NCBI GenBank assembly: GCA_004123355.1
Contig: SCHM01000001.1
Location: 3,898,001-3,962,000 of the forward strand
DNA length: 64,000 nt
Direction: 5' to 3'
From: Amphirosellinia nigrospora
Taxonomy: Eukaryota; Ascomycota; Sordariomycetes; Xylariales; Xylariaceae
How positions within the stretch are numbered: the first letter of the stretch is position 1; each line of letters begins with the position of its first letter. The translations under genes and the position numbers were made by a program. Shown in pieces: positions 1-64,000 of the stretch. The notes under the pieces were generated by a model. The model saw only the letters and a program-made list of their open reading frames with translations, had not been told where the DNA came from and ran no database searches.

Positions 1-532
1 CACCCGTCTAAGAAAGGTATTATATACACAGATTGAGTTCCCCTAGTAAATCTTAGCTAGCAAAGAGAGGTAACTTACCATAGGTAGTAGGAGGGCCTGC
101 AACAGCCAAAGATAGAAAGATACCAGGTAGGTAGGTAGTAGTGCCCTTAGCGCTGTTAGTGGGTCTTCCCAACAACAGTTGATTCCTAAGCGGCGATAAC
201 TTCTGAATAGCACGAGTTCCAGTTCAGCAGCTTCGTCCCTTACTAATCAGATTGCTTATCCAAATAGACAAGTTTCTCTTGAGCTCTCTTATGATCAAGC
301 CAACACCATTCAAATATTGCAAATATTGTAAGACCTTATGACCAAGAATCCACATTAAAAGCTACCTAGGTAGGTGACGGATTCAGAAGGCGCTGCTTCT
401 GTCTCGTGTTATACTAGGTATTCCCCGTAGGTAGCATCCAGCACCAAAAGTCGCAATCCCGTAGCTTCGGCTTATACCTTTGATAAAATTCAGATATAAT
501 AGGAGTTCGGGCCCAACAAAGACCCCTTTGCT
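1..532. other. Intergenic spacer upstream of glutathione synthetase
   Basis: No coding stretch is convincing here. It holds tandem GGTA/GGTAGG steps near 123-141 and a CCTAGGTAGG palindrome-type motif near 363-374. It presumably includes the promoter and leader of the gene starting at 533. Confidence 0.5.
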
Positions 533-2265
533 ATGGCAGACTACCCGCCTGAGATCACGGCCGACGAAGGGGCTAGGTTGACCGAGGTGACAAAGGACTG
601 GGCGCTTGCCCATGGCCTCACAGTTCGGCCACCTCCTGCTGTTATTGCTACTGAGGCAGATCCTCAGAGTATACTGGCCACCGCTGTCCCAGTAACCCTG
701 TTTCCCAGCCCCTTTCCAAAAGTCTGCTTTGAACAAGGCATTGCTGTTCAGAAGGCGTACAACGAGCTCTATGCCTCTATCAGCCAGGACGAGGAGTTCC
801 TAGCCCGAATAGTAAAAGAGTATGTCACGGAAATTATAGATAGAAACGTTACATAATGGCGCATAGCTGGAGACGTTGAAAACTCCCTTAGAATCTAGGC
901 TAACAGGCCACAGGATAGGAGACAGCGATGACTTTATTACGGAATTATGGAAAGTGCACTTACGCGTGAAGGGAGAGGGCTATGTACAAGTATGTGCTCC
1001 GCCACCTACTCCCATCGTCAACATATTAACCAGCTGATATAGCACAAAAGCCTAGGTCTATTCAGGTCAGACTACATGGTCCATCAAGACGGGGCTGGCT
1101 CTGGGCCGCAGATCAAACAGGTTGAGTTCAATACCATAGCCTCATCATTCGGAGGTCTCTCATCTCAAACCTCTCGGCTTCACAAGTCAGCAGCCCACAT
1201 TCCTTTACTTCATTGCATTACGCTAACGTAACTCAGATATCTCTCATCTACTGAGTACCCCTTGCTCGGCAAGTCGATTCCAAGAGATGCTCTCGACTTA
1301 CCCCCAATGACAGTGCAGCGGGCCTAGCATCCGGAATCCGGGAGGCCTTCATCTCCTACGGCGCCTCAGGCACCGGGCATGGCAAATGCGTCATCTTCTT
1401 AGTCCAAGACGGGGAGCGCAACGTTTTCGACCAGAGGCATCTAGAATATTCCCTCCAATCATCCACCGATCCCGTAATCCCCGTCTTCCGGCTGCCATTT
1501 TCCGAGATACAGCAGCGCACTCGTCTCGCCGAGGGTTCTGGCCGGCAGCTCTTGTACACGCCGCCGCACCTGCAAGCGCATACCTTCGAGGTAGCCGTGA
1601 TATACATGCGGTCGGGGTACGGTCCAGGCGACTACCCAGACGCTCGGGCCTGGGAAGCGCGGTATCATCTCGAACGCTCAGCTGCGATTAAGTGCCCATC
1701 GATCCTGACGCAGGTCGCGGGGACGAAGAAGGTCCAGCAAGTTCTTGCGACACCTGAGACGCCTTCGAACCCATCCATATTAGGCCGGTACTTGTCTTCG
1801 AGTTCTTCGTCGTCTCTATCTGCTCTGGCTGGCACGTTCACGAACATCTACCCGCTCGACACTAGCGAGGCGGGCCTCAAGGCGCGGAAGATAGCTACCG
1901 ACCCCGAGCTTTGTAAGGGCTACGTCCTGAAGCCCCAGCGAGAGGGTGGCGGGAACAACATCTACCGCGCCGCGATCCCTCCGTTCCTGAAGGGCGTGCC
2001 CGATGCCCATTGGCCGTCGTACATCCTCATGGAGCTAATCACGCCGCCGCCAGTCCGTAATACCATCTTGCGAAACGGCAAGCTGGAGCATGGCGGCGTG
2101 ATCTGCGAGCTTGGAATCTACGGTACGTGTATATGGGACCAGCAAGCGAAGACCATCTCGCACAATCAGCAGGTCGGGTATCTATTGCGGACCAAGGGTG
2201 ATCAAAGCGAGGAAGGTGGGGTGGCTGCTGGGTTTGGCTGCATGGACAGCTGCGCGCTGGTTTAA
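533..2265 (+). CDS. gsh2: Glutathione synthetase (four exons, one apparent frameshift)
   Basis: Eukaryotic-type glutathione synthetase, which joins glycine to gamma-glutamylcysteine with ATP in the second step of glutathione synthesis in the cytosol. Exons are 533-819, 914-989, 1043-1185 and 1237-2265, with GTATGT, GTATGT and a weaker GTCAGC donor and CTAAC-type branch points. Diagnostic segments are the N-terminal ITADEGARL block, FRSDYMVHQ and VEFNTIASSFGGLS in exon 3, GYVLKPQREGGGNN (the ATP-grasp glycine-rich loop) and the end GGVAAGFGCMDS. Total is about 510 residues, normal for fungi. The frame changes at a run of five C at 1301-1305: before it the frame reads STEYPLLGKS...LDLPP, after it NDSAAGLASGIREAF. 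One missing C explains it. Either a sequencing error or a recently broken gene; conservation on both sides favours error. Confidence 0.9.
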
Positions 2266-2712
2266 GGTATTTAGTTATCAGGGAATAGTGAAGTTAGAGT
2301 TAAAGGGGCCCTTAAATATGAAGGTTTACCAGAGCTTCCCTGTAGCAAATATATCAAAAAACATACTTAGAATAAACCGATTCATTAGATGAGACTGCTT
2401 CAATTGATCTCACATCATCAAAATGGCGGGTATTACACTCAGTCCTTAATATACAGCGTCCATGTTCCATCTTCCCTCCCACCCAGAGGAACAAGTGATC
2501 TTATATCTATCTCCCTCCCTTCCCAAGTCGTACAATGTACAGAGGACAAAGGAGACAATCATCGAGTGGGGTGTAGTTGAGCTCTGAAGAGAAGTCCAGT
2601 CCATCGGGGCGTCGTGCCCGAACCGTTGCTTGATAGGGCTATTCCTTGATTGACTTATAGCCACATCACTTAGGCGGTAATTTTTTAATTCTCTTGGCGT
2701 TGTTAAAACGGT
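2266..2712. other. Convergent 3' spacer between gsh2 and rim1
   Basis: The two genes point towards each other, so this should hold only 3' UTRs and terminators. I see no supported coding sequence. Confidence 0.5.
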
Positions 2713-3389
2713 TTACTCAGACGGTGTTCCACGGCGCAGGACCTCGAGGTTTTCTAAGTCGAACATGAGCATTGGCTGTGCGGCGAGGGGGGCGGATAGG
2801 TCTTACTTTGGTAGATACTGAGGGATGATTTTGTCTTGCCCTCGGCGTCTGTGTAGGTGTTCATGACGGCATCGCCCTCAACGAAGACGGTCGAGCTTTA
2901 GCAGTGAAACATGTGTCAGTCAATTTCTTTTTTACTAGCGCAAAGAGCAAGCCATATATTCTTCAGCAAATCCCACCCTCCCTCTACTTTCTGTGCTTCG
3001 CTTTGCGCTGAAAATAACCAGCCTCCGAACACCCAACATTCCTGGCAAGCCCATCCCGTGCAGAAAATGAAGCAGAAGGACGTAAAAAAAATCAAATAAA
3101 TCTTACCCCTTGGGCAGGCTGGTCAGGTAGTCTCTCCGCGGGCCCTCGTCGGCAAAAGTCGCAACACGGAACCAAGAGGTGTGTCTGTTCTCGCGTGACC
3201 CGTCGCTGCTCGCGACGGCATACTCGATGATCTCCCGACCGGTGCTCGTGGCCTTGATCTCGGGGTCGCGGCCAGGTTGCCGACGAGGGTGATCTTGGCA
3301 ATGTCACGGCGCGCCGAGGCGCTGAATGTGCGGCTCGTCAGCAAGCGAGGCGTCGAGGCGGTGGTGAGGCGGCGGGCTATGAAAGACAT
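2713..3389 (-). CDS. rim1: Mitochondrial single-stranded DNA-binding protein Rim1
   Basis: OB-fold SSB of the mitochondrial nucleoid, needed for mtDNA replication. Exons on the minus strand are 3389-3107, 2895-2807 and 2753-2713. The N-terminus (MSFIARRLTTAS..., Arg/Ser/Thr-rich, no acidic residue) is a mitochondrial targeting peptide and is followed by the SSB core: ITLVGNL, the strand EIIEYAVASS, the ENRHTSWFRVATF block, LPKGSTVFVEGD and the C-terminal NLEVLRRG. Predicted size is 137 residues, as in yeast Rim1. Reading changes frame after GNLAA, at four G on the plus strand (3262-3265); one missing base restores TPEIKATSTG. The second exon starts at a GCTAAAG acceptor with its branch overlapping it, the least certain junction. 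Confidence 0.9.
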
Positions 3390-4531
3390 CTTGATCGATT
3401 CGGCGGCGATGCGCGATTCGGCGGAGGTTTGTCCGGTAAGGTTCGTCGTGTGTTGTGATGTGGTGGAATCTATTTGATCAATTGACTGGTCTGGTGGTTG
3501 GATATTTCGGTAGGGTATCTAAATTAATGGGTAATAAAATTGGACGGCGGAACGCACAGTCACTCTGCCACGGTATTTTGCAAACGGACGCGCGACAGCG
3601 GGGTTCAAACATAAACCATCAAATTCGTACCCAATCAGAGTTCGAGTAGATATGTTAGCATGAAAATACACCTCGCACAGCATGCTGCATTTTAGCTTCA
3701 AGATTTACAGTAACAAGTTGTCATAGAATTCAGCCTCCTCTAATTTTTTTTTACGGTTGTCTACTACTATATCCATGCCTCATTAATACTCTGCGATGAC
3801 AAGCTGTCCAGAATTTAGGTTAGCTACCTAGGTAGTTGGCATATGTTGTTATGTATTTAGTTAGAGGTGAAGGTCTTTCACCTTTATTAATGTATTATGA
3901 CACTCTACAATCGACTTCACGCAGTCAGAATACATCCCATCTGGGACAACAAAATCCAGCTACCTAACAACACCGATCAGCAAGTATCATGACGCAGCGA
4001 ATATGCCCCGCCATTTATATGATATTCTAACGACGTTTGTAATTTTTTTATTGACTGAGTCATCTCTGGTAAGATAAAAACTGCTTAGTTGCTTGTTTCC
4101 TATTGTTATCTTTGTTTTTGATTTTTGATTTTTTCATGTATAATTTCTCAACGGCCTGGAGAGAGTAGAGAATAAACATTATCGTGTACGTAAGGAGAAA
4201 TTGCTTGCTCGCACACCATCCATGCCGGGGCTCACATAATTACGTCGTCAAAAATACTGTTGATAGACGCCGCGCAATGACTGTAGACGTAAGGGTAACC
4301 TTTCTCTAGGCGCCGTCGGTTCTCCAAACGTCCTGTCATGTTCGTTGCCGTGGCCACCCAGCTCTTCTTGGTAGACAGAGACTGTCTCCGATCACCGAAG
4401 ACTCGGAATTCTGCATGCCCTGAAACGGTTCCAGCCATTTCTTTATTCGGCAACACGTACAGAACCACGCCGCTGCCAGGTTTTCCGTCGCCTCGGTGTC
4501 TGCGTGTAGAAGTAGAAGGGGTGAGGTGAAG
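3390..4531. other. Intergenic spacer
   Basis: Upstream of rim1 and downstream of the SET-domain gene. It is AT-rich in 3700-4200 and contains a GCTACCTAGGTAG motif near 3823-3835. An open frame on the minus strand at 4232-4468 has no protein-like composition and is probably 3' UTR. Confidence 0.4.
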
Positions 4532-6216
4532 TCAAGGGGCTCTAATCGAGTTGTCACCCTTCCGCTTGACATCTACAGCCGCTTCATCACGACACCGCTG
4601 ACACATACACCACCCGCCGAGACTCCCGCTGGCCCACTCCCTGCGTTGTTGAACCGGGAGATCAACGTCGCAGTAATGATTAAAAATCTCCTCTCCACTC
4701 TTGATTCCCCCTGGGGCATTACCCACGACCCGCGTCTCTCTTGCTCTCAATACCATCCTACCGCTCCATTCCCACGTTACGTTTGGATTACAATCGTGAT
4801 TAGCAAGGCACCAGAACGGATGTACTGCAGCCACGTCTGGTCGGCCATCCCTCGGGTTTTTCCTAGCTGACGCCGTACCCCGGAACTTGCTGTATAGTGT
4901 GTTGAAAACCCATACATCGTGATAAGCCAGGGTTTCATAAATATTGATATCCATTTTTTCGAGTATATGCAACGGGTTTCGATATTGTATTTGAAGGAGA
5001 AAGGTAGGGTCCATTCTGGTGGTGCCCCAGCATTAGGCGAGAGATTGATTTCATTAGATTTCGAGTCGACGAAATCTCCCCAGATATACTTGATCTGGCT
5101 GACATCGAGGGGGTGTTTGTCTTGATGAACTGCCATCGCCAAGACACGAGCCAGAAGGAGAAGATGAAGTGTCTCGTCAGCCTCTCTCGCCTCGGGGTCC
5201 TTGGCAATCGAGTCAACATCCTTGTCGCATACGGCCGGATGGTAAAGTTGCTGGGCCTTTTCAAAACAAAACTGATCACAGAAGACAGTATCATGACATT
5301 CCGGACAATTCACGGCCCGAGAGTCCGCGCCTAGCGGTGGAAGCTCCCCGCTGCAAGCATCACAAACCGAGTCTTTTAGACGGTTGTTGGCCGTCACAAG
5401 GGAATACTCGACCAAAACATCTTCCCCCGGCGCAATATCTTGATTTGCAAAAACCCCAAGCTGGTTGCAAGTCGGTATGATCTCATAACCGTCCGTATCG
5501 CTAGGACTTCCAAGGAGGATGGGAAGTTGAGCAACCCTCACGCAGCACTTGGGGGCCATCTCCGCCAGCTCTTTATTCAAAAATTCCAGTGACGTCTCGG
5601 AGAATCGGTCGGGCTCATAGTCATTCCATGGATAGACTTCTCGACGCACCATCCCCCAGTCGGGAAGATCGTTTTGACCGGATATTTCGCCCCGCATCCT
5701 TCGTACGCCGACCGTTTGAATGTATTGTAAGGTATTCTTGAGCTCCTGGTTGTCCGGCGCCACGGCCAGACCCCGTTCGCAAAAGCCATAGGCACTTTTC
5801 AGACATCCACACAGGAGTAAACTCAGTGCTAAGATTTGGAAACAACGAATGGACGCAAGCGAAGCAAGGGCAACCGGATCGCACCCAGACGTAGAATTGG
5901 CCAGGCGAATTCCGTCTGCAGACAAGGCGCCATGGTCGAATATGTCAACGATGGTACCATTCGCATACTTCGCTAATGTTTCGAAAGCTATCTGGTGGTA
6001 CTCAAAGCCGTCGTTGCGAATCTCATCTGTGAGGAGAAGGGCTCGGTAGGCATCCCCAGAGGCCAGGTCGGGATATCCGAGATCGGAATAGACAAGTGCG
6101 CGCTTCAAGTAAAGAATTATATCATAAGGGTTAGCGAGTAACTCATCAGTTAACAACTGACGTTGGTGTAAGAGAGACTCTATTCGAGTGTCGATCTCTT
6201 CCTCGGAGTCGGCCAT
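4532..6216 (-). CDS. SET-domain protein with MYND-like zinc finger (SMYD/Set5 type)
   Basis: Putative protein lysine methyltransferase of the SET-MYND group, single exon, about 561 residues. The N-terminal ~170 residues look like a TPR-type helical repeat (YLKRALVYSDLGYPDLA, then YGFCERGLAVAPDNQEL). The SET domain starts around residue 250 (GVFANQDIAPGEDVLVEYSLV) and is split by a MYND-like finger, residues ~283-330 (CDAC...CPEC..TVFCDQFC...H..VC). The SET C-half carries the conserved NHDCNPN motif (cofactor pocket), the GEEIFNHYCD block and the post-SET CMCQRC cysteines. Between them the frame shifts at GGGTTT on the plus strand, 4974-4979; one missing base joins FSFKYNIE to NPLHILEKMDIN. 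Substrate unknown. The start at 6216 gives the expected acidic leader. Confidence 0.85.
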
Positions 6217-9171
6217 GACGAATGTGTGCAGCAGAATTAGTTGCCAGCTAACCGGCCAGAAAACTCACACGCGCACGCACGCAAAAGCAAAGACGTTAAG
6301 CGATTTCCAAGCGAAGATGATTTTATGGACAGGGATAGCCACGGGATCGGCCTTATCGGCGCACGGAAGTGATGAATGTGACAAGAAAGCCTCGTTCAGA
6401 GCATCGTTATATTTCGCGAAACGAGGGGGGAATGGAAGAAGTAGATAAGATAAGGCGAGGTCGAATGAGAGGGAAGCCGACGAAGACGCTGATAGTATAT
6501 AGAGGTTAGTTGTCGATTGCGAGAAAACGATTCATCGTACGCAACACAAGTGACTGCACATGTGTGACAGCTGGCACTTGGGGATGAGAGGGAAGAGGGA
6601 AGAGGGGCTCGGTGAAAGATGTTATTAGATAGAACCGGGTAGGTAACTAGTTAAAAAATACCTAGTATTGGTGTAGTGTATTGGTGAGGGATCGCATTGT
6701 GGTGCCGCGCGGTGCCACTGAGGGGCGAGTGGCAGAAAAGCCGCTCGAGTATGGGCAAAGGGGGGTAGAAGGAGGCTTATGGAGAGCCATCATGTACTTT
6801 GTCTATGTTGTACACACATACCAGATATCTAGGTAATTAATAGAGACGGGAGGACGGGAACAATCGAGGGTGGCCAGAAAAACAAAGCCCTTGTCCCTGG
6901 TCCCTTGTTGATTGTCAGATTACCTTACGTGTATGTAAAGCAAAGCTGGGAATGCGGAGGACGACACAGCAGGTCGCAATGGAAACTCGACAAGGATAAG
7001 TAACGGATATCTTTCCGTTGAATGCAGGTGGTCAAATGTACATGAAAAGTTCCCTACTTGCTGAATAAGGTGCTGGATATGGTAGGTCGATCATAAGGCG
7101 TAAGGGTCGTGGGGCTCGCCATATATCTCTCGAATGAGCCAACCAACCATATATTGCCTGGCCATGTTGTGAAGGATAAGTAAAGCAAACTTTCCACATT
7201 ACTTTTCGTGTCATGGCGATGTCATTAGAGGGCTTCCAGAGGCCTCTTGGTGCCCGAGGAGTCAAAGGACAAAGACTAGCAAATCCGTTCGTCGTTTGCC
7301 CCTCCCCCTCCCTCTTGCGCGTAAGACACGATTGACAATGGACCCTTGATTTGGTTTGTAAGAATTGGGGACCCTACTTAGGCATGCTGTACTCCCTGAA
7401 ACGCTTATGTGGACCCCTCGGTACATGTACATATACGTACAGTGGAGTGCCCTGGGCACCGGGGCATGTCGTGTACCTCAGTCCTACCTAAGGTAGCCTG
7501 GCGGGTGTACATAGTAGGGTGTAGGTGGTCGATGAATAAAGTCCTGAGCCTCTGCTCTACCCTCGGTAGCTAAGTTGGTACTTATCTAGTCCGATAGATT
7601 AGCAGAATATGGAATCTTCAGGGTCCAGGCCCGATGAGCAACCAGATCCAGCGGAGTCGAACCACTTGTGCAGCCGTCGATCCCAACCCTGTGGAACCCA
7701 TCTGTAGAACAATACTAGTTAGGCAAAGATCTGATTGGCCGATCATCCGCATATGCTGATCGCGCATCCGTCTAGATCCGCTAACATTCCTCGTTTTTCT
7801 CTAGGTACTAGCACGGTAGTAGTACCTATATACCTATCTACTACCTTGAAGTAGCAAGGACTGAGTAGCTTGAATAGTTAGTGTAAGTCGCGCCTAGGCA
7901 GGTATTGTATTGATGCTGTTTTGAGTATGCGAGTTATCAATATCAGTGCAAGTATCTAAACTCTAGCAACGATATAGCCGGTGTAAGTGCTTCGCCTAGG
8001 AGGTATTGTGCACCTCTGATATGCAAACAATTCTGTTTCGCAATAGATACTGCATCACCGAGATGGCGTGGGAAAGACCCCAATGAAACATCATTTTTTA
8101 TGGTTGATGCGGCACATCCAGTAATTACTAGAACAAGCTATGGGTTGACATATCTTGGTAGTATACTATAAATTACACCGTTTCAGCCTTCTCCTGTCGA
8201 CAACACCAGCTGGCGCAACAGGAAGCTTGACGATGTTATCTGTGTTCTTAGAGACTTAGATATTTTTACAAAATTTAATTTACGTGATGATATGGGATAT
8301 TATAAGGTTTAACAGATTTAATAGACGTAAGGGGCATAATAAGAAAAGAAGATCGATAACTGTTGGAGGCTGTAATCTTCCGCTCTAAACCTATCATAAG
8401 TCTACATGGTTTTATACTGTTTCGTAAGTTGTCGAGTTCATGCAGCCAGTGCTGAGCAATGTCGCCCTGGTTTGTTCTCAATATATAGGTCCCCCATATG
8501 AAACCAATATTGATGAGCTCGAGAAAGCGTCCAGGAAGTAGCAGGGGTTGGCCTGTATGTCATAAAAAATGCATCAACTCTGACATCCAATTTGGTCCAA
8601 TTACAGTTGGCTGCTCGACTGTGGAGAAATTTAAGGTTACGTACCGGAGCAAATATTCCAGGGTATCTAAGTAAAAATTTTGTTGTTCGATCCGTCTCAT
8701 GTACTGATGTAACTACAATAATTACTTAGTGATGGCCATTCATCCTACTGCTTTCATTTGCCTATTTCTGAGCGCGCGTAGCTCTGTTGTGGGTTTCTAT
8801 CGGCGCTAAGCAAAGACCTTGTGCTGATATGGTAGAGTGTGATTGAAGAGAATTCCTAATCCGCCGAAACAATTAATTTTGAGCCCACCCTTCCTCCACT
8901 TGGAATTTTGCCTGTTATCAATGGTAAGAACTGGATAGCTCGCATACTTAGCTCATCATGGAAGAGACAGGGTGCCTGCTCGGGCGGGAGAAGAAGGTCA
9001 GTTTATACTGAACTCAACCATGAGCCAGGCAAGTTGCAGGTACACTAGTTGGGGCCAGACTCAATAAACTGTCATACTAGTATGCCTTAAGAATCAGCCA
9101 TTCGGTTATCCAGCGCCGTAAATTCATTACTCGTACATATTTATGATACACCATCCGCCTCTGACGCCTAG
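6217..9171. other. Long gene-poor spacer
   Basis: About 3 kb without a supportable gene. On the minus strand near 7705-7599 a good 3' splice-like signal (CTAACTAG...TTCTACAG) is followed by an open stretch to TAA, possibly one terminal exon. Around 8240-8300 the plus strand reads FTKFNLRD, reminiscent of the reverse-transcriptase motif A of Ty3/Gypsy elements, but flanks do not extend the match. CCTAGG-type motifs occur near 6660, 7800 and 7895. Confidence 0.4.
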
Positions 9172-9510
9172 CTACTGTTTTTTGCTAGCAGCACCCTCAT
9201 TAGCCATCCCTTCACACCCGCCATCTCGCCTAGTTTCTGCTCAGTCGCGCCAAAGCCTTGTGATGGATCTCTTCGCTCGCCAGCACTTTTCATGGTATCA
9301 ACCGCATGAGCCTTCGCTTGCTCCCCGGAAGCTTTCCAAGCCTGTGAGCCGGTGACATTTCCGATAGCGGCCTATCGAAAAATACCGTTAGTTCATTGTC
9401 AACCCGATGCGAGTGAGAATGCCCGGAGATATTCTTACCTCTGTGGCTCCTTTGACATATTCAGCGTGGCCGCCAATGAGAGATGGCTGGTTGTTATCGT
9501 TGGAAGACAT
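9172..9510 (-). CDS. CsbD-like small stress protein (Hmp1-type)
   Basis: Two exons, 9510-9439 and 9371-9172, intron with GTAAGA donor. The protein of about 90 residues starts MSSNDNNQPSLIGGHAEYVK and continues with GATEAAIGNVTGS, WKASGEQAKAHAVDTMK and ERRDPSQGFGATEQKLGEMAG, the arrangement of the CsbD-like family common in filamentous fungi, often annotated as mismatched-base-pair and cruciform-DNA recognition protein. The family is stress-induced, small and hydrophilic; the molecular role is not settled. After MAG the frame must shift once, at CCC on the plus strand 9217-9219, to reach EGMANEGAASKKQ and a stop at 9172-9174; unshifted reading gives an atypical hydrophobic tail. Identification rests on the repeated GE..KAHA and EK.GEMAG patterns. 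Confidence 0.75.
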
Positions 9511-10631
9511 AGTGATATGTGATGATTGAGGGTGTTCTGGTGATTGCTTTCCAGTAGCGAAAGGTGAGTGGCTTGAAGAGTTATGCGTAATATGATATAA
9601 TATCTTGGGAGTTGATTTTGAAGCTCAATTGAAAACGGGCAATGGTAGCATTTACATATAATCTGGCTGACCCCAAGATAATGATCTCACCGATGACGTC
9701 AGTCTTGTTCACGTCACAAACTCGGGAACAATCCAGACAAGCTATTGTTGCTGTATGTAGACAGACTGATAAATGACGTGTTTATCTCGGAAAATCATTC
9801 ATTATAGAGCATTGATATTTGTCCGCCCTTGTTAGAGAGTTAAATAAAACTCAAGATGGAAGCTCATATTAACTCCGTCTTATTCCAGATTAAGTAATGA
9901 TGAAATAGGATCGGTGATAGTGCCATCAAAGTCGGCTCATGTGAAGTAGATATGTAAGGAGGTTCCCAATACTACGCATTACTAAAGATATCTCTCGTGA
10001 GTCGACTTGCATGGTATTGAGAGTCGGATAGATGACTCGTCGACTAAGGCGTCTTCATAAGAGGCTATCTCATGCAACGCACACCCTAAAGAATCACCAG
10101 GCGTAGGCCCCTTGATTTCAGCCTCACTACCTAGTCTCGGCAGTGGCAACCGGGGGCGGGTAACCTTCTTCACAAGCATGGTCCTTGACTTCTAGGCGTA
10201 GCTCGTCAGTGCTAGTCATTAAACCATCTTGGGTAAGTAGCACCTCGACACGCTACTGGATTTCTAAACCCCAGGCAATATCCATATAGAAGTATCTATA
10301 ATAGAGTGCGTTTCATCAAAATATACAACCTGGAAGCTTAGGTAGGTACCTAGGTATTTGCTTTTATTAGTCGTGAATATGTGCAAATGTTGAACATAAT
10401 GTGCAACAAAAGTTTGGCATTTACCTAGGTGTCGGGGAATGAGGCGATGATGAGACATAACTTTAAACTACCTAATATGGTCTAAGCGTCAGTAATGGTC
10501 AGTTCCCCACTAAAAACTAACCAGCACCATAACGCGACTCGCTACCACTCTAGATACCTCTACGTTGTCGGCCGTCTCTCTGGCCTTGAATTCAAAGGAA
10601 TAGGTTACCAGTCAAAAAAAATCTATTCATC
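9511..10631. other. Intergenic spacer between CsbD-like gene and swc5
   Basis: Divergent promoters are expected. It holds a palindromic GGTAGGTACCTAGGTA cluster at 10339-10357 and TTACCTAGGTG near 10420-10431. A 65-codon minus-strand open frame at 9982-10179 is not recognisable and is left unannotated. Confidence 0.4.
10339..10357. repeat. GGTACCTAGGTA palindrome cluster
   Basis: A near-perfect palindromic stretch in the swc5 upstream spacer, same word family as at 3823, 24087, 28721, 41065 and 48005. Confidence 0.5.
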
Positions 10632-11611
10632 ATGTCCACGGAGCCGATAATTGATGACGAATATGCCTCTGAGGACGACTCGGATTTTGCGCCTGGCGCT
10701 GCGCCCGCAGAGGATGGATCGGAGTCAGAATCAGAAGCAGAAGCAGGGCGCGACAAAGCAACTGATGCAACACCCAAGAGAAAGCGGGTAAACGATGATG
10801 CAGCCGAGGGCGATTTCGATAATTCAGGCGACGAGACCATCATACAAAAAGGGAAGAAGCGCCAAAAGAAAGCCAAACGAGCCGAAAGAGACGTCGAAGA
10901 AGGAGGCGAAGGGGCCTCATCAAGACAAGACGGCAGCGTGCGCTAGAGAAGGCAGAGCGGAAGTCGCATGCAGTTAGCGGACCGGTCACTGTTGATGTGG
11001 ATGACCTCTGGACACAGATGATCGCCGCACCGCTCATACCCCCAAGAATGATGCACAACAGGACAAGGAGAATCAACAAGGCGGCGCCGAAGTGGCTGCA
11101 GATGCTGCAAAGACGACCGTGGTGACCTCGAACGGTACCGATACTTCAAGAATGGTCAAAATCAAGCGCACGTACAACTTTGCTGGCAAGGTCCACACAG
11201 AAGAGAAACTAGTTGCCCGCGACTCGGCCGAAGCCAAACTCTACCTCGCCTCCCAGGACCCAAACCTCGCCGAAGCCGAAGACGAACAGCCGAAACGAAA
11301 ACCACGTAGAGCCTTCCGCTCCATCTTCGAACCCGTCAATCGAAGGATTAGCTGAGCGTGCCGATCTAAAGCTCGGAATGAACATACGGTTGGAACTTCG
11401 TGAGCAGCAAGCCAAAGCTAAAAAGCTCAACGTCGTCGAGAAAAGCCGTATGGACTGGGCTGGCTTTGTGGATAAGGAGGGCATCCAAGCCGAGCTCGAG
11501 CTTGCGGGCAAGTCAAAGGAGTCCTACGTGAGTCGGCAGGACTTCTTGCAGCGCGTTGAAGCCAATAAGGAGGAAGAGGCAAGACGAGCACGGATGGCCG
11601 GCCGTGGATGA
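10632..11611 (+). CDS. swc5: SWR1-complex subunit Swc5 (BCNT-C protein)
   Basis: Swc5/CFDP1-type component of the SWR1 remodeller that exchanges H2A for H2A.Z in the nucleus. Acidic N-terminus (YASEDDSDFAP, many E/D/S) with a lysine-rich patch, then a TRRQRALEKAER segment, VDDLWTQM, VKIKRTYNFAGKVHTEEK, and the C-terminal BCNT-C domain with VEKSRMDWAGFVDKEGI...ELAGKSKESY..RQDFLQRV and the end EEARRARMAGRG. Three frame changes interrupt it: missing base at GGGG 10911-10914, missing base near 11030-11031, and one extra base at CCC 11332-11334. After these corrections the single exon is exactly in frame, 326 residues. No intron signals are placed at these points. Swc5 is a single-copy gene, which argues against decay. 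Confidence 0.88.
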
Positions 11612-13111
11612 AAAACACAGTGTACTTCATCACTATTCAAGCAGCGAGGTTTGCGAAGCTCGGAAAATCGCTAACTTTGAGGGCCGTATCCTTTCGAATA
11701 TTTTCCCCAGCACTCATTAAGGTATACCTTAGGCACGCTCAGCACGTACATATATGACTGCCTCTATATATCTGGCGATTGTGTGTCGGCACACTCTAAC
11801 ATGGCTAGCTGTATTAAACACAAGCACGCCGTGACCTTGTGGTAGGCAGCGCCAGCCAGGCGAATGCCGATAGCGCCTGAAGTATTTGATGCTTCTGATA
11901 CCAATATTCCATATAAACCTCAACGGTGGCAGTAAAACAAAGGTTATATGGGATGGCAAAGGTTGTCTTAGGTATACCTATAACCATCCACCGTCAGTAC
12001 GCCATAACGGCAGCCCCGTATTTGCCGCGCTAATTGGCCGAGAAGGTTGGCAATGCGTCTAGCCCTGAGATACTAAGGACTTCGTACTTACACATCCGCC
12101 TCGATGTGTATACGTGACGGCAAAGAACCATATACGTATAATGGCTAGTAGGGAATAGCAGGGGGAAGATGGAATTTTGGGAGCTTCGTTAGTCGGGGAG
12201 GTAGGTGTGTGAACAACAATAGATATGTTCTGGTCCTTTGATACAATCGTCAAGAAGTTCATGAGACTGGGCTTCTATGATAAAATGCGCTCATGTTATA
12301 GGAATAGTCGCGGTAAAACCTTGCCGACAGCCTTACTCACTGTTCCGGGAGTGCGCTAGGACTTTGGTTGCAAATGGCCATTGACCTAGAAAGCATGGGC
12401 AAACAACATAATTACTCTAGTTACAGGTTTCTTGGAGCTAGGAGAATTGTTGGACACCCATATAGATGGTGATGTGACTATAGATGTGCTTATTACCTAC
12501 TTCACTTGTTGCGAGAGATCAAGGATCTATATGATTAAACCCTTAGTGCTCGGAAAAATGCCAGCGCCTCTTCCCACACCATTCCGACTGTCATGTGTCT
12601 CACCGTTTAATGATCGCCTCTCTCACGGACCAGAGCTCAGGTAATACCTAACTACCGGCGGATGTGTATCAATGAAGTCACAAGACGGACGCGTTGGGCA
12701 CCACTCCAGACGGCTCTTTAACAATTTATCGTGAAATACTTGTTTCACACGAAGACGGCCCTGGGATTCCAGAGGCGGCAGAGGAACACCCACCAGTGCG
12801 TAAAATAACAGACGTAACTATGTCTGATTGCTGTCGGTCTTGTCCAGAAGTAACAGCGTCAAATTATGCAATGCAGCGGACAAACCTGTACACTGCTGGT
12901 ACGAATTAGTATTGGCCTTATTGGGTCTACATCTATCCGCGAGATAGGATTATCTTCGAAACTGATCAGCGCCTACACTTCCCAAGACAATTGGATGCTG
13001 CGGGACTAAGTACCGATTTGAGAACACGTAAAGCTTGAGGTGTATGCTGACCAGCTGCTGAGGGTGGGCATTTGAACATGAACTTCATTCATGACGATTT
13101 TCGAGTTTCAT
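11612..13111. other. Intergenic spacer
   Basis: Convergent region between swc5 and cyp8. No supported gene. Short open frames on the plus strand at 12432-12644 and 12694-12909 have no recognisable features. Confidence 0.4.
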
Positions 13112-14835
13112 TTACCAATTATCGAAGTTGCCAAAGCCGCCCGTTTTCGGTTTCTTCTTCACCGGCTCGTCCCAAGTGTCGAGATCCTCTTCTATAACCT
13201 CGTCATCTGCGCTTTGGTGTAGCCGGGCCACTTTGAGATACTTGCCTACGCCTACACTGCCACTGTTCTGATCCACTGCACCGTCTGCTCTCACTCGTTT
13301 GCCAGTCCATGTCATCTTATCATCCTCAGTACCGCCTGTTCTTGCAATTTCTGCCTTAGCTTCTTCAGCTCTATCGCGTTCAGTCTTTTGCTTTTGAAAC
13401 TCTTCAAAGGGGTCCAAGTAGACGATGACTTCTTTCATCAAGATTTTGTTTAGTGGCCGGTCTGAACCATCTGTTTCAACCGCTTCCATTTTACTCAGAA
13501 CGTCCATACCGCCAACAACCTTGCCGAATATGGTATGTTTTCGGTCAAGATGTTTGGCTGGTCGGTATGTGATGAAGAACTGACTCGAGTTGGTATTCTT
13601 CCCCTTGTTGGCCATACTTAGTATCCCGCGCGAGTCGTGAGTGTTTGGGCCATCGAATTCGTCCTGAAAATTCTTTCCCCATATACTGGCGCCACCTCGT
13701 CCAGTGCCTGATGGATCGCCGCCCTGGATCATGAAGTTCTTGATATTTCGATGAAAGGCAACGCTCCTGTAATAACCTTTTTGGGCGAGTCGAGTGAAGT
13801 TCCACACTGCGCGTGGCGCATATTCGGTGTATAGTTCAATATTTAAATCACCTAAATTTGTTTCGATTCGTGCATATCCCGTATCTTGACACGTTTGGGC
13901 TTCAACATGTACTCTTCGTCCGTTAATACCGCTCGCTCACCACTGGTCTCGGGCGTCAGCCCCGTACTTGTGAAGCTCGCTGCGGCTCTTCCCGTTGTAT
14001 AGACTGCAGCATTATAGGCTGTCTTTTTATCTTGTATCATGCTTGGATTTAGGGCGCCGTTTGCGCCAGTCTTGACGAGGGAGGTCGATGAGCGATTGAT
14101 ATCTCGGCCAGCTTCGCGCTCCCGCCTCGCCTTATCGACTGCTTCTTTTGCTCTTAGGACTTTGTCGCCGACCCTGCCCAGCGCGCCAATGTTGACGTTG
14201 CCCTCCTTCCGCTCCTCTTCTTGCTCATTTGTCAACAAGGCGCTCTCGCCGTCCTGGATGTACTTGAATTGACTTAGGTCCCTACTAGTCGCATTCTGGG
14301 GATCTTGAAGTGTAATGATATCCGAACGGCCGAACTCGACGTCATCCATCAGATCTCGCCACATCTTAGCCTTAATGTTCATCCTCTCGATCGTGTCATA
14401 GGCGAAGACATTGGCATAAGTTCCATGTCGAACCGCAACAACATGTGTGTTGTCTGTGAACACCTTAAAGGTGACGGGGTCTATAAAGTCCCCTTTCCCA
14501 TCGCTCCCTGTGCCATCGGCAGCTTTACTGTCGACGTCTGCGTTTCGCGCAAAGTTCAGCTTAATCAGGTCACGAGCAGCGAGGGGCTGTCCGTCGACGG
14601 GGTTTGTCTTCTGTTTTTCAAGCCATTTTGCGATGACCTCGGCATCAAAGATAGTGCCATCGGGAGTACAAACCGGGTTCTTGAAGGGTTGGAGGCTTGC
14701 GGCGCAAAAGTTGAAGGGCAGTCGTCGGAAGGGAGCGCCAGTCGCTTTGGATCGAGAACCAGTATTGGCAGAGAAGGCGTCGGAGGAGGCCCACTCGGAG
14801 TGTGTGATATAAAGCTTGTCTGTGCCTTTGCCCAT
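13112..14835 (-). CDS. cyp8: U-box/cyclophilin peptidyl-prolyl isomerase Cyp8 (PPIL2-like)
   Basis: Spliceosome-associated cyclophilin with an N-terminal U-box (E3 ubiquitin ligase fold); human PPIL2/CYP60 relative. Single exon, 574 residues once one base is restored. U-box part, residues ~35-105: LPFNFCAASLQPFKNPVCTP, AEVIAKWLEKQKTNPVDG, then DPVTFKVFTDNTHVVAV. Cyclophilin domain, from ~residue 322: NLGDLNIELY, FHRNIKNFMIQGGDPSGTGRGG, NSSQFFITYRPAKHLDRKHTIFGKV. The position equivalent to Trp121 of CypA is His (AKHLD), as is common in PPIL2 proteins and expected to lower cyclosporin affinity. The C-terminus is KKKPKTGGFGNFDNW. The frame change lies between VKIR and GYARIETNLGD at CCC on the plus strand, 13878-13880. 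Divergently paired with the 7-TM gene at 15487. Confidence 0.92.
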
Positions 14836-15486
14836 CTTTTGTCAATTCGCGATTCACACTTCGCAATTTAGAACGTCACTGCGATCGATGAGTCGTGGGA
14901 TGTAGAGAAATCAAGTGGTTGGATGGCAGAGCAACAGTCGAGCTATCCAGGACAGGAAGCACCATAGTAGGCGACCTATCTTATCGTACTAGGTACGTAG
15001 TGTATACCTCGAACGGGTGCATAATATACCGTTTTTCGAGGTACTCAGTACTGAGGAGCATTAGGCACTTTTAGCGGCGGGCTTGTGAGCGCGTTCACTC
15101 GCGACAAGTTCCAATGGCCCCTTGTAAAAGGTACGCTAGTCAGTTGGTCGCAGAAGGCAACGTAATGCTAAGTTTCTAAAATTACAGCACAGTTAGATAC
15201 CTATGGAGCCAAGCTTCGTCCCGGTCTAACCTACCTAAGGCATATGCCACTTCAAGTTGGACTTATCTCAACTCTCCTGAGCTGAGCATACTTTATCCCA
15301 CATTACACATTTGTGTTATTTCGAAGCTGCGTGAGAGCAGCGAAAGCTGTAACGATTTGAAAGCCTCCCTCAATTACAGACCCCTATCTCGTACTTGGGA
15401 GCGCGCGATACGAACAGCACACTGATCCGTGCTGCCTGACAAGGCTGCCTTGCGCGCCGACGTTTCATCACCAATCTATCGCCACC
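14836..15486. promoter_or_regulatory. Divergent promoter region, cyp8 / 7-TM protein
   Basis: A 651-bp spacer between two divergent start codons. Palindromic TACTAGGTAC/CCTACCTAAGG motifs occur near 14988-15000 and 15228-15240. No transcription start can be placed from sequence alone. Confidence 0.4.
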
Positions 15487-17485
15487 ATGAAGTGCTGGTT
15501 ATCGGCATTGACCGTGCTGGGTTTGTCGTTATGGACTGCCCGTGCGCTAGAGGTCCAATTAGTAGGCTAAGTTCTTGCTGCCATCCTTTACGTCTCCCTG
15601 GCTTACACGGGTTGTTGTATCTAGGACCAAACCGATGAAAATAGACAAAAATGCGCCGGTATGCTTGATACTCCGTCCAAGTGCCATCTGTCGCAATCCA
15701 TACTCATACATATGTAGGCATGTACAGCAAAGCCGCATGGGGCGGTCCGGTCGATCCCTTCATCCTTACCGTGTTCCCGAACGACACCGTTAAAGGAGAC
15801 GAGGACCCTGTCGTGAGCCTGGTCATCTTTGAGTGGAAAGACCAAGAACTGATTGGGGTTTATCCGAACGAAGAATCTTTCACCGTATGCGCTACAACGA
15901 TCAACGACGCTGGATTCTTGCTAACATCCATGCTAGAAAAAGCTAATATGCGACGAGGAGGCTGCCACGAATAATCTCTGCGATAAATCTCACCTAGGCG
16001 AATGGATACTGGCTCCGAACGCAACCGAGAAGTCGGGAAACCTGATCTTGACACAAGCTGTACACCTCAAATCCGCAACTCCGATCAACTACCCTATTAA
16101 AAAGACTGGCTACTACTGCGTTGCCGCATATGGCTACCCAGCTGGGAATTTTATGGGTGTTGTCGAGTTTCGCGAGGCGTATGGCGAGCTCCCAGCAAGC
16201 CAGATACCGAAGCTCCCCTTTTACGGAGGAATAACAATCCTCTACGCTGTCGTTGTTGTGTATGTGGCTGTGAATCCGTGCTCACTGCGGTCTTACATTG
16301 GTACTGATTCTCGTTAGATTTTGGGGGTTTCTATACTACCAACACCGATATGATATTTGTAAGCAATCTTATCCCTTCACCTGAGGACCTGGGCTGACTT
16401 CTATTACAGTACCTGTACAAAACTATATCACGGCCATCTTGGTCTTCCTCGTGATTGAGATGCTTTTAACCTGGGCTTTCTACGGTAAGTATCCGTGAAC
16501 GTGGTCGCTCTACAGTCACTCATTTTTGCAGATTTCCTCAATAGGAACGGCTCAAGCATAGGTTCCAAGGTCCTCTTGATCCTAGTAGCTATTTTGAACG
16601 CATTCCGCAATTCGTTCTCGTTCTTCCTGTTACTCATTGTCTGCATGGGTTATGGTGTCGTCAAACCGTCCTTGGGCAAGACTATGGTTTACGTTCGGTG
16701 GCTAGCCATTGCCCATTTCGTTTTCGGGCTTGTGTACGCAATTACTAGTCTTCTAGTTTCTCCAGAAGCTGCCGGTATGCATGATTCTCATGTTCCTTCC
16801 AAAATGCGTTTACTAAGATTTACTAGGGCCATTCGTCCTTCTCATTGTGCTTCCTCTGGCTGGCACTCTAACCGCCTTCTACGTTTGGACGCTCAACTCG
16901 CTCAACTTTACCCTTAAGGATCTGCGTGAGCGTAAGCAGACTGCCAAGGAGGCGATGTACAGAAAACTTTGGTGGTGCATTCTGATCAGCATTCTGGTCA
17001 TCTTTGGTTTCTTCTTCTTTAACTCGTTCTCTTTTGCGTCAGCCTCTGACCCTGACTACGTTCCCTTCCATTGGAAATCTCGGTGGTTCGTACTAGATGG
17101 GTGGCTGAATATTGTCTACTTCGCTGACGTCGCCTGGGTTGCCTACGTATGGCGGCCTACTGCGAACAACCGCCGATTTGCAATGAGTGACGAGATTGCC
17201 CAAGACGAGGATGGCGGCTTTGAATTCGCTGATGTTGGGGCACCAGACGATTCAGACGATGATGAAGAGGCACAGGTCGGACTGAAGACCACGAGGCCGC
17301 AACCAGTGCCAACAAATGGCGCTCATGCAGCTTCGCAGGGAACAAGTAGAGCCCCTGCGAATCTGGAGTCTCCCCGCGATTCGTTTGATGGCGAGACAAT
17401 ATTCGCTGTTGGGGAGGGTGATAAGTTCAGTGATGACGAGGATGAGGAAGAGGAAGAAACAAAACTTGTAGGGAAACGCAAATAG
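15487..17485 (+). CDS. PTM1/GPR107-type seven-transmembrane protein
   Basis: Golgi/endosomal 7-TM protein of the Lu7TM (PTM1, GPR107/108) family. Eight exons: 15487-15561, 15625-15658, 15718-15884, 15937-16259, 16318-16358, 16410-16484, 16532-16774 and 16827-17485; they sum to 1617 nt (538 residues) with no frame problem. An N-terminal signal peptide (WLSALTVLGLSLWTARA) precedes a lumenal domain with a CAGMYSKAAWGG motif, LICDEEAATNNLC cysteines and a GYYCVAAYGYP block. Seven hydrophobic segments follow from YGGITILYAVVVV, including VFLVIEMLLTWAFY, SFFLLLIVCMGYGVVKPSLG (family signature) and LWWCILISILVIFGFFFF. The cytosolic tail is acidic and Ser-rich (DDSDDDEEAQ, DEDEEEEE) and ends KLVGKRK. 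Yeast PTM1 is Golgi-located; function is poorly defined, with trafficking roles reported for the human relatives. Confidence 0.9.
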
Positions 17486-17963
17486 GGAAATAAGGTCAAA
17501 GACACAGACGACACAGAAGGAGAGCGTTGTGTAAAACGTATAGTTGGGTTGTACGCGTTGTTATCACTGTACTAACATAGATGGGCTTCGTACACGGCGT
17601 TGGGTGAGCATTAATCAGCGGCCACGATCTGCTTCCAAGGCATTGGTGGCCTTATATGTAATTTTGTCGTTCACTCAGACATGTCTCGTCTCTGTGGGCT
17701 TACGAAGAGAGATAATGCTAGGATTCCATGAAACGGTTTAAACGAGCAAGTTGTTTGATCTCTGTCTGTATTGTGTAATGCTGAGTACTACAACATTCAT
17801 TGACTTTTAGACTATTAAAACATTGCTTAGTAGAAGCTCTGCCGGTCTTCCTTTTGTGTTTCGGTATATTCTCTCAGCTTACACTCATTTAAGCTGTGAT
17901 TGTTGCCAGGTAAGCTATGTTACAGAAATTACAGTGATGTTATACACAGCTCGTGGCGTTTAA
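17486..17963. other. Convergent 3' spacer
   Basis: Between the ends of the 7-TM gene and the NDUFAF7 gene. AT-rich, no coding signal seen. Confidence 0.5.
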
Positions 17964-19623
17964 TCAAGCATTTACATCCCCACCAAAGCCGACCGGCCGT
18001 CTCTTCCCGGCGTTCTCAGGCAGGATGGCGAGGGCCTTGTAGACCTTGCCCATGCCGCCGGGCCCGCGATCGACGAGGCGCTTCCAGGCCTTGTCGATCT
18101 CGGTCTTCTTGGCGTCGTCGCCGGCCTTGTCCGCCAGCATCTGGGCGCGCTGGGCGATGCCCATGCTCTCGAGGAAGTGGGCCTGGTCGACGGGGCCGTG
18201 GCACTCGACGCCCTCGCTCGCGCGCGTGGCGGCCTCGACCAGCGCCAGGAAGTCGACGTCGGCGCTGAGGTCGACGAGCCCCGGGTCCGCGAAGGGGCTC
18301 ACGCGCGCGTGCCGCCGGATCCCGCGCAGCGAATTCGTCGGGATCGTGTCGGCCGGGCCGTAGTCTAGGATCAGTGCCGCGCCCGAGGGACGCGGCTTGG
18401 GGTTCGCCTGGGACCCGCCGATGCGCGCCGCGAAGTCCGATGCGTATAACGATGCATCTGGACATACCTCGATCAGCGCGTCGAGTGTGGATCGCAGCGC
18501 GCGGTACCGTGGGGATGCCTCCGGGAGATACATTGCGTGCCGTGTCTGTGTAGGGCTGAGCGTGAGTTGAAATTCTGGGACGGGCTCGTGTTGTGCGGAT
18601 TTCGGAGTGCCCAGGTCGGCGTGAGTGGTACCCTCAGGGGTGGGCGAGACAACCATTTCTCGCCACTGCCGTGTTGGGGAGGAAGTGTTGGACGAGGCGG
18701 AGCGCGGGCTGCCGCTTGATGTCATGGGCTGCTGCGTAGGCGGTACTTGGACGACCTGGAAGGCGTGGATGGGGAGTGCATCGAAGAACTCGTGGGCTAC
18801 GATGAAGGGCGTCTTGCTCGCGTACTTCGGCACGGCCTTGATCGAGTCCGTCCAGACGATGGGCATATGTGAGTATTTGCATGTGCTGTGCCAGCCCTCC
18901 TTTGACTCCCTCATTGCGGCATCTTCGCCGCAGAGGAGGTTCTGTTGCGCCACGCGCAACTCTTTACTCGCCTCGACCATGTATACAGCGTCGATAGCAG
19001 ACGCCATATCCTTAAAGTTCCGAATTGTCTATAAGGTAGGGAAGTACTTAGCCGATCTATACACATAGATCCAAGCTGGCATTATGGATTGAGACATATA
19101 CTCACTCGTAGTATATCGTCCATCAACGTGCCTCGGCCTGGGCCGACTTCCATGAGCTCTACACCCGATCGCGGACGGCCCTGGGACATCCATTCCGCCA
19201 CGAACCAGATACCAATCAGTTCGCCAAAGACTTGGGATATCTCGGGCGACGTGATGAAGTCACCCCTTTGTCCGAACTGGTCACGGCCTGGTTCAATGGC
19301 TCCCGTGTAGTATCCGCCGACATCAGCTGTGAGACACATGCGCATGTAGCTTGCGAGCGGTATCGGGCCAGTAATCTGAGATTGTTAGCTTCTTTCATAT
19401 CCCTCTCTCTCTTGGGATGATACGCAAAGGAATTGCATACATTAATAGCCTCAGCTAATTGCTTTGCCAGTGGTGTCGACCATTTTCTCTCCTCCTCTCT
19501 CCGGGCAGGTGTTGCTGATAAGCTCCTCGAGCTCTGGTACGTGAACTTTGGAGCTTGGGATACAGGCCTGCGGCGCGTGCATCTGAACCCTGCCTGGGCT
19601 GCGCGAAGAATGGTTGACCTCAT
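17964..19623 (-). CDS. ndufaf7: NDUFAF7 homologue, mitochondrial protein-arginine methyltransferase
   Basis: MidA/NDUFAF7-family SAM-dependent methyltransferase that dimethylates an arginine of NDUFS2 early in complex I assembly in the mitochondrial matrix. Exons on the minus strand are 19623-19441, 19375-19106 and 19028-17964 (1518 nt, 505 residues, fully in frame). The N-terminus [20 protein letters not shown] is a clear targeting peptide. Family blocks: [53 protein letters not shown]-binding [39 protein letters not shown], and the C-terminal [11 protein letters not shown] Ser/Pro-rich insertion (about 50 residues after [10 protein letters not shown]) is unusual in length but typical of fungal loops. 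The 3' part is strikingly GC-rich (18000-18450), higher than its neighbours. Divergently paired with the CDK11-type gene. Confidence 0.93.
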
Positions 19624-20053
19624 CCCGTCTCAGTCAAACTTTCATTTGCTAAAATAATATCCATAGATTATGCAAGTGTCACCGTGTCATGGTTGAAATC
19701 CATGTTATGCTTGCATGTACAGCAAATGTGACTAGTAGGGAAAGCTTAAGCCCCGACCTTGCTGCTGCTGCTAGGTATCGAGAGCTTCAAAAAAGCACCG
19801 TATCGGGAACTGGGCCCGTTTTTTCTCCGACCATAGGTATCAACCTTGGAATCTCACTTACTTACAGTATATTCACAGTTCTTCCTTCAACATAATTAAT
19901 ACTAATTTTCGGGTTTTGCGCAGGGCCAAATCTATTCTATTTCTTAGCCACCTGAGTGACGTCAACACCCTAAACCTGCCTGAAAGCAATGATTGCCCGA
20001 TAAGGTGGCCCAATTGATCTCTGCCACCACTCGCATCACCACTCTACGGCACC
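19624..20053. promoter_or_regulatory. Divergent promoter region, ndufaf7 / cdk11
   Basis: A 430-bp spacer between divergent start codons, containing a TGACGTCA palindrome (CRE-type bZIP site) near 19957-19964. No other coding or RNA feature is evident. Confidence 0.45.
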
Positions 20054-21489
20054 ATGGCGAGCAAATCGCGCTGGGCCAATACCGAAGAAGACACAGCGCT
20101 AGAGGCCAAGCTTAAGAAAGAGAAGGAGGAGAAGAAGCGCCTTAAAGCCGAGAAGGCGGCCAAAGCAGAACAAGAAAGGCAACGCGCCGCCGCCGAAGCA
20201 GCAGCGCGAGAACGAGAATCCCAAGCACAGCAACAGCAGCAGGGAGAGGAGGCAGAAAGCGACCGACCACCCGCGAAACGACGGAAAATCACACCCGAAC
20301 GAGAAGATGGGGGCACAGGCGATACCGAAAATACGAAGCTCCTGCGCTTCGAGGCTGGCGGCGGGTGGGCGCCCTCACGCAGCGTCGAGAACTACGACAA
20401 ACTAAACGACATCGAGGAGGGCGCGTACGGCTGGGTAGCGCGGGCGAAAGAGATCCGGACGGGCAAGGTCGTGGCGCTCAAGCGATTGAAGCTCGATACC
20501 ACCGAATCGACCCAGACAGGACTGCCCGAGACGGGCCTGCGGGAGATACAGATCCTAAAAGACTGCTCGCACAAGAACATCGTCAGACTACAGGAGGTGG
20601 TGGTGGGGGAGGACACATCGCGCATCGAGAACATCTTCCTCGTGCTCGAGTTCGTCGAGCATGATCTGAAGAGTGTCCTCGAGGACATGCCGGAGCCATT
20701 CCTCGCGTCCGAGGTCAAGACGCTCCTCCTACAGCTGGCAAGCGGTGTGGCCTACCTGCACGAGAACTGGATCCTGCACCGGGACCTCAAGACATCGAAC
20801 CTGCTACTCAACAACCGGGGGCAGCTTAAAATCGCCGACTTCGGCATGGCGCGGTACGTGGGCGACCCGGCCCCGAAACTGACCCAGCTGGTCGTGACGC
20901 TGTGGTACCGCGCGCCGGAGCTGCTGCTCGGGACGAAGACGTACGGCGCACCCATCGACATGTGGAGCGTGGGGTGCATCTTCGGCGAGATCCTGACGCG
21001 GGAGCCGCTACTGCCGGGCAAGAACGAGGTCGACACGTTGACCAAGATCTTCGAGCTCTGCGGCATCCCCACGGACGAGTCGTGGCCCGGGTTCCGCCGC
21101 CTGCCCAACGCCCGCTCCCTCCGTCTGCCCTCCTCTAAGAACGTGCCCGCTTCTTCCACTGGCTCCATCGTCCGGGCCAAGTTCCCGCTCCTCACGGCCG
21201 CCGGCAGCGGACTGCTCTCCGGGCTCCTGTCTCTAAACCCGGACACTCGGCCGACGGCCAAGGAGATGCTGCAGCACGAGTATTTCCGCCAGGACCCTAA
21301 ACCCAAGCATGAGGCTATGTTCCCCACGTTCCCTAGCAAGGCGGGCCAGGAGCCAGGAGGCGACATGACACGCCTAATGCGCCAGGTAGGGGACAAGCTG
21401 CGGCTTTGGGCGCCGTTGACTTCACCGGTATATTTGCTGGCCGGGACAAGGAAGAACGAGGTGGCGGGTTTTCGTTACGCATGGTTTGA
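20054..21489 (+). CDS. cdk11: CDK11/PITSLRE-type cyclin-dependent kinase
   Basis: Nuclear Ser/Thr kinase of the CDK11 group, linked to transcription and splicing. Single exon. Residues 1-80 are a highly charged coiled-coil-like leader (EAKLKKEKEEKKRLKAEK, poly-Q) ending in a basic KRRK signal. Kinase domain: Gly-loop IEEGAYGWVARA at ~120, VALK Lys143, PETGLRE (the PITSLRE position), HRDLKTSN with catalytic Asp244, DFGMAR Asp262 and VVTLWYRAPELLLG. After SKAGQE the frame shifts once at CC 21353-21354; the restored tail (TPNAPGRG, AVDFTGIFAGRDKEE, GFSLRMV) is the conserved CDK11 C-terminus, with TGA at 21487-21489. The unshifted frame runs 67 nt further with an unrelated tail. Corrected length 478 residues. 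Confidence 0.93.
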
Positions 21490-22052
21490 TACAAACCTGG
21501 TTTCTTCTCAAGACCTATCACTCCAGAGTAGCTTCGTAGCCGATTCTACCTCTTAGATCACAACGCGTAGGTAATCAGAATTTTCGAAGTCAAGTATTCT
21601 TAAGCGTAAGTGTTATTGTCATTAGGAGCTATAGATGAATATCGTAAAGGACCTTTTGCAACCAAGACTCAAGATTACTAGGTTTGCTCAACACCTAGGG
21701 ACTTTGAACCCGAACCGCGCAACAATTTTTCCTGCTGAAGTTTCCCTAGATCCCGCAAGTTTATAGATGTGGCACAAGCCGTCAAGGATCAACTGTATAC
21801 AAGTACTACATGTAGTAAAGTTCTCAAAAAACATACAGTTGAAAATAAGCATTATATCGAACGCCATATCCTTATCCTTACCCCCGTGTAATAGCTCTCC
21901 AAATCGCCCAAAATGATTATTACTATGTTGCGTATTACGTGTGTAATAACGATGCAATTGTTTGTCCAATGAACGCACTCATTCTTCTAAAGGGGACATT
22001 TTAACTCGTGTAGAGCGAGCAAAACTGGTGTAGTCCGCTTATATGCTTTCAT
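21490..22052. other. Convergent 3' spacer
   Basis: Between cdk11 and the DUF7137-like gene, AT-rich, nothing recognisable. Confidence 0.5.
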
Positions 22053-22975
22053 TTATACCAGTGCTGCGATCCCCGTCACGTACCACGTGAAACTGAGTAC
22101 CGTCAACAATGTCATGGAAAAGGCAAAGCCGAGAACCTGGCGATCCAGGGAGCCCCCGGGCGCCGCGCTGCAAGTGATACAGTTCCATGAGTTGAGGTCG
22201 CTGTATGGCTTGGCCGTGTATAGGCCGAACTGAAAGCCGGCGTAAGGAGCTAGGTATCCAGGGTCGGGCGTGTCGGTGAAGGATGTCTCCGAGTCATAGA
22301 CGAGCAAGGTGTACTTCTCAACGGGAAGTTGGTTTCCTATCTGCTCTTGCTGGAACTTGTTGGAGTCCCACGTGAAAGTGGCCGTAGGCGCGAACGTCAT
22401 GTTCTGTGTCAGCGTCCACGTTGCCGTTGCTTTAGAGCACGAGATGAGAACGTCGATGGCTGACGGCTTTCCTTGAAGTGACGTGTAGTTCCACTTCCAT
22501 GTGATGGGCTCTGTGTTATCGATCCGGTACAGTGTCATGGCCGCCGTAACCGGTGGGTCAAGCATAGCCACACCACCTGCCGGATCTAGCGGGTTAAAGG
22601 TTGTGTGCTTTGGGGCGCTGGACTTGCTGGTGGTCTTCTTTGGAGTTCCTGACACGGTTGAGCTACTATCGTTGCCATTGTTGTCGCCGCCATCGCTGGA
22701 TTGCGTGGGCTTAGCGCTGCCGGTTTCTTTTGCGGCGCCGCTAGAAGGTGAGTTCTGGGGGGTTGGTGTTTTTGTGGGTTGGGTTTCTTGACCTAGACAA
22801 ACGTTAATGCGACGCTGAGGTTGACAGGCTTGTTACTTGTCCAGGTAAACCTACTTGACGATCCGTCATCCTGCCGTACCACTAGAGAATCTATATCGGG
22901 GAGCCACTGAGACCATGCTGCTGCCAGAGGTGACAGAGCCAGGGCAATGGTCAAAATTTGTTGAGGGCTCTTCAT
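22053..22975 (-). CDS. Secreted/cell-surface DUF7137-like protein
   Basis: Two exons, 22975-22855 and 22792-22053, joined through a GTAGGT donor and a TCTAG acceptor; 286 residues in frame. I chose the start at 22975 because it places a signal peptide (MKSPQQILTIALALSPLAAA) at the N-terminus; an upstream in-frame ATG at 23068 would bury it. A low-complexity Thr/Ser/Pro/Asn linker (residues ~45-105) is followed by a beta-rich domain beginning NPLDPAGGVAMLDPP, with YRIDNTEPITWKWNYTSL, TATFTWDSNKFQ, KYTLLVYD and APYAGFQFGLYTAKPY. It ends in a hydrophobic helix (VLGFAFSMTLLTVLSFTW), a possible GPI-attachment or membrane tail. The pattern agrees with the fungal DUF7137 family, function unknown; probably cell-wall or plasma-membrane associated. 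Confidence 0.8.
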
Positions 22976-25919
22976 GTTGGTGTTTTGAGGGATGGAATTT
23001 GCGAGTAAGAGGACGTTTAGTCGGCTCGGAAGAAATGGAAAGCGATCGATTCCGGGTTCCCTCGACAAGGGGCTACCAATTCCTCAGGCTCGGGCGTCTG
23101 TATGGCGATGTGAGCCGGAAAGGAAGGATTTGTCGCGTGTTGTGGCCAGTGACGTGAGTCGTTGACTGATTCGGCCCCTTTTGCAAGCCGATGGGCTGGT
23201 TGGACGCCAAGAGATGAAAAACAAAACACCAAATGCGGATTAGAACGACAGTCCGGACTTGGCCAACGAACGGGGTAAGGCAGTTGCAAAAATGATGAGC
23301 GAGCGATGAAGATATTCTTAGAGCGAGGGACAAGATATTAGCGAGGGAAATGAGATGAAAGACGTCTGGTGTCGTCAGTTCATTGATGGGTTCGGAGGCG
23401 AGAGTGAAGGTGGTGGAAAACAGAAAGTGAGATGGTATTCGGAGCCAGGCGGGAAAAGCACGGCCAAGATTGGATTGGCCTGGCGAACACGAGCATTGGA
23501 CCGCGCGGGTCTGCGCAGGTGCATGGAACGATGCCCAGAAGGGGTTTGGCGGCCATACTTGATCCTGGCAATGAAGATCCGCTGCGGTGGCGGAGGCTTA
23601 GCTGCTGTAGCGGGAAGGCAGCCAGCCTGTCACTCCCCATAGTCCACTATATTGTCTGGTACACAGACATTAAACACGCAGAAAGCCAAGTTGGTCAAAG
23701 ATATTCGTGTCAGCATGCCTTTTCCTACCACTTCGAGTTAAGCGCAAACGGTACGTAACTCGTAGTGAGGTAGAGAAAAGCCAAGACTACCTATACATAT
23801 GTACATTGCATGGTTTCAATCGAAAAGCTCCCTATTTTTCGAACTACCTAATCTACATATGTACCTACGTAGGTAGATACCCAACTGCCAGTTTGACATT
23901 TTGACGCATAACCTGGAAACAAGCTTATTATTAGGGAGGTGGTATGATAAAGTTACTCCAAACTTAAATGTTCTGAGAGGTAAGGTCCCTTTCCGGCCAG
24001 CTTCAGTGCCAAGTAACCATGTGTAATAAATTGGGCCCAAGATCGTATTCCCGTCAAAGGACCACACGTCAACAGAAAAATCATATCCTAGGTACCTAAA
24101 TATAGAGCCTCCCTCCCGTCTATGGGTACTACTATGATAGCTTTTATCTACCTAGTACCAAGTAAATTATCCAAAGTCAGTCAAATCCCATCTCAAAAGC
24201 ATATATCTATCTCATCTTACCCTCAAAACATAAACCGGAAGACAGCGTGGATTTATGTTCTCTCACCAGATATAAGACATTACATTACACTCCTAAAATT
24301 AAAATCCTGTTCCCTGCAACTATCAGCATCATTCAACCAAGCAGGTGCAGGCCCATGGTATCTAATAAAGTCCTTTATATGAGTGGGAACGGGGAGACAT
24401 ATGACCTAAGCTACTCCAACACATTTGCACTCGGGTATATCCTGGGCATCAATCGAGTCCGCGTAGTCTGATCAACTCAGCATCCACGGCATACCAGAAT
24501 CATGAGCCAGCTAGTGAAAAGGAATCCTTCCTCACGAGTATTAACCTACCTGGGTTCTCGATAGTGAACATGAGGGTGGGATGGCAGCAATTTGACGACC
24601 ATTCGCGTGGAATGTTATAGCCTATCAGCATACTAAGTATACAGGTTGGAGAAACGTCTCACACGCCCGCAGGAGCAAACCAGAAACGCCACGTCAGTGT
24701 TCGCGGATTGATGCCAATCTCGTGCAACGCATCAGCTATGCCACGTGAGAGACTACGATCCACGCCGAAGCGGGCGAACAGCCAAGTCGCTGAAATTGAA
24801 TGCGTTTAGACTATGGATCTCCTTCTCCTCATTCATACCCGCCTCCCTACTGTGGGTTAACATAAGTTAGAAACAAGAAACTCGAAAGAGCAAGTGAGGA
24901 CTGCAGCAAAAACCGGTTCGGTAGGCCACTCCTTAAAGAATTAGCCTGACCCGCCAGTGTGGTAATGTTGGTGATAACGCTACGCTTGGACATATCGTCA
25001 CATGAACTCAATCGCATCGTGACATGCTGCATGTTTTACCTGCCAAACGACTATGCGTAAATCCCGCAATCCAGCGGTGTTGGTCGCCGGTCCACCTGGG
25101 GTATGCCTCATTAGGTATTTCTCAGCTCTCTTTTAAGGAACGGTGCTTGGGCTCCAAAAGAAGACTGCAGATCTTCCTCGCATACTGTAGAAAGAGGCGT
25201 TCAGAGCTGTGATTTTGAAGGATATAGCAGTGCATCAGCAGTGCATTACAGTGCTCTCTCCTGACCAACAACCTCCAAATTCAATTTGATATGATTGGAT
25301 ATTGGTTGTAGTTTCTTTCCTGAATAGGACGATTAAAAAGATCAAAGATCACTTACCTAGTATAGCTGACTAGGTACCGACCTACTAGTCTAGTCTAGAT
25401 AGAGCCTAACTCTAGGCTGCCTTAGGCCCTAGTTAGTGTGCACCTGCATGCTCTACATGTACTACCTACCTGCATAGGTATATTTGTACCTTGGGTACCT
25501 AGTTACAGGTATATGTAGGTATTCTGAGTAAGCTGCCAGAGCATTAGGTATTAATCGCCTATATAATGATTCTTTCGGGATTTAGGTACCTTCAGATTAA
25601 ACCGCGACTGCCTAGCGACATCACTGCAGGCGAGAACCAATGACGATGCTAGATAGTTCAGTGATATCATTTGCTCGCCTACAGTTGTAGCGCCCCCAGG
25701 AAGGCACAATCTGTACCCCATAGAAATCCACGTTGCCATAGGTCCGTGCACCCCTGCTACCTCTATACTTCAAGTCCCTAACACTTGATATAGTACCTAC
25801 CTACACAGGGCAATCCACCCCTTGCGATTCATCATATCTCTTACTCTCGTCGCCCTATTCCCCTTTGTGCCTCATCCCAGCTCTTCGAGAGAAGAGAAGA
25901 CGGGAACTTCTGGTCCGCC
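22976..25919. other. Long spacer with possible gene remnants
   Basis: Nearly 3 kb between the DUF7137-like gene and the RRM gene. GGTACCTA/CCTAGGTA palindromes occur at 23866-23878, 24087-24098 and densely at 25365-25530. The minus strand at 24993-24661 holds the two coding-like fragments described separately. The remainder shows nothing I can support. Confidence 0.4.
24661..24780 (-). pseudogene. Unassigned coding-like fragment (possible terminal exon)
   Basis: Directly after an acceptor-like TTCAATTTCAG (minus strand) an open frame reads ATWLFARFGVDRSLSRGI, then ADALHEIGINPRTLTWRFW, and stops with TGA at 24661-24663. Composition, hydrophobic periodicity and lack of repeats look like real protein. 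I do not recognise a family. About 210 bp upstream the same strand has an ATG at ~24993 followed by MSKRSVITNITTL, which resembles the first residues of fungal DUF7053 proteins, but no DUF7053 body follows. These may be one decayed gene or two unrelated fragments. Confidence 0.3.
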
Positions 25920-27801
25920 ATGGCAGCTTCAATCACGAACCCCGTTACTATTGACCGCGCCTATTTCGAAACTCTGGTACGAAGGTAAGGCTAACACATC
26001 CAATCATCCCAATCCAAAATTTCTATTTTGGCCCAAGATTTTACTACGCTCGTATTTTTTCGCCTCAAGCCTAACCTGATATCACTGTCTAGGGCTAATT
26101 ACGTGCGTTTGCATTTTGAGGGCATCTTCTTTATGTCTGTTGTCTTCTGGCTAAGTAACTTGCCCTAGAATAATGATGGCCTAGGTGCAATGCCATTCGC
26201 CCAACGAGGAGACAATTGTCCCAGTGCCTAAAGAAGAATACAAAAGCCTTCTTCTACTTTCACGCCAATTTGGTAAATGACGACTTTGTCACAGTAGTGG
26301 CATAGATCAGGGACAAGCTAATAACTACCAGCAAACCTGAAAAGAAGTCTCATGGGGGCTGGCGTCACTGAGGAGAACATCGCTGTAAGTATCCCTTTTG
26401 GCATGGTGCATTTATGTCTATTCCAATAGTACTGTATCCATAGCCACAATATGCGATCAATATCTCGAGTGCTGCCATTACTTCCTCGGCTGTGTTGACA
26501 ATCACCATCAGATTCTGGTTCAAGATGCCCACATCGAACCATATGCGGATTTCACACCTGCTTACAATCACGACCAAAGTTCCGGCCTAGAAGAATGTTC
26601 GAAACAGGCGGCGTATCCAACCACCCCTTTCAGACGACATCATACTCTACCTATGGTCCTACCTCGAACGGGACCCCCAGAAGTATCTCATATTTCAATA
26701 ATGGACTCAAGCCCAGTGCCTTCCAAGAGAGTCATGATTGGACTAGTCATGAGCATACAGGAGGCACTTTTACTCCTTCCTTCAGCCGACGGACCGACAG
26801 ATATACACACCGAGTCTTCATATCACAAGCCTCAGCTGCTTTACGCCCGAATGTGTAAACGGACCATTGCACTTTGTGGTCTACCTCCCTTTACTACTCT
26901 CGGGGATGTGACTAGTGTGGTGCGTGGTGGCCAACTACTGGACGTCTTCCTCCGCAGCGCCGAGCACATTGCTTCTGTATCATTCGTACATGAGGATGAC
27001 GCAGTTCAGTTCTACGAGCACGCCAGAAAGAACGACATCTACATCAAGAACAAGAGGGACGTAATGACTGTCATTATAGCAGTATGGAAAATGCTAACAG
27101 TGAAGTAGATTTTCATTCGATGGGCAGACCGTCATTTTATTCTTCCAGGGCACGTCGCGAACAAGATTGCCTCAGGCGCTACCAGAAATTGTGAGTATAC
27201 CTCGAAAGCTATACTATTATTGTTTTAGCAGCTCTCGGGGCACAGTATCTCCATTAGGAGATAGAGAGTTTGCAGAGGCTTCTCGAATCCTTTAATCACT
27301 CTTCAATTGACGAGAACTGACATCCAGAGTCGCAGTGATAATTCGACGCTGCGGTGCCCACCATACTGAAGACAGTGTTCGCGAGGATCTAGAACACATA
27401 CATAATCTAATTGTGGTCGGTGTCGAATTTGTCGGTGGAAGTTGCTACATCAAGACCAACTCTGTACACAATGCGATGTTCGCAAGAACCTGTATGATGA
27501 GTCGCGCGTAAGTTCCCTTGTTATTCCAGGTATTATGCAAATGTCCTAACTGGTCCTGTCTAGGAAATACAAGGGCTCTAAGATAGAGTGGGATGTTGAT
27601 GAGTGCGATAAACCCCTTGAAGTTACTCAGAAGACATCGATCAAGTCCCTTCCTCAAAGAGTGCATTCTACAAAGGCGCACTCTGCGAACACGCGCAACC
27701 GTTTTGATATGCTCCGCCTCGACGACGATGATAACCGTGGGAGTGACGATAAGTTCGACACATCGTCTGAGATGCCAAGCACTGTCAATGTTGCTGCATA
27801 A
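25920..27801 (+). CDS. RRM-domain RNA-binding protein, Nrd1-like
   Basis: Fungal RNA-binding protein similar to the Nrd1 (negative regulator of differentiation) group. Exons I can place: 25920-25984, a 10-nt exon 26093-26102, 26185-26272, 26332-26384, an RRM exon ending at 27060, 27109-27190, 27336-27507 and 27564-27801. The start reads ITNPVTIDRAYFETLVRR, then VPVPKEEYKSLLLLSRQF and LKRSLMGAGVTEENIA. RRM one: KRTIALCGLPPFTTLGDVTS, GGQLLDVFLRSAEHIASVSF, NDIYIKNKR. Then RHFILPGHVANKI and a second RRM: ATRNLIIRRCGAHHTEDS, NLIVVGVEFVGGSCYIKTN, FARTCMMSRAKYKGSKIEW. The acidic tail is LDDDDNRGSDDKF. The middle (26385-26830) is read in two frames and its exon borders are unresolved; at least one indel is likely near 26800. 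Confidence 0.7.
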
Positions 27802-28146
27802 AGTACTACACACTAAAATACCTGTCTATCATTGAGATGAATTTTCTCTACGAGGAGCCAGGATGATAATTCTATTGTTTTGTTCACTCCTTCCCGTCCA
27901 AAAGCCCAGAATGGGGGCTAGCAACAAAGGATTGCGATTTGTGCATGAATGATGGCCCAGCTGCGAGATGGGGAGTACGGGAGTTAGCTACCCTGTAATT
28001 AAATGATATGCTTTTATACTTTACTGTATTGTTTTCACGCAGGATTCTCCACGTTTACAATTTATGTGACCGCAATCTGCATCTATCAGTTAGCTGTCGG
28101 AATAACCCTAACTGTACAGGGCACTATACATCATCCACCCTAGTAG
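27802..28146. other. Spacer downstream of RRM gene
   Basis: Contains only presumed 3' UTR sequence; no gene is visible. Confidence 0.5.
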
Positions 28147-28278
28147 CTAAACCGGCGGCGGTAAACTGTATCTCTTCAAAATCTGATCGCGGCTCAACTT
28201 GCCCTTGTCCCCTGGTAGACCCACTTTAGACCCGTGGCCATGGAACCGGATCTGCGAGACTTTAGCTCCCGAGCCGAT
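28147..28278 (-). pseudogene. Unassigned coding-like terminal exon
   Basis: On the minus strand a CTAATTTTAG acceptor is followed by 43 open codons reading IGSGAKVSQIRFHGHGSKVG, LPGDKGKLSRDQILKRYSLP and PPV before TAG at 28147-28149. It looks like genuine protein (basic, Gly-rich, strongly non-random third positions). I could not find the preceding exon: no ATG exon with a matching phase lies within about 300 bp upstream. Either the last exon of a short unrecognised gene or a remnant. Confidence 0.4.
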
Positions 28279-29467
28279 CTAAAATTAGAAGTCATAGATG
28301 GTTCACGAACATAGGACAATGCTATTGAACATGCCCACTGATAGGCATTGTAGGAGAGGGTTGTGGAGGGAAGATATGGAGGGTACCAACCAGCATGACA
28401 TCTCTTTTACTTGCCCCTAATTGTACTTAGTGTTTTAAATAATTATCCGTTCTGATTCTCTAATCAAGTCCCCGAGATTCATGTATAAACGCGAAGTTAA
28501 ACTAATCATCACTGGAGCTATAGAAAGACATTCAACGAATAAGAGTCATTGTGGTTTCCCTCCATTCCGGCCACCCTCGTGAGGGTGAATTTCATGCAAT
28601 GAATGCCTAGTTAGCTAAGGTACGCTCCATTCGTACTCTTTCCAGTAAGTACAATAGGTAATGAACTGTTGTGGGAGGGACTAAAAATCGCATGGAACTG
28701 CCTAACCTTCTAACATGTACTAGGTACCTAAGCAGGGAAGATATAGCGTTCACCGGATCATTAGGTAATAAGACATTAGCGGGCCAGGGTACTCCCTAAG
28801 GGATACTCCCCGCCCCAATCAACAAATAGAGTCATAGGATCACTCACCTTATCATTGAAGAAATGGTTAGAAACAACAGAAACTTAACTTTTTTGCTCAT
28901 GCGCGCTAGGAATTTGAGCATAGCACCTCCTAGGCTACGTCATTTGCTGTGATTTATAGTTCAACGTGCAATTTTCTCTCAGCCACTAGCGAACGCCACA
29001 AAAGTCAGTCCTCAGTACATTGCATCAGCCCACCTCGGCACGCCACGCCACACGCTAAATATTGGGCATTGCCCAACAACCTAAAGAGGTATGTTTGGTC
29101 CACGTCCACGGAGTCCACCACTGCCACCTCATTCCTGCTTCACTATCCACCGACCATCCTTCTGCCACGCAAGGCGATATATGCCCTCCCCTCCCCGTGT
29201 CTACGTGACAATTGAATCGAGCACATCAACATCTCTTTGGAATTGTCGAACCTCACGCAACTTTCCGTCGAGTGCAATCCGGTAGCTGGTCCCCAACATT
29301 GGCCGCCTGAGCGCAATCGGCAGCTGCCCCCCCTTTACCATATTTGCCATATCTCGACGCGCGCTGGTTCTCGATTCTCCCAGACACCCGAACCCCCGCT
29401 CTCTCTCATTTGACCTCACACTCTCTCCGTCAGATACACTCGGTCATGCAAGCAAGTCGAGGTCAAC
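28279..29467. other. Spacer upstream of dcp2
   Basis: Holds a small GC-clamped inverted repeat CACCCTCGTGAGGGTG at 28573-28588, a CTAGGTACCTA palindrome near 28721-28731 and a pyrimidine-rich stretch 29100-29400 typical of fungal promoters and 5' UTRs. No supported gene. Confidence 0.4.
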
Positions 29468-32191
29468 ATGACGCAAGACAAAATGACCCTAGAAGATTGT
29501 AAGTTATCTTAGTCCAGTCAGCAGTCCATCGTGTTTGAATGGTCAATGGCAATGTAACTACTGGCATTGCCATCGGAACGGCCACCTCACTCAATTTGAA
29601 TAACAGATTCCTAACAGCGACTTCTAGGGCTGGACGACCTATGCGTCCGCTTCATCATAAACCTCCCCGGGAGGACCTCTCATCAGTAGCGCGAATCTGC
29701 TTTCAAATTGAGGAAGCGCAATGGTTCTACGAAGATTTTATCCGACCCCTAGATCCTGCCTTGCCCTCCATGTCATTGAGGACCTTCAGTCTCAAGATGT
29801 TCCAGCATTGTCCTCTTCTCGCGTCCTTCTCCGCCGATATCCACCTGAAAGCCTTCGATGAATTTATGCAATACAAGACGCGAGTCCCCGTTCGAGGAGC
29901 CGTAATGCTGAACGACGCCATGGATGCGGCAGTTCTTGTAAGGGGCTACAAGAAAGGAGCTAGTTGGAGTTTTCCCCGAGGGAAGATTAATAAAGACGAA
30001 GACGACGTCGACTGCGCGATCCGAGAGGTTTACGAGGAGACAGGGTATGACCTCCGTGCAGCTGGCCTGGTCGAGAAGAATGCACCTGTTCACCCCCTCG
30101 AGGTTACTATGCATGACCAGCAGGTGCGGCTTTATGTCTTCCGAGGCATTCCGGAAAGCACCGTATTTGAGACCAGGACAAGGAAAGAGATAGGCGACAT
30201 TCAATGGTATAAGCTCTCGGACTTGCCCACTTACAAAAAAAGAAAGGTGCCGGCAAAAACCAAGGGCCTACAGCATCTTCTCAGGAGAGATTCTACATGG
30301 TTGCGCCGTTTATGGTGCAATTGAGGCAATGGGTTCTGAAGCAGAAGAAGACGGACACGCAGAATACGCCAGTCTACACGGGGCATGAGCATCCGCCAAC
30401 TTTCTATGACGAAAATCTAACGGATGAAAATATGCTGCACGAGCCGCCACCGCCTGCTTCATCAAGCACGCATCCAGAGAACATCGACAGCGCAACCAAG
30501 GAGCTACACCGACTACTCCAAATCAAACCCCCTACACAGGGTCTTCAGCTTCCATCACCAACCTCGAACCAACAGACCGGGCAGGCGTTGTTGTCTATTC
30601 TACAGCCTAAGATAACCCAACCCGGATTTGCGCCGGGCCAGGGTTACGGCCAACTTCATCCTACCCAAGGCCAAGATTTTATGAACGTGACCCAGCACTT
30701 GCCACTTCACAATCATTACCAAAACCAAAGGGCACCTATGTCTGACTCTTCGGCGCCATCATCCTTCCACAACCACACGGATATCGGCCCTGGGAATTCT
30801 TATCATCAGCAGTATCTTGATCATAGGCCCCGGCCCCGGGTCTTCGTCACGAATGAAGTGCGTCCAGCCACGCACAAAACAGAGAAGCCTCCCATTCAAC
30901 TGCTTCACCCGCAACCCTTGCCGCCTCAGGTCCAAAAGGAGATGCTCTTGCGTGACCTACGCGAGATGGCTTCGTCGCCCAATGTTGCAGGCGCAGCTAA
31001 TCAACCTGGCCCTCTGAACGCAGCTCAGGGCCATCATGTACCCTCAAGTGTTCATTATCGAGCGCATCCATACCAAGGCAGCGACAATCATGAACGAAAC
31101 TTACCTCAGTTGCCTGCGCATTCTACAAACCTATTAAATGTGCTGAAAGGAAACAATCTACCAACTTCGGCGTCACAACATAACGCGCCAATCCGAACAG
31201 AGGGCCAACGGCAAGGGCAACGAATCCCCACATCTGAGGCCGGATTTCATGGCCAACACGGTGGCGCGTCTTTACAACCAGCTACAATCCCCGCCGCCAC
31301 CATGAATGCTCCGGCCCCCTTTTCACGCGGCGGCAACCGCCCTGTTGCACCAACAGACCAGCATCGTGCCTCGCTGTTAGGTTTGTTCAGGACTGGACAG
31401 TCCAATGTACTCCAGAGCCAGATAGATGGCCAAGGAGCATCGTTCCCAGCGGCCATTCCTCAAACTAAGCATTCCGAGTCACCAAATCAACAACGCGTGA
31501 GGCAAGGCCTATCTACTGCCGAGGTTTTAGAGGCCGCCGCCAGGGAGAACGGGCAGCCCATTAAATGGAATCCTGAACTCAATCTACCTTATGGTGCGCA
31601 TTCCATCTTACGCCGTGGGCCAGCCAAGGATCGACTCGTAGTCCCACGTATCCACACGGAAGTCAAACGACGCTGCGATGCAATTACCTGTGCGATCTCG
31701 CCCGAGCCCAGCGTCATCACGGGGCCAGATGTCCCCGAGGTCAGATGTCACCGTACCAGAATTACCTGAATGCCAGGATACAGTCTCCAAAGCAAGCAGT
31801 CGCCCAAACACAGCTGCACGCGGCGCAGTCTTATTCATATGCTAGTAGTCAAGGTAACGTGGCGAAGCCTCCAACGGAAATTCAGGGCTCGCCATCTACC
31901 TCAACGCTCCCTACACCCAACATGGTCAAGCCCCGACAAAATTCGACCGTGGAGCACAGGAACACATTACTATCCATCTTAGGGAAGTCACAGCCGGAGG
32001 CTAGCCAAAGCAAGGGCAAGGATTCGGTTGGGCCCGAACATATGTCTACTAGTCCTAAGCCAATGCCGCGATCTCGGGCCTCGTTTGCTTCCCAGGGGTC
32101 TAGGCGTAATAGTGTGACGCCTCTATCATCCGCGGATCGGAACTTCTTACTTGGCTTCTTAGAGAACGCTTCGAACAATACAAAGAACTGA
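29468..32191 (+). CDS. dcp2: mRNA-decapping enzyme Dcp2 (at least three frameshifts)
   Basis: Catalytic subunit of the Dcp1-Dcp2 complex that removes the m7G cap in cytoplasmic 5'-3' mRNA decay. Exon 1 is 29468-29498 (MTQDKMTLED), exon 2 29628-32191. N-terminal regulatory domain: WLDDLCVRFIINLP, FQIEEAQWFYEDFIRP.DP. Nudix domain: RVPVRGAVMLND, WSFPRGKINKDEDDVDCAIR and EVYEETGYD (the Nudix box GX5EX7REUXEEXGU is complete), then GDIQWYKLSDLPTYKK and RFYMVAPFMVQLRQW. The long Pro/Gln/Ser-rich C-tail contains short motifs like LLNVLKGN, LLSILGKSQ and LLGFLENA, typical decay-factor binding peptides. Frame changes: CCCC 29665-29668, GGGCC 30264-30268, and a net minus-one somewhere in 31600-31740 before MSPYQNYLNA. 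Corrected sum 2598 nt, 865 residues. Confidence 0.92.
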
Positions 32192-32858
32192 GGGTCGGAG
32201 TCAAGGCGTTCAGAGACGGTATGCTGCCCATCGTGTATTGTGGTTGAACTTGATAGCATGGGCACGTATGGGTAGGTGATGTGTACTGCGATTCGTTCAA
32301 CGGGGTTAATCCATTGCATACTTATATCCTAGTATACCGTTCCGATTCGAATTGAAACCTCCCATAAGCGAGTCGCTTACTTATATATGGAAAAATGAGT
32401 TCTCTGGAATATATCCACTAGTTGCAAGTGCTTGGTTTTGTGTGTGATATGGTTCTGTCGGCTTAGGTTCCATTTTTCACACTTGCATAATTCCAAGTAT
32501 ACCTACTTGCCCATTTATATGTAAGGGCTACTACGGCAGTTCCGCTGCACCTATTACTGTGACCGAGACCCTCGAGGCGACTGAGCTGGCTTAGACGTTC
32601 GACGGAAACAGCCGTCTAACCGTTCTCCCGACGCCACCATCGACAAAAGTGAGCCGGTAGATTTGACGTCAACCTATAGCAACACACATGCATCATGTGA
32701 ACAAAACAGCATAGCGCCTAACGATAGTCCTACTCTGCATACTAAGAAACAGAAGAACGAGGATGATCATGACCGATCCCGTATGAAATGGTCCGAACCG
32801 ACGTGCCGAGGTATCGGGTTGACTGTTATGTTACGTGGGATCAAAACTTGGAAATTGT
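32192..32858. other. Convergent 3' spacer
   Basis: Between dcp2 and the oxygenase remnant. No gene recognised; an open plus-strand frame beginning at 32663 is antisense to the remnant and not protein-like. Confidence 0.4.
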
Positions 32859-33285
32859 TTACTTTGATTCGTTCGTCCGTGTTGGGATGTTCTGGTGAAA
32901 TACGATGCGCCGTACCTCGACACTCTCGCGCAATCGAGCATTGGGAGGTGCCAGGGAGTTCTTAAACGCACTATAGGGGCAGATTACACAAGGGATGATT
33001 AGTTCATAGTTTAGGAACTTGAAAAAGAGGTCGTTGCAAGTTCAGAGGGCCTTACGCCGTGCCGTCTCCGTAAAAAGATTGTCGAAGTTCTGGATCAAGA
33101 TCGCTTCGTCTGGCTGCATGTCGCTCCAGTAGTACCAATGATGGCGTGTGTTAATTTTAAGAAGGTAGATCTCGCCAATGTGGTGGGGTAGGATCTGATC
33201 CTGAGCGATGAGATCCTCGTCGGCCAGCGCGCACGTGCATCAAGAATAGTCAAAGGGGTATCTTGAACGGGGCCGAACAATGGGG
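32859..33285 (-). pseudogene. Remnant of a CmcJ/AsaB-type hydroxylase/desaturase
   Basis: Reads as the C-terminal half of the fungal CmcJ/NvfI/AsaB-like Fe(II) oxygenase family, whose members act in secondary metabolism. Minus strand: VQDTPLTILDARA at 33280-33230, a frame change, then ALADEDLIAQDQILPHHIGE, YLLKINTRHHWYYWSDMQ and PDEAILIQNFDN, a probable intron starting GTAAGG and ending CCCTATAG, and AFKNSLAPPNARLRESVEVR to a TAA at 32859-32861. The matching N-terminal half (the NVWRP-type region) is missing upstream, and phase across the intron needs one more base. The truncation makes this a gene relic rather than only an error-laden gene. No other biosynthetic genes flank it. Confidence 0.6.
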
Positions 33286-33854
33286 GAAGGGGAAGGCTTT
33301 CCTATATGCCCAATGTCTCTCATTCCTTTGCGGGAGGTCCCTCTCGCAATAATATCAAGATTCCCGATTTTACCACACTTCTATACATGCCACATATCCT
33401 GAAATTATTTCAACACGACATAATCATTCAGCCAGTATTTATTAGACAGGCGTGTTTCTAAGGCTGAGTAACGAGGTGCCCTGCCGTAGGAGATAGGCTC
33501 AGTGCTTGGTCTGATTACAAGAACAGAAAAGCTTAACAGCGATCTAGGCATACCTACCTTATACATAAATACCTACTCCTGGCGGCCGGACCCACTAGAG
33601 GTACCCACCAGCCGGAACAGGCCGGCGCCCCACCGAACCTACGTACTGCTGTACATTTGAAGTGGACGCGTGCAAGTGTCGAGTTCGGCCCCTCTACATA
33701 CCTACATAAAGTTTGATTGTCGTGCTCATTAAGTTACGACCTCGCTGCCATTACAATTATAACCTTAACACCACGTTGCCGGAAACAATAGCATCGTAGA
33801 TAAGCTGGGCTCTCTACCCCCGATTGCGCACGTTTGTAAGGCAAAAACACACAC
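33286..33854. other. Spacer upstream of use1
   Basis: Lacks the expected 5' half of the oxygenase. Contains TACCTACCTTATAC-type motifs near 33550. No gene supported. Confidence 0.4.
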
Positions 33855-35020
33855 ATGGCACGACTTACTCATGGCCCCATCACGCCTCGGCGAAGCGTCT
33901 CCAATCCGGACTCGTTGATGGACCTGACCCGTCTGCTCGACCGCCTACAGCAGAGCATCCTACACGCCGACGCCGAGCGCGAGCGGAGGCTACGGGCGAG
34001 CGAGCATGAGCGCAACAAGGCCGGTATAGTAAGTGCTACTTTCGCCCTCGGGCATTGAAGCACCAGCACCAACTAACCATGGCGTTGCTAATACCAATAC
34101 TGCTACAGAACCTCGAGTATGCTCGGACCCTCCTCACGAAGCTGGAACAGGATGCGTTGGCTATCAAGGTGCACGCCAGGAGGCAGGACATGCAGGCAGA
34201 CCTGAATCAGAAACGAATCATATTTGAACAACTCACCGAGAGATTGCGGGAGCTCGAGGATATCAGCATAGATAGCGACGAAGACGATAGCGAAGATGGT
34301 GAGGACCTGTTAGGTGATATTATCCCAACGCCGAGCCAAAGCTCCGATTCAAGGTCCAGTGGGCACTTTGGTGACTTAGGACATGTACAAGACGAAGAAA
34401 GCGAAGAGGACGAGTACGAGGGTGGCTCGACCGTCCTACCCCAAACAGCGAGAGCGGAACCTGAGTTGACATCTGCCGAACCGCCATCGCAGCCGACGAT
34501 ACCTACGATAGCTACCTCCTCGACACAATCACAATCACTTCCGCCCGAGCCACACTCCACACTCCGTCCGCGCGGGAGCGCAACCGCCACCCAACAAGCA
34601 CCCACAACCGACACGGCAACATCGACAGGCGCGCTGCGATCCCAGCTTCTCGGGTCTGCCGAGAAGTCGTCCACAACTGCAGTCACGACAACCGCAACGG
34701 CAGAGGCCATACTCGATCACCACCGCGCAGAGCAGGACAAGCTCACCGAGTCCATGGTCTCGATGGCCAAGGCGCTAAAGGCATCCACGCACGCCTTCTC
34801 GTCGGCCCTCCAAGAAGATCAGAACGTCTTGGAGGGCGCGGGCAAGGGGCTCGACCGCAGCGAGCGCAACCTCGAAGGCGTCTCGGGTCGCATGGGCAAC
34901 CTCCGCCGCCTCACCGAGGGCAAGGGTTGGTGGGGCCGTATGATGCTGTATGCGTGGATCGCGGGGCTCGCTGTCTTTGCGCTGTTGTTGGTGTTCGTGT
35001 TTCCGAAGCTGAGATTCTAA
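33855..35020 (+). CDS. use1: ER SNARE Use1
   Basis: Use1/Slt1-type SNARE acting with Sec20, Ufe1 and Sec22 in Golgi-to-ER retrograde fusion. Exons 33855-34028 and 34109-35020 give 1086 nt, 361 residues, no frame problem. The N-terminal helical part reads DLTRLLDRLQQSILHADAER and INLEYARTLLTKLEQDALAI, KVHARRQDMQADLNQKR. An acidic then Ser/Thr/Pro-rich linker (residues ~125-245) follows. The SNARE motif lies in ILDHHRAEQDKLTESMVSMA, KALKASTHAFSSALQEDQNV, LEGAGKGLDRSERNLEG. A single C-terminal anchor (MMLYAWIAGLAVFALLLVFV) ends in FPKLRF, so it is a tail-anchored ER protein. The linker is longer than in yeast. Confidence 0.9.
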
Positions 35021-35789
35021 TGGGACGTTGTGAAAGTTTTAGTCAGATTGCGGGAAAATATGTTCGTATAATGTGAGAACAAGTAAGGGGAGTTCAAAAA
35101 TCGATACTAGGAAATAAACGCCGGGGAAAATGTTGGCTTAGCGTGTAATATGTTCGAACAGCAGTAAGCTATGATTTACGAATAGACGAGATAAATGCAC
35201 TTTGACGTTTTACGATTACATCCGGGCCCTTATTGTAGTTTGGTTTGATGTCCTCGTGGTAATTTAGTCGTTCTTTTCGAAATAACATTCACTGGGCAAG
35301 ATACTACTCTTTATATATTTGGATTTCCTGGTCACGGTAGCGGCTGATGTAAATTGAGCGCTCGTTAATAGCTAGCTAAAGGCTAACATATCCAGAGACG
35401 TAGAGCAAGGCAAAATTAGAAAGAGTCAGGGGAAACTCAAGTATTCATTATAATGCAACGCATGTCATTAGCTATCTAACGTAGAAGTAGTAACATAATC
35501 AGATGTAAAAGACCGCAGGGCGCACGTCTCCAGAGCAGATCCCGCGATATTCCCTTCGCCCATATCCTTGTTTTCTTACCTAGGAAACCATCATAGGTGT
35601 GAAAAGTAAGGGGCAAATGCGAAGAGAAACACATATCCGAGGTCAAATCAATGCAAGAACTTCAAGCCCAACATATCCCAACCCTACTTGCCAAATGCAT
35701 CCAGCCTCTCAAGCTAGCCGTCGAAAATGAGTAATGCCTCGCCTTGCCGTACTGATTTTCCGTAGTGGAACGACTCGCCCGATGAGGAC
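35021..35789. other. Convergent 3' spacer
   Basis: Between use1 and the BRCT-WGR gene; AT-rich with no coding signal. Confidence 0.5.
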
Positions 35790-37972
35790 TTAGTAATCCA
35801 TAGCACCGTCCAACCCAAAACCAACCCGTTCATCAGCCAATTCCTCGCCGCTATCGTCGTCGTCGTCATCGTCATCATCATCTTCTCCAGAATCCTCAGC
35901 GTCTTCCTTCTCCTCTCGCTCTCTCGTCCTCTTGGCCCGGGCACAGAGATATGCCTCTTGCGCGCGCACGCGGTCGATGAGTGCGGCCTGGCTGTCTGGG
36001 ACGAAGGATACGCTCCGTCTGCTCTCGTGGAAGATGTTGGCCGCCGCCGTGGCTACCTCGCGGGCGAGTCTTCTGGCTTTGACGGCCTCGGGGGAGTAAT
36101 CCTCCTCGTTGACTCGAGTATCGTCTTCTTCTTCGTTGTCGTTCTCCATCTCCGCCTGCTGCGCCTCGTCGTACATCCTGCTTATGTCCTCGGCTTCTTG
36201 CTCTGTATTTTCTCGGGGCGCGTCGTTGAGTTCTACGTCTTCCTCTTCCTCTTCTTCGACCATCTCGTCTTCGTTGTGAATTTCAACGTCGCTTGCTTCC
36301 GAATTATAGGGCGCGGCTAGTCCTTTGCCCTCTGCTGAGTCGTGCCCTGACTGATCTTCGTCGTCGTATTCGGCGGCCTCTGGGGCACCGTCGTTCATAA
36401 CGCTGTCGGATTCTAGCTGATCTTGGTCATTCGCACCATCAAACTCCTGCGGGGCCTCGTCACTGAGGACCTCGGCGTCCCCCTGCACACCCTGAATATC
36501 CTCCTCGGGCTCGGGGCCGGAGTTGGCATTATTGTCGGCGGCACTCTCTCTATCAGAATCAACTTCGAGCTCACCGAGCTCGCTTCCTGCCTCGGCTGTC
36601 TGAAGTCGAGGTAGTTTCGCGGGACGCTCACCGTCGTCGGAAGTTAGCGTAGCATCATTAGCAGGATATTCTTCTCTGGATCTCTTGTGACTAGTCTTAG
36701 CTACACCAGTATCTTCCACAAGACCGTCGTCGTGTTGCTCCTCCTTGCCAGTCTGGTCAGGAGCGCCGGTGCCGCCGCCCTCGCTAAAGATGGATGCGCG
36801 ACGTCCGTTAACAAGACCGACCGGCTTGCCGCCACTCTATATTTGACGATTAGGATAAGTTGTTTGCATTCCAAAGTTTATGAACTAGAAAACACCAAGT
36901 GCGTGCAGATATAATACGTACAGGTGGCTGGTACTGGAAATGCTCCGGACCCGTCGTACCCATCTTCTCGATGCGATCGTCCCAAGGGATACTGGTCTTC
37001 TTCACGAAGAGCTTCTTAAATGTCTTGAGCCCGGTCTTCAGGTCCACGGGCGTCTCGTTGAGAGAATCCCGAATTCCCCTGTTTTTAGACTTCTTTGTGA
37101 ATAGCGTGGTGCAGCGGTAGTTGTAGGGCTTCGCGTTGCTCTCCCAAAGCTAGAATTGAGTGTCGACAAATTAGTGAGTTGTCGCAGTATACGAGGTGGG
37201 AGTCAAGTTCTCGCTTATAAAGGATGCCATACAGTTACTAGATGCTTCTCGCCGACGTTGCCCTTCGCCTCGTCGTTGCGCTTCAGTTGGATCTGGTATG
37301 GGAAATGAGTGCTGTCGCGGTAGACATGCCAGAATCCTTTTTATCAAGTAGCTATGTTAGCGCACCGTCCGGCTACTACGATATTATTCGGTTTTTTCTT
37401 CGATACTCACGTTCATCGACATAATTCTCCGCATTCTCTTTGAATTTCTCCATTTTCTGAATTCTGCGCTTCTTAGCTAGTTCCTGCCTCGCCTCTTCAT
37501 CAAGCTGAAACGGCAGCGTCCTTAAGCGTATATTCTTATTGACTGCGATTCTCACGATCAGTATTTCCCACTCCCAGTCACGTATAATCGTAGCTGCCCT
37601 AGACGTCATATAGAACCCATCGACCACAATTCAAGTGGCAATATGGCTCGTATCTTTCCCGGCATCTCCAAGTGACCGGAGCAATAAGGCTATAATTAGA
37701 ACACGAGGAAATCACTTACTGGAGTCCTCGAGCCAGTCACGCGTGACAATCTTGGTACCTTTATTCTTGAGCGCCTTCCGGACGTCGGCTGTCCTCCTCT
37801 GGAAGTTTTCCCTCGTGCACAGGAGGTGGGTGACATTGTCGTCGATTATGGAAGAGAAGGCGCCCTTCCGTAACAGGACCCATTTCTTGACCTGTTCCTC
37901 TCGCCAGCTATAATCGTCAAGATCATCCGCGATCGCCACTACGCAGTCCTTGAAAATTGGTTTCTCAGACAT
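35790..37972 (-). CDS. BRCT-WGR domain protein without PARP catalytic domain
   Basis: Nuclear protein combining an N-terminal BRCT with a WGR-like module. First exon 37972-37720 carries the BRCT fold (FKDCVVAIADDLDDYSWREE, HLLCTRENFQRRTADVRKAL, TKIVTRDWLEDS). Later exons: one ending at 37411 (LPFQLDEEARQELAKKRR), 37336-37238 (RFWHVYRDSTHFPYQIQLKR), 37149-36922 (LWESNAKPYNYRCTTLFTKK, LKTFKKLFVKKTSIPWDDRI) and 36836-35790. WGR modules sense DNA breaks in PARP1, but no PARP regulatory or catalytic segment follows. Instead the last exon encodes about 320 residues of mostly acidic disordered sequence with a basic KTSHKRSREE patch and a run of ten Asp near 35847-35876, ending GFGLDGAMDY. The junctions between 37720 and 37450 are unresolved. 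DNA repair or chromatin role is inferred from domains only. Confidence 0.8.
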
Positions 37973-39044
37973 CGTAGCACTTGGGGTTAGGATATGAGCA
38001 TCAAGGATGGTGAGCAGGTGATATGAAAGAGTGGAATGTGTTCGAGTATTTGTGACTTCGAGTTTTTATGTGGTGCAATGAAGGAAGGCTTCAAATTGAA
38101 TATTAAGTTGACTAAAGTGAGTAATAAGAGTATGAGCGTGTGGATGGCAAGCTTGGATTAGCACTGTTGGATATCATGAGATATGATATGCTGGAGTAGG
38201 TAAGCAACAATGCAGATGATGTTAAATGCTGTACTTGGAAGAGAGGTAGGAAGACGTTCTGGGTTGGATTGTAGGAATATGGAAAGGAAGCAAAATAGAT
38301 GAGTGAGGAAAGATATGTTAGATTCTAATGATGTTGAAACTTCACCCGCGTTACTTCCTTTTAATGTTAGCCCTTGATGACTTATGAGCTGATGTTGTTA
38401 ATAAAGCTTCGTACACCTCAAATATTCATGCCTTGGTTTTTGTGAGGACAATATCAGCGACGTTGCTGAAGCAGATAATCGGCGAAGTTCCGAAGAAAGC
38501 TCGAAGGTAGAAAGAAATGAAGTCGCCGGATGGAATACTAAAGTGTGAGGCAATGATAGGGGTATTGTATCTGAAACTTGACCCAGCTTCAATAAGTTTG
38601 ACTCTGGTTAAAGGTAGCGATTATTGTAGGGCAACGAAGTAAAAATAAGTTTTATGCACTGCTCGTTATAACAGCCTTACCTGGCTATATTGTGTGCAAG
38701 TAGAAGATATACTCGCATGAGAGGTAGTTGCGAGTAGAGTGGAATATGAAACGACCTCATGCGACGGGAAAGAGAAATACGACGTGCCTTCCCTAATAGA
38801 TACTGGGGGTATCTTGACGGCAACAATCCCAACCCATTAATGCGAATTAAAACGTGAATCATATGTAAATAGCTCTGGGCTTACGATGTAATCACTGAAG
38901 TGGAAAAGAAGAGCAATGATATTTTATCATGGGTATCAACTAACTATGTATATGTATATGACTTTGTGCCTGCTTCAAGAAAAAGAGCTCACTAAGGAGA
39001 ATATCAATCCACTGAGCCTACTGTTCTACATACTCCCAGTTCTC
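37973..39044. other. AT-rich spacer
   Basis: Upstream of the BRCT-WGR gene and downstream of the next minus-strand gene. Purine-rich on the plus strand at 38180-38330; no gene seen. Confidence 0.45.
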
Positions 39045-40423
39045 TTAGAAAAAGGTGCTTTTCTTCTTAAACAGCTTGCCGTCTCCGCTCCCGCCTCTCC
39101 GTCGGCCCGGTTTCGTTTGGGACTGAGGTGGCGGTCCGAAGAACTGTGCGGAGGCGCTATACCAGGACCCAGAGAAAGACCAGAAAACCAACTTCCGGGC
39201 GGTCTTGGTCCGGCGCTTAAGGGTCTCGGCGGCGGAGCCGGGGTCTGCAGATGTAAAACAGGCCGGCTGGGGCCTGCGATACTACTGGGGTCTGGACGTG
39301 GAGGGAGATCAGGTCTCGGCCGGTATTCTTGCCCTTCCATACCAAATTCTCTCCTTAGCCTTTCAGTTTCCTCCTCGATTTCAGCCTCATGTCTCCTTCT
39401 GTCTTTCTCTTCATCTTCCAGCATTTTCTTGATTCTCTGCTGCTCAGCTTTATCTCTCTTTTCCCTTTCACGCTCTTCTTGTTGCGTGAAAGCCTGCTGT
39501 CGCCTCGTCTCAGCGTCTTGTGGCGGGGTAGGCTGCTGTGCTATCGGCGGGTTGACTTGAGTAGGTGTATTAATGCCGATGCCCGAAGTCATCGCATAGG
39601 CATCAGGTTTAGGGGAACCCGGAGCGTTAGTTAAGGGCCTAGAGTTCCTGCGCTTACCCGGAAGCGCACCGTTTATGTTGAAGGTGTCTCGACTGGGTGT
39701 TAGGTAAACCTCACGAATGACCTCGGCACCTAGGAGGAGAACGATCTCGAGGCCCTTACGGTCTTCTACCTCGACCCTTTGTAAATTGGGCTCGTAAATG
39801 GTGATGGATTTCTCTCTCCCATGTTTGTACAATGCCACAGTGATGTCGGGTTCCTTGCTTTTCTTACCACCTACAGAGTGGCCGGTCATGTAGCAGGTCA
39901 TGTCTCGACTAAATTTGCTCTCACGCTTCCACTTGAACATGACCTTGGGCGCGATGCTATTTGCGGCGGGGTCATTCTGTTGGCGATCGATCTGCGAAGC
40001 AGACGGTAGTCGGAAGGTCTGTTGTGGTATCTCGAAGTCGAAGGACTCTTTGCCCATCCACATACTCTTCTCCCCTTTGACCACGACTTGTTGGTCGGGG
40101 TTGTAGAGCTGGATAGCGAAACTTTCGGGTACTATGGGGACTGGAGTTGGGGGCCCATTATGTGCGCGTATTTCGGCGGCCGAGAGTGAGGGCTGCTGAA
40201 ATTCAGGCTCGATCAAGACTTCAGCGAAGATGACGCTCTGCGCGCTGGCGTCACTTAGCGCTAAGGCATACTTGTTCTTGGCTTGGGGTAGAGTTGGGTT
40301 GAGCCTCTGCAGTGCGTATTCAGCAGCTGGTTCGGAGCCGTTTTGAGTGAAGTATAAGATGGTAGACAGAGAATTGTCTGAGGGCTGCCTGAAGTAAAAA
40401 GTTGGTAGGTTTTCGTCGAGCAT
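39045..40423 (-). CDS. Uncharacterised conserved fungal protein, coiled-coil and Pro-rich tail
   Basis: Single exon, 459 residues after restoring one base. I start at 40423 (MLDENLPTFYFRQPSDNSL) because upstream residues look like leader; an in-frame ATG exists at 40504. The N-terminal ~250 residues form a beta-rich globular region (ILYFTQNGSEPAAEYALQRL, PESFAIQLYNPDQQVVVKGE, MFKWKRESKFSRDMTCYMTG, PDITVALYKHGREKSITIYE, GLEIVLLLGAEVIREVYL). Residues ~320-385 are a charged coiled coil (EREREKRDKAEQQRIKKMLE) and the rest is Pro/Ser-rich. At CC on the plus strand 39094-39095 one missing base converts the tail to DGKLFKKKSTFF with TAA at 39045-39047; the unshifted frame instead reads CLRRKAPFSKRTGSM. 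I know this only as a conserved filamentous-fungal protein with no assigned function; the charged tail suggests lipid or scaffold contact but that is speculation. Confidence 0.75.
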
Positions 40424-41255
40424 TTTGGCAGAAAATGGCAGGATACGTCGAGATTGAAGATAGCCAGTCCCTTTTCTGAGGGAAGATACTGCTACCCAAC
40501 CCAAGGTAGAGCGGCGGAAATGTGATTGCTATGTACGGTACACGTTCAACACGCGGGCGAGCTAGAACAGAGAAACCACTTGCTTGAGAAGAAAGGCAGA
40601 TTGTGGTGGTTTGTCTTTCTTAAAGATGGCTCTGCTAGGTATCGTCGATAAGGTAGGTCGGAAGAAGTACGAGGCGCTGTCGAGGTGGGATGACGAAGCT
40701 GCCCCTCCAACAAGGATCACGAGCCCGAAATAGCAGAGAACTCGAGCTAACCTGCAGGAGAGCCCGCTCGGGAACCAGCCACATTCACGGATACACTACG
40801 CCAAGGATAGAAGCCAAGCTTCTGGCGTTGCTGGTTTGACAGAATTATTGTCAAGGCCTTCTCAAACGGAATCTAGCGAGCAGATAGGCACCCCCTAGCT
40901 CTAGGCCCTTGGAATGATTGGAGGCGATGACAGTGGGCATCGCTGCGCCCGTTCTTGAAGAAGCTGCCAAGCGTCGCCCAAAACGTCAGCTCTCTCTCTA
41001 AGCCCAGAGTGGAGATTAGCGCTAGGCAACTATATAACCTGGCTCAACATCGGCTAACAGCACGACCTAGGTAACCAGGTACCTAGGTAAATCTAGCTGG
41101 CTTTAGGCTTGCCATCTTCAAGCAATGCCCTTTCAGTACTACAGGCAGCTAAGCATCTATCATTTCTACAATTTAGAATGCGTCATCTTTGACACATTTC
41201 ATTAACGACTTACCATAGAGGTAGTTACTCGAATAGAATATATCACATTCAAAGC
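40424..41255. other. Spacer
   Basis: Contains a CCTAGGTAACCAGGTACCTAGGTA palindrome cluster at 41065-41090. A 36-codon plus-strand frame starting at 40626 is too short to support. Otherwise nothing. Confidence 0.4.
41065..41090. repeat. CCTAGGTA palindrome cluster
   Basis: Two CCTAGGTA units flank an ACCAGGT step. The same palindromic word family (TACCTAGGTA, GGTACCTAGG) recurs in most spacers of the window and is absent from recognised exons. Confidence 0.5.
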
Positions 41256-41552
41256 CTATATTTTCTTGGCAACAAACAATAATTTAATCGGTACTCTGGC
41301 GACGCGTGTCGCCATCCCACCCCAGGACGCCTGAGATACAGCATATGCGCACTCGAAAACGTTATCGAGTTCTCCCATTTCAATAGGTAGTTCTCGGAAC
41401 CAACCACGGGCATTGTTTAATTTGCCTAGGATGAGCACCCTGCACTGTGCAACGTCGTCATTACGGGAACAGTCAATTGCATAGACCGGAGTTTGAGTGG
41501 TAATGACATACGCTCCCCAAGGTCGTGTTGACCTTGATTTTAAAACGAATCG
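41256..41552 (-). pseudogene. Unassigned 98-codon coding-like fragment
   Basis: The minus strand is open without interruption from about 41552 to a TAG at 41256-41258 and reads like an authentic protein: STRPWGAYVITTQTPVYAID, CSRNDDVAQCRVLILGKLNN, ARGWFRELPIEMGELDNVFE, CAYAVSQASWGGMATRVARV and PIKLLFVAKKI. The alternation of beta-strand-like stretches, Trp/Cys content and lack of repeats argue for a real exon. No start codon with a plausible N-terminus or clear upstream exon is visible, so it is either a terminal exon whose partners I missed, or a fragment. I do not recognise the family. Confidence 0.45.
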
Positions 41553-42257
41553 TCTTGAGCGACGTTACTGCCATCCGTATCACTAGGTAGTGATGCGTAT
41601 ATTAAATAAACCAACAGACTTGATGTTTTCACCCATGACATGGAGTATGGAGTGCTAGGTATTGTGTTATCAGTCTGGTGTAAGACTACACAGTCACCCC
41701 GACAGCTGCGATGAGAGCTCTCTTTAAGTATACAATGAAACGACCAACCGGTTCAGGCTGATAATGAAGCAACTTGACGTGAAATATGGGTATTGTTTTT
41801 ATTGTTCTCGCTAGGGGGTTTTCCCCTTGCGCAGCTGTCGGGGGGCTCCCGGAGCCTTTTAACCACGGGGTCCAACCGCGTCGTGCTCCCCATCTGATGC
41901 AAGATTATGACATATGGCGTGCGACACACCTCAACCACCCACAAGATGAAACATGAACATCAACACCCCGCGAGGGACAATGTTTAGTTGGTTTTGTCAG
42001 CAGATCCTCTGACCTCACATGGCGCAATCTATCGCCAGCAGCTTTTCAGCATGGAATCCAGGGGACGCCTTCGAATGTCAGCTCATCATCTTTCATCTTG
42101 CCATGATTGTCCGAGTGCGAGGATCTTTACATTTAGCTACGCCTTGAGGAATAGTATACTTATAAAAACAACTTTGCGTAGAGCTACTAGCCCACGTATA
42201 AAAGTAGACGGATGCCTCGGGTTTTAGTTTACGCCTACGAAACGACGTCGTAAAAAC
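41553..42257. promoter_or_regulatory. Upstream region of the permease gene
   Basis: No supported gene. An interrupted inverted pair GGGGTTTTCCCC near 41815-41826 lies 430 bp upstream of the permease start; its role is unknown. Confidence 0.35.
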
Positions 42258-44031
42258 ATGGCTAATACCTCGCTGGATGAGGAGCGGCCTCTCCTTGCCG
42301 AGTCCTCGCCTCCAAGGCCAGACGAGAATGGACAGGCACCACAGCCGGAACACGGGCGTCTGGAAGATGACGTACTACCCGAAGAATCGACACTGGGACG
42401 AAACATCGGCTGGAAGAGCGCATACATCATCGCCATAAGCCGTGTCATCGGGAGCGGGATATTCGCCGTGCCAGGCGTCATTTTAAAGTCGGCCGGGAGT
42501 GTTGGTCTGTCGCTGGCGCTCTGGGTCGGCGGCGCCATCATTGTGGCCGCTGGCTTGGCTGTCAGTCTCGAATACGGATGCATGTTGCCGCGCTCGGGCG
42601 GTGATAAGGTCTACCTGGAATTCACTTACACGCACCCGCGCTTCTTGGCGTCGACGCTCATCGCCGTCCAAGCCGTCTTGCTTGGTTTCACGGCCAGCAA
42701 CTGCGTCATCTTCAGCCAGTATACCTTCTTCGCCTTCGACTCGGACCCCGGCGACGCGTGGAGGAAGGGGCTGGCCGTCGCCGTGCTCACCGTCATCACC
42801 GTCATACACGGAGTGTGGTATCGGGCGGGCATCCACATCCAGAACGTCCTGGGGTGGTTGAAGGTCGGGCTGGTGGTTTTCATGGTTCTGTCGGCGCTGT
42901 ACGTTGTGGTCTTCCAACCGTCGCACGACGACCTCGAGGAGCCCACGGCGTCGTTCGCACGCGATAACTGGGACGGCTTGTGGGAAGGGAGTGACTGGAG
43001 CTTCGGGACGATCGCCACCTCCCTCTTCAAGGTCTTTTACTCGTATGCGGGGCTCACTAACTTGAACAACGTTCTGAACGAAGTGAAGGACCCCGTCAAG
43101 ACGCTTAAATCGGTGTCCTTGTCGGCCCTCGTCACGGCTTGTTTCCTCTATTTGTTAGCGAACCTCGCCTATTTCGCGGTGGTCCCCGTAGAGGAGATCA
43201 AGCAGAGCGGTCAGCTCATCGCCGCGCTCTTCTTCGAGCGCGTATTCGGCCAGAACGTGGGCAGGCGGTTTCTCCCCTGGCCGTGGCGCTCTCGGCAGCT
43301 GGAAACGTCATGGTTGTTACATTTCCTTGGTAAGCTCGTTTCGATCATGGGCTTATGTGATGGTTTGCTAATTTAAACAAAAACGTACTAGGCGCGGCTC
43401 AATCAGGAGATAGCAAGAGCGGGATTCCTCCCGTTCTCGAGATATCTCTCGTCCTCGAAGCCATTCAATGCACCTATGGGCGGTCTGATCGTCCACTACA
43501 TCCCCTCCGTCCTCGTCATCGTCCTCCCGCCGACGAATGAAGTATACTCCTTCATCTTAGAAGTGGAGGGGTATCCGGGTCAGATCTACGGTTTTGCCAT
43601 TACCGTCGGCCTCATCTGGCTGCGCTACAAGCGACCTGATCTTAAACGGCCGTTCAAAGCCTGGATGCCGGCCGTCTACTTTAGAGCTCTCCTCTGCCTC
43701 GCGCTCTTAGCAGCGCCGTTCTTCCCGCCCTCAAACCCGGATCCTGATGGGCTATGGTATGCTACATATGCTGTTGTTGGGGTTGGCGTGTAAGTACCTT
43801 CCTTTTCTCTCTAGTGTATTCCGATCATTGAGTTTCCACATGTGGAAGCACCGCCATCTAAGTGATATCCACTAACATTATGCTTGTAGTATCGTTTTCG
43901 GAGTGTTATATTGGTTAGTATGGACTGTCATCTTACCACGGCTTGGCGGTTATAGATTAGAGGAGAAACAAGACGTCTTGGATGATGGGACCACTATCAC
44001 CGTGTTGACACGAGTGCCCAAGGCTGAATAA
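42258..44031 (+). CDS. Amino-acid permease, high-affinity methionine (Mup1/LAT) type
   Basis: APC-superfamily transporter of the fungal LAT/Mup1 group, plasma membrane. Exons 42258-43329, 43392-43789 and 43890-44031; 537 residues after two single-base corrections. A 50-residue acidic cytosolic N-terminus (ending LPEESTLGRNIGWKSAYIIA) leads into TM1 with the helix-breaking signature VIGSGIFAVPG. About twelve hydrophobic segments follow, including VGLSLALWVGGAIIVAAGLA, VFYSYAGLTNLNNVLNEVKD (substrate-site region) and GQIYGFAITVGLIWLRYKRP. Frame changes are at CCCC 43273-43276 (restoring LPLAVALSAAGNVMVVTF) and within about 43322-43328 just before the donor (restoring the ALARLNQEIARAGFLPFS junction). 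Substrate by family: methionine or other neutral amino acids. The final exon ends TVLTRVPKAE. Confidence 0.88.
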
Positions 44032-44531
44032 GAAAAGACTACATACTAAGTTCTCCAACACGATGCTATAGGTGGCCAGGTTGGTAAATGTACACTTGAC
44101 AGCATGAATGTAATGGTAATGTAGTAGAACGGGTACATTGTAATATCTCGACGATGTAGCTATTGGGTATGTGGTATATATGAGGGTGGATTATATGGCT
44201 TGAATAAGACAAATACCTATTTGCATTGTCCCTCTATCTACATCTCAAGTCCTTGATTTGTCCTTTTGGTAACCTAGGTTTATCTGGATGGAAATAGGAT
44301 GAAGAGTCAACCGCGAGTATAACCATTCTGTAAACTCACAAAGGTTTAGATCGTCTAAACTGTAAAGGCATCAATATGTATTAATTGGCTTTTTTCATTT
44401 AATGAAAGTATAGTATGCCTTGATGCCAATTCAATTATAACAGAAAAATGCTTCATATATAAGGTATCTTGTTCATCTGAAAAGGATAACGACACCCCAG
44501 ACCAACACCATCAAGAAGGAGCGTATATGCA
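44032..44531. other. Convergent 3' spacer
   Basis: Between the permease and the membrane-protein gene, AT-rich, no coding signal. Confidence 0.5.
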
Positions 44532-46636
44532 TCACTTATAACTTATTTGCCCCGGCAGGGCGGGTACTTCTTCGCGCGCCCTGGCTCTCGAGTTCGCCCT
44601 CCGTATCCGCTCTTTCTGCTGGTCGACCCAACTATTTACCGAGCGGAACCGAGCGGGACGTTCGCTGATCGTAGTAGACACCGTTTCCCTCTTCTTCTCG
44701 GTCCCGGTTTGAGCAGCGCTCATCCACGAAAAGGGCCGGTTGTTCGTGTCTGCATTGTTTGTCACCTGGGCTACCGGCGGCTTGGGTGGGACATTAGGTG
44801 GGATATTAGGTGGTGGCATTATGATGTCGCCGTCTCCGAAACCCGACGAGAGAGATGATATTTCACTCGCACGATAAACCTGCCGTTGCGTAGGATTGTA
44901 CGCGTCGGACGGCTGGCGGGCGAATTCGGACTGATTGTAATATGGGTCGGGCATGCGTGATCGCATGGTCGAGTTGACATCGCTGATGTCCATCGTCTGA
45001 TCGCTGGCTTGTGGATATTGGTTTTGAAGGCTCGCTTGTGGCACTTGCACTTCCGGAGTCTGCCACACTACTCTCCCATTTTGAAGGGTCGCTGTGGGTT
45101 GGTATGTTATCCCTTCTGGTCCTAAGGGGTAAAACTTTCCTTGGTCGTAATAACCAAATGCTTCCATTGAATTATTACTCCCAAAGTCGTAGGCCGGCAA
45201 TAGCTCCTTTGGATCAGAGGAGTAACTCGAGGCTTGGGTAGTGCTTTCTATTGATCTTCTACGCCAAGGGATCAACTTGGACAGCCACTCGCTGTTTTGA
45301 TGATCGGATTGTTTGGGCTTCCACGTCCTATAGATCATCCAGCCGACGAAGCAGAGCACAATGAAAACACCTATTGGGATGGTAAGCTTTCATGATAGAT
45401 AATCTCTTGCAAAGGCCTAGGCAAAACCTACCGATACCACCGGCAGCAACTAAAATGCGTTCTGATGTCGGATTGAGCCCCCTTGTTTGTCGTTGCCCTT
45501 ATTGTTGTTATTGTTATTGTCGCCAATCCCGTGGTGGCGGCCATTGCCACTACCAAAAAGGGAAAGCCGTTCGTAGGTTTAGTAGTAGTCTGGGTTGGTG
45601 CTGGCGTCGTAGAATCTATAATATCAGTGGCAGAAACAGACGTCGGAGTCTGAGTAATTCCTGGAGCCCCGTCTGGTGCCGATGGATTAGGTGGAACGAT
45701 TGACGTAGGGACTATGTCCGCAAGAGCAGGTAACTGTTAAGTATTAGCATTTGTAGAAATTTAGGGTCTTGGGAGACTGACTGGTGTGAGGGTAGGTATA
45801 GAGTTCGTCTCTATCACGGAGGACGACGTCGTTGTCGTCGTTTCAGGAGGAGGAGTAGATGTAGACACTACGGCCGTAGTGGTACTGGATACGGATGTAG
45901 TTGTACTAACATCAGTCGTGGTTGACTCGGTAGTTGTGGTCGACGATGGTGGTGGAGGAGGAGAACTAGAAGAGGAATTGTCGGAGCCGGAGCCTGAACC
46001 ACCACGATTATCTCCCGAGCCTCCTCCTCCTCTCCCTCCATTCCCGTCTCCCCCACCTCGGTTACCGTTATTATTCCACCTCCTCCACCATTGTTATTAC
46101 CCTTGCCATCTCCACCAGTATTGACCCCCCCTGTTACCTTTACCATCATTCCCTTTATTATCATCTCCTCTATTGTTGCCTCCTTTATCGCCACCGCGAT
46201 CTCCCTTTCCAATCCCATCCCCGCTTGGGTTATCGGTCGGCTTTATTTCTCCCCCATCTTTCTGACTGAAGCCAGGAGGACCATCCTTGCCACCTGGAAA
46301 GCGAGAACCTGGGCCACTCGAGTCACCTTCGCGCCCGTTCTGCCTCCCTTGGTTATTGTCACCGGCGCTGCGATTTTGGCCTCGTCTACCGCCGTCGCGG
46401 TTGTTTCCGCCATTACTGTTGCCGTTGTTATCTCTGTCTTGTCTCCTGCCCAGAGTAAAACGGATTTCCGACTTCTCTGCGTCCGGCGATATATTCTCCT
46501 CACTGTCCTCGGCCTCGTCATCCGCGTTATCCAAGCTTTCTCCTGTGAGCAATCTCGGCCGCGTGATCGCTTTTGACGCTCTGCTACGCCGGCCGATATA
46601 TCGGGAACATCGCTGCTCGCTGCATGACGGTGGCAT
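44532..46636 (-). CDS. Mucin-like single-pass membrane protein (frameshifted low-complexity region)
   Basis: Type I-like surface protein of unknown function. Minus-strand parts: N-terminal region from about 46636 with an acidic segment (NADDEAEDSEENISPD) then Gly/Asn/Asp/Arg-rich repeats; Ser/Thr-rich stalk (STTTTESTTTDVSTTTSV) ending at 45782; 45733-45432 with TPAPTQTTTKPTNGFP, another Asn/Gly-rich patch and the first half of a membrane helix (ILVAAGGIG); 45370-44532 completing the helix (VFIVLCFVGWMIYRTW) and a 270-residue cytosolic tail rich in Pro, Gln and Arg ending ALPGQISYK. Several frame changes occur in G/C runs (near 46076, 46128, 45557, 45478). No signal peptide is visible, so the true start may be upstream or shifted. 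The layout recalls fungal cell-wall stress sensors, but no WSC or other ectodomain is recognisable. Confidence 0.65.
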
Positions 46637-48035
46637 ATTTCCGTTTGTCCCTTTTCCCTGGTAGATTGCGCGCTACGAAGCCTCGCGCGTAAGAGCCGAA
46701 ATATTAATTAATAACATAGCCTCAACCTCGTATTGCTCGAGCGATATGTTGTAGAAATGCGATTAGTGTAGATTTGTAGGATGTAGTATTGTTGCAATCC
46801 AGATAACGAAAACAAGTACCCAGCCTTAATAGGTAAAGAATCGAAGAGGGCCTGCCCGAGAAAGTAAAAGCGGTACGTGAATAAAAGATTACGAGAAATT
46901 TGAAGAAAGCCGATTTTAGTGTGTGAGAGAAAGTATAGATTCAGCGAAAAGAAAAAACAGAGATTGAATCTACTAGATGTTCCCGGAAAGCCAAGATCGG
47001 CCCACTAGCAGCCGTGGTTCCCCCATAGAATGATAGGGGTTCCTTGACATGACGGGGGTTGCATATGTCGATGGCCTGCCGCAGAATCTGGGTGTGTCGG
47101 GCAGCCCCTGTTGGACACCTATGATGGCCCAGATTTGGGATACTTTCCTGATAATGCTGGAGGATGCAGACGACACAGCAGCGACTACCTACACCGGGGC
47201 ACAATACTACACTGGAGTGCCATGGACGTGGCGCCAAGCCTCAGCACATCAACAGTTCATGGGAACCAGCAGGGATTTCGTGTACACACTCACAAGCCGG
47301 AACAATGGCGACGTGGAAGGTATCCCAAGCCATAGCATTGGATGGTTCGGCGGGAGACGTACCGTGACAAGCTGTCTGAGCAAGCTCACGTTCGACATTC
47401 CCACAATGGGACGACGGACGGGCAGCCAATGGGGGCTGAACAAAGCTGTTTTGAGTGTAGGGGAGTGCCGGTCGACGTCGCCCTTGAGACTTGTTGACAA
47501 GAGTGGGCTGCATTGACTTGAGGCTCTAGCTGTGGCAGACCTGTCCAGGATCTGGCCAGGACTCCGGGGTAGCTTGTCTCAGCAGGGGTCAGGATGGCGG
47601 GCCAGGGTTTCAATTCAGGGATCCGTGGTCAAGGCCATCGACTTGTAACAAATTAGCGCCTTCCTCATGTAGGAGCTAATGGCCAATGGATGCAGTGAGG
47701 ACTGCCGGATTTCTGGCCACACCTTGTTAGAGATGAGATTTCAAGGTTATTAGTGTAGGTGGACGGCGTTGGCTAGGTATTTGAGGCATTGGCTATCGTT
47801 GTGGCGTAGGACAGTGCTTACCCGATATGGAAATTATCAGCCACGATGGGGTGTTACCAGGATTCCCACCAGCCAAGAGGGGAGCCAAGAGGGGAGGAGG
47901 CTCTAACAATCTATAACCCCATCGTTACACTGCATCACGATATTGCTGCAGTCGATATCTGCCACTTCTGGTTACTTCGGGACCAATATTCCGCTTAATA
48001 CATACCTAGGTACCTAGTGAATTAAGGCTCGAAAC
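46637..48035. other. Spacer with long GC-rich open frames
   Basis: Between 46940 and 47520 both strands have long open frames: a 155-codon plus-strand frame at 47049-47516 and a minus-strand frame open from 47513 to 46941 except for one stop. Neither has recognisable domains, so neither is called. A CCTAGGTACCTAG palindrome lies at 48005-48017 just upstream of the acetyltransferase start. Confidence 0.35.
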
Positions 48036-49576
48036 ATGCCAATCCAGGTCTCTCCGTTAACCGAGCGAGATATCCCCGGCGCCGTTGCCGCGATCCAGTA
48101 GGTGAAGTCCAGGTCACATTTCCCAATATTTTCCCAGTAATGCTCTAAAAGTTCGGCCATGCCGTGTCTCTAATTCCCATTCGGGATTTTCGTCCACCCC
48201 GGCTCCGACTCACCTCGTCGTACTTATTCAAGAATCCAATGCCAGATTTTGTGGCTGCAACATGACATGTGACAATTTGAATCTTCTCAGCTCATGCTAA
48301 TGTTACCTTCGTTCGTTCAGAGAAGCCTTCGCCGACGATCCCTACAACAACTGGGTCTTTGATAAATCTACTGTAAGTCATCAACTACGGTTTTGCGCAC
48401 CAGCTCTTGTGTCTTTTCGGATATCGTATCCGAATTAGTGGGACGCTGTGCTGAGCAGGGTTTCACCTCCCTTTTCTCGGTTACTCGGAAGGCTTCGCAG
48501 ATCAACAGACAGGAGGGGTGTTGATCGACGACATGCACGGTTTCGAGTATCTGGCTGAGTTGGTGTGCCAGATCCTGTGCCAGATCAGCTAGGACAGGCT
48601 AGCTTTCTCGTATGCGTCGGCGGCGGCATACGTTTTGCTCCTAAGCAAGTATCCTTTGAGTTGCTACACGAATTTTGATCGTTTGATTTGATATTAGTCA
48701 AGCAATGATGAAGTGACCTCTAGCTAACAATACTGCCAGTTTGACCCCCGACGCAATGCCGTATCGCTAGGTATACGCTGTCAGTGGGGAATGCGCAACG
48801 GCATCTTCCATGTTGCTAAAGAAGAAGGCAGTGACGAGGTGCTCGGCGTCGCTTGTTGGCTGCGGCCGCAGCGAGTAGGCCAGCCTCCAACCTGGCATGA
48901 CTGGTTTGAAGGCTGGCGTTTGTGGGCGAACCAAGTTGGCATGAATCTTTGGTACGGCCGTGGCGGTCTGAATGTGAAGGTACGTTGATCCGTTGCGACG
49001 AAAAATTGCCCGAGATTGCTTCGGCGGATTCTGTACTTAGCTTGTCAGATCCTTTCAAGATGAGCTTAGCCTTGAATTCGGATGACGATCAAGGGATCAA
49101 CCGCTGGCTCAAAGTCAGCAGTCTTTAGCCGCTAGCACTTTGTTTCAGACAATTTGTTAATCATACAATTTTAACATTCACTGTTCTAGCGCTACTGGAT
49201 CTGGAAAGAGGCGCAGTCGAAAGCACAATCCGCTGTATGGACCGACCCTCGAGGGTACTATTTCCTAAACGTAGGCCAGACCTTCTATTCCTTGAAACCT
49301 ATCATCAACCCATTGACCTTAGCCTCAGATCATGGTCGTCGTACCGAAAGCCCAGGGTCGTGGAATCGGTCGTCTGATGATGGAAGCTGTAACAACCAGG
49401 CCGACGCTGAAAATACGAAATGCTACCTCGAATCTAGCCGCGATGTACCCAACACGCTGATCTATGAAAAGTTTGGCTTTCAAAACGCGAGAGAACTTGA
49501 ATGTGATGACGATGGCACGGCTATCAGACTTTTCACTATGGTTCGGGAACCGAAGGCCGACCCTAAGGCAGATTAA
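48036..49576 (+). CDS. GNAT-family N-acetyltransferase
   Basis: Acetyl-CoA-dependent N-acetyltransferase of a fungal GNAT subgroup. Exons 48036-48097, 48321-48372, 48740-48979, 49190-49270 and 49329-49576; 227 residues after one correction. N-terminus MPIQVSPLTERDIPGAVAAI begins the first GNAT strand-helix, then EAFADDPYNNWVFDKST, ...FHVAKEEGSDEVLGVACWL (strands 2-3), the linker WHDWFEGWRLWANQ, YYFLN-IMVVVPKAQGRGIGRLMM with the Q-x-x-G-x-G acetyl-CoA pyrophosphate loop, and YEKFGFQNARELECDDDGT. Between MMEAV and NNQADAENTKCYLESSRDVP the frame shifts once near 49389-49391. Intron 2 (48373-48739) is long for this window. Substrate cannot be inferred. Confidence 0.85.
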
Positions 49577-50675
49577 GAATATTGTTTCGTTCACCTTGCA
49601 TCAATTATCAGTGAACTCACTGTTGTTGCGGAGGACAGCGAGCTACATTGTTTAGTGTTACATTCTAGCATTTATATAGCGGGATATCTCCTCAATACCT
49701 TTAGACTATAGACACGAAGCTAGGCATGCATAAATATACGAAGCATATACAGCCGTCATATTGAAACACGGCCGAACGTTTAGGATGAGTTAATTAGCAT
49801 AGATGAAGACCAAGGCTACCTAGCACTGCGTAGTTTTATGACACCCAATGCCGCCTTGTCACCCCTACATTACGCCTGAGATCTACAGCGGTTGGTTGAT
49901 CAACTGTCCGTAAATACGTTTCATCCTTTATATGTCTAGGCATATCATCCTGCGTCCTCACTATGTGTGGTAGCTGTGTTGTTTGTAAAGCAGTGCTCTG
50001 TTCACAGTGCTCTGTTCACATCTCACTATTATCCGTGCTTACCTGATGATCACGGTTCTGCTATCTACAACACAATCGATCACTCAAAGAGCAAAGGGGC
50101 AACGTTATATCCCAAAAAGATAGAACGCTTTCCATATCAGAGACCGCGGCATTTACGAGTCATTATAACTCATGATGGTGCTCTTCCGCCAACTTCACCT
50201 CTCAACGGTTGAGCACTGATGCCAGTATTATGAACACTGTCATTACGACATCGAGTTCCATGCTAATTTCACGGTAGTCATTAGCCTGGCAAATAAGAGA
50301 TATGAAGGTGATATTATAGGGATACAGTGTAAAAAAGCATGTTATTGAACAGGAGAATTCCACCACCAGCCTGTCCAATTTGCACGACCACCAGGCAAAT
50401 CTTTTTAATCCGGATTCCCCCTTCTATATCATGCCAAGGGCCCGAGGCCCTTTCTATGGAATTGTGTGTACATGTGTACATATTTTATCTAGTTAGGCAA
50501 ACCCACCTTTTGTATCTATACGTGGATATTTGCCTAGTTGCGTTTATCCAAACGCCACTAGCTCCAGGAGGGCGTGGCGCTTCAATAGCTTACTCATGAA
50601 TTCGTAACCAGGGCTCATTCTCGTGCCTCTGTCAGTTTTCACAAGGAAGCAGGATCCCGGATGGGGCCTCATGAT
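49577..50675. other. Convergent 3' spacer
   Basis: Between the acetyltransferase and the NADH dehydrogenase. Contains a short tandem repeat (AGTGCTCTGTTCAC twice, 49992-50019). No gene recognised. Confidence 0.4.
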
Positions 50676-52539
50676 TTATTCTCGGGAGACATCGCGGCCA
50701 TAAAGCTTGGCCTTGACCCAGTCAAGAGCCACAAGAACACGATTGCGCGCTAAGAAGTCGTTAATATAGTCCTAAATGATGCATAAAACAAAGAGACTTA
50801 CTGCTAAAGCACATGCTTAAGTAGGCACTTCGCCAGAAAAGGTAAGTCAGCTTGCCGCCTGAAGCGACATTGCCATTCAACCAGGCAATATCGGCAACAG
50901 CCTTCTCGCTACCGATATAAGCTAAGCTACCTTGGTGTGAGTAGTGGAAAGGCTTAACATCCTTGACGCGGCGCAACTGCTTCTCAAGCCCCTCAATCTC
51001 TGCTGCGATCTCAGTGACATTACCAGGCTTTAAGTTCAGATTGGAACTCAGATCGTGGATTCGGCTCTCAAGCGCCTCAGTCTTAGCCATGTTGTTGAAT
51101 AAGCGCGCTAGGAAACCGCCCTCCTGCGCAGCAACCTGTGCTGTAGGGGCATACCCAGCGACAGCGCAATCGCCAACGGCCCAAATATCGCGTGCGCCCT
51201 GAACAACGAGATACTCGTTCACAGCCAGACCACGTCTCGAGTCCTTCTGAGCTGGGATTTGAGACATGAGATCCTTGACCAATGGGCGAAGCGCATTGCC
51301 AGTAGCCCAGACTAAGAGACCGTAGGGAATAGTGATAGTGGATTTGCTGCCGTCAGGATTCGTAGCCTCAGCCTCGACGGTTTTGTCTGTGACCTTCTTA
51401 ACCATCGTCTTTGTCTTGATCTCGATATGCTCCTCCTTGAACGTGCTTTCGGTGTAGTCAATAAGCTGCTTGGAGAACATGGGCAAGACGGTAGGCAGAG
51501 CTTCAATTAGAGTAACCTTGAAACGCGGGGAGATTTCGGGGATCAACTTCTTGATATCCTCGTCAAAGAAGTCACGTAGCTCGCCGGCAAACTCGACACC
51601 AGTGGGCCACCGCCGACAACGACCATGTGCAGCAGGCGATCAATTTCGGAAGAATCCTGGTCCTTGAAAGCGGCAGTTTCTACGCAGTCCATGATCTTGG
51701 TTCGGATGGCCTGGGCGTCGCGAATCTCCTTCAGGAAGCAGCTGTGTTCGCGGACACCGGGAATGCCGAAGGTAGCATTCTCGGCACCGACGCCAATGAC
51801 TAGCATGTCGTAGGGGACTTCAGTTTCGTTGATGGTGCCTTTGATGTCGCTGTTGTCAGAGATCTTGATAACCTTTCGCTCGTAGTCGATCTTGGTAGCC
51901 TCGGCTTCGTAGAACTTGACGGCAGCTTTCTTATGACGTAGGATCTGGCGGATGGGTTCCATGATAGAGCGATGCTCGATGTTTCCGGTAGTACATGAGG
52001 GCAGCAGGGGTGTGAACAGGAAGTAATTACGGGGAGAGATGACAACAACATTGTAGTTAGCAGTGTCGAGCTTCTTTAGGAGGAGAGACAGAGCCCCAGC
52101 CGGATCCTACAGACGGCCATGTGCCGGGTTAGTCATGGCAAGGCTGGGGACGGATTTGGGAGGCTTCGAACGCACCTAGAATGACCAACGTCTTCTTCTC
52201 AGGATCAGGGGTGAATTGGTCATCGGGATTGCGATCTGAGTAGCCGTCGTAGATAATAGCGCCAACACCAAGAAAGAGCGATAGATAAGATGCGCGCCAC
52301 AGCCATTTCAAGCTGGTCCGGATCTTGCCGCGCTTCTTCCTAGGAGGCGGCGCGGCAGCATCAGCGTAGGAGCGGGCGAATTGGCGAGAGACAGCAGGGC
52401 GGGCAGCGTTCGAGATGCCTATGGGCGATCTAAGAATTGGTCGTGTCGCAAAGTTCGCATACGGGCGGACGGCTTCAACGACGGACAGCCGTGTGGCGGC
52501 CACGCCGAGGCGAGTCACAGCCCTTGAAGACGACGCCAT
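50676..52539 (-). CDS. Alternative (type II) NADH:ubiquinone oxidoreductase, mitochondrial
   Basis: Rotenone-insensitive single-subunit NADH dehydrogenase of the inner mitochondrial membrane (NDE/NDI family). Exons 52539-52176, 52106-50802 and 50749-50676; 580 residues. The leader (MASSSRAVTRLGVAATRLS..., then RQFARSYADAAAPPPRKKRG) targets mitochondria and precedes a membrane segment (YLSLFLGVGAIIYDGYSD), favouring an external NDE-type orientation. First Rossmann: TLVILGSGWGSVSLLKKLD, NYFLFTPLLPSCTTG; second: HMVVVGGGPTGVEFAGELRD; FAD/quinone region: VWATGNALRPLVKDL, DIWAVGDCAV, APTAQVAAQEGGFLA, PFHYSHQGSLAYIG; tail VLVALDWVKAKLYGRDVSRE. No EF-hand insertion is present. Frame changes: one missing base at 51599-51603 and one extra base near 52080-52090. 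Start at 52539 chosen over 52551 because the next Met begins the targeting peptide. Confidence 0.92.
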
Positions 52540-54241
52540 TGAGACACCCAAAGACTGTCAATCAATGGGCAGCTGCGACGGAATCAGGGCCGAAAGGCAG
52601 GAAGATGCTGGGTTAAGAAGACAAAACCTGCGGCGGAGTAGGAAGAATAGGTACTAAGAAAATTGACGTGCTCTGGCTAGCATGTGGGTTTTGACGACGG
52701 CATACGTCGATGGACTGGTGGGCTGGTGGACTGGACGGCTAGGTAGTGGGCGCCAGTGGACAACAGTGGAGCGACAAGCCCCCCGGTCGCTATTCCGCTC
52801 GTGCGGATGGCATCGATAAGCCTGGTGCCGACACTTATCAGCCAATCATAATCCCCAAAACATGCCCAAGACCGACCTGCGTTAACTGCCAGCTTAGCTC
52901 CGTGCAGATTTTATGCTCTAGGGCACAGTAGAGCCGCTCTAGTCAGCTCGCGCCAAGTCTACTTATGTCATTTTCCCAGTACTAGATACCTTAGATCTCA
53001 TCCTTTCTCTACAGCACATACGGTGACCTGACAATCATAAACACATGATACAGCTCCAATTTCATGGCTCATCACAAGGATATTGTACAATAGACTCCAG
53101 CCTCGGAAGACCAGGGTTTTCCCGTTATCATAACATCTGCTGCCTCGGAATACATGCATAAGTTGCTATCTAGCTGAATTGGTACTTAGTAATCACTTGA
53201 GAGAGGCTTGAGACTAAATAATTTGACAATTGCCTCATGCTTGAATGGCATAAAAATATCTCACCATATTTAACCGCAGTCTCAACCTGCCATTCCATAT
53301 AGTAGATGCACTGTATCAACACAAAGAATACAAAGAATTCCTGGGGATGGGTAAGATTTCCAAAGTTGGACTTCCGTACTACCGGAGTTTATCCTTACTC
53401 GGTAAGCTCCTTTTTGCTTGATATTTAGGAGGACCAATACCGGGAGGAATGAGTTATACTAGTAAGGAACAAGCTCTATGATATGGATTCAACTAACTTC
53501 ATTCCAGATAACCCGATGAGCTAAGCAGGAACCAAGCTCGCAACTTGCATTATTGATACGGTGGAATTCGTAGCACATGTCATTCATACACAGGGCGGCT
53601 CTTCGGCATACATGTAAGAGCCTTCCAGTTCCAGGATTCTCACATGTGTCCCAAGCCAGATGAAATTGGCTCAATTGATCTACCGTGTAGTATTGCTATC
53701 TACAGTAGGTTATCATCTATCTCCCCGGGATTTCCCGTTTGTATGTTATAGGATCGGGTAAGCTCGCATCAGTGGCAACACAACATATTCCTGTCAGTGT
53801 TACAATGTAATCGTTGTACCGCGCCCTCTTATCAAAATATTGAACTTTCTTCAAGCTCTCAAGCATGGGACTTAGTGATTAAGCATGCATGTTTGAAAAC
53901 TCTAACTTTAAACTCATTAGAATGCTGCAAGCTTAATCTTAATAAGGACCTGGAAGAAAGAGCACTGATCATATTTAACTGGCTAGTTTCTACCTACTCT
54001 CGCGCGACTACCACTTATCATCTAAAACCACAATCCTCACCAGCACAAGCACGAAGACTAAAGATATGATGTAGTGAAACTTTGTTATCCTGTCACATAA
54101 GCGCATAACATGCAGCCGATATACGTTGAGTATAAGGCAAAAGGAGTACAAGAGCAAGATGACTAGAAGCCCTCAAACAATGCTGCGGATTCACTTACAA
54201 CACCACACAGTTGAACAACTCCAAAGCGCTTATTCTCCTCC
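52540..54241. other. Spacer
   Basis: 1.7 kb upstream of the NADH dehydrogenase and downstream of the isochorismatase gene. AT-rich after 53150; no convincing gene, RNA or repeat. Confidence 0.4.
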
Positions 54242-55345
54242 CTAGGGCTCGCCCTCACCCGCCCCCTTCACCAAGTTCGCCCACTCAGCTGCAGGACAAA
54301 CTCTGTCGGTGAAGAGGGGCCAGATCAGGTGCGTAGCAGCATTTTTAGCCTCGGTGCTGAAGCCGGCCGTGGCATCGCTTCTACCGTCGCGAAGGAATAG
54401 TTAGCGACGCTCGCACTTAGCGCCGTTATTCTACTGCATTGTTCTATAACATGTGATTTACACCAAAGGACCAAGGAGACTCACAACATGGTAATCTCAT
54501 AGCCCCTACAAAGAACAAGATACCTTGTCAGCGTCTTACTTCATCACCACGCCGGATGAGTGGATGGCATGGACAGAGGTGGTGAGAGCAGAGTAGAGAA
54601 GTGGCAAAGCCAAACCAACGTACAGTTCATACGCGTATCGCGCGGTCGACTCGATGCATGTGTTGGCGACAACCCCCGCGAACACGAGCTTGGAGATGCC
54701 TTGCTTGCGAAGCTGATAGTCGAGGTCGGTGTTCGCAAATGAACTAGTATAGGGTAAGTAAATGAGGTCAGCTGAGCTTTTGAGTCTACTATGACTATGA
54801 CTTTAGGTCTTCCTTCATTTTTTCGTTTTTTTTCCTTATTTCTGTCATCTGAGCAAAGTAGACCCTTAAATCGCCACCACAACACTAATCCCAAGACTCC
54901 CCATCTAGCAATTAACAAGCATGAATGACAACCCCTCACCCCTATACACATAACCTCGGAAAAGAGATGGAAGACTTGCTCATCCGCCCCTCACTCACCT
55001 GCTATTCCAATGCTTCGAAACCAAGACATCGCCGGCATCGAAATCCGGCTGCAGGCCGTCGTAAAAGCGGGCGCCAAACGAGCCCTCCTCAAAGACCATT
55101 TGGCTCCGTACGTCTTTCTGGGAAGCGGTGAGGTAGTCCCACCCGCGAAAGGTATGCGCGTTCGTCTGCTGGTGCATGCAGTAGAAGACGGGGACGCCCG
55201 CCGTCCGGGCCGCCTTCACCACCTCGAACAAGTGCGTGATGGTGTCGCTGTCCTTGAGACTTTCAGCTAGTCGATGGTACAACTTCCCGTCTGGGTGCAG
55301 GAAGTCATTGTATGGATCTATGAGGAGGACGGCCGTTTTGGACAT
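54242..55345 (-). CDS. Isochorismatase-family cysteine hydrolase
   Basis: Four exons, 55345-54999, 54743-54624, 54505-54485 (21 nt) and 54380-54242, summing to 627 nt (208 residues), fully in frame. The Asp-Lys-Cys triad of the family is present: Asp in AVLLIDPYNDFLHPDGK, Lys in GDVLVSKHWNS, Cys in VFAGVVANTCIESTARYAYE, with the Val-Ala cis-peptide just before the Cys loop. Other family blocks are SSFANTDLDYQLRKQGISKL, GYEITMLSDATAGFSTEAKN and AATHLIWPLFTDRV. Isochorismatase-like hydrolases act on isochorismate, nicotinamide or N-carbamoyl amides; the exact substrate of this one is unknown. No targeting signal, so likely cytosolic. Confidence 0.9.
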
Positions 55346-55987
55346 TGGCTGGGAATAGGAACCTTCTGATTTTCTCGAGGAAGCTCTACTGGGCGGAGAA
55401 AATATCGAAGAACGGATTTAGATGCATGAGAGTAGTTTGAACGAACACCTTTAGGTATTATATCCATGATAGAGGGGGACAATAGAAAGACATGCTAAAG
55501 CACCCTGTCAGCGGCGCTTATTAATCGCTCTACTTCCTACCTATTACTTAACTGATGATTACTTACACTTACACCTCCAAGCCAATTATCGTTACTCTTA
55601 ATTGCCGAGAGCGTGCCTTCGTTGCGACCCTATTGCTGACTTTAGGATGAACCGTGAACCATACCTATCGATGTGACCGAGCCAGGGTAGACCTCGCTCT
55701 ATAGCAGTTTCAACACCTCGCCAATGCTCAAACATGTTGACTTAGCGCTCATACGGCGTCTGCTCGTAAAACTGAATCAAACACAACTAGAAGCGTGAAT
55801 ACGGTGGCAAAAAAACGACCACAAGTCAGGCCATTAGTGTCTAAAAAGAATAAATGTAATTTATCGCCCGGATTTTTAGGCCTTGCATATGGGCCATTCC
55901 ATAAATAGTACACCCGGATGTCGTAATCGTAGAACCGGACTCCAGTACAAAAAAGTTACAAACACAACCACCCTATCAAAACAATAA
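55346..55987. other. Spacer
   Basis: Between the isochorismatase start and the end of the P4-ATPase. Nothing coding seen. Confidence 0.5.
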
Positions 55988-58900
55988 CTACCTGCCTTGA
56001 GGCGCGGTTGACGCTGGCATTTCTCCGTATCTTCCTCTGCCCCTTGTTGTATCGTAGGCGTTGATGACACGCGTCTGGCTTTCATCGGCCTGCGAGAAGG
56101 CGTACCCGCGTTGTTTTCGCATTCGCTGTACCTGGCGAACCTTTCTAATTGCCTTCTGGAATTGTTCCATCCTGTTATTGTTTAGTCAATGAACGCATTC
56201 TTTATGATGGGAGGGATTCGCGGGGCGGGCTTGACCTACCTTGGACGATAGTCCTGAATATTGTACTTCTGGATCTCCTGGATATGGTGGTAGCTTCTTG
56301 GGTAGTACATTCTCTTCACGTACTTCCAAGCCACATCTCGGATGAGACAAGCAAGAGGCAAGAATATTGTCTGAATATAGAAGTTCGGACTGGTGAAGAG
56401 TACAGGTATAATACCGCGTAACTCGGTGGAAACATTGACCATCACGGAGCAACGATGCCGTAGGCGGCGATAAAAGCAAACCAGAAAAGCAAGCTTCCTG
56501 GTATAGCTATTACGTGATATTTCGTCCAGTTACTCGTAACTAGCGCAGCCTTGCCAAGGACAGTTGCCAAAACAGAGGCATATAGGCCTGTGCCCCAAAG
56601 CCAATGACCTCCAATCGTACCGTCGCGGAGAACGCCATCGCCGGACCAGATAAGTTCCGAGAAGATATACAGAATAAGGGAATGGTAAAATGCATTCGCA
56701 ATCCAAGCAGCAAATGTCTTAATCTTGAAAAACTCGTTGCGTTGCCCAGCGGTGTATAGCTGCGGGTACCGATCGAGCAAACGAGCCGAAACGTACTGGT
56801 CTAGAATACCAATTGCGAGAGGTGGCAAGACCGTGAAGAAGACGTTGTAGAAGGAAAGCATCCAGGATTCGTATATGATTTCACCGGAGAACACGTTTTG
56901 GAAAGCATACTAGAACACGTTAGCTATGCCCATCATCGGCAGCATATAACAAGACTTCGTCGTTAGTTGACCCCTCTACATGGATCATGGGACTAGATTA
57001 GACATTTAGAAACCAACTTACCCAAAACTGCGTCTGATAAAGGGCAATGTTCTTGTAGAACGAAAAGAGGATGGTCTTGCTAATACGGTGGTAACTCCAG
57101 GCCCCGTGGACCAACGTGAGTTTGCGGAGAAATCGAAACTGGCCTATTGACACATCCGCAGATCGAGCTGCCTGAAGGCCTTCGACGCCCGAAATGCCTA
57201 CACCAATATGAGCGGCCTGGATCATAGACACATCGTTTGCACCATCGCCAATAGCGAGGAGGATCTCGTCAGAGAATTTTTTAACCAGCTTGACAACTAA
57301 AGCCTTCTGAAGTGGAGATACACGACAGCAGATCGGCCACATGACAGCGAGATCAAAGAATAGTTTCTCCATTTCGGGTTCCAGGGCGTAAGTGAGAGAT
57401 TTGCCGTCGATAACGAGAGCTAATGTATCCATCTCAATCGATCCTTCAGCATTGTTCCTGATGGCCTCCAACTTCTTCTGGATATTTTGACGTGTAGCAT
57501 TCGCGTCCTCTTCGTTGACGATGGGAGCATCATATCCTCGCTCAAGAGCTTAGAACTCATACCGATATTGATAGCGGTCTCTTGCCGATCTCCAGTCAAC
57601 ACCCAGACCTTGATATTGGCTTCTTGTAGCGTGTGAATGGTTTCCGGTACACCGTCTTGGAGCCTGTCCTCGATGGCAGTAGCGCCCAGTAAGTATAGGT
57701 CGTGTTCAATGATTTCGGCCGCCTTGTCAAGCTCATCCGCTCGGTTGCCACCTATAGTTGTTTGGGCTTTCTCGAACATAGCTTGCCATTCTTGGAATTC
57801 ATGATCAGGAACCTCGCGCATGGCTAGACAGAGAGTACGTAAGCCTTCAGCAGCATACTCCTCCAAGTGTAGAAGTGTTTGCTCAACATGCGGGTTGTCA
57901 TTATTGAGACGTTCTAGAATAACTGTATCGGCACCTTTACAGTATAATCGAATCTTCCATCGGGACAACGATAAATGGTGGACATCCGCTTTCTCGTTGA
58001 GTTAAACTCGCATACGGCTAGAAGCTCATACTCGAACTGTTGACCAGCCACCTCGATAATGACAGTTCGAGGCTTACGAGCAATGAAAGCATACCCCATG
58101 CTCACGGCACCCTGAACGAGAGCACCTTCATCGGGGGATGCGGCTTGATACTTTATCTTGCCGCCATTCTTTTCATCTCGCTCTGGGATACGGTATGGCA
58201 TGTGGATAAGAGGGCCAAGAAGTGATGAATAGCCTCAGAGGTCTGGTGTGATTTAAGGTTTTCCGCGAGTTGCTTAAAATCGTGAATTCCTACTTCCACG
58301 CCATCCTGGGTAGCTCGCCTGTCCTCAGGAACCTCTTCTGCGTACTGGATGCCACCAATTGAACACTGTTTGAACTCCATCATGTTACATGTCAGAGTTC
58401 CAGTCTTATCAGAGAAGACGAATCCCACCATGCCTAGCTCTTCGACTAAACTTGATGTCCGACAATTTGCTGGCGTATTTGTTTGATCGTAGTAGATGTC
58501 GAGATCATCGTTAATGAGAATGCCATGCCAGTATTTGACTAACTCCACCGTCACAAAGAGTGAGATCGGAACCAGAGATGAGAACAATACCCAATACGTG
58601 ACAAGATCTTTAAAGATAGCCTGGACAACCACGCCGGCTCCATCCAAGTTGTCCAATCGGATGTAAGACGGAGTCGTTAGCGACAGCACGGTATACCAGG
58701 TCTCCGATGGTACAAATCGAACTAAGTATCAAGAGAAGTCCAATCAAAGCAAGCACAAGCTTGTTGAGTTGTCGCTCAACCTTCGTCCGCTTGATCGGTG
58801 GCTGTTGCGTTGCGCATCAACTTTGTCTCATGACCCGTGAAAACAACTATACCGTGAATCCACGGCGTATTTCGGAGGGTAGCGCCTCGGAGCAATAGCT

Positions 58901-60217
58901 GTTCTGGATTTAATGGCAACTCCTTCTCTCCACCACCAGCCTGCATGGTCAGTGTCGCTTCGTATGTGTAGAGGCTACTGTTAGGTTGCTCTGATCGGAC
59001 CCTGCCGCCCAATCTACTCAACTCAGCGGGACTGACTAGAGCCGATGTTTCGGGGAGACCCTGCTTAATTTTGAGATTTGTTTCGCCATCGAGGTTGGCC
59101 GTCTCAATGTAACATAAGCCTTCGGGTTCAGAACTCGCGAGAAGCACCATGTCAGCAGGAAACGGTTCCTCAGACTCGACCCGCACAATATCCCTACCGC
59201 TACGTTGATCCAGCTTGTCTCTTCAAAATTCGATCCTCTCAGGACCCTAGCCTTTGAGTTGTTCAGAGCACTATCTGCTTGCTTCCTCCTGTAATCTTCG
59301 ACAAGCTCCTTGGCGGCGGAAATAAGTAACACTACGATGAGAGGGCCGATGGTAGTGTACTGGTTTGTGGGCGATAGCCCAGGGATTTGCTGCAATCCCG
59401 CGGTGAATAAGAAAAGACGTTCGCAAATTTGGAAACTGTTCAATTAGGAACTTGGGTAAGAAGGTAGCAACATTATATTTGGCAGTGGAGACGTGATTAT
59501 CGACGTATTTGTTGGCCGTGTTCGCTGGCGGGTTATTGAGATGTATGATTCGGGTCCCAACGACGAAGGGTCTGGCTTGCCGCTGCCGAAACCGAATTTG
59601 AAGTTCTTCAACTCGAATTTTTTGCTCTGTTTCGCTTGCGGAGTGGCCCCTGATGAATCTGTCCGTTCGTGTCTTGGGTCGGTCAAGGGGAGGTCCATCT
59701 CTGAGTAGCCTTGTCCCATACCCAGCATGCTCTTTGCCTTACCCAGAAAGCCGCCCCCAAGTCCCAATACACTATTTCGGCTCCGTGCATTCACACGTCT
59801 GGTATCATCAGGGCCGCTCATAGACCCCCCGCCATGTTGGTAGTATGATTGGTCATCGTCCGGATAGTCGTCAAAATCGTCTGCATACCTCCGATAGTTA
59901 TTTAGGTCGGAGGTCTGACTATATTGTCTATCGTTTTCGGCGATGTAAGGGGGCCGCGGACCTGACCCATGAGCGCCAGGCGCAGGATTCTTTACACTCG
60001 GATGAGTTGCCTGGCTATCACTACCGATGAAATCATCGTAGGAGACGGATTGGCGCGAAGGGAATTCGTTGCCGGGGTTGTTGGTGTTGTAGGAGCGAAG
60101 CAGTTCGTCGTCATTCACCGGTGCGCGTTGTCCGCCATAGGCAGGCTGGTCGTCGAGATCAAGAAGAAGGTCATTTTTCGAGTGGGAAGAGCCTCCGAGA
60201 GGCGCCCTTCCCGCCAT
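55988..60217 (-). CDS. drs2: Drs2-type P4-ATPase (phospholipid flippase), ten frame changes
   Basis: Trans-Golgi aminophospholipid flippase of the Drs2 group, moving PS/PE to the cytosolic leaflet for vesicle budding. Exons 60217-57022, 56909-56240 and 56171-55988, about 1351 residues. Cytosolic N-terminus MAGRAPLGGSSHSKNDLLLD, then RIIHLNNPPAN, TM1-2, VESEEPFPADMVLLASSEPE and ETANLDGETNLK (actuator domain), FSDKTGTLTCN (phosphorylated Asp), KYQAASPDEGALVQGA, YCKGADTVILERL, VWVLTGDRQETAINIG, IGDGANDVSMIQAAHIGVGI, the TM5-10 block and the C-terminal MEQFQKAIRKVRQVQRMRKQ, SQADESQTRVINAYDTT. Frame changes: about 59552-59554, 59433-59435, 59412-59415, 59192-59194, 58796-58803, 58689-58692, 58188-58193, 57956-57957, 57523-57525 and 56443-56446. 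Eight are single missing bases; all key motifs are intact. Confidence 0.93.
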
Positions 60218-62328
60218 ATCGCAAAGGAGAGAGAAACTTATACAGGGATGAGAATCGAAGACATGGGAAATTCAGGAAGTAACGGCTTGCTTTGGGGTTG
60301 AAGTTACTGAGTTTCTGGGTTTCAGTTTTACGCGACGGCTCAAGGCAAGATGATCGATGACAGATGGCTGGGCGGTACGGTGAAGGTCGTGTCGCAAGAG
60401 GACCAGGCTATGGCTGTGTCGAGAAAAAAGACAGACGGCTGCACGCAATACGAGATGCCCGGCCCGCAGGCGTCCTGTAAGAGAATCGACGTGGAATTAA
60501 GCAGCCTAAACGGGACTGGGGCGGACTCGGTAGTCAGGCACTTGCAGTACAGGCCAAATAGTGTATTACACTGCTAGCGGTCAAACAAAAGAATGAGGAC
60601 TGAGGACTGTGAACTGGTGATGCAGACGTTAGAACAGCTCAGTGAAGGTACAATCAATGCAGTTTTCTAAGTTGTAACGTACAATGCAGGTGCAGGGAGA
60701 CAGACAGGTCTGCAGATGGGCCAAAGGACGGCCAGTTGATGACATGTAATCGGGAGGTACCCCAGTTGATGGGTGAGTACCTGATAGGTCGACTGCTAGG
60801 TAGCGCAAAGCCGTTTTGTTTCGTCCATCTACACAGCCTCCGAAATGGAAGTGTACCTGCTACACCTACTACACTCTCTCCCTAATCAACTGTTCAGGGC
60901 TAAGGCACCTGCGAAAGGGACCTCGGGACTACTTACATGTAACAGCTACCTGATGCAGGTGTCTGATTGGACAAAAGGGAAGTATTGGCCCCAACGTTAA
61001 CATTAGGTACTTTTTCAGATACATCCCCTTGCGACATCACAAGTGTTGGGGATTGATCGTGACGAAGATGTGGTTGGGAATTTTTAATGTAGAATTCTAT
61101 ACTAGACCAACATTGCCAATACCCCAAGACATGTCTATAATAAAGCTTCTGCTTAGATATGTGAGGAATGTGCTTAGCCCAGACGCGCACGAGTAAGTAC
61201 ACTAGGTACTTAAATCTGTGAGACGTCATCTTTGAGGCGCAATCCGCCATGTGCAATCAAAGCTTAGGCGCTCATTGCTAGAATCTCCCCCAACGGCAAA
61301 GGACGTAATGCCTTACGGTACCTACTACATAGCGGAAAATTCCAGGGCATTAGAGTCTTCGCTTAATCTTTCCCTGCTTCGCATGGGCATGACGGAAGAC
61401 TGGGATAGCAGGCGACATCGTTGACCATCGTGAAGCCCAATAAAACTATCGACTTCCAGCACCGTTCGTCCAATGCTGTTGTCGGCCGCAATAAGCCCCT
61501 TGGGCGACTCCCGCAACAGTGGGCGCAGGCTCATCTATAGACCTTGTGCATCAGTAGTTAGAGCAGCGCGGATGTGCATGACGACGTGTATGGCCTCGAT
61601 CGAGACGGAGAAGGGCTGCTTCTGCGTGCCCTCATCCTGAGCTACCTCAGCACCATCTAAAGCGCTTCCCACCGTCCCTCGTCAAACTACAAGATACGCG
61701 CATGTCATATGCGCCTGACAAGAGTTTCCCCTGTTGCCCGGCGTCCTAGCCGCTATATCGGTCACCGCTAGAACGATGCATAAGAGCGACTACCTACTTT
61801 AGCTGTTGGAAGCGAAAATCTTCGCAGGTAGACGATGTTATAGACCTCAGACGACGGCGACATTGAGACCTATGAACCTAGATACTCCTGCTATTTCCAT
61901 GTCCTCACGGTTCTGTCAGCATGGGGACGGGACGGACAATCTGTGCTGCTAGAGTTCACAGTAGTTCTTCAGAATAATCTTATATTTTAAATTCGGGGAA
62001 ATCGTGGAATGTAGTGCTGGCTCTTGAACCACTACTAAGCTGACATGACGTTGAAAACACGGGGTAGATCCTGAATTATCAGTGAATGTTCAATCGGGGA
62101 CCAGTCTCAATTGTGGAAGGCCATACACCTCGCTGTGTAAGTAGGTAGGTATGTATTCACAACGTGGTACTCGGAATACCAATTAATTAATCACATGATC
62201 TTGAACTTTTAACTTTCCCAATTGCTTGATGGTGGTTTTTTTTTTTTTTAAATCATAACTCTCTAATTGGCTCCCTGGACCCCATTGCCCCTGTCCGCCA
62301 TAGCCATGGTCTATCATAAACCCAACTT
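60218..62328. other. Long spacer
   Basis: Promoter region of the P4-ATPase, then 1.5 kb of sequence without recognised genes. On the minus strand 61680-61325 a frame is open but for a single TAG (61536-61538); composition is only weakly protein-like. A T13-type run occurs at 62238-62250 in a region downstream of the hydrolase. Confidence 0.35.
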
Positions 62329-63683
62329 TTACAGAGCTGCCTTAAGGTCATCGCCGAGAACGCTCTTGATAAAGTCACCGATATGCTTGTTCACCTCGGC
62401 AGGCTTCTGAATCATAGCCCAGTGCGAGCAATCCGTCAGGATCTCCAGCTTGAAAGGGCCAGCAAAGTGCTGCTCCTGACCATTCGCCATCCAAGTAGGC
62501 AGAGCGGAGTCCTTATCTGCCATGAGTAGCATGCCAGGCATGGGGAACTTGAAGTTGTCGGCGGCCATGACCTCCTCGTCGGCCCCGTTGAGCTCACGGG
62601 TCCTATACCAGTTGCAGGGGCCATGGAGGCCGTGGCGTGAGAACTCCTGCACATAGTGGTCGATCATCTCCTTGCTGACGAGCGGGCTTTGGCCGATGCT
62701 ATCGATGTTCTCCTCGAGGACGCCGTGGCTGACGGCGAACACGGGCTTTCCCTCCGGCGTCGTGCCGCCGTACAAGCCGTTGAGGAAGGCTCGAAGACGC
62801 TCGGGCGACTTGGATACGATCTCTTCTGCTCCGCCACCGGCGAGTTGCAGCTGGTATGTGAAGTTGGGCATCTTCGCGACTAGCTCCGGAAGGGACATCG
62901 AGACCGAGGATGGCGGTAAGAACGGCACGCAGACCGAGAAAACACAGCGGATCAGCTCTGGGTAGTACTGTGCCATGCGCCTGTATTATTTTATTGTTAA
63001 TTATCAACTCCAGGCAATTTACGAGGGATCAGCATAAGTAACAAGCCATGGCTCATAACGCAGCGCTCAAATGTAAGTGAAAAGGGGGATACGTGGCTTA
63101 CCAGACGAATAGGCCACCCCAATCATGTCCGCCTAGGATGATCGGCTGTCAGTGACTTGTTTGATGACCTGAACCATCTGAGCCGTCATCTTCTTCATCG
63201 AGTACTCTTTATATGAGTCCGGCGCATCGGTTTGCCCGTAGCCCAGCATGTCCGGCACGACAACCTGCAGGTTCAGAGATAGCAAGTAAGGCACCTGGTT
63301 GCGCCATCCCATTCCAATATCCGGCCTATATACACCAGTCAGCTTCCACATAATCACTTGATAGGACACTAGCATACCAGCCGTGAATGAGCAATACTGT
63401 AGCCGTTGGCGTGCCAGCAGGTTTCGCTAACATGTAGTGGTATTTGACGCCATCTACTTCAGCGAACTTGTGCTCGACCCGTGGGTCGTTGGGAGCGAGG
63501 GAATCCACCATCTCGTCCTTTGGAACAGCGGTACTTGGTGAATGAATTAGTACCTTATCGAAAGAATTCCATCTCACGAGATAGTATGAAGCAGCAATGT
63601 GAGAAGGATAAAATGTTACAAGGGAAATATGGTTCGTTATCATATCTCATGTGTTTCACTCACCTGGGATCGAATAAACTCAT
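62329..63683 (-). CDS. Epoxide-hydrolase-like alpha/beta hydrolase
   Basis: Alpha/beta-hydrolase of the soluble epoxide hydrolase branch. Exons 63683-63664 (MSLFDP), 63533-63378, 63325-63102 and 62980-62329; 350 residues after one correction. Oxyanion-hole motif LLIHGWPD spans the exon 2/3 junction; LQVVVPDMLGYGQTDAP follows; the nucleophile elbow is ILGGHDWGG, where Asp is the expected attacking residue; the catalytic His sits in LTDCSHWAMIQKPAEVN; the acid is probably the Asp in LLMADKDSALP. The lid contains the WYRTRELN motif whose Tyr helps open the epoxide ring. Frame change between VIKQVTD and PIILGGHDWGG at GG on the plus strand 63144-63145. No targeting peptide. Detoxification or lipid-epoxide turnover is inferred from the family. 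Confidence 0.88.
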
Positions 63684-64000
63684 GGTGAAGAAACGAGAAG
63701 GGTGGGTAAGCGAGAGAGAGAGAGAAAGACAAAATTACCATTAATATGACGGATCGTATTATATGTCAGCTTGGCGAATCAAACGACACCGCCCTACAAA
63801 GTCAGTCTCTATGTGGGCTGCTCGATTTTATATCATGCTGCGGTGTTGCGGGCAAGAGGGGGCGCTCTGAGCTTGGCCTGCATATTGAGGCCGACCCGAG
63901 GTTCCACCCATGATCATGACTGCGGGGAGCTGCCTTTCCCAGACGACCCATTTATTTCTCGTAGATCGTGCAGTGGCAGTCCCGAGGTAACCTATTATGG
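63684..64000. promoter_or_regulatory. Upstream region of the hydrolase gene
   Basis: Contains a GA-rich repeat (GAGAGAGAGAGAAAG near 63713-63727) in the presumed 5' UTR or promoter. No coding feature is visible to the end of the window. Confidence 0.4.

Follow-up and report, generated by a model that had tools for sequence, protein, structure and literature searches.

The 64,000-nucleotide stretch analysed here (hereafter the window; C1:3898001-3962000) belongs to an assembly of 48,114,038 bases (48.1 Mb) in 11 contigs, with short introns and scattered 5S genes present in the genome. A scan of 50 ORFs in the window identified genes for glutathione synthase, a U-box and cyclophilin, a GOST 7-TM protein, a Methyltransf_28 protein, a protein kinase, DUF7137, Dcp2, Use1, an amino acid permease, an NADH dehydrogenase, BCNT, BRCT, an isochorismatase and a P4-ATPase. 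Together with the introns and the 5S genes, this gene content is suggestive of a filamentous fungus. Over window positions 1-64000, ARAGORN found no tRNA and no Rfam match was obtained at the gathering score, which left the window with no non-coding gene as a control. The window also carries three short tandem arrays and a palindrome, CTACCTAGGTAG, at 362-373 and 3824-3835 and at six weaker places; counted together with near copies (at most two mismatches), it occurs 8 times versus 1.8 expected by shuffling, and 8 or more were reached in 0 of 100 shuffles. Outside the window, two contigs are small (C2, 57,064 bases; C3, 18,134 bases), and a six-frame search of the whole assembly for COX1 (PF00115) at E 0.001 returned no match, so that this single search points to no mitochondrial contig.

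The preliminary description of the window had reported that conserved proteins repeatedly continue in another reading frame. We confirmed this at all nine sites checked, four named in that description and five located here with protein templates; a tenth, probable site is listed last.

1301..1305, forward strand: frame change, one base short, in the glutathione synthase gene (coding frame score, three-frame reading, Pfam matches in ORFs of two frames)
13878..13880, reverse strand: frame change, one base short, between the ORFs of the U-box and the cyclophilin (coding frame score, three-frame reading, overlapping ORFs matching U-box and Pro_isomerase)
21353..21354, forward strand: frame change, one base short, in the protein kinase gene, downstream of its kinase domain (coding frame score with a thin margin, three-frame reading, kinase match)
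43273..43276, forward strand: frame change, one base short, in the amino acid permease gene (coding frame score with a thin margin, three-frame reading, profile positions 1-276 and 296-425 in two ORFs)
51601..51602, reverse strand: frame change, one base short, in the type II NADH dehydrogenase gene (two ORFs that meet at yeast chain residue 196, aligner -1 event, profile position 152 then 153)
57523..57524, reverse strand: frame change, one base short, in the Drs2-type flippase gene (residues 858 and 860 of the chain matched by different frames, aligner -1 event)
57954..57955, reverse strand: frame change, one base short, in the Drs2-type flippase gene, at the edge of a masked template stretch (aligner -1 event)
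58190..58191, reverse strand: frame change, one base short, in the Drs2-type flippase gene, at the edge of a masked template stretch (aligner -1 event)
59193..59194, reverse strand: frame change, one base short, in the Drs2-type flippase gene (yeast DRS2 residues 305 and 306 in different frames, aligner -1 event)
30211..30211, forward strand, place approximate: probable frame change in the Dcp2 gene near the end of the NUDIX part (HMM call only; upstream ORF matching Dcp2 and NUDIX)

At each of the four sites named earlier (4/4), the best downstream coding frame starts one base earlier than the best upstream frame, with thin score margins at 21353 and 43273. Reading the three frames by eye, which partly leans on the expected family sequences, showed the family sequence to be continuous across all four. 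Template-located sites were obtained with our own DNA-to-protein aligner, which allows introns, residue gaps and frameshifts and was run with solved relatives as templates. It placed four -1 events in the Drs2-type flippase (906 codons aligned) and one in the type II NADH dehydrogenase (416 codons aligned). The flippase events at 58190 and 57954 flank a masked template stretch of 75 residues, where only the net shortfall of two bases is firm, and a -2/+1 pair at 58799/58669 that adjoins a probable intron was left uncounted. For the glutathione synthase, the aligner placed no shift at 1301, the template being masked over that part; a +1 that it did place at 1122-1125 lies inside the same masked stretch, beyond its judgement, and was likewise left uncounted.

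Frame changes were also called ab initio, using a frameshift HMM whose training set, long ORFs, came from the sequence being analysed, both here and for E. coli. With introns allowed, 99.3 kb of coding sequence drawn from the window, 16 sampled stretches of 10 kb and 10 chaperonin-type loci yielded 55 shifts (0.55/kb), versus 12 shifts in 84.9 kb (0.14/kb) on 100 kb of E. coli K-12, a figure that may include abutting operon genes. With introns disallowed, the rates were 0.97/kb and 0.26/kb, respectively. By part, it called 8 shifts in 27.5 kb in the window (0.29/kb), 35 in 52.6 kb in the sampled stretches (0.67/kb) and 12 in 19.2 kb in the chaperonin-type loci (0.63/kb); the window is thus no worse than the rest of the genome.

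As a finder of sites within the window, the HMM was dropped, since, with introns allowed, it called just 8 shifts there, bridged three of the four named sites (1301, 13878 and 43273) with introns and called nothing at the fourth (21353); it was used solely for the contrast with E. coli. Four of its 8 window shifts lie near template-located sites and the others at 11341, 19510, 30211 and 63150. The earlier estimate of about thirty frame changes in the window is borne out as to the kind of change at the nine sites checked, but its size is not matched by the 8 shifts called with introns allowed, which are likely an undercount because the HMM spanned three of the four named sites with introns. Six genes had been described as free of shifts. 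This held under the HMM for the 7-TM, DUF7137, Use1, BRCT and isochorismatase models, where introns may hide some, but not for ndufaf7, which received one uncertain call at 19510.

To cover conserved families across the genome, we searched it with PF00118, PF00493, PF00012, PF00133 and PF00227, scoring the best candidates only, and joined runs of matches less than 1500 bases apart into groups, which do not always represent one whole gene. Among the matches listed, there were 47 groups covering 41.6 kb, with 45 junctions between neighbouring matches. The excess at a junction was taken as the DNA left beyond what the profile needs, after subtraction of profile overlap. A simpler junction count had given 26 shifts, which was too many, as some matches ran over into introns; 21 were left after overlap subtraction.

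Part of these breaks could be introns that had gone unrecognised, and 16 of the 45 junctions, with more than 42 nt left (52-68 nt in 14 of them), probably are introns. One other junction is borderline at 38 nt and seven keep the frame. However, the 21 counted junctions change the frame and leave only -31 to 8 nt, no room for an intron, and we consider it highly unlikely that unrecognised introns account for the breaks. Sixteen of the 21 are one base short and five are one base long, and the excess is exactly -1 in 11; two are weaker, spanning 46 and 51 unmatched profile positions. They are spread over six contigs (C1, C4, C5, C6, C7 and C8) and 15 of the 47 groups, at a density of 0.51/kb of conserved matched sequence, which is probably a lower bound because close pairs of shifts escape. 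At one HSP70 junction (L080; C7:1399918-1399927), the excess is -4 rather than -1, a longer shortfall than at the others.

Frame-changing groups occur among the chaperonins, MCM proteins, HSP70 and the proteasome. Six PF00118 loci are split; the four that we followed further correspond to CCT-eta, CCT-gamma, CCT-delta and mitochondrial Hsp60, and alignment of these genes over 481, 478, 491 and 469 codons, respectively, gave five -1 events and one -2 event. The Hsp60 event sits on two masked residues, and a +1 call in CCT-eta, at a stretch aligned as inserted residues and probably an intron, was left uncounted. Together with the two window genes, 11 events were located with templates in 3241 codons (ten -1 and one -2), a figure that represents no genome rate, as the genes were picked for being split. 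In line with the earlier claim that most shifts need one added base, 16 of 21 junctions and 10 of 11 aligned events are one base short; the other 5 of the 21 junctions are one base long.

Taken as assembled, these frames are broken, as they would be if the genes, locally or genome-wide, were truly damaged and decaying. Such mass pseudogenisation would be confined to dispensable or duplicated genes, whereas the chaperonin, MCM, HSP70 and proteasome groups are affected, CCT subunits and Hsp60 among them. Protein identity to solved relatives also stays high on either side of the breaks (e.g., 414 of 469 codons in Hsp60). Furthermore, the matches listed comprise 10 chaperonin-type (PF00118), 6 MCM and 14 proteasome groups, numbers that match one copy per expected subunit, with no spare copies seen among them. 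Since essential genes are broken, pseudogenisation does not fit, and we judge it very improbable.

We then compared the 11 template-located sites with resampled positions for their association with homopolymers. The longest runs within 4 bases of the sites sum to 31 versus 24.8 expected (reached in 180 of 20000 resamplings), and those within 7 bases to 33 versus 27.7 (536 of 20000). Runs of at least 3 bases lie within 4 bases of 6 of the 11 sites (3.0 expected; 1048 of 20000) and within 7 bases of 8 (4.8 expected; 968 of 20000). A looser set of 18 HMMER overlap intervals gave a run sum of 56 versus 48.2 expected (105 of 5000), and runs of at least 4 bases in 4 of the 18 versus 2.4 expected (1097 of 5000), which is not significant; these intervals did not always bracket the site, and the 11 template-located sites were used instead.

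A homopolymer bias is also what a mutator strain that had lost mismatch repair and accumulated real indels would display. Mutators, however, mainly affect longer runs, and selection would purge such changes from essential genes; here, numerous sites are in runs of just two or three bases and essential genes are affected, so that we find a mutator origin scarcely credible.

As a non-coding control, we examined the 5S rRNA genes. At least 33 matches occur in the genome, the best 47 of 2127 candidates having been scored; their lengths range from 115 to 132 bases, and we aligned every one of the 33. In 13 near-identical copies, chosen by eye from this alignment, bases are missing in 8, with 10 gap events in total. 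Nine of the 10 events fall in runs of at least 3 bases, which make up 22 of 120 positions, and the same run of five is short by a base in six copies. The 5S copies show a strong preference for homopolymers, the coding genes a moderate one. Substitutions are also present in these 13 copies, 10 letters at four positions, and some of the 5S differences may be inherited variants. Two of the 33 matches (L042, C9:107319-107445; L074, C4:7540864-7540995) stand out by having stretches, in the middle or the 3' half, that are inserted or diverged; they are possibly 5S pseudogenes.

The 5S copies also bear on the idea that programmed frameshifting or base-insertion RNA editing restores the frames across the nuclear genome. 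It would explain why the proteins continue exactly over the breaks and why most breaks need one added base. It would be expected to act in one direction and on coding genes only; we found instead both directions (16 short and 5 long) and 5S genes affected as well. No common motif was apparent by inspection alone at the shift sites, namely the window named sites and the chaperonin sites. Because the 5S genes are untranslated yet short of bases, translational recoding does not fit, while editing of 5S is not strictly contradicted; overall, we give this explanation next to no weight. A broader version, in which the DNA really lacks these bases and some general nuclear mechanism (insertion editing, or tolerant frameshifting combined with 5S editing) restores essential genes genome-wide, appears to us barely conceivable. 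It would, if true, add a new level to nuclear gene expression, but none of the present observations speaks for it.

Overall, the frame changes are best explained as errors left in the consensus of a long-read assembly that was not polished enough, the genes being intact in the organism, a reading to which we assign a probability of about 0.96. The preliminary description had likewise attributed them to residual assembly indels and not to biology. That attribution predicts a genome-wide spread, an involvement of essential genes, sites mostly one base short and shortened homopolymers in non-coding DNA, and all four were found. Combined with the chromosome-scale contigs, these observations point to an under-polished long-read assembly, and the frame changes almost certainly reflect uncorrected sequencing error and not biology. 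As the cause, we infer base-calling errors in long reads that polishing did not adequately remove. The consensus would then mostly lose one base, in or beside a homopolymer more often than by chance and, in the contigs tested, at a rate of one loss in about 2 kb of conserved coding sequence or higher; every such loss would cut a single real exon into two ORFs that overlap and lie in different frames. Several observations count against the error reading: the homopolymer link in coding genes is only moderate, 5 of 21 junctions are one base long, part of the 5S differences may be inherited, and the HMM called fewer shifts in the window than had been estimated. What is affected is the use of this genome and not the biology of the organism: gene prediction would yield many models that are truncated, split or bridged by false introns, and this assembly would mislead any survey of gene content, gene loss or pseudogenes.

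Errors of this kind are known from published fungal nanopore assemblies. Filamentous ascomycetes sequenced by nanopore at graded depth are reported to carry conserved-gene indels in and outside homopolymers, which become fewer with depth (PMC9453082). The present assembly shares such conserved-gene indels with them, nanopore and PacBio being indistinguishable here. For nanopore-only assemblies of Drechmeria coniospora, it is reported that most conserved-gene errors lie in homopolymers and alter the frame, that long-read polishing left errors in about one fifth of the genes tested, and that homopolymer lengths were put right with short reads (PMC7500977). In that study, polishing introduced more insertions than deletions, a lean opposite to the shortfalls that prevail here, which counts against the error reading. 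In other reported respects, the D. coniospora assemblies resemble this one, being chromosome-scale, fungal and marked by frame-altering errors in conserved genes (PMC7500977).
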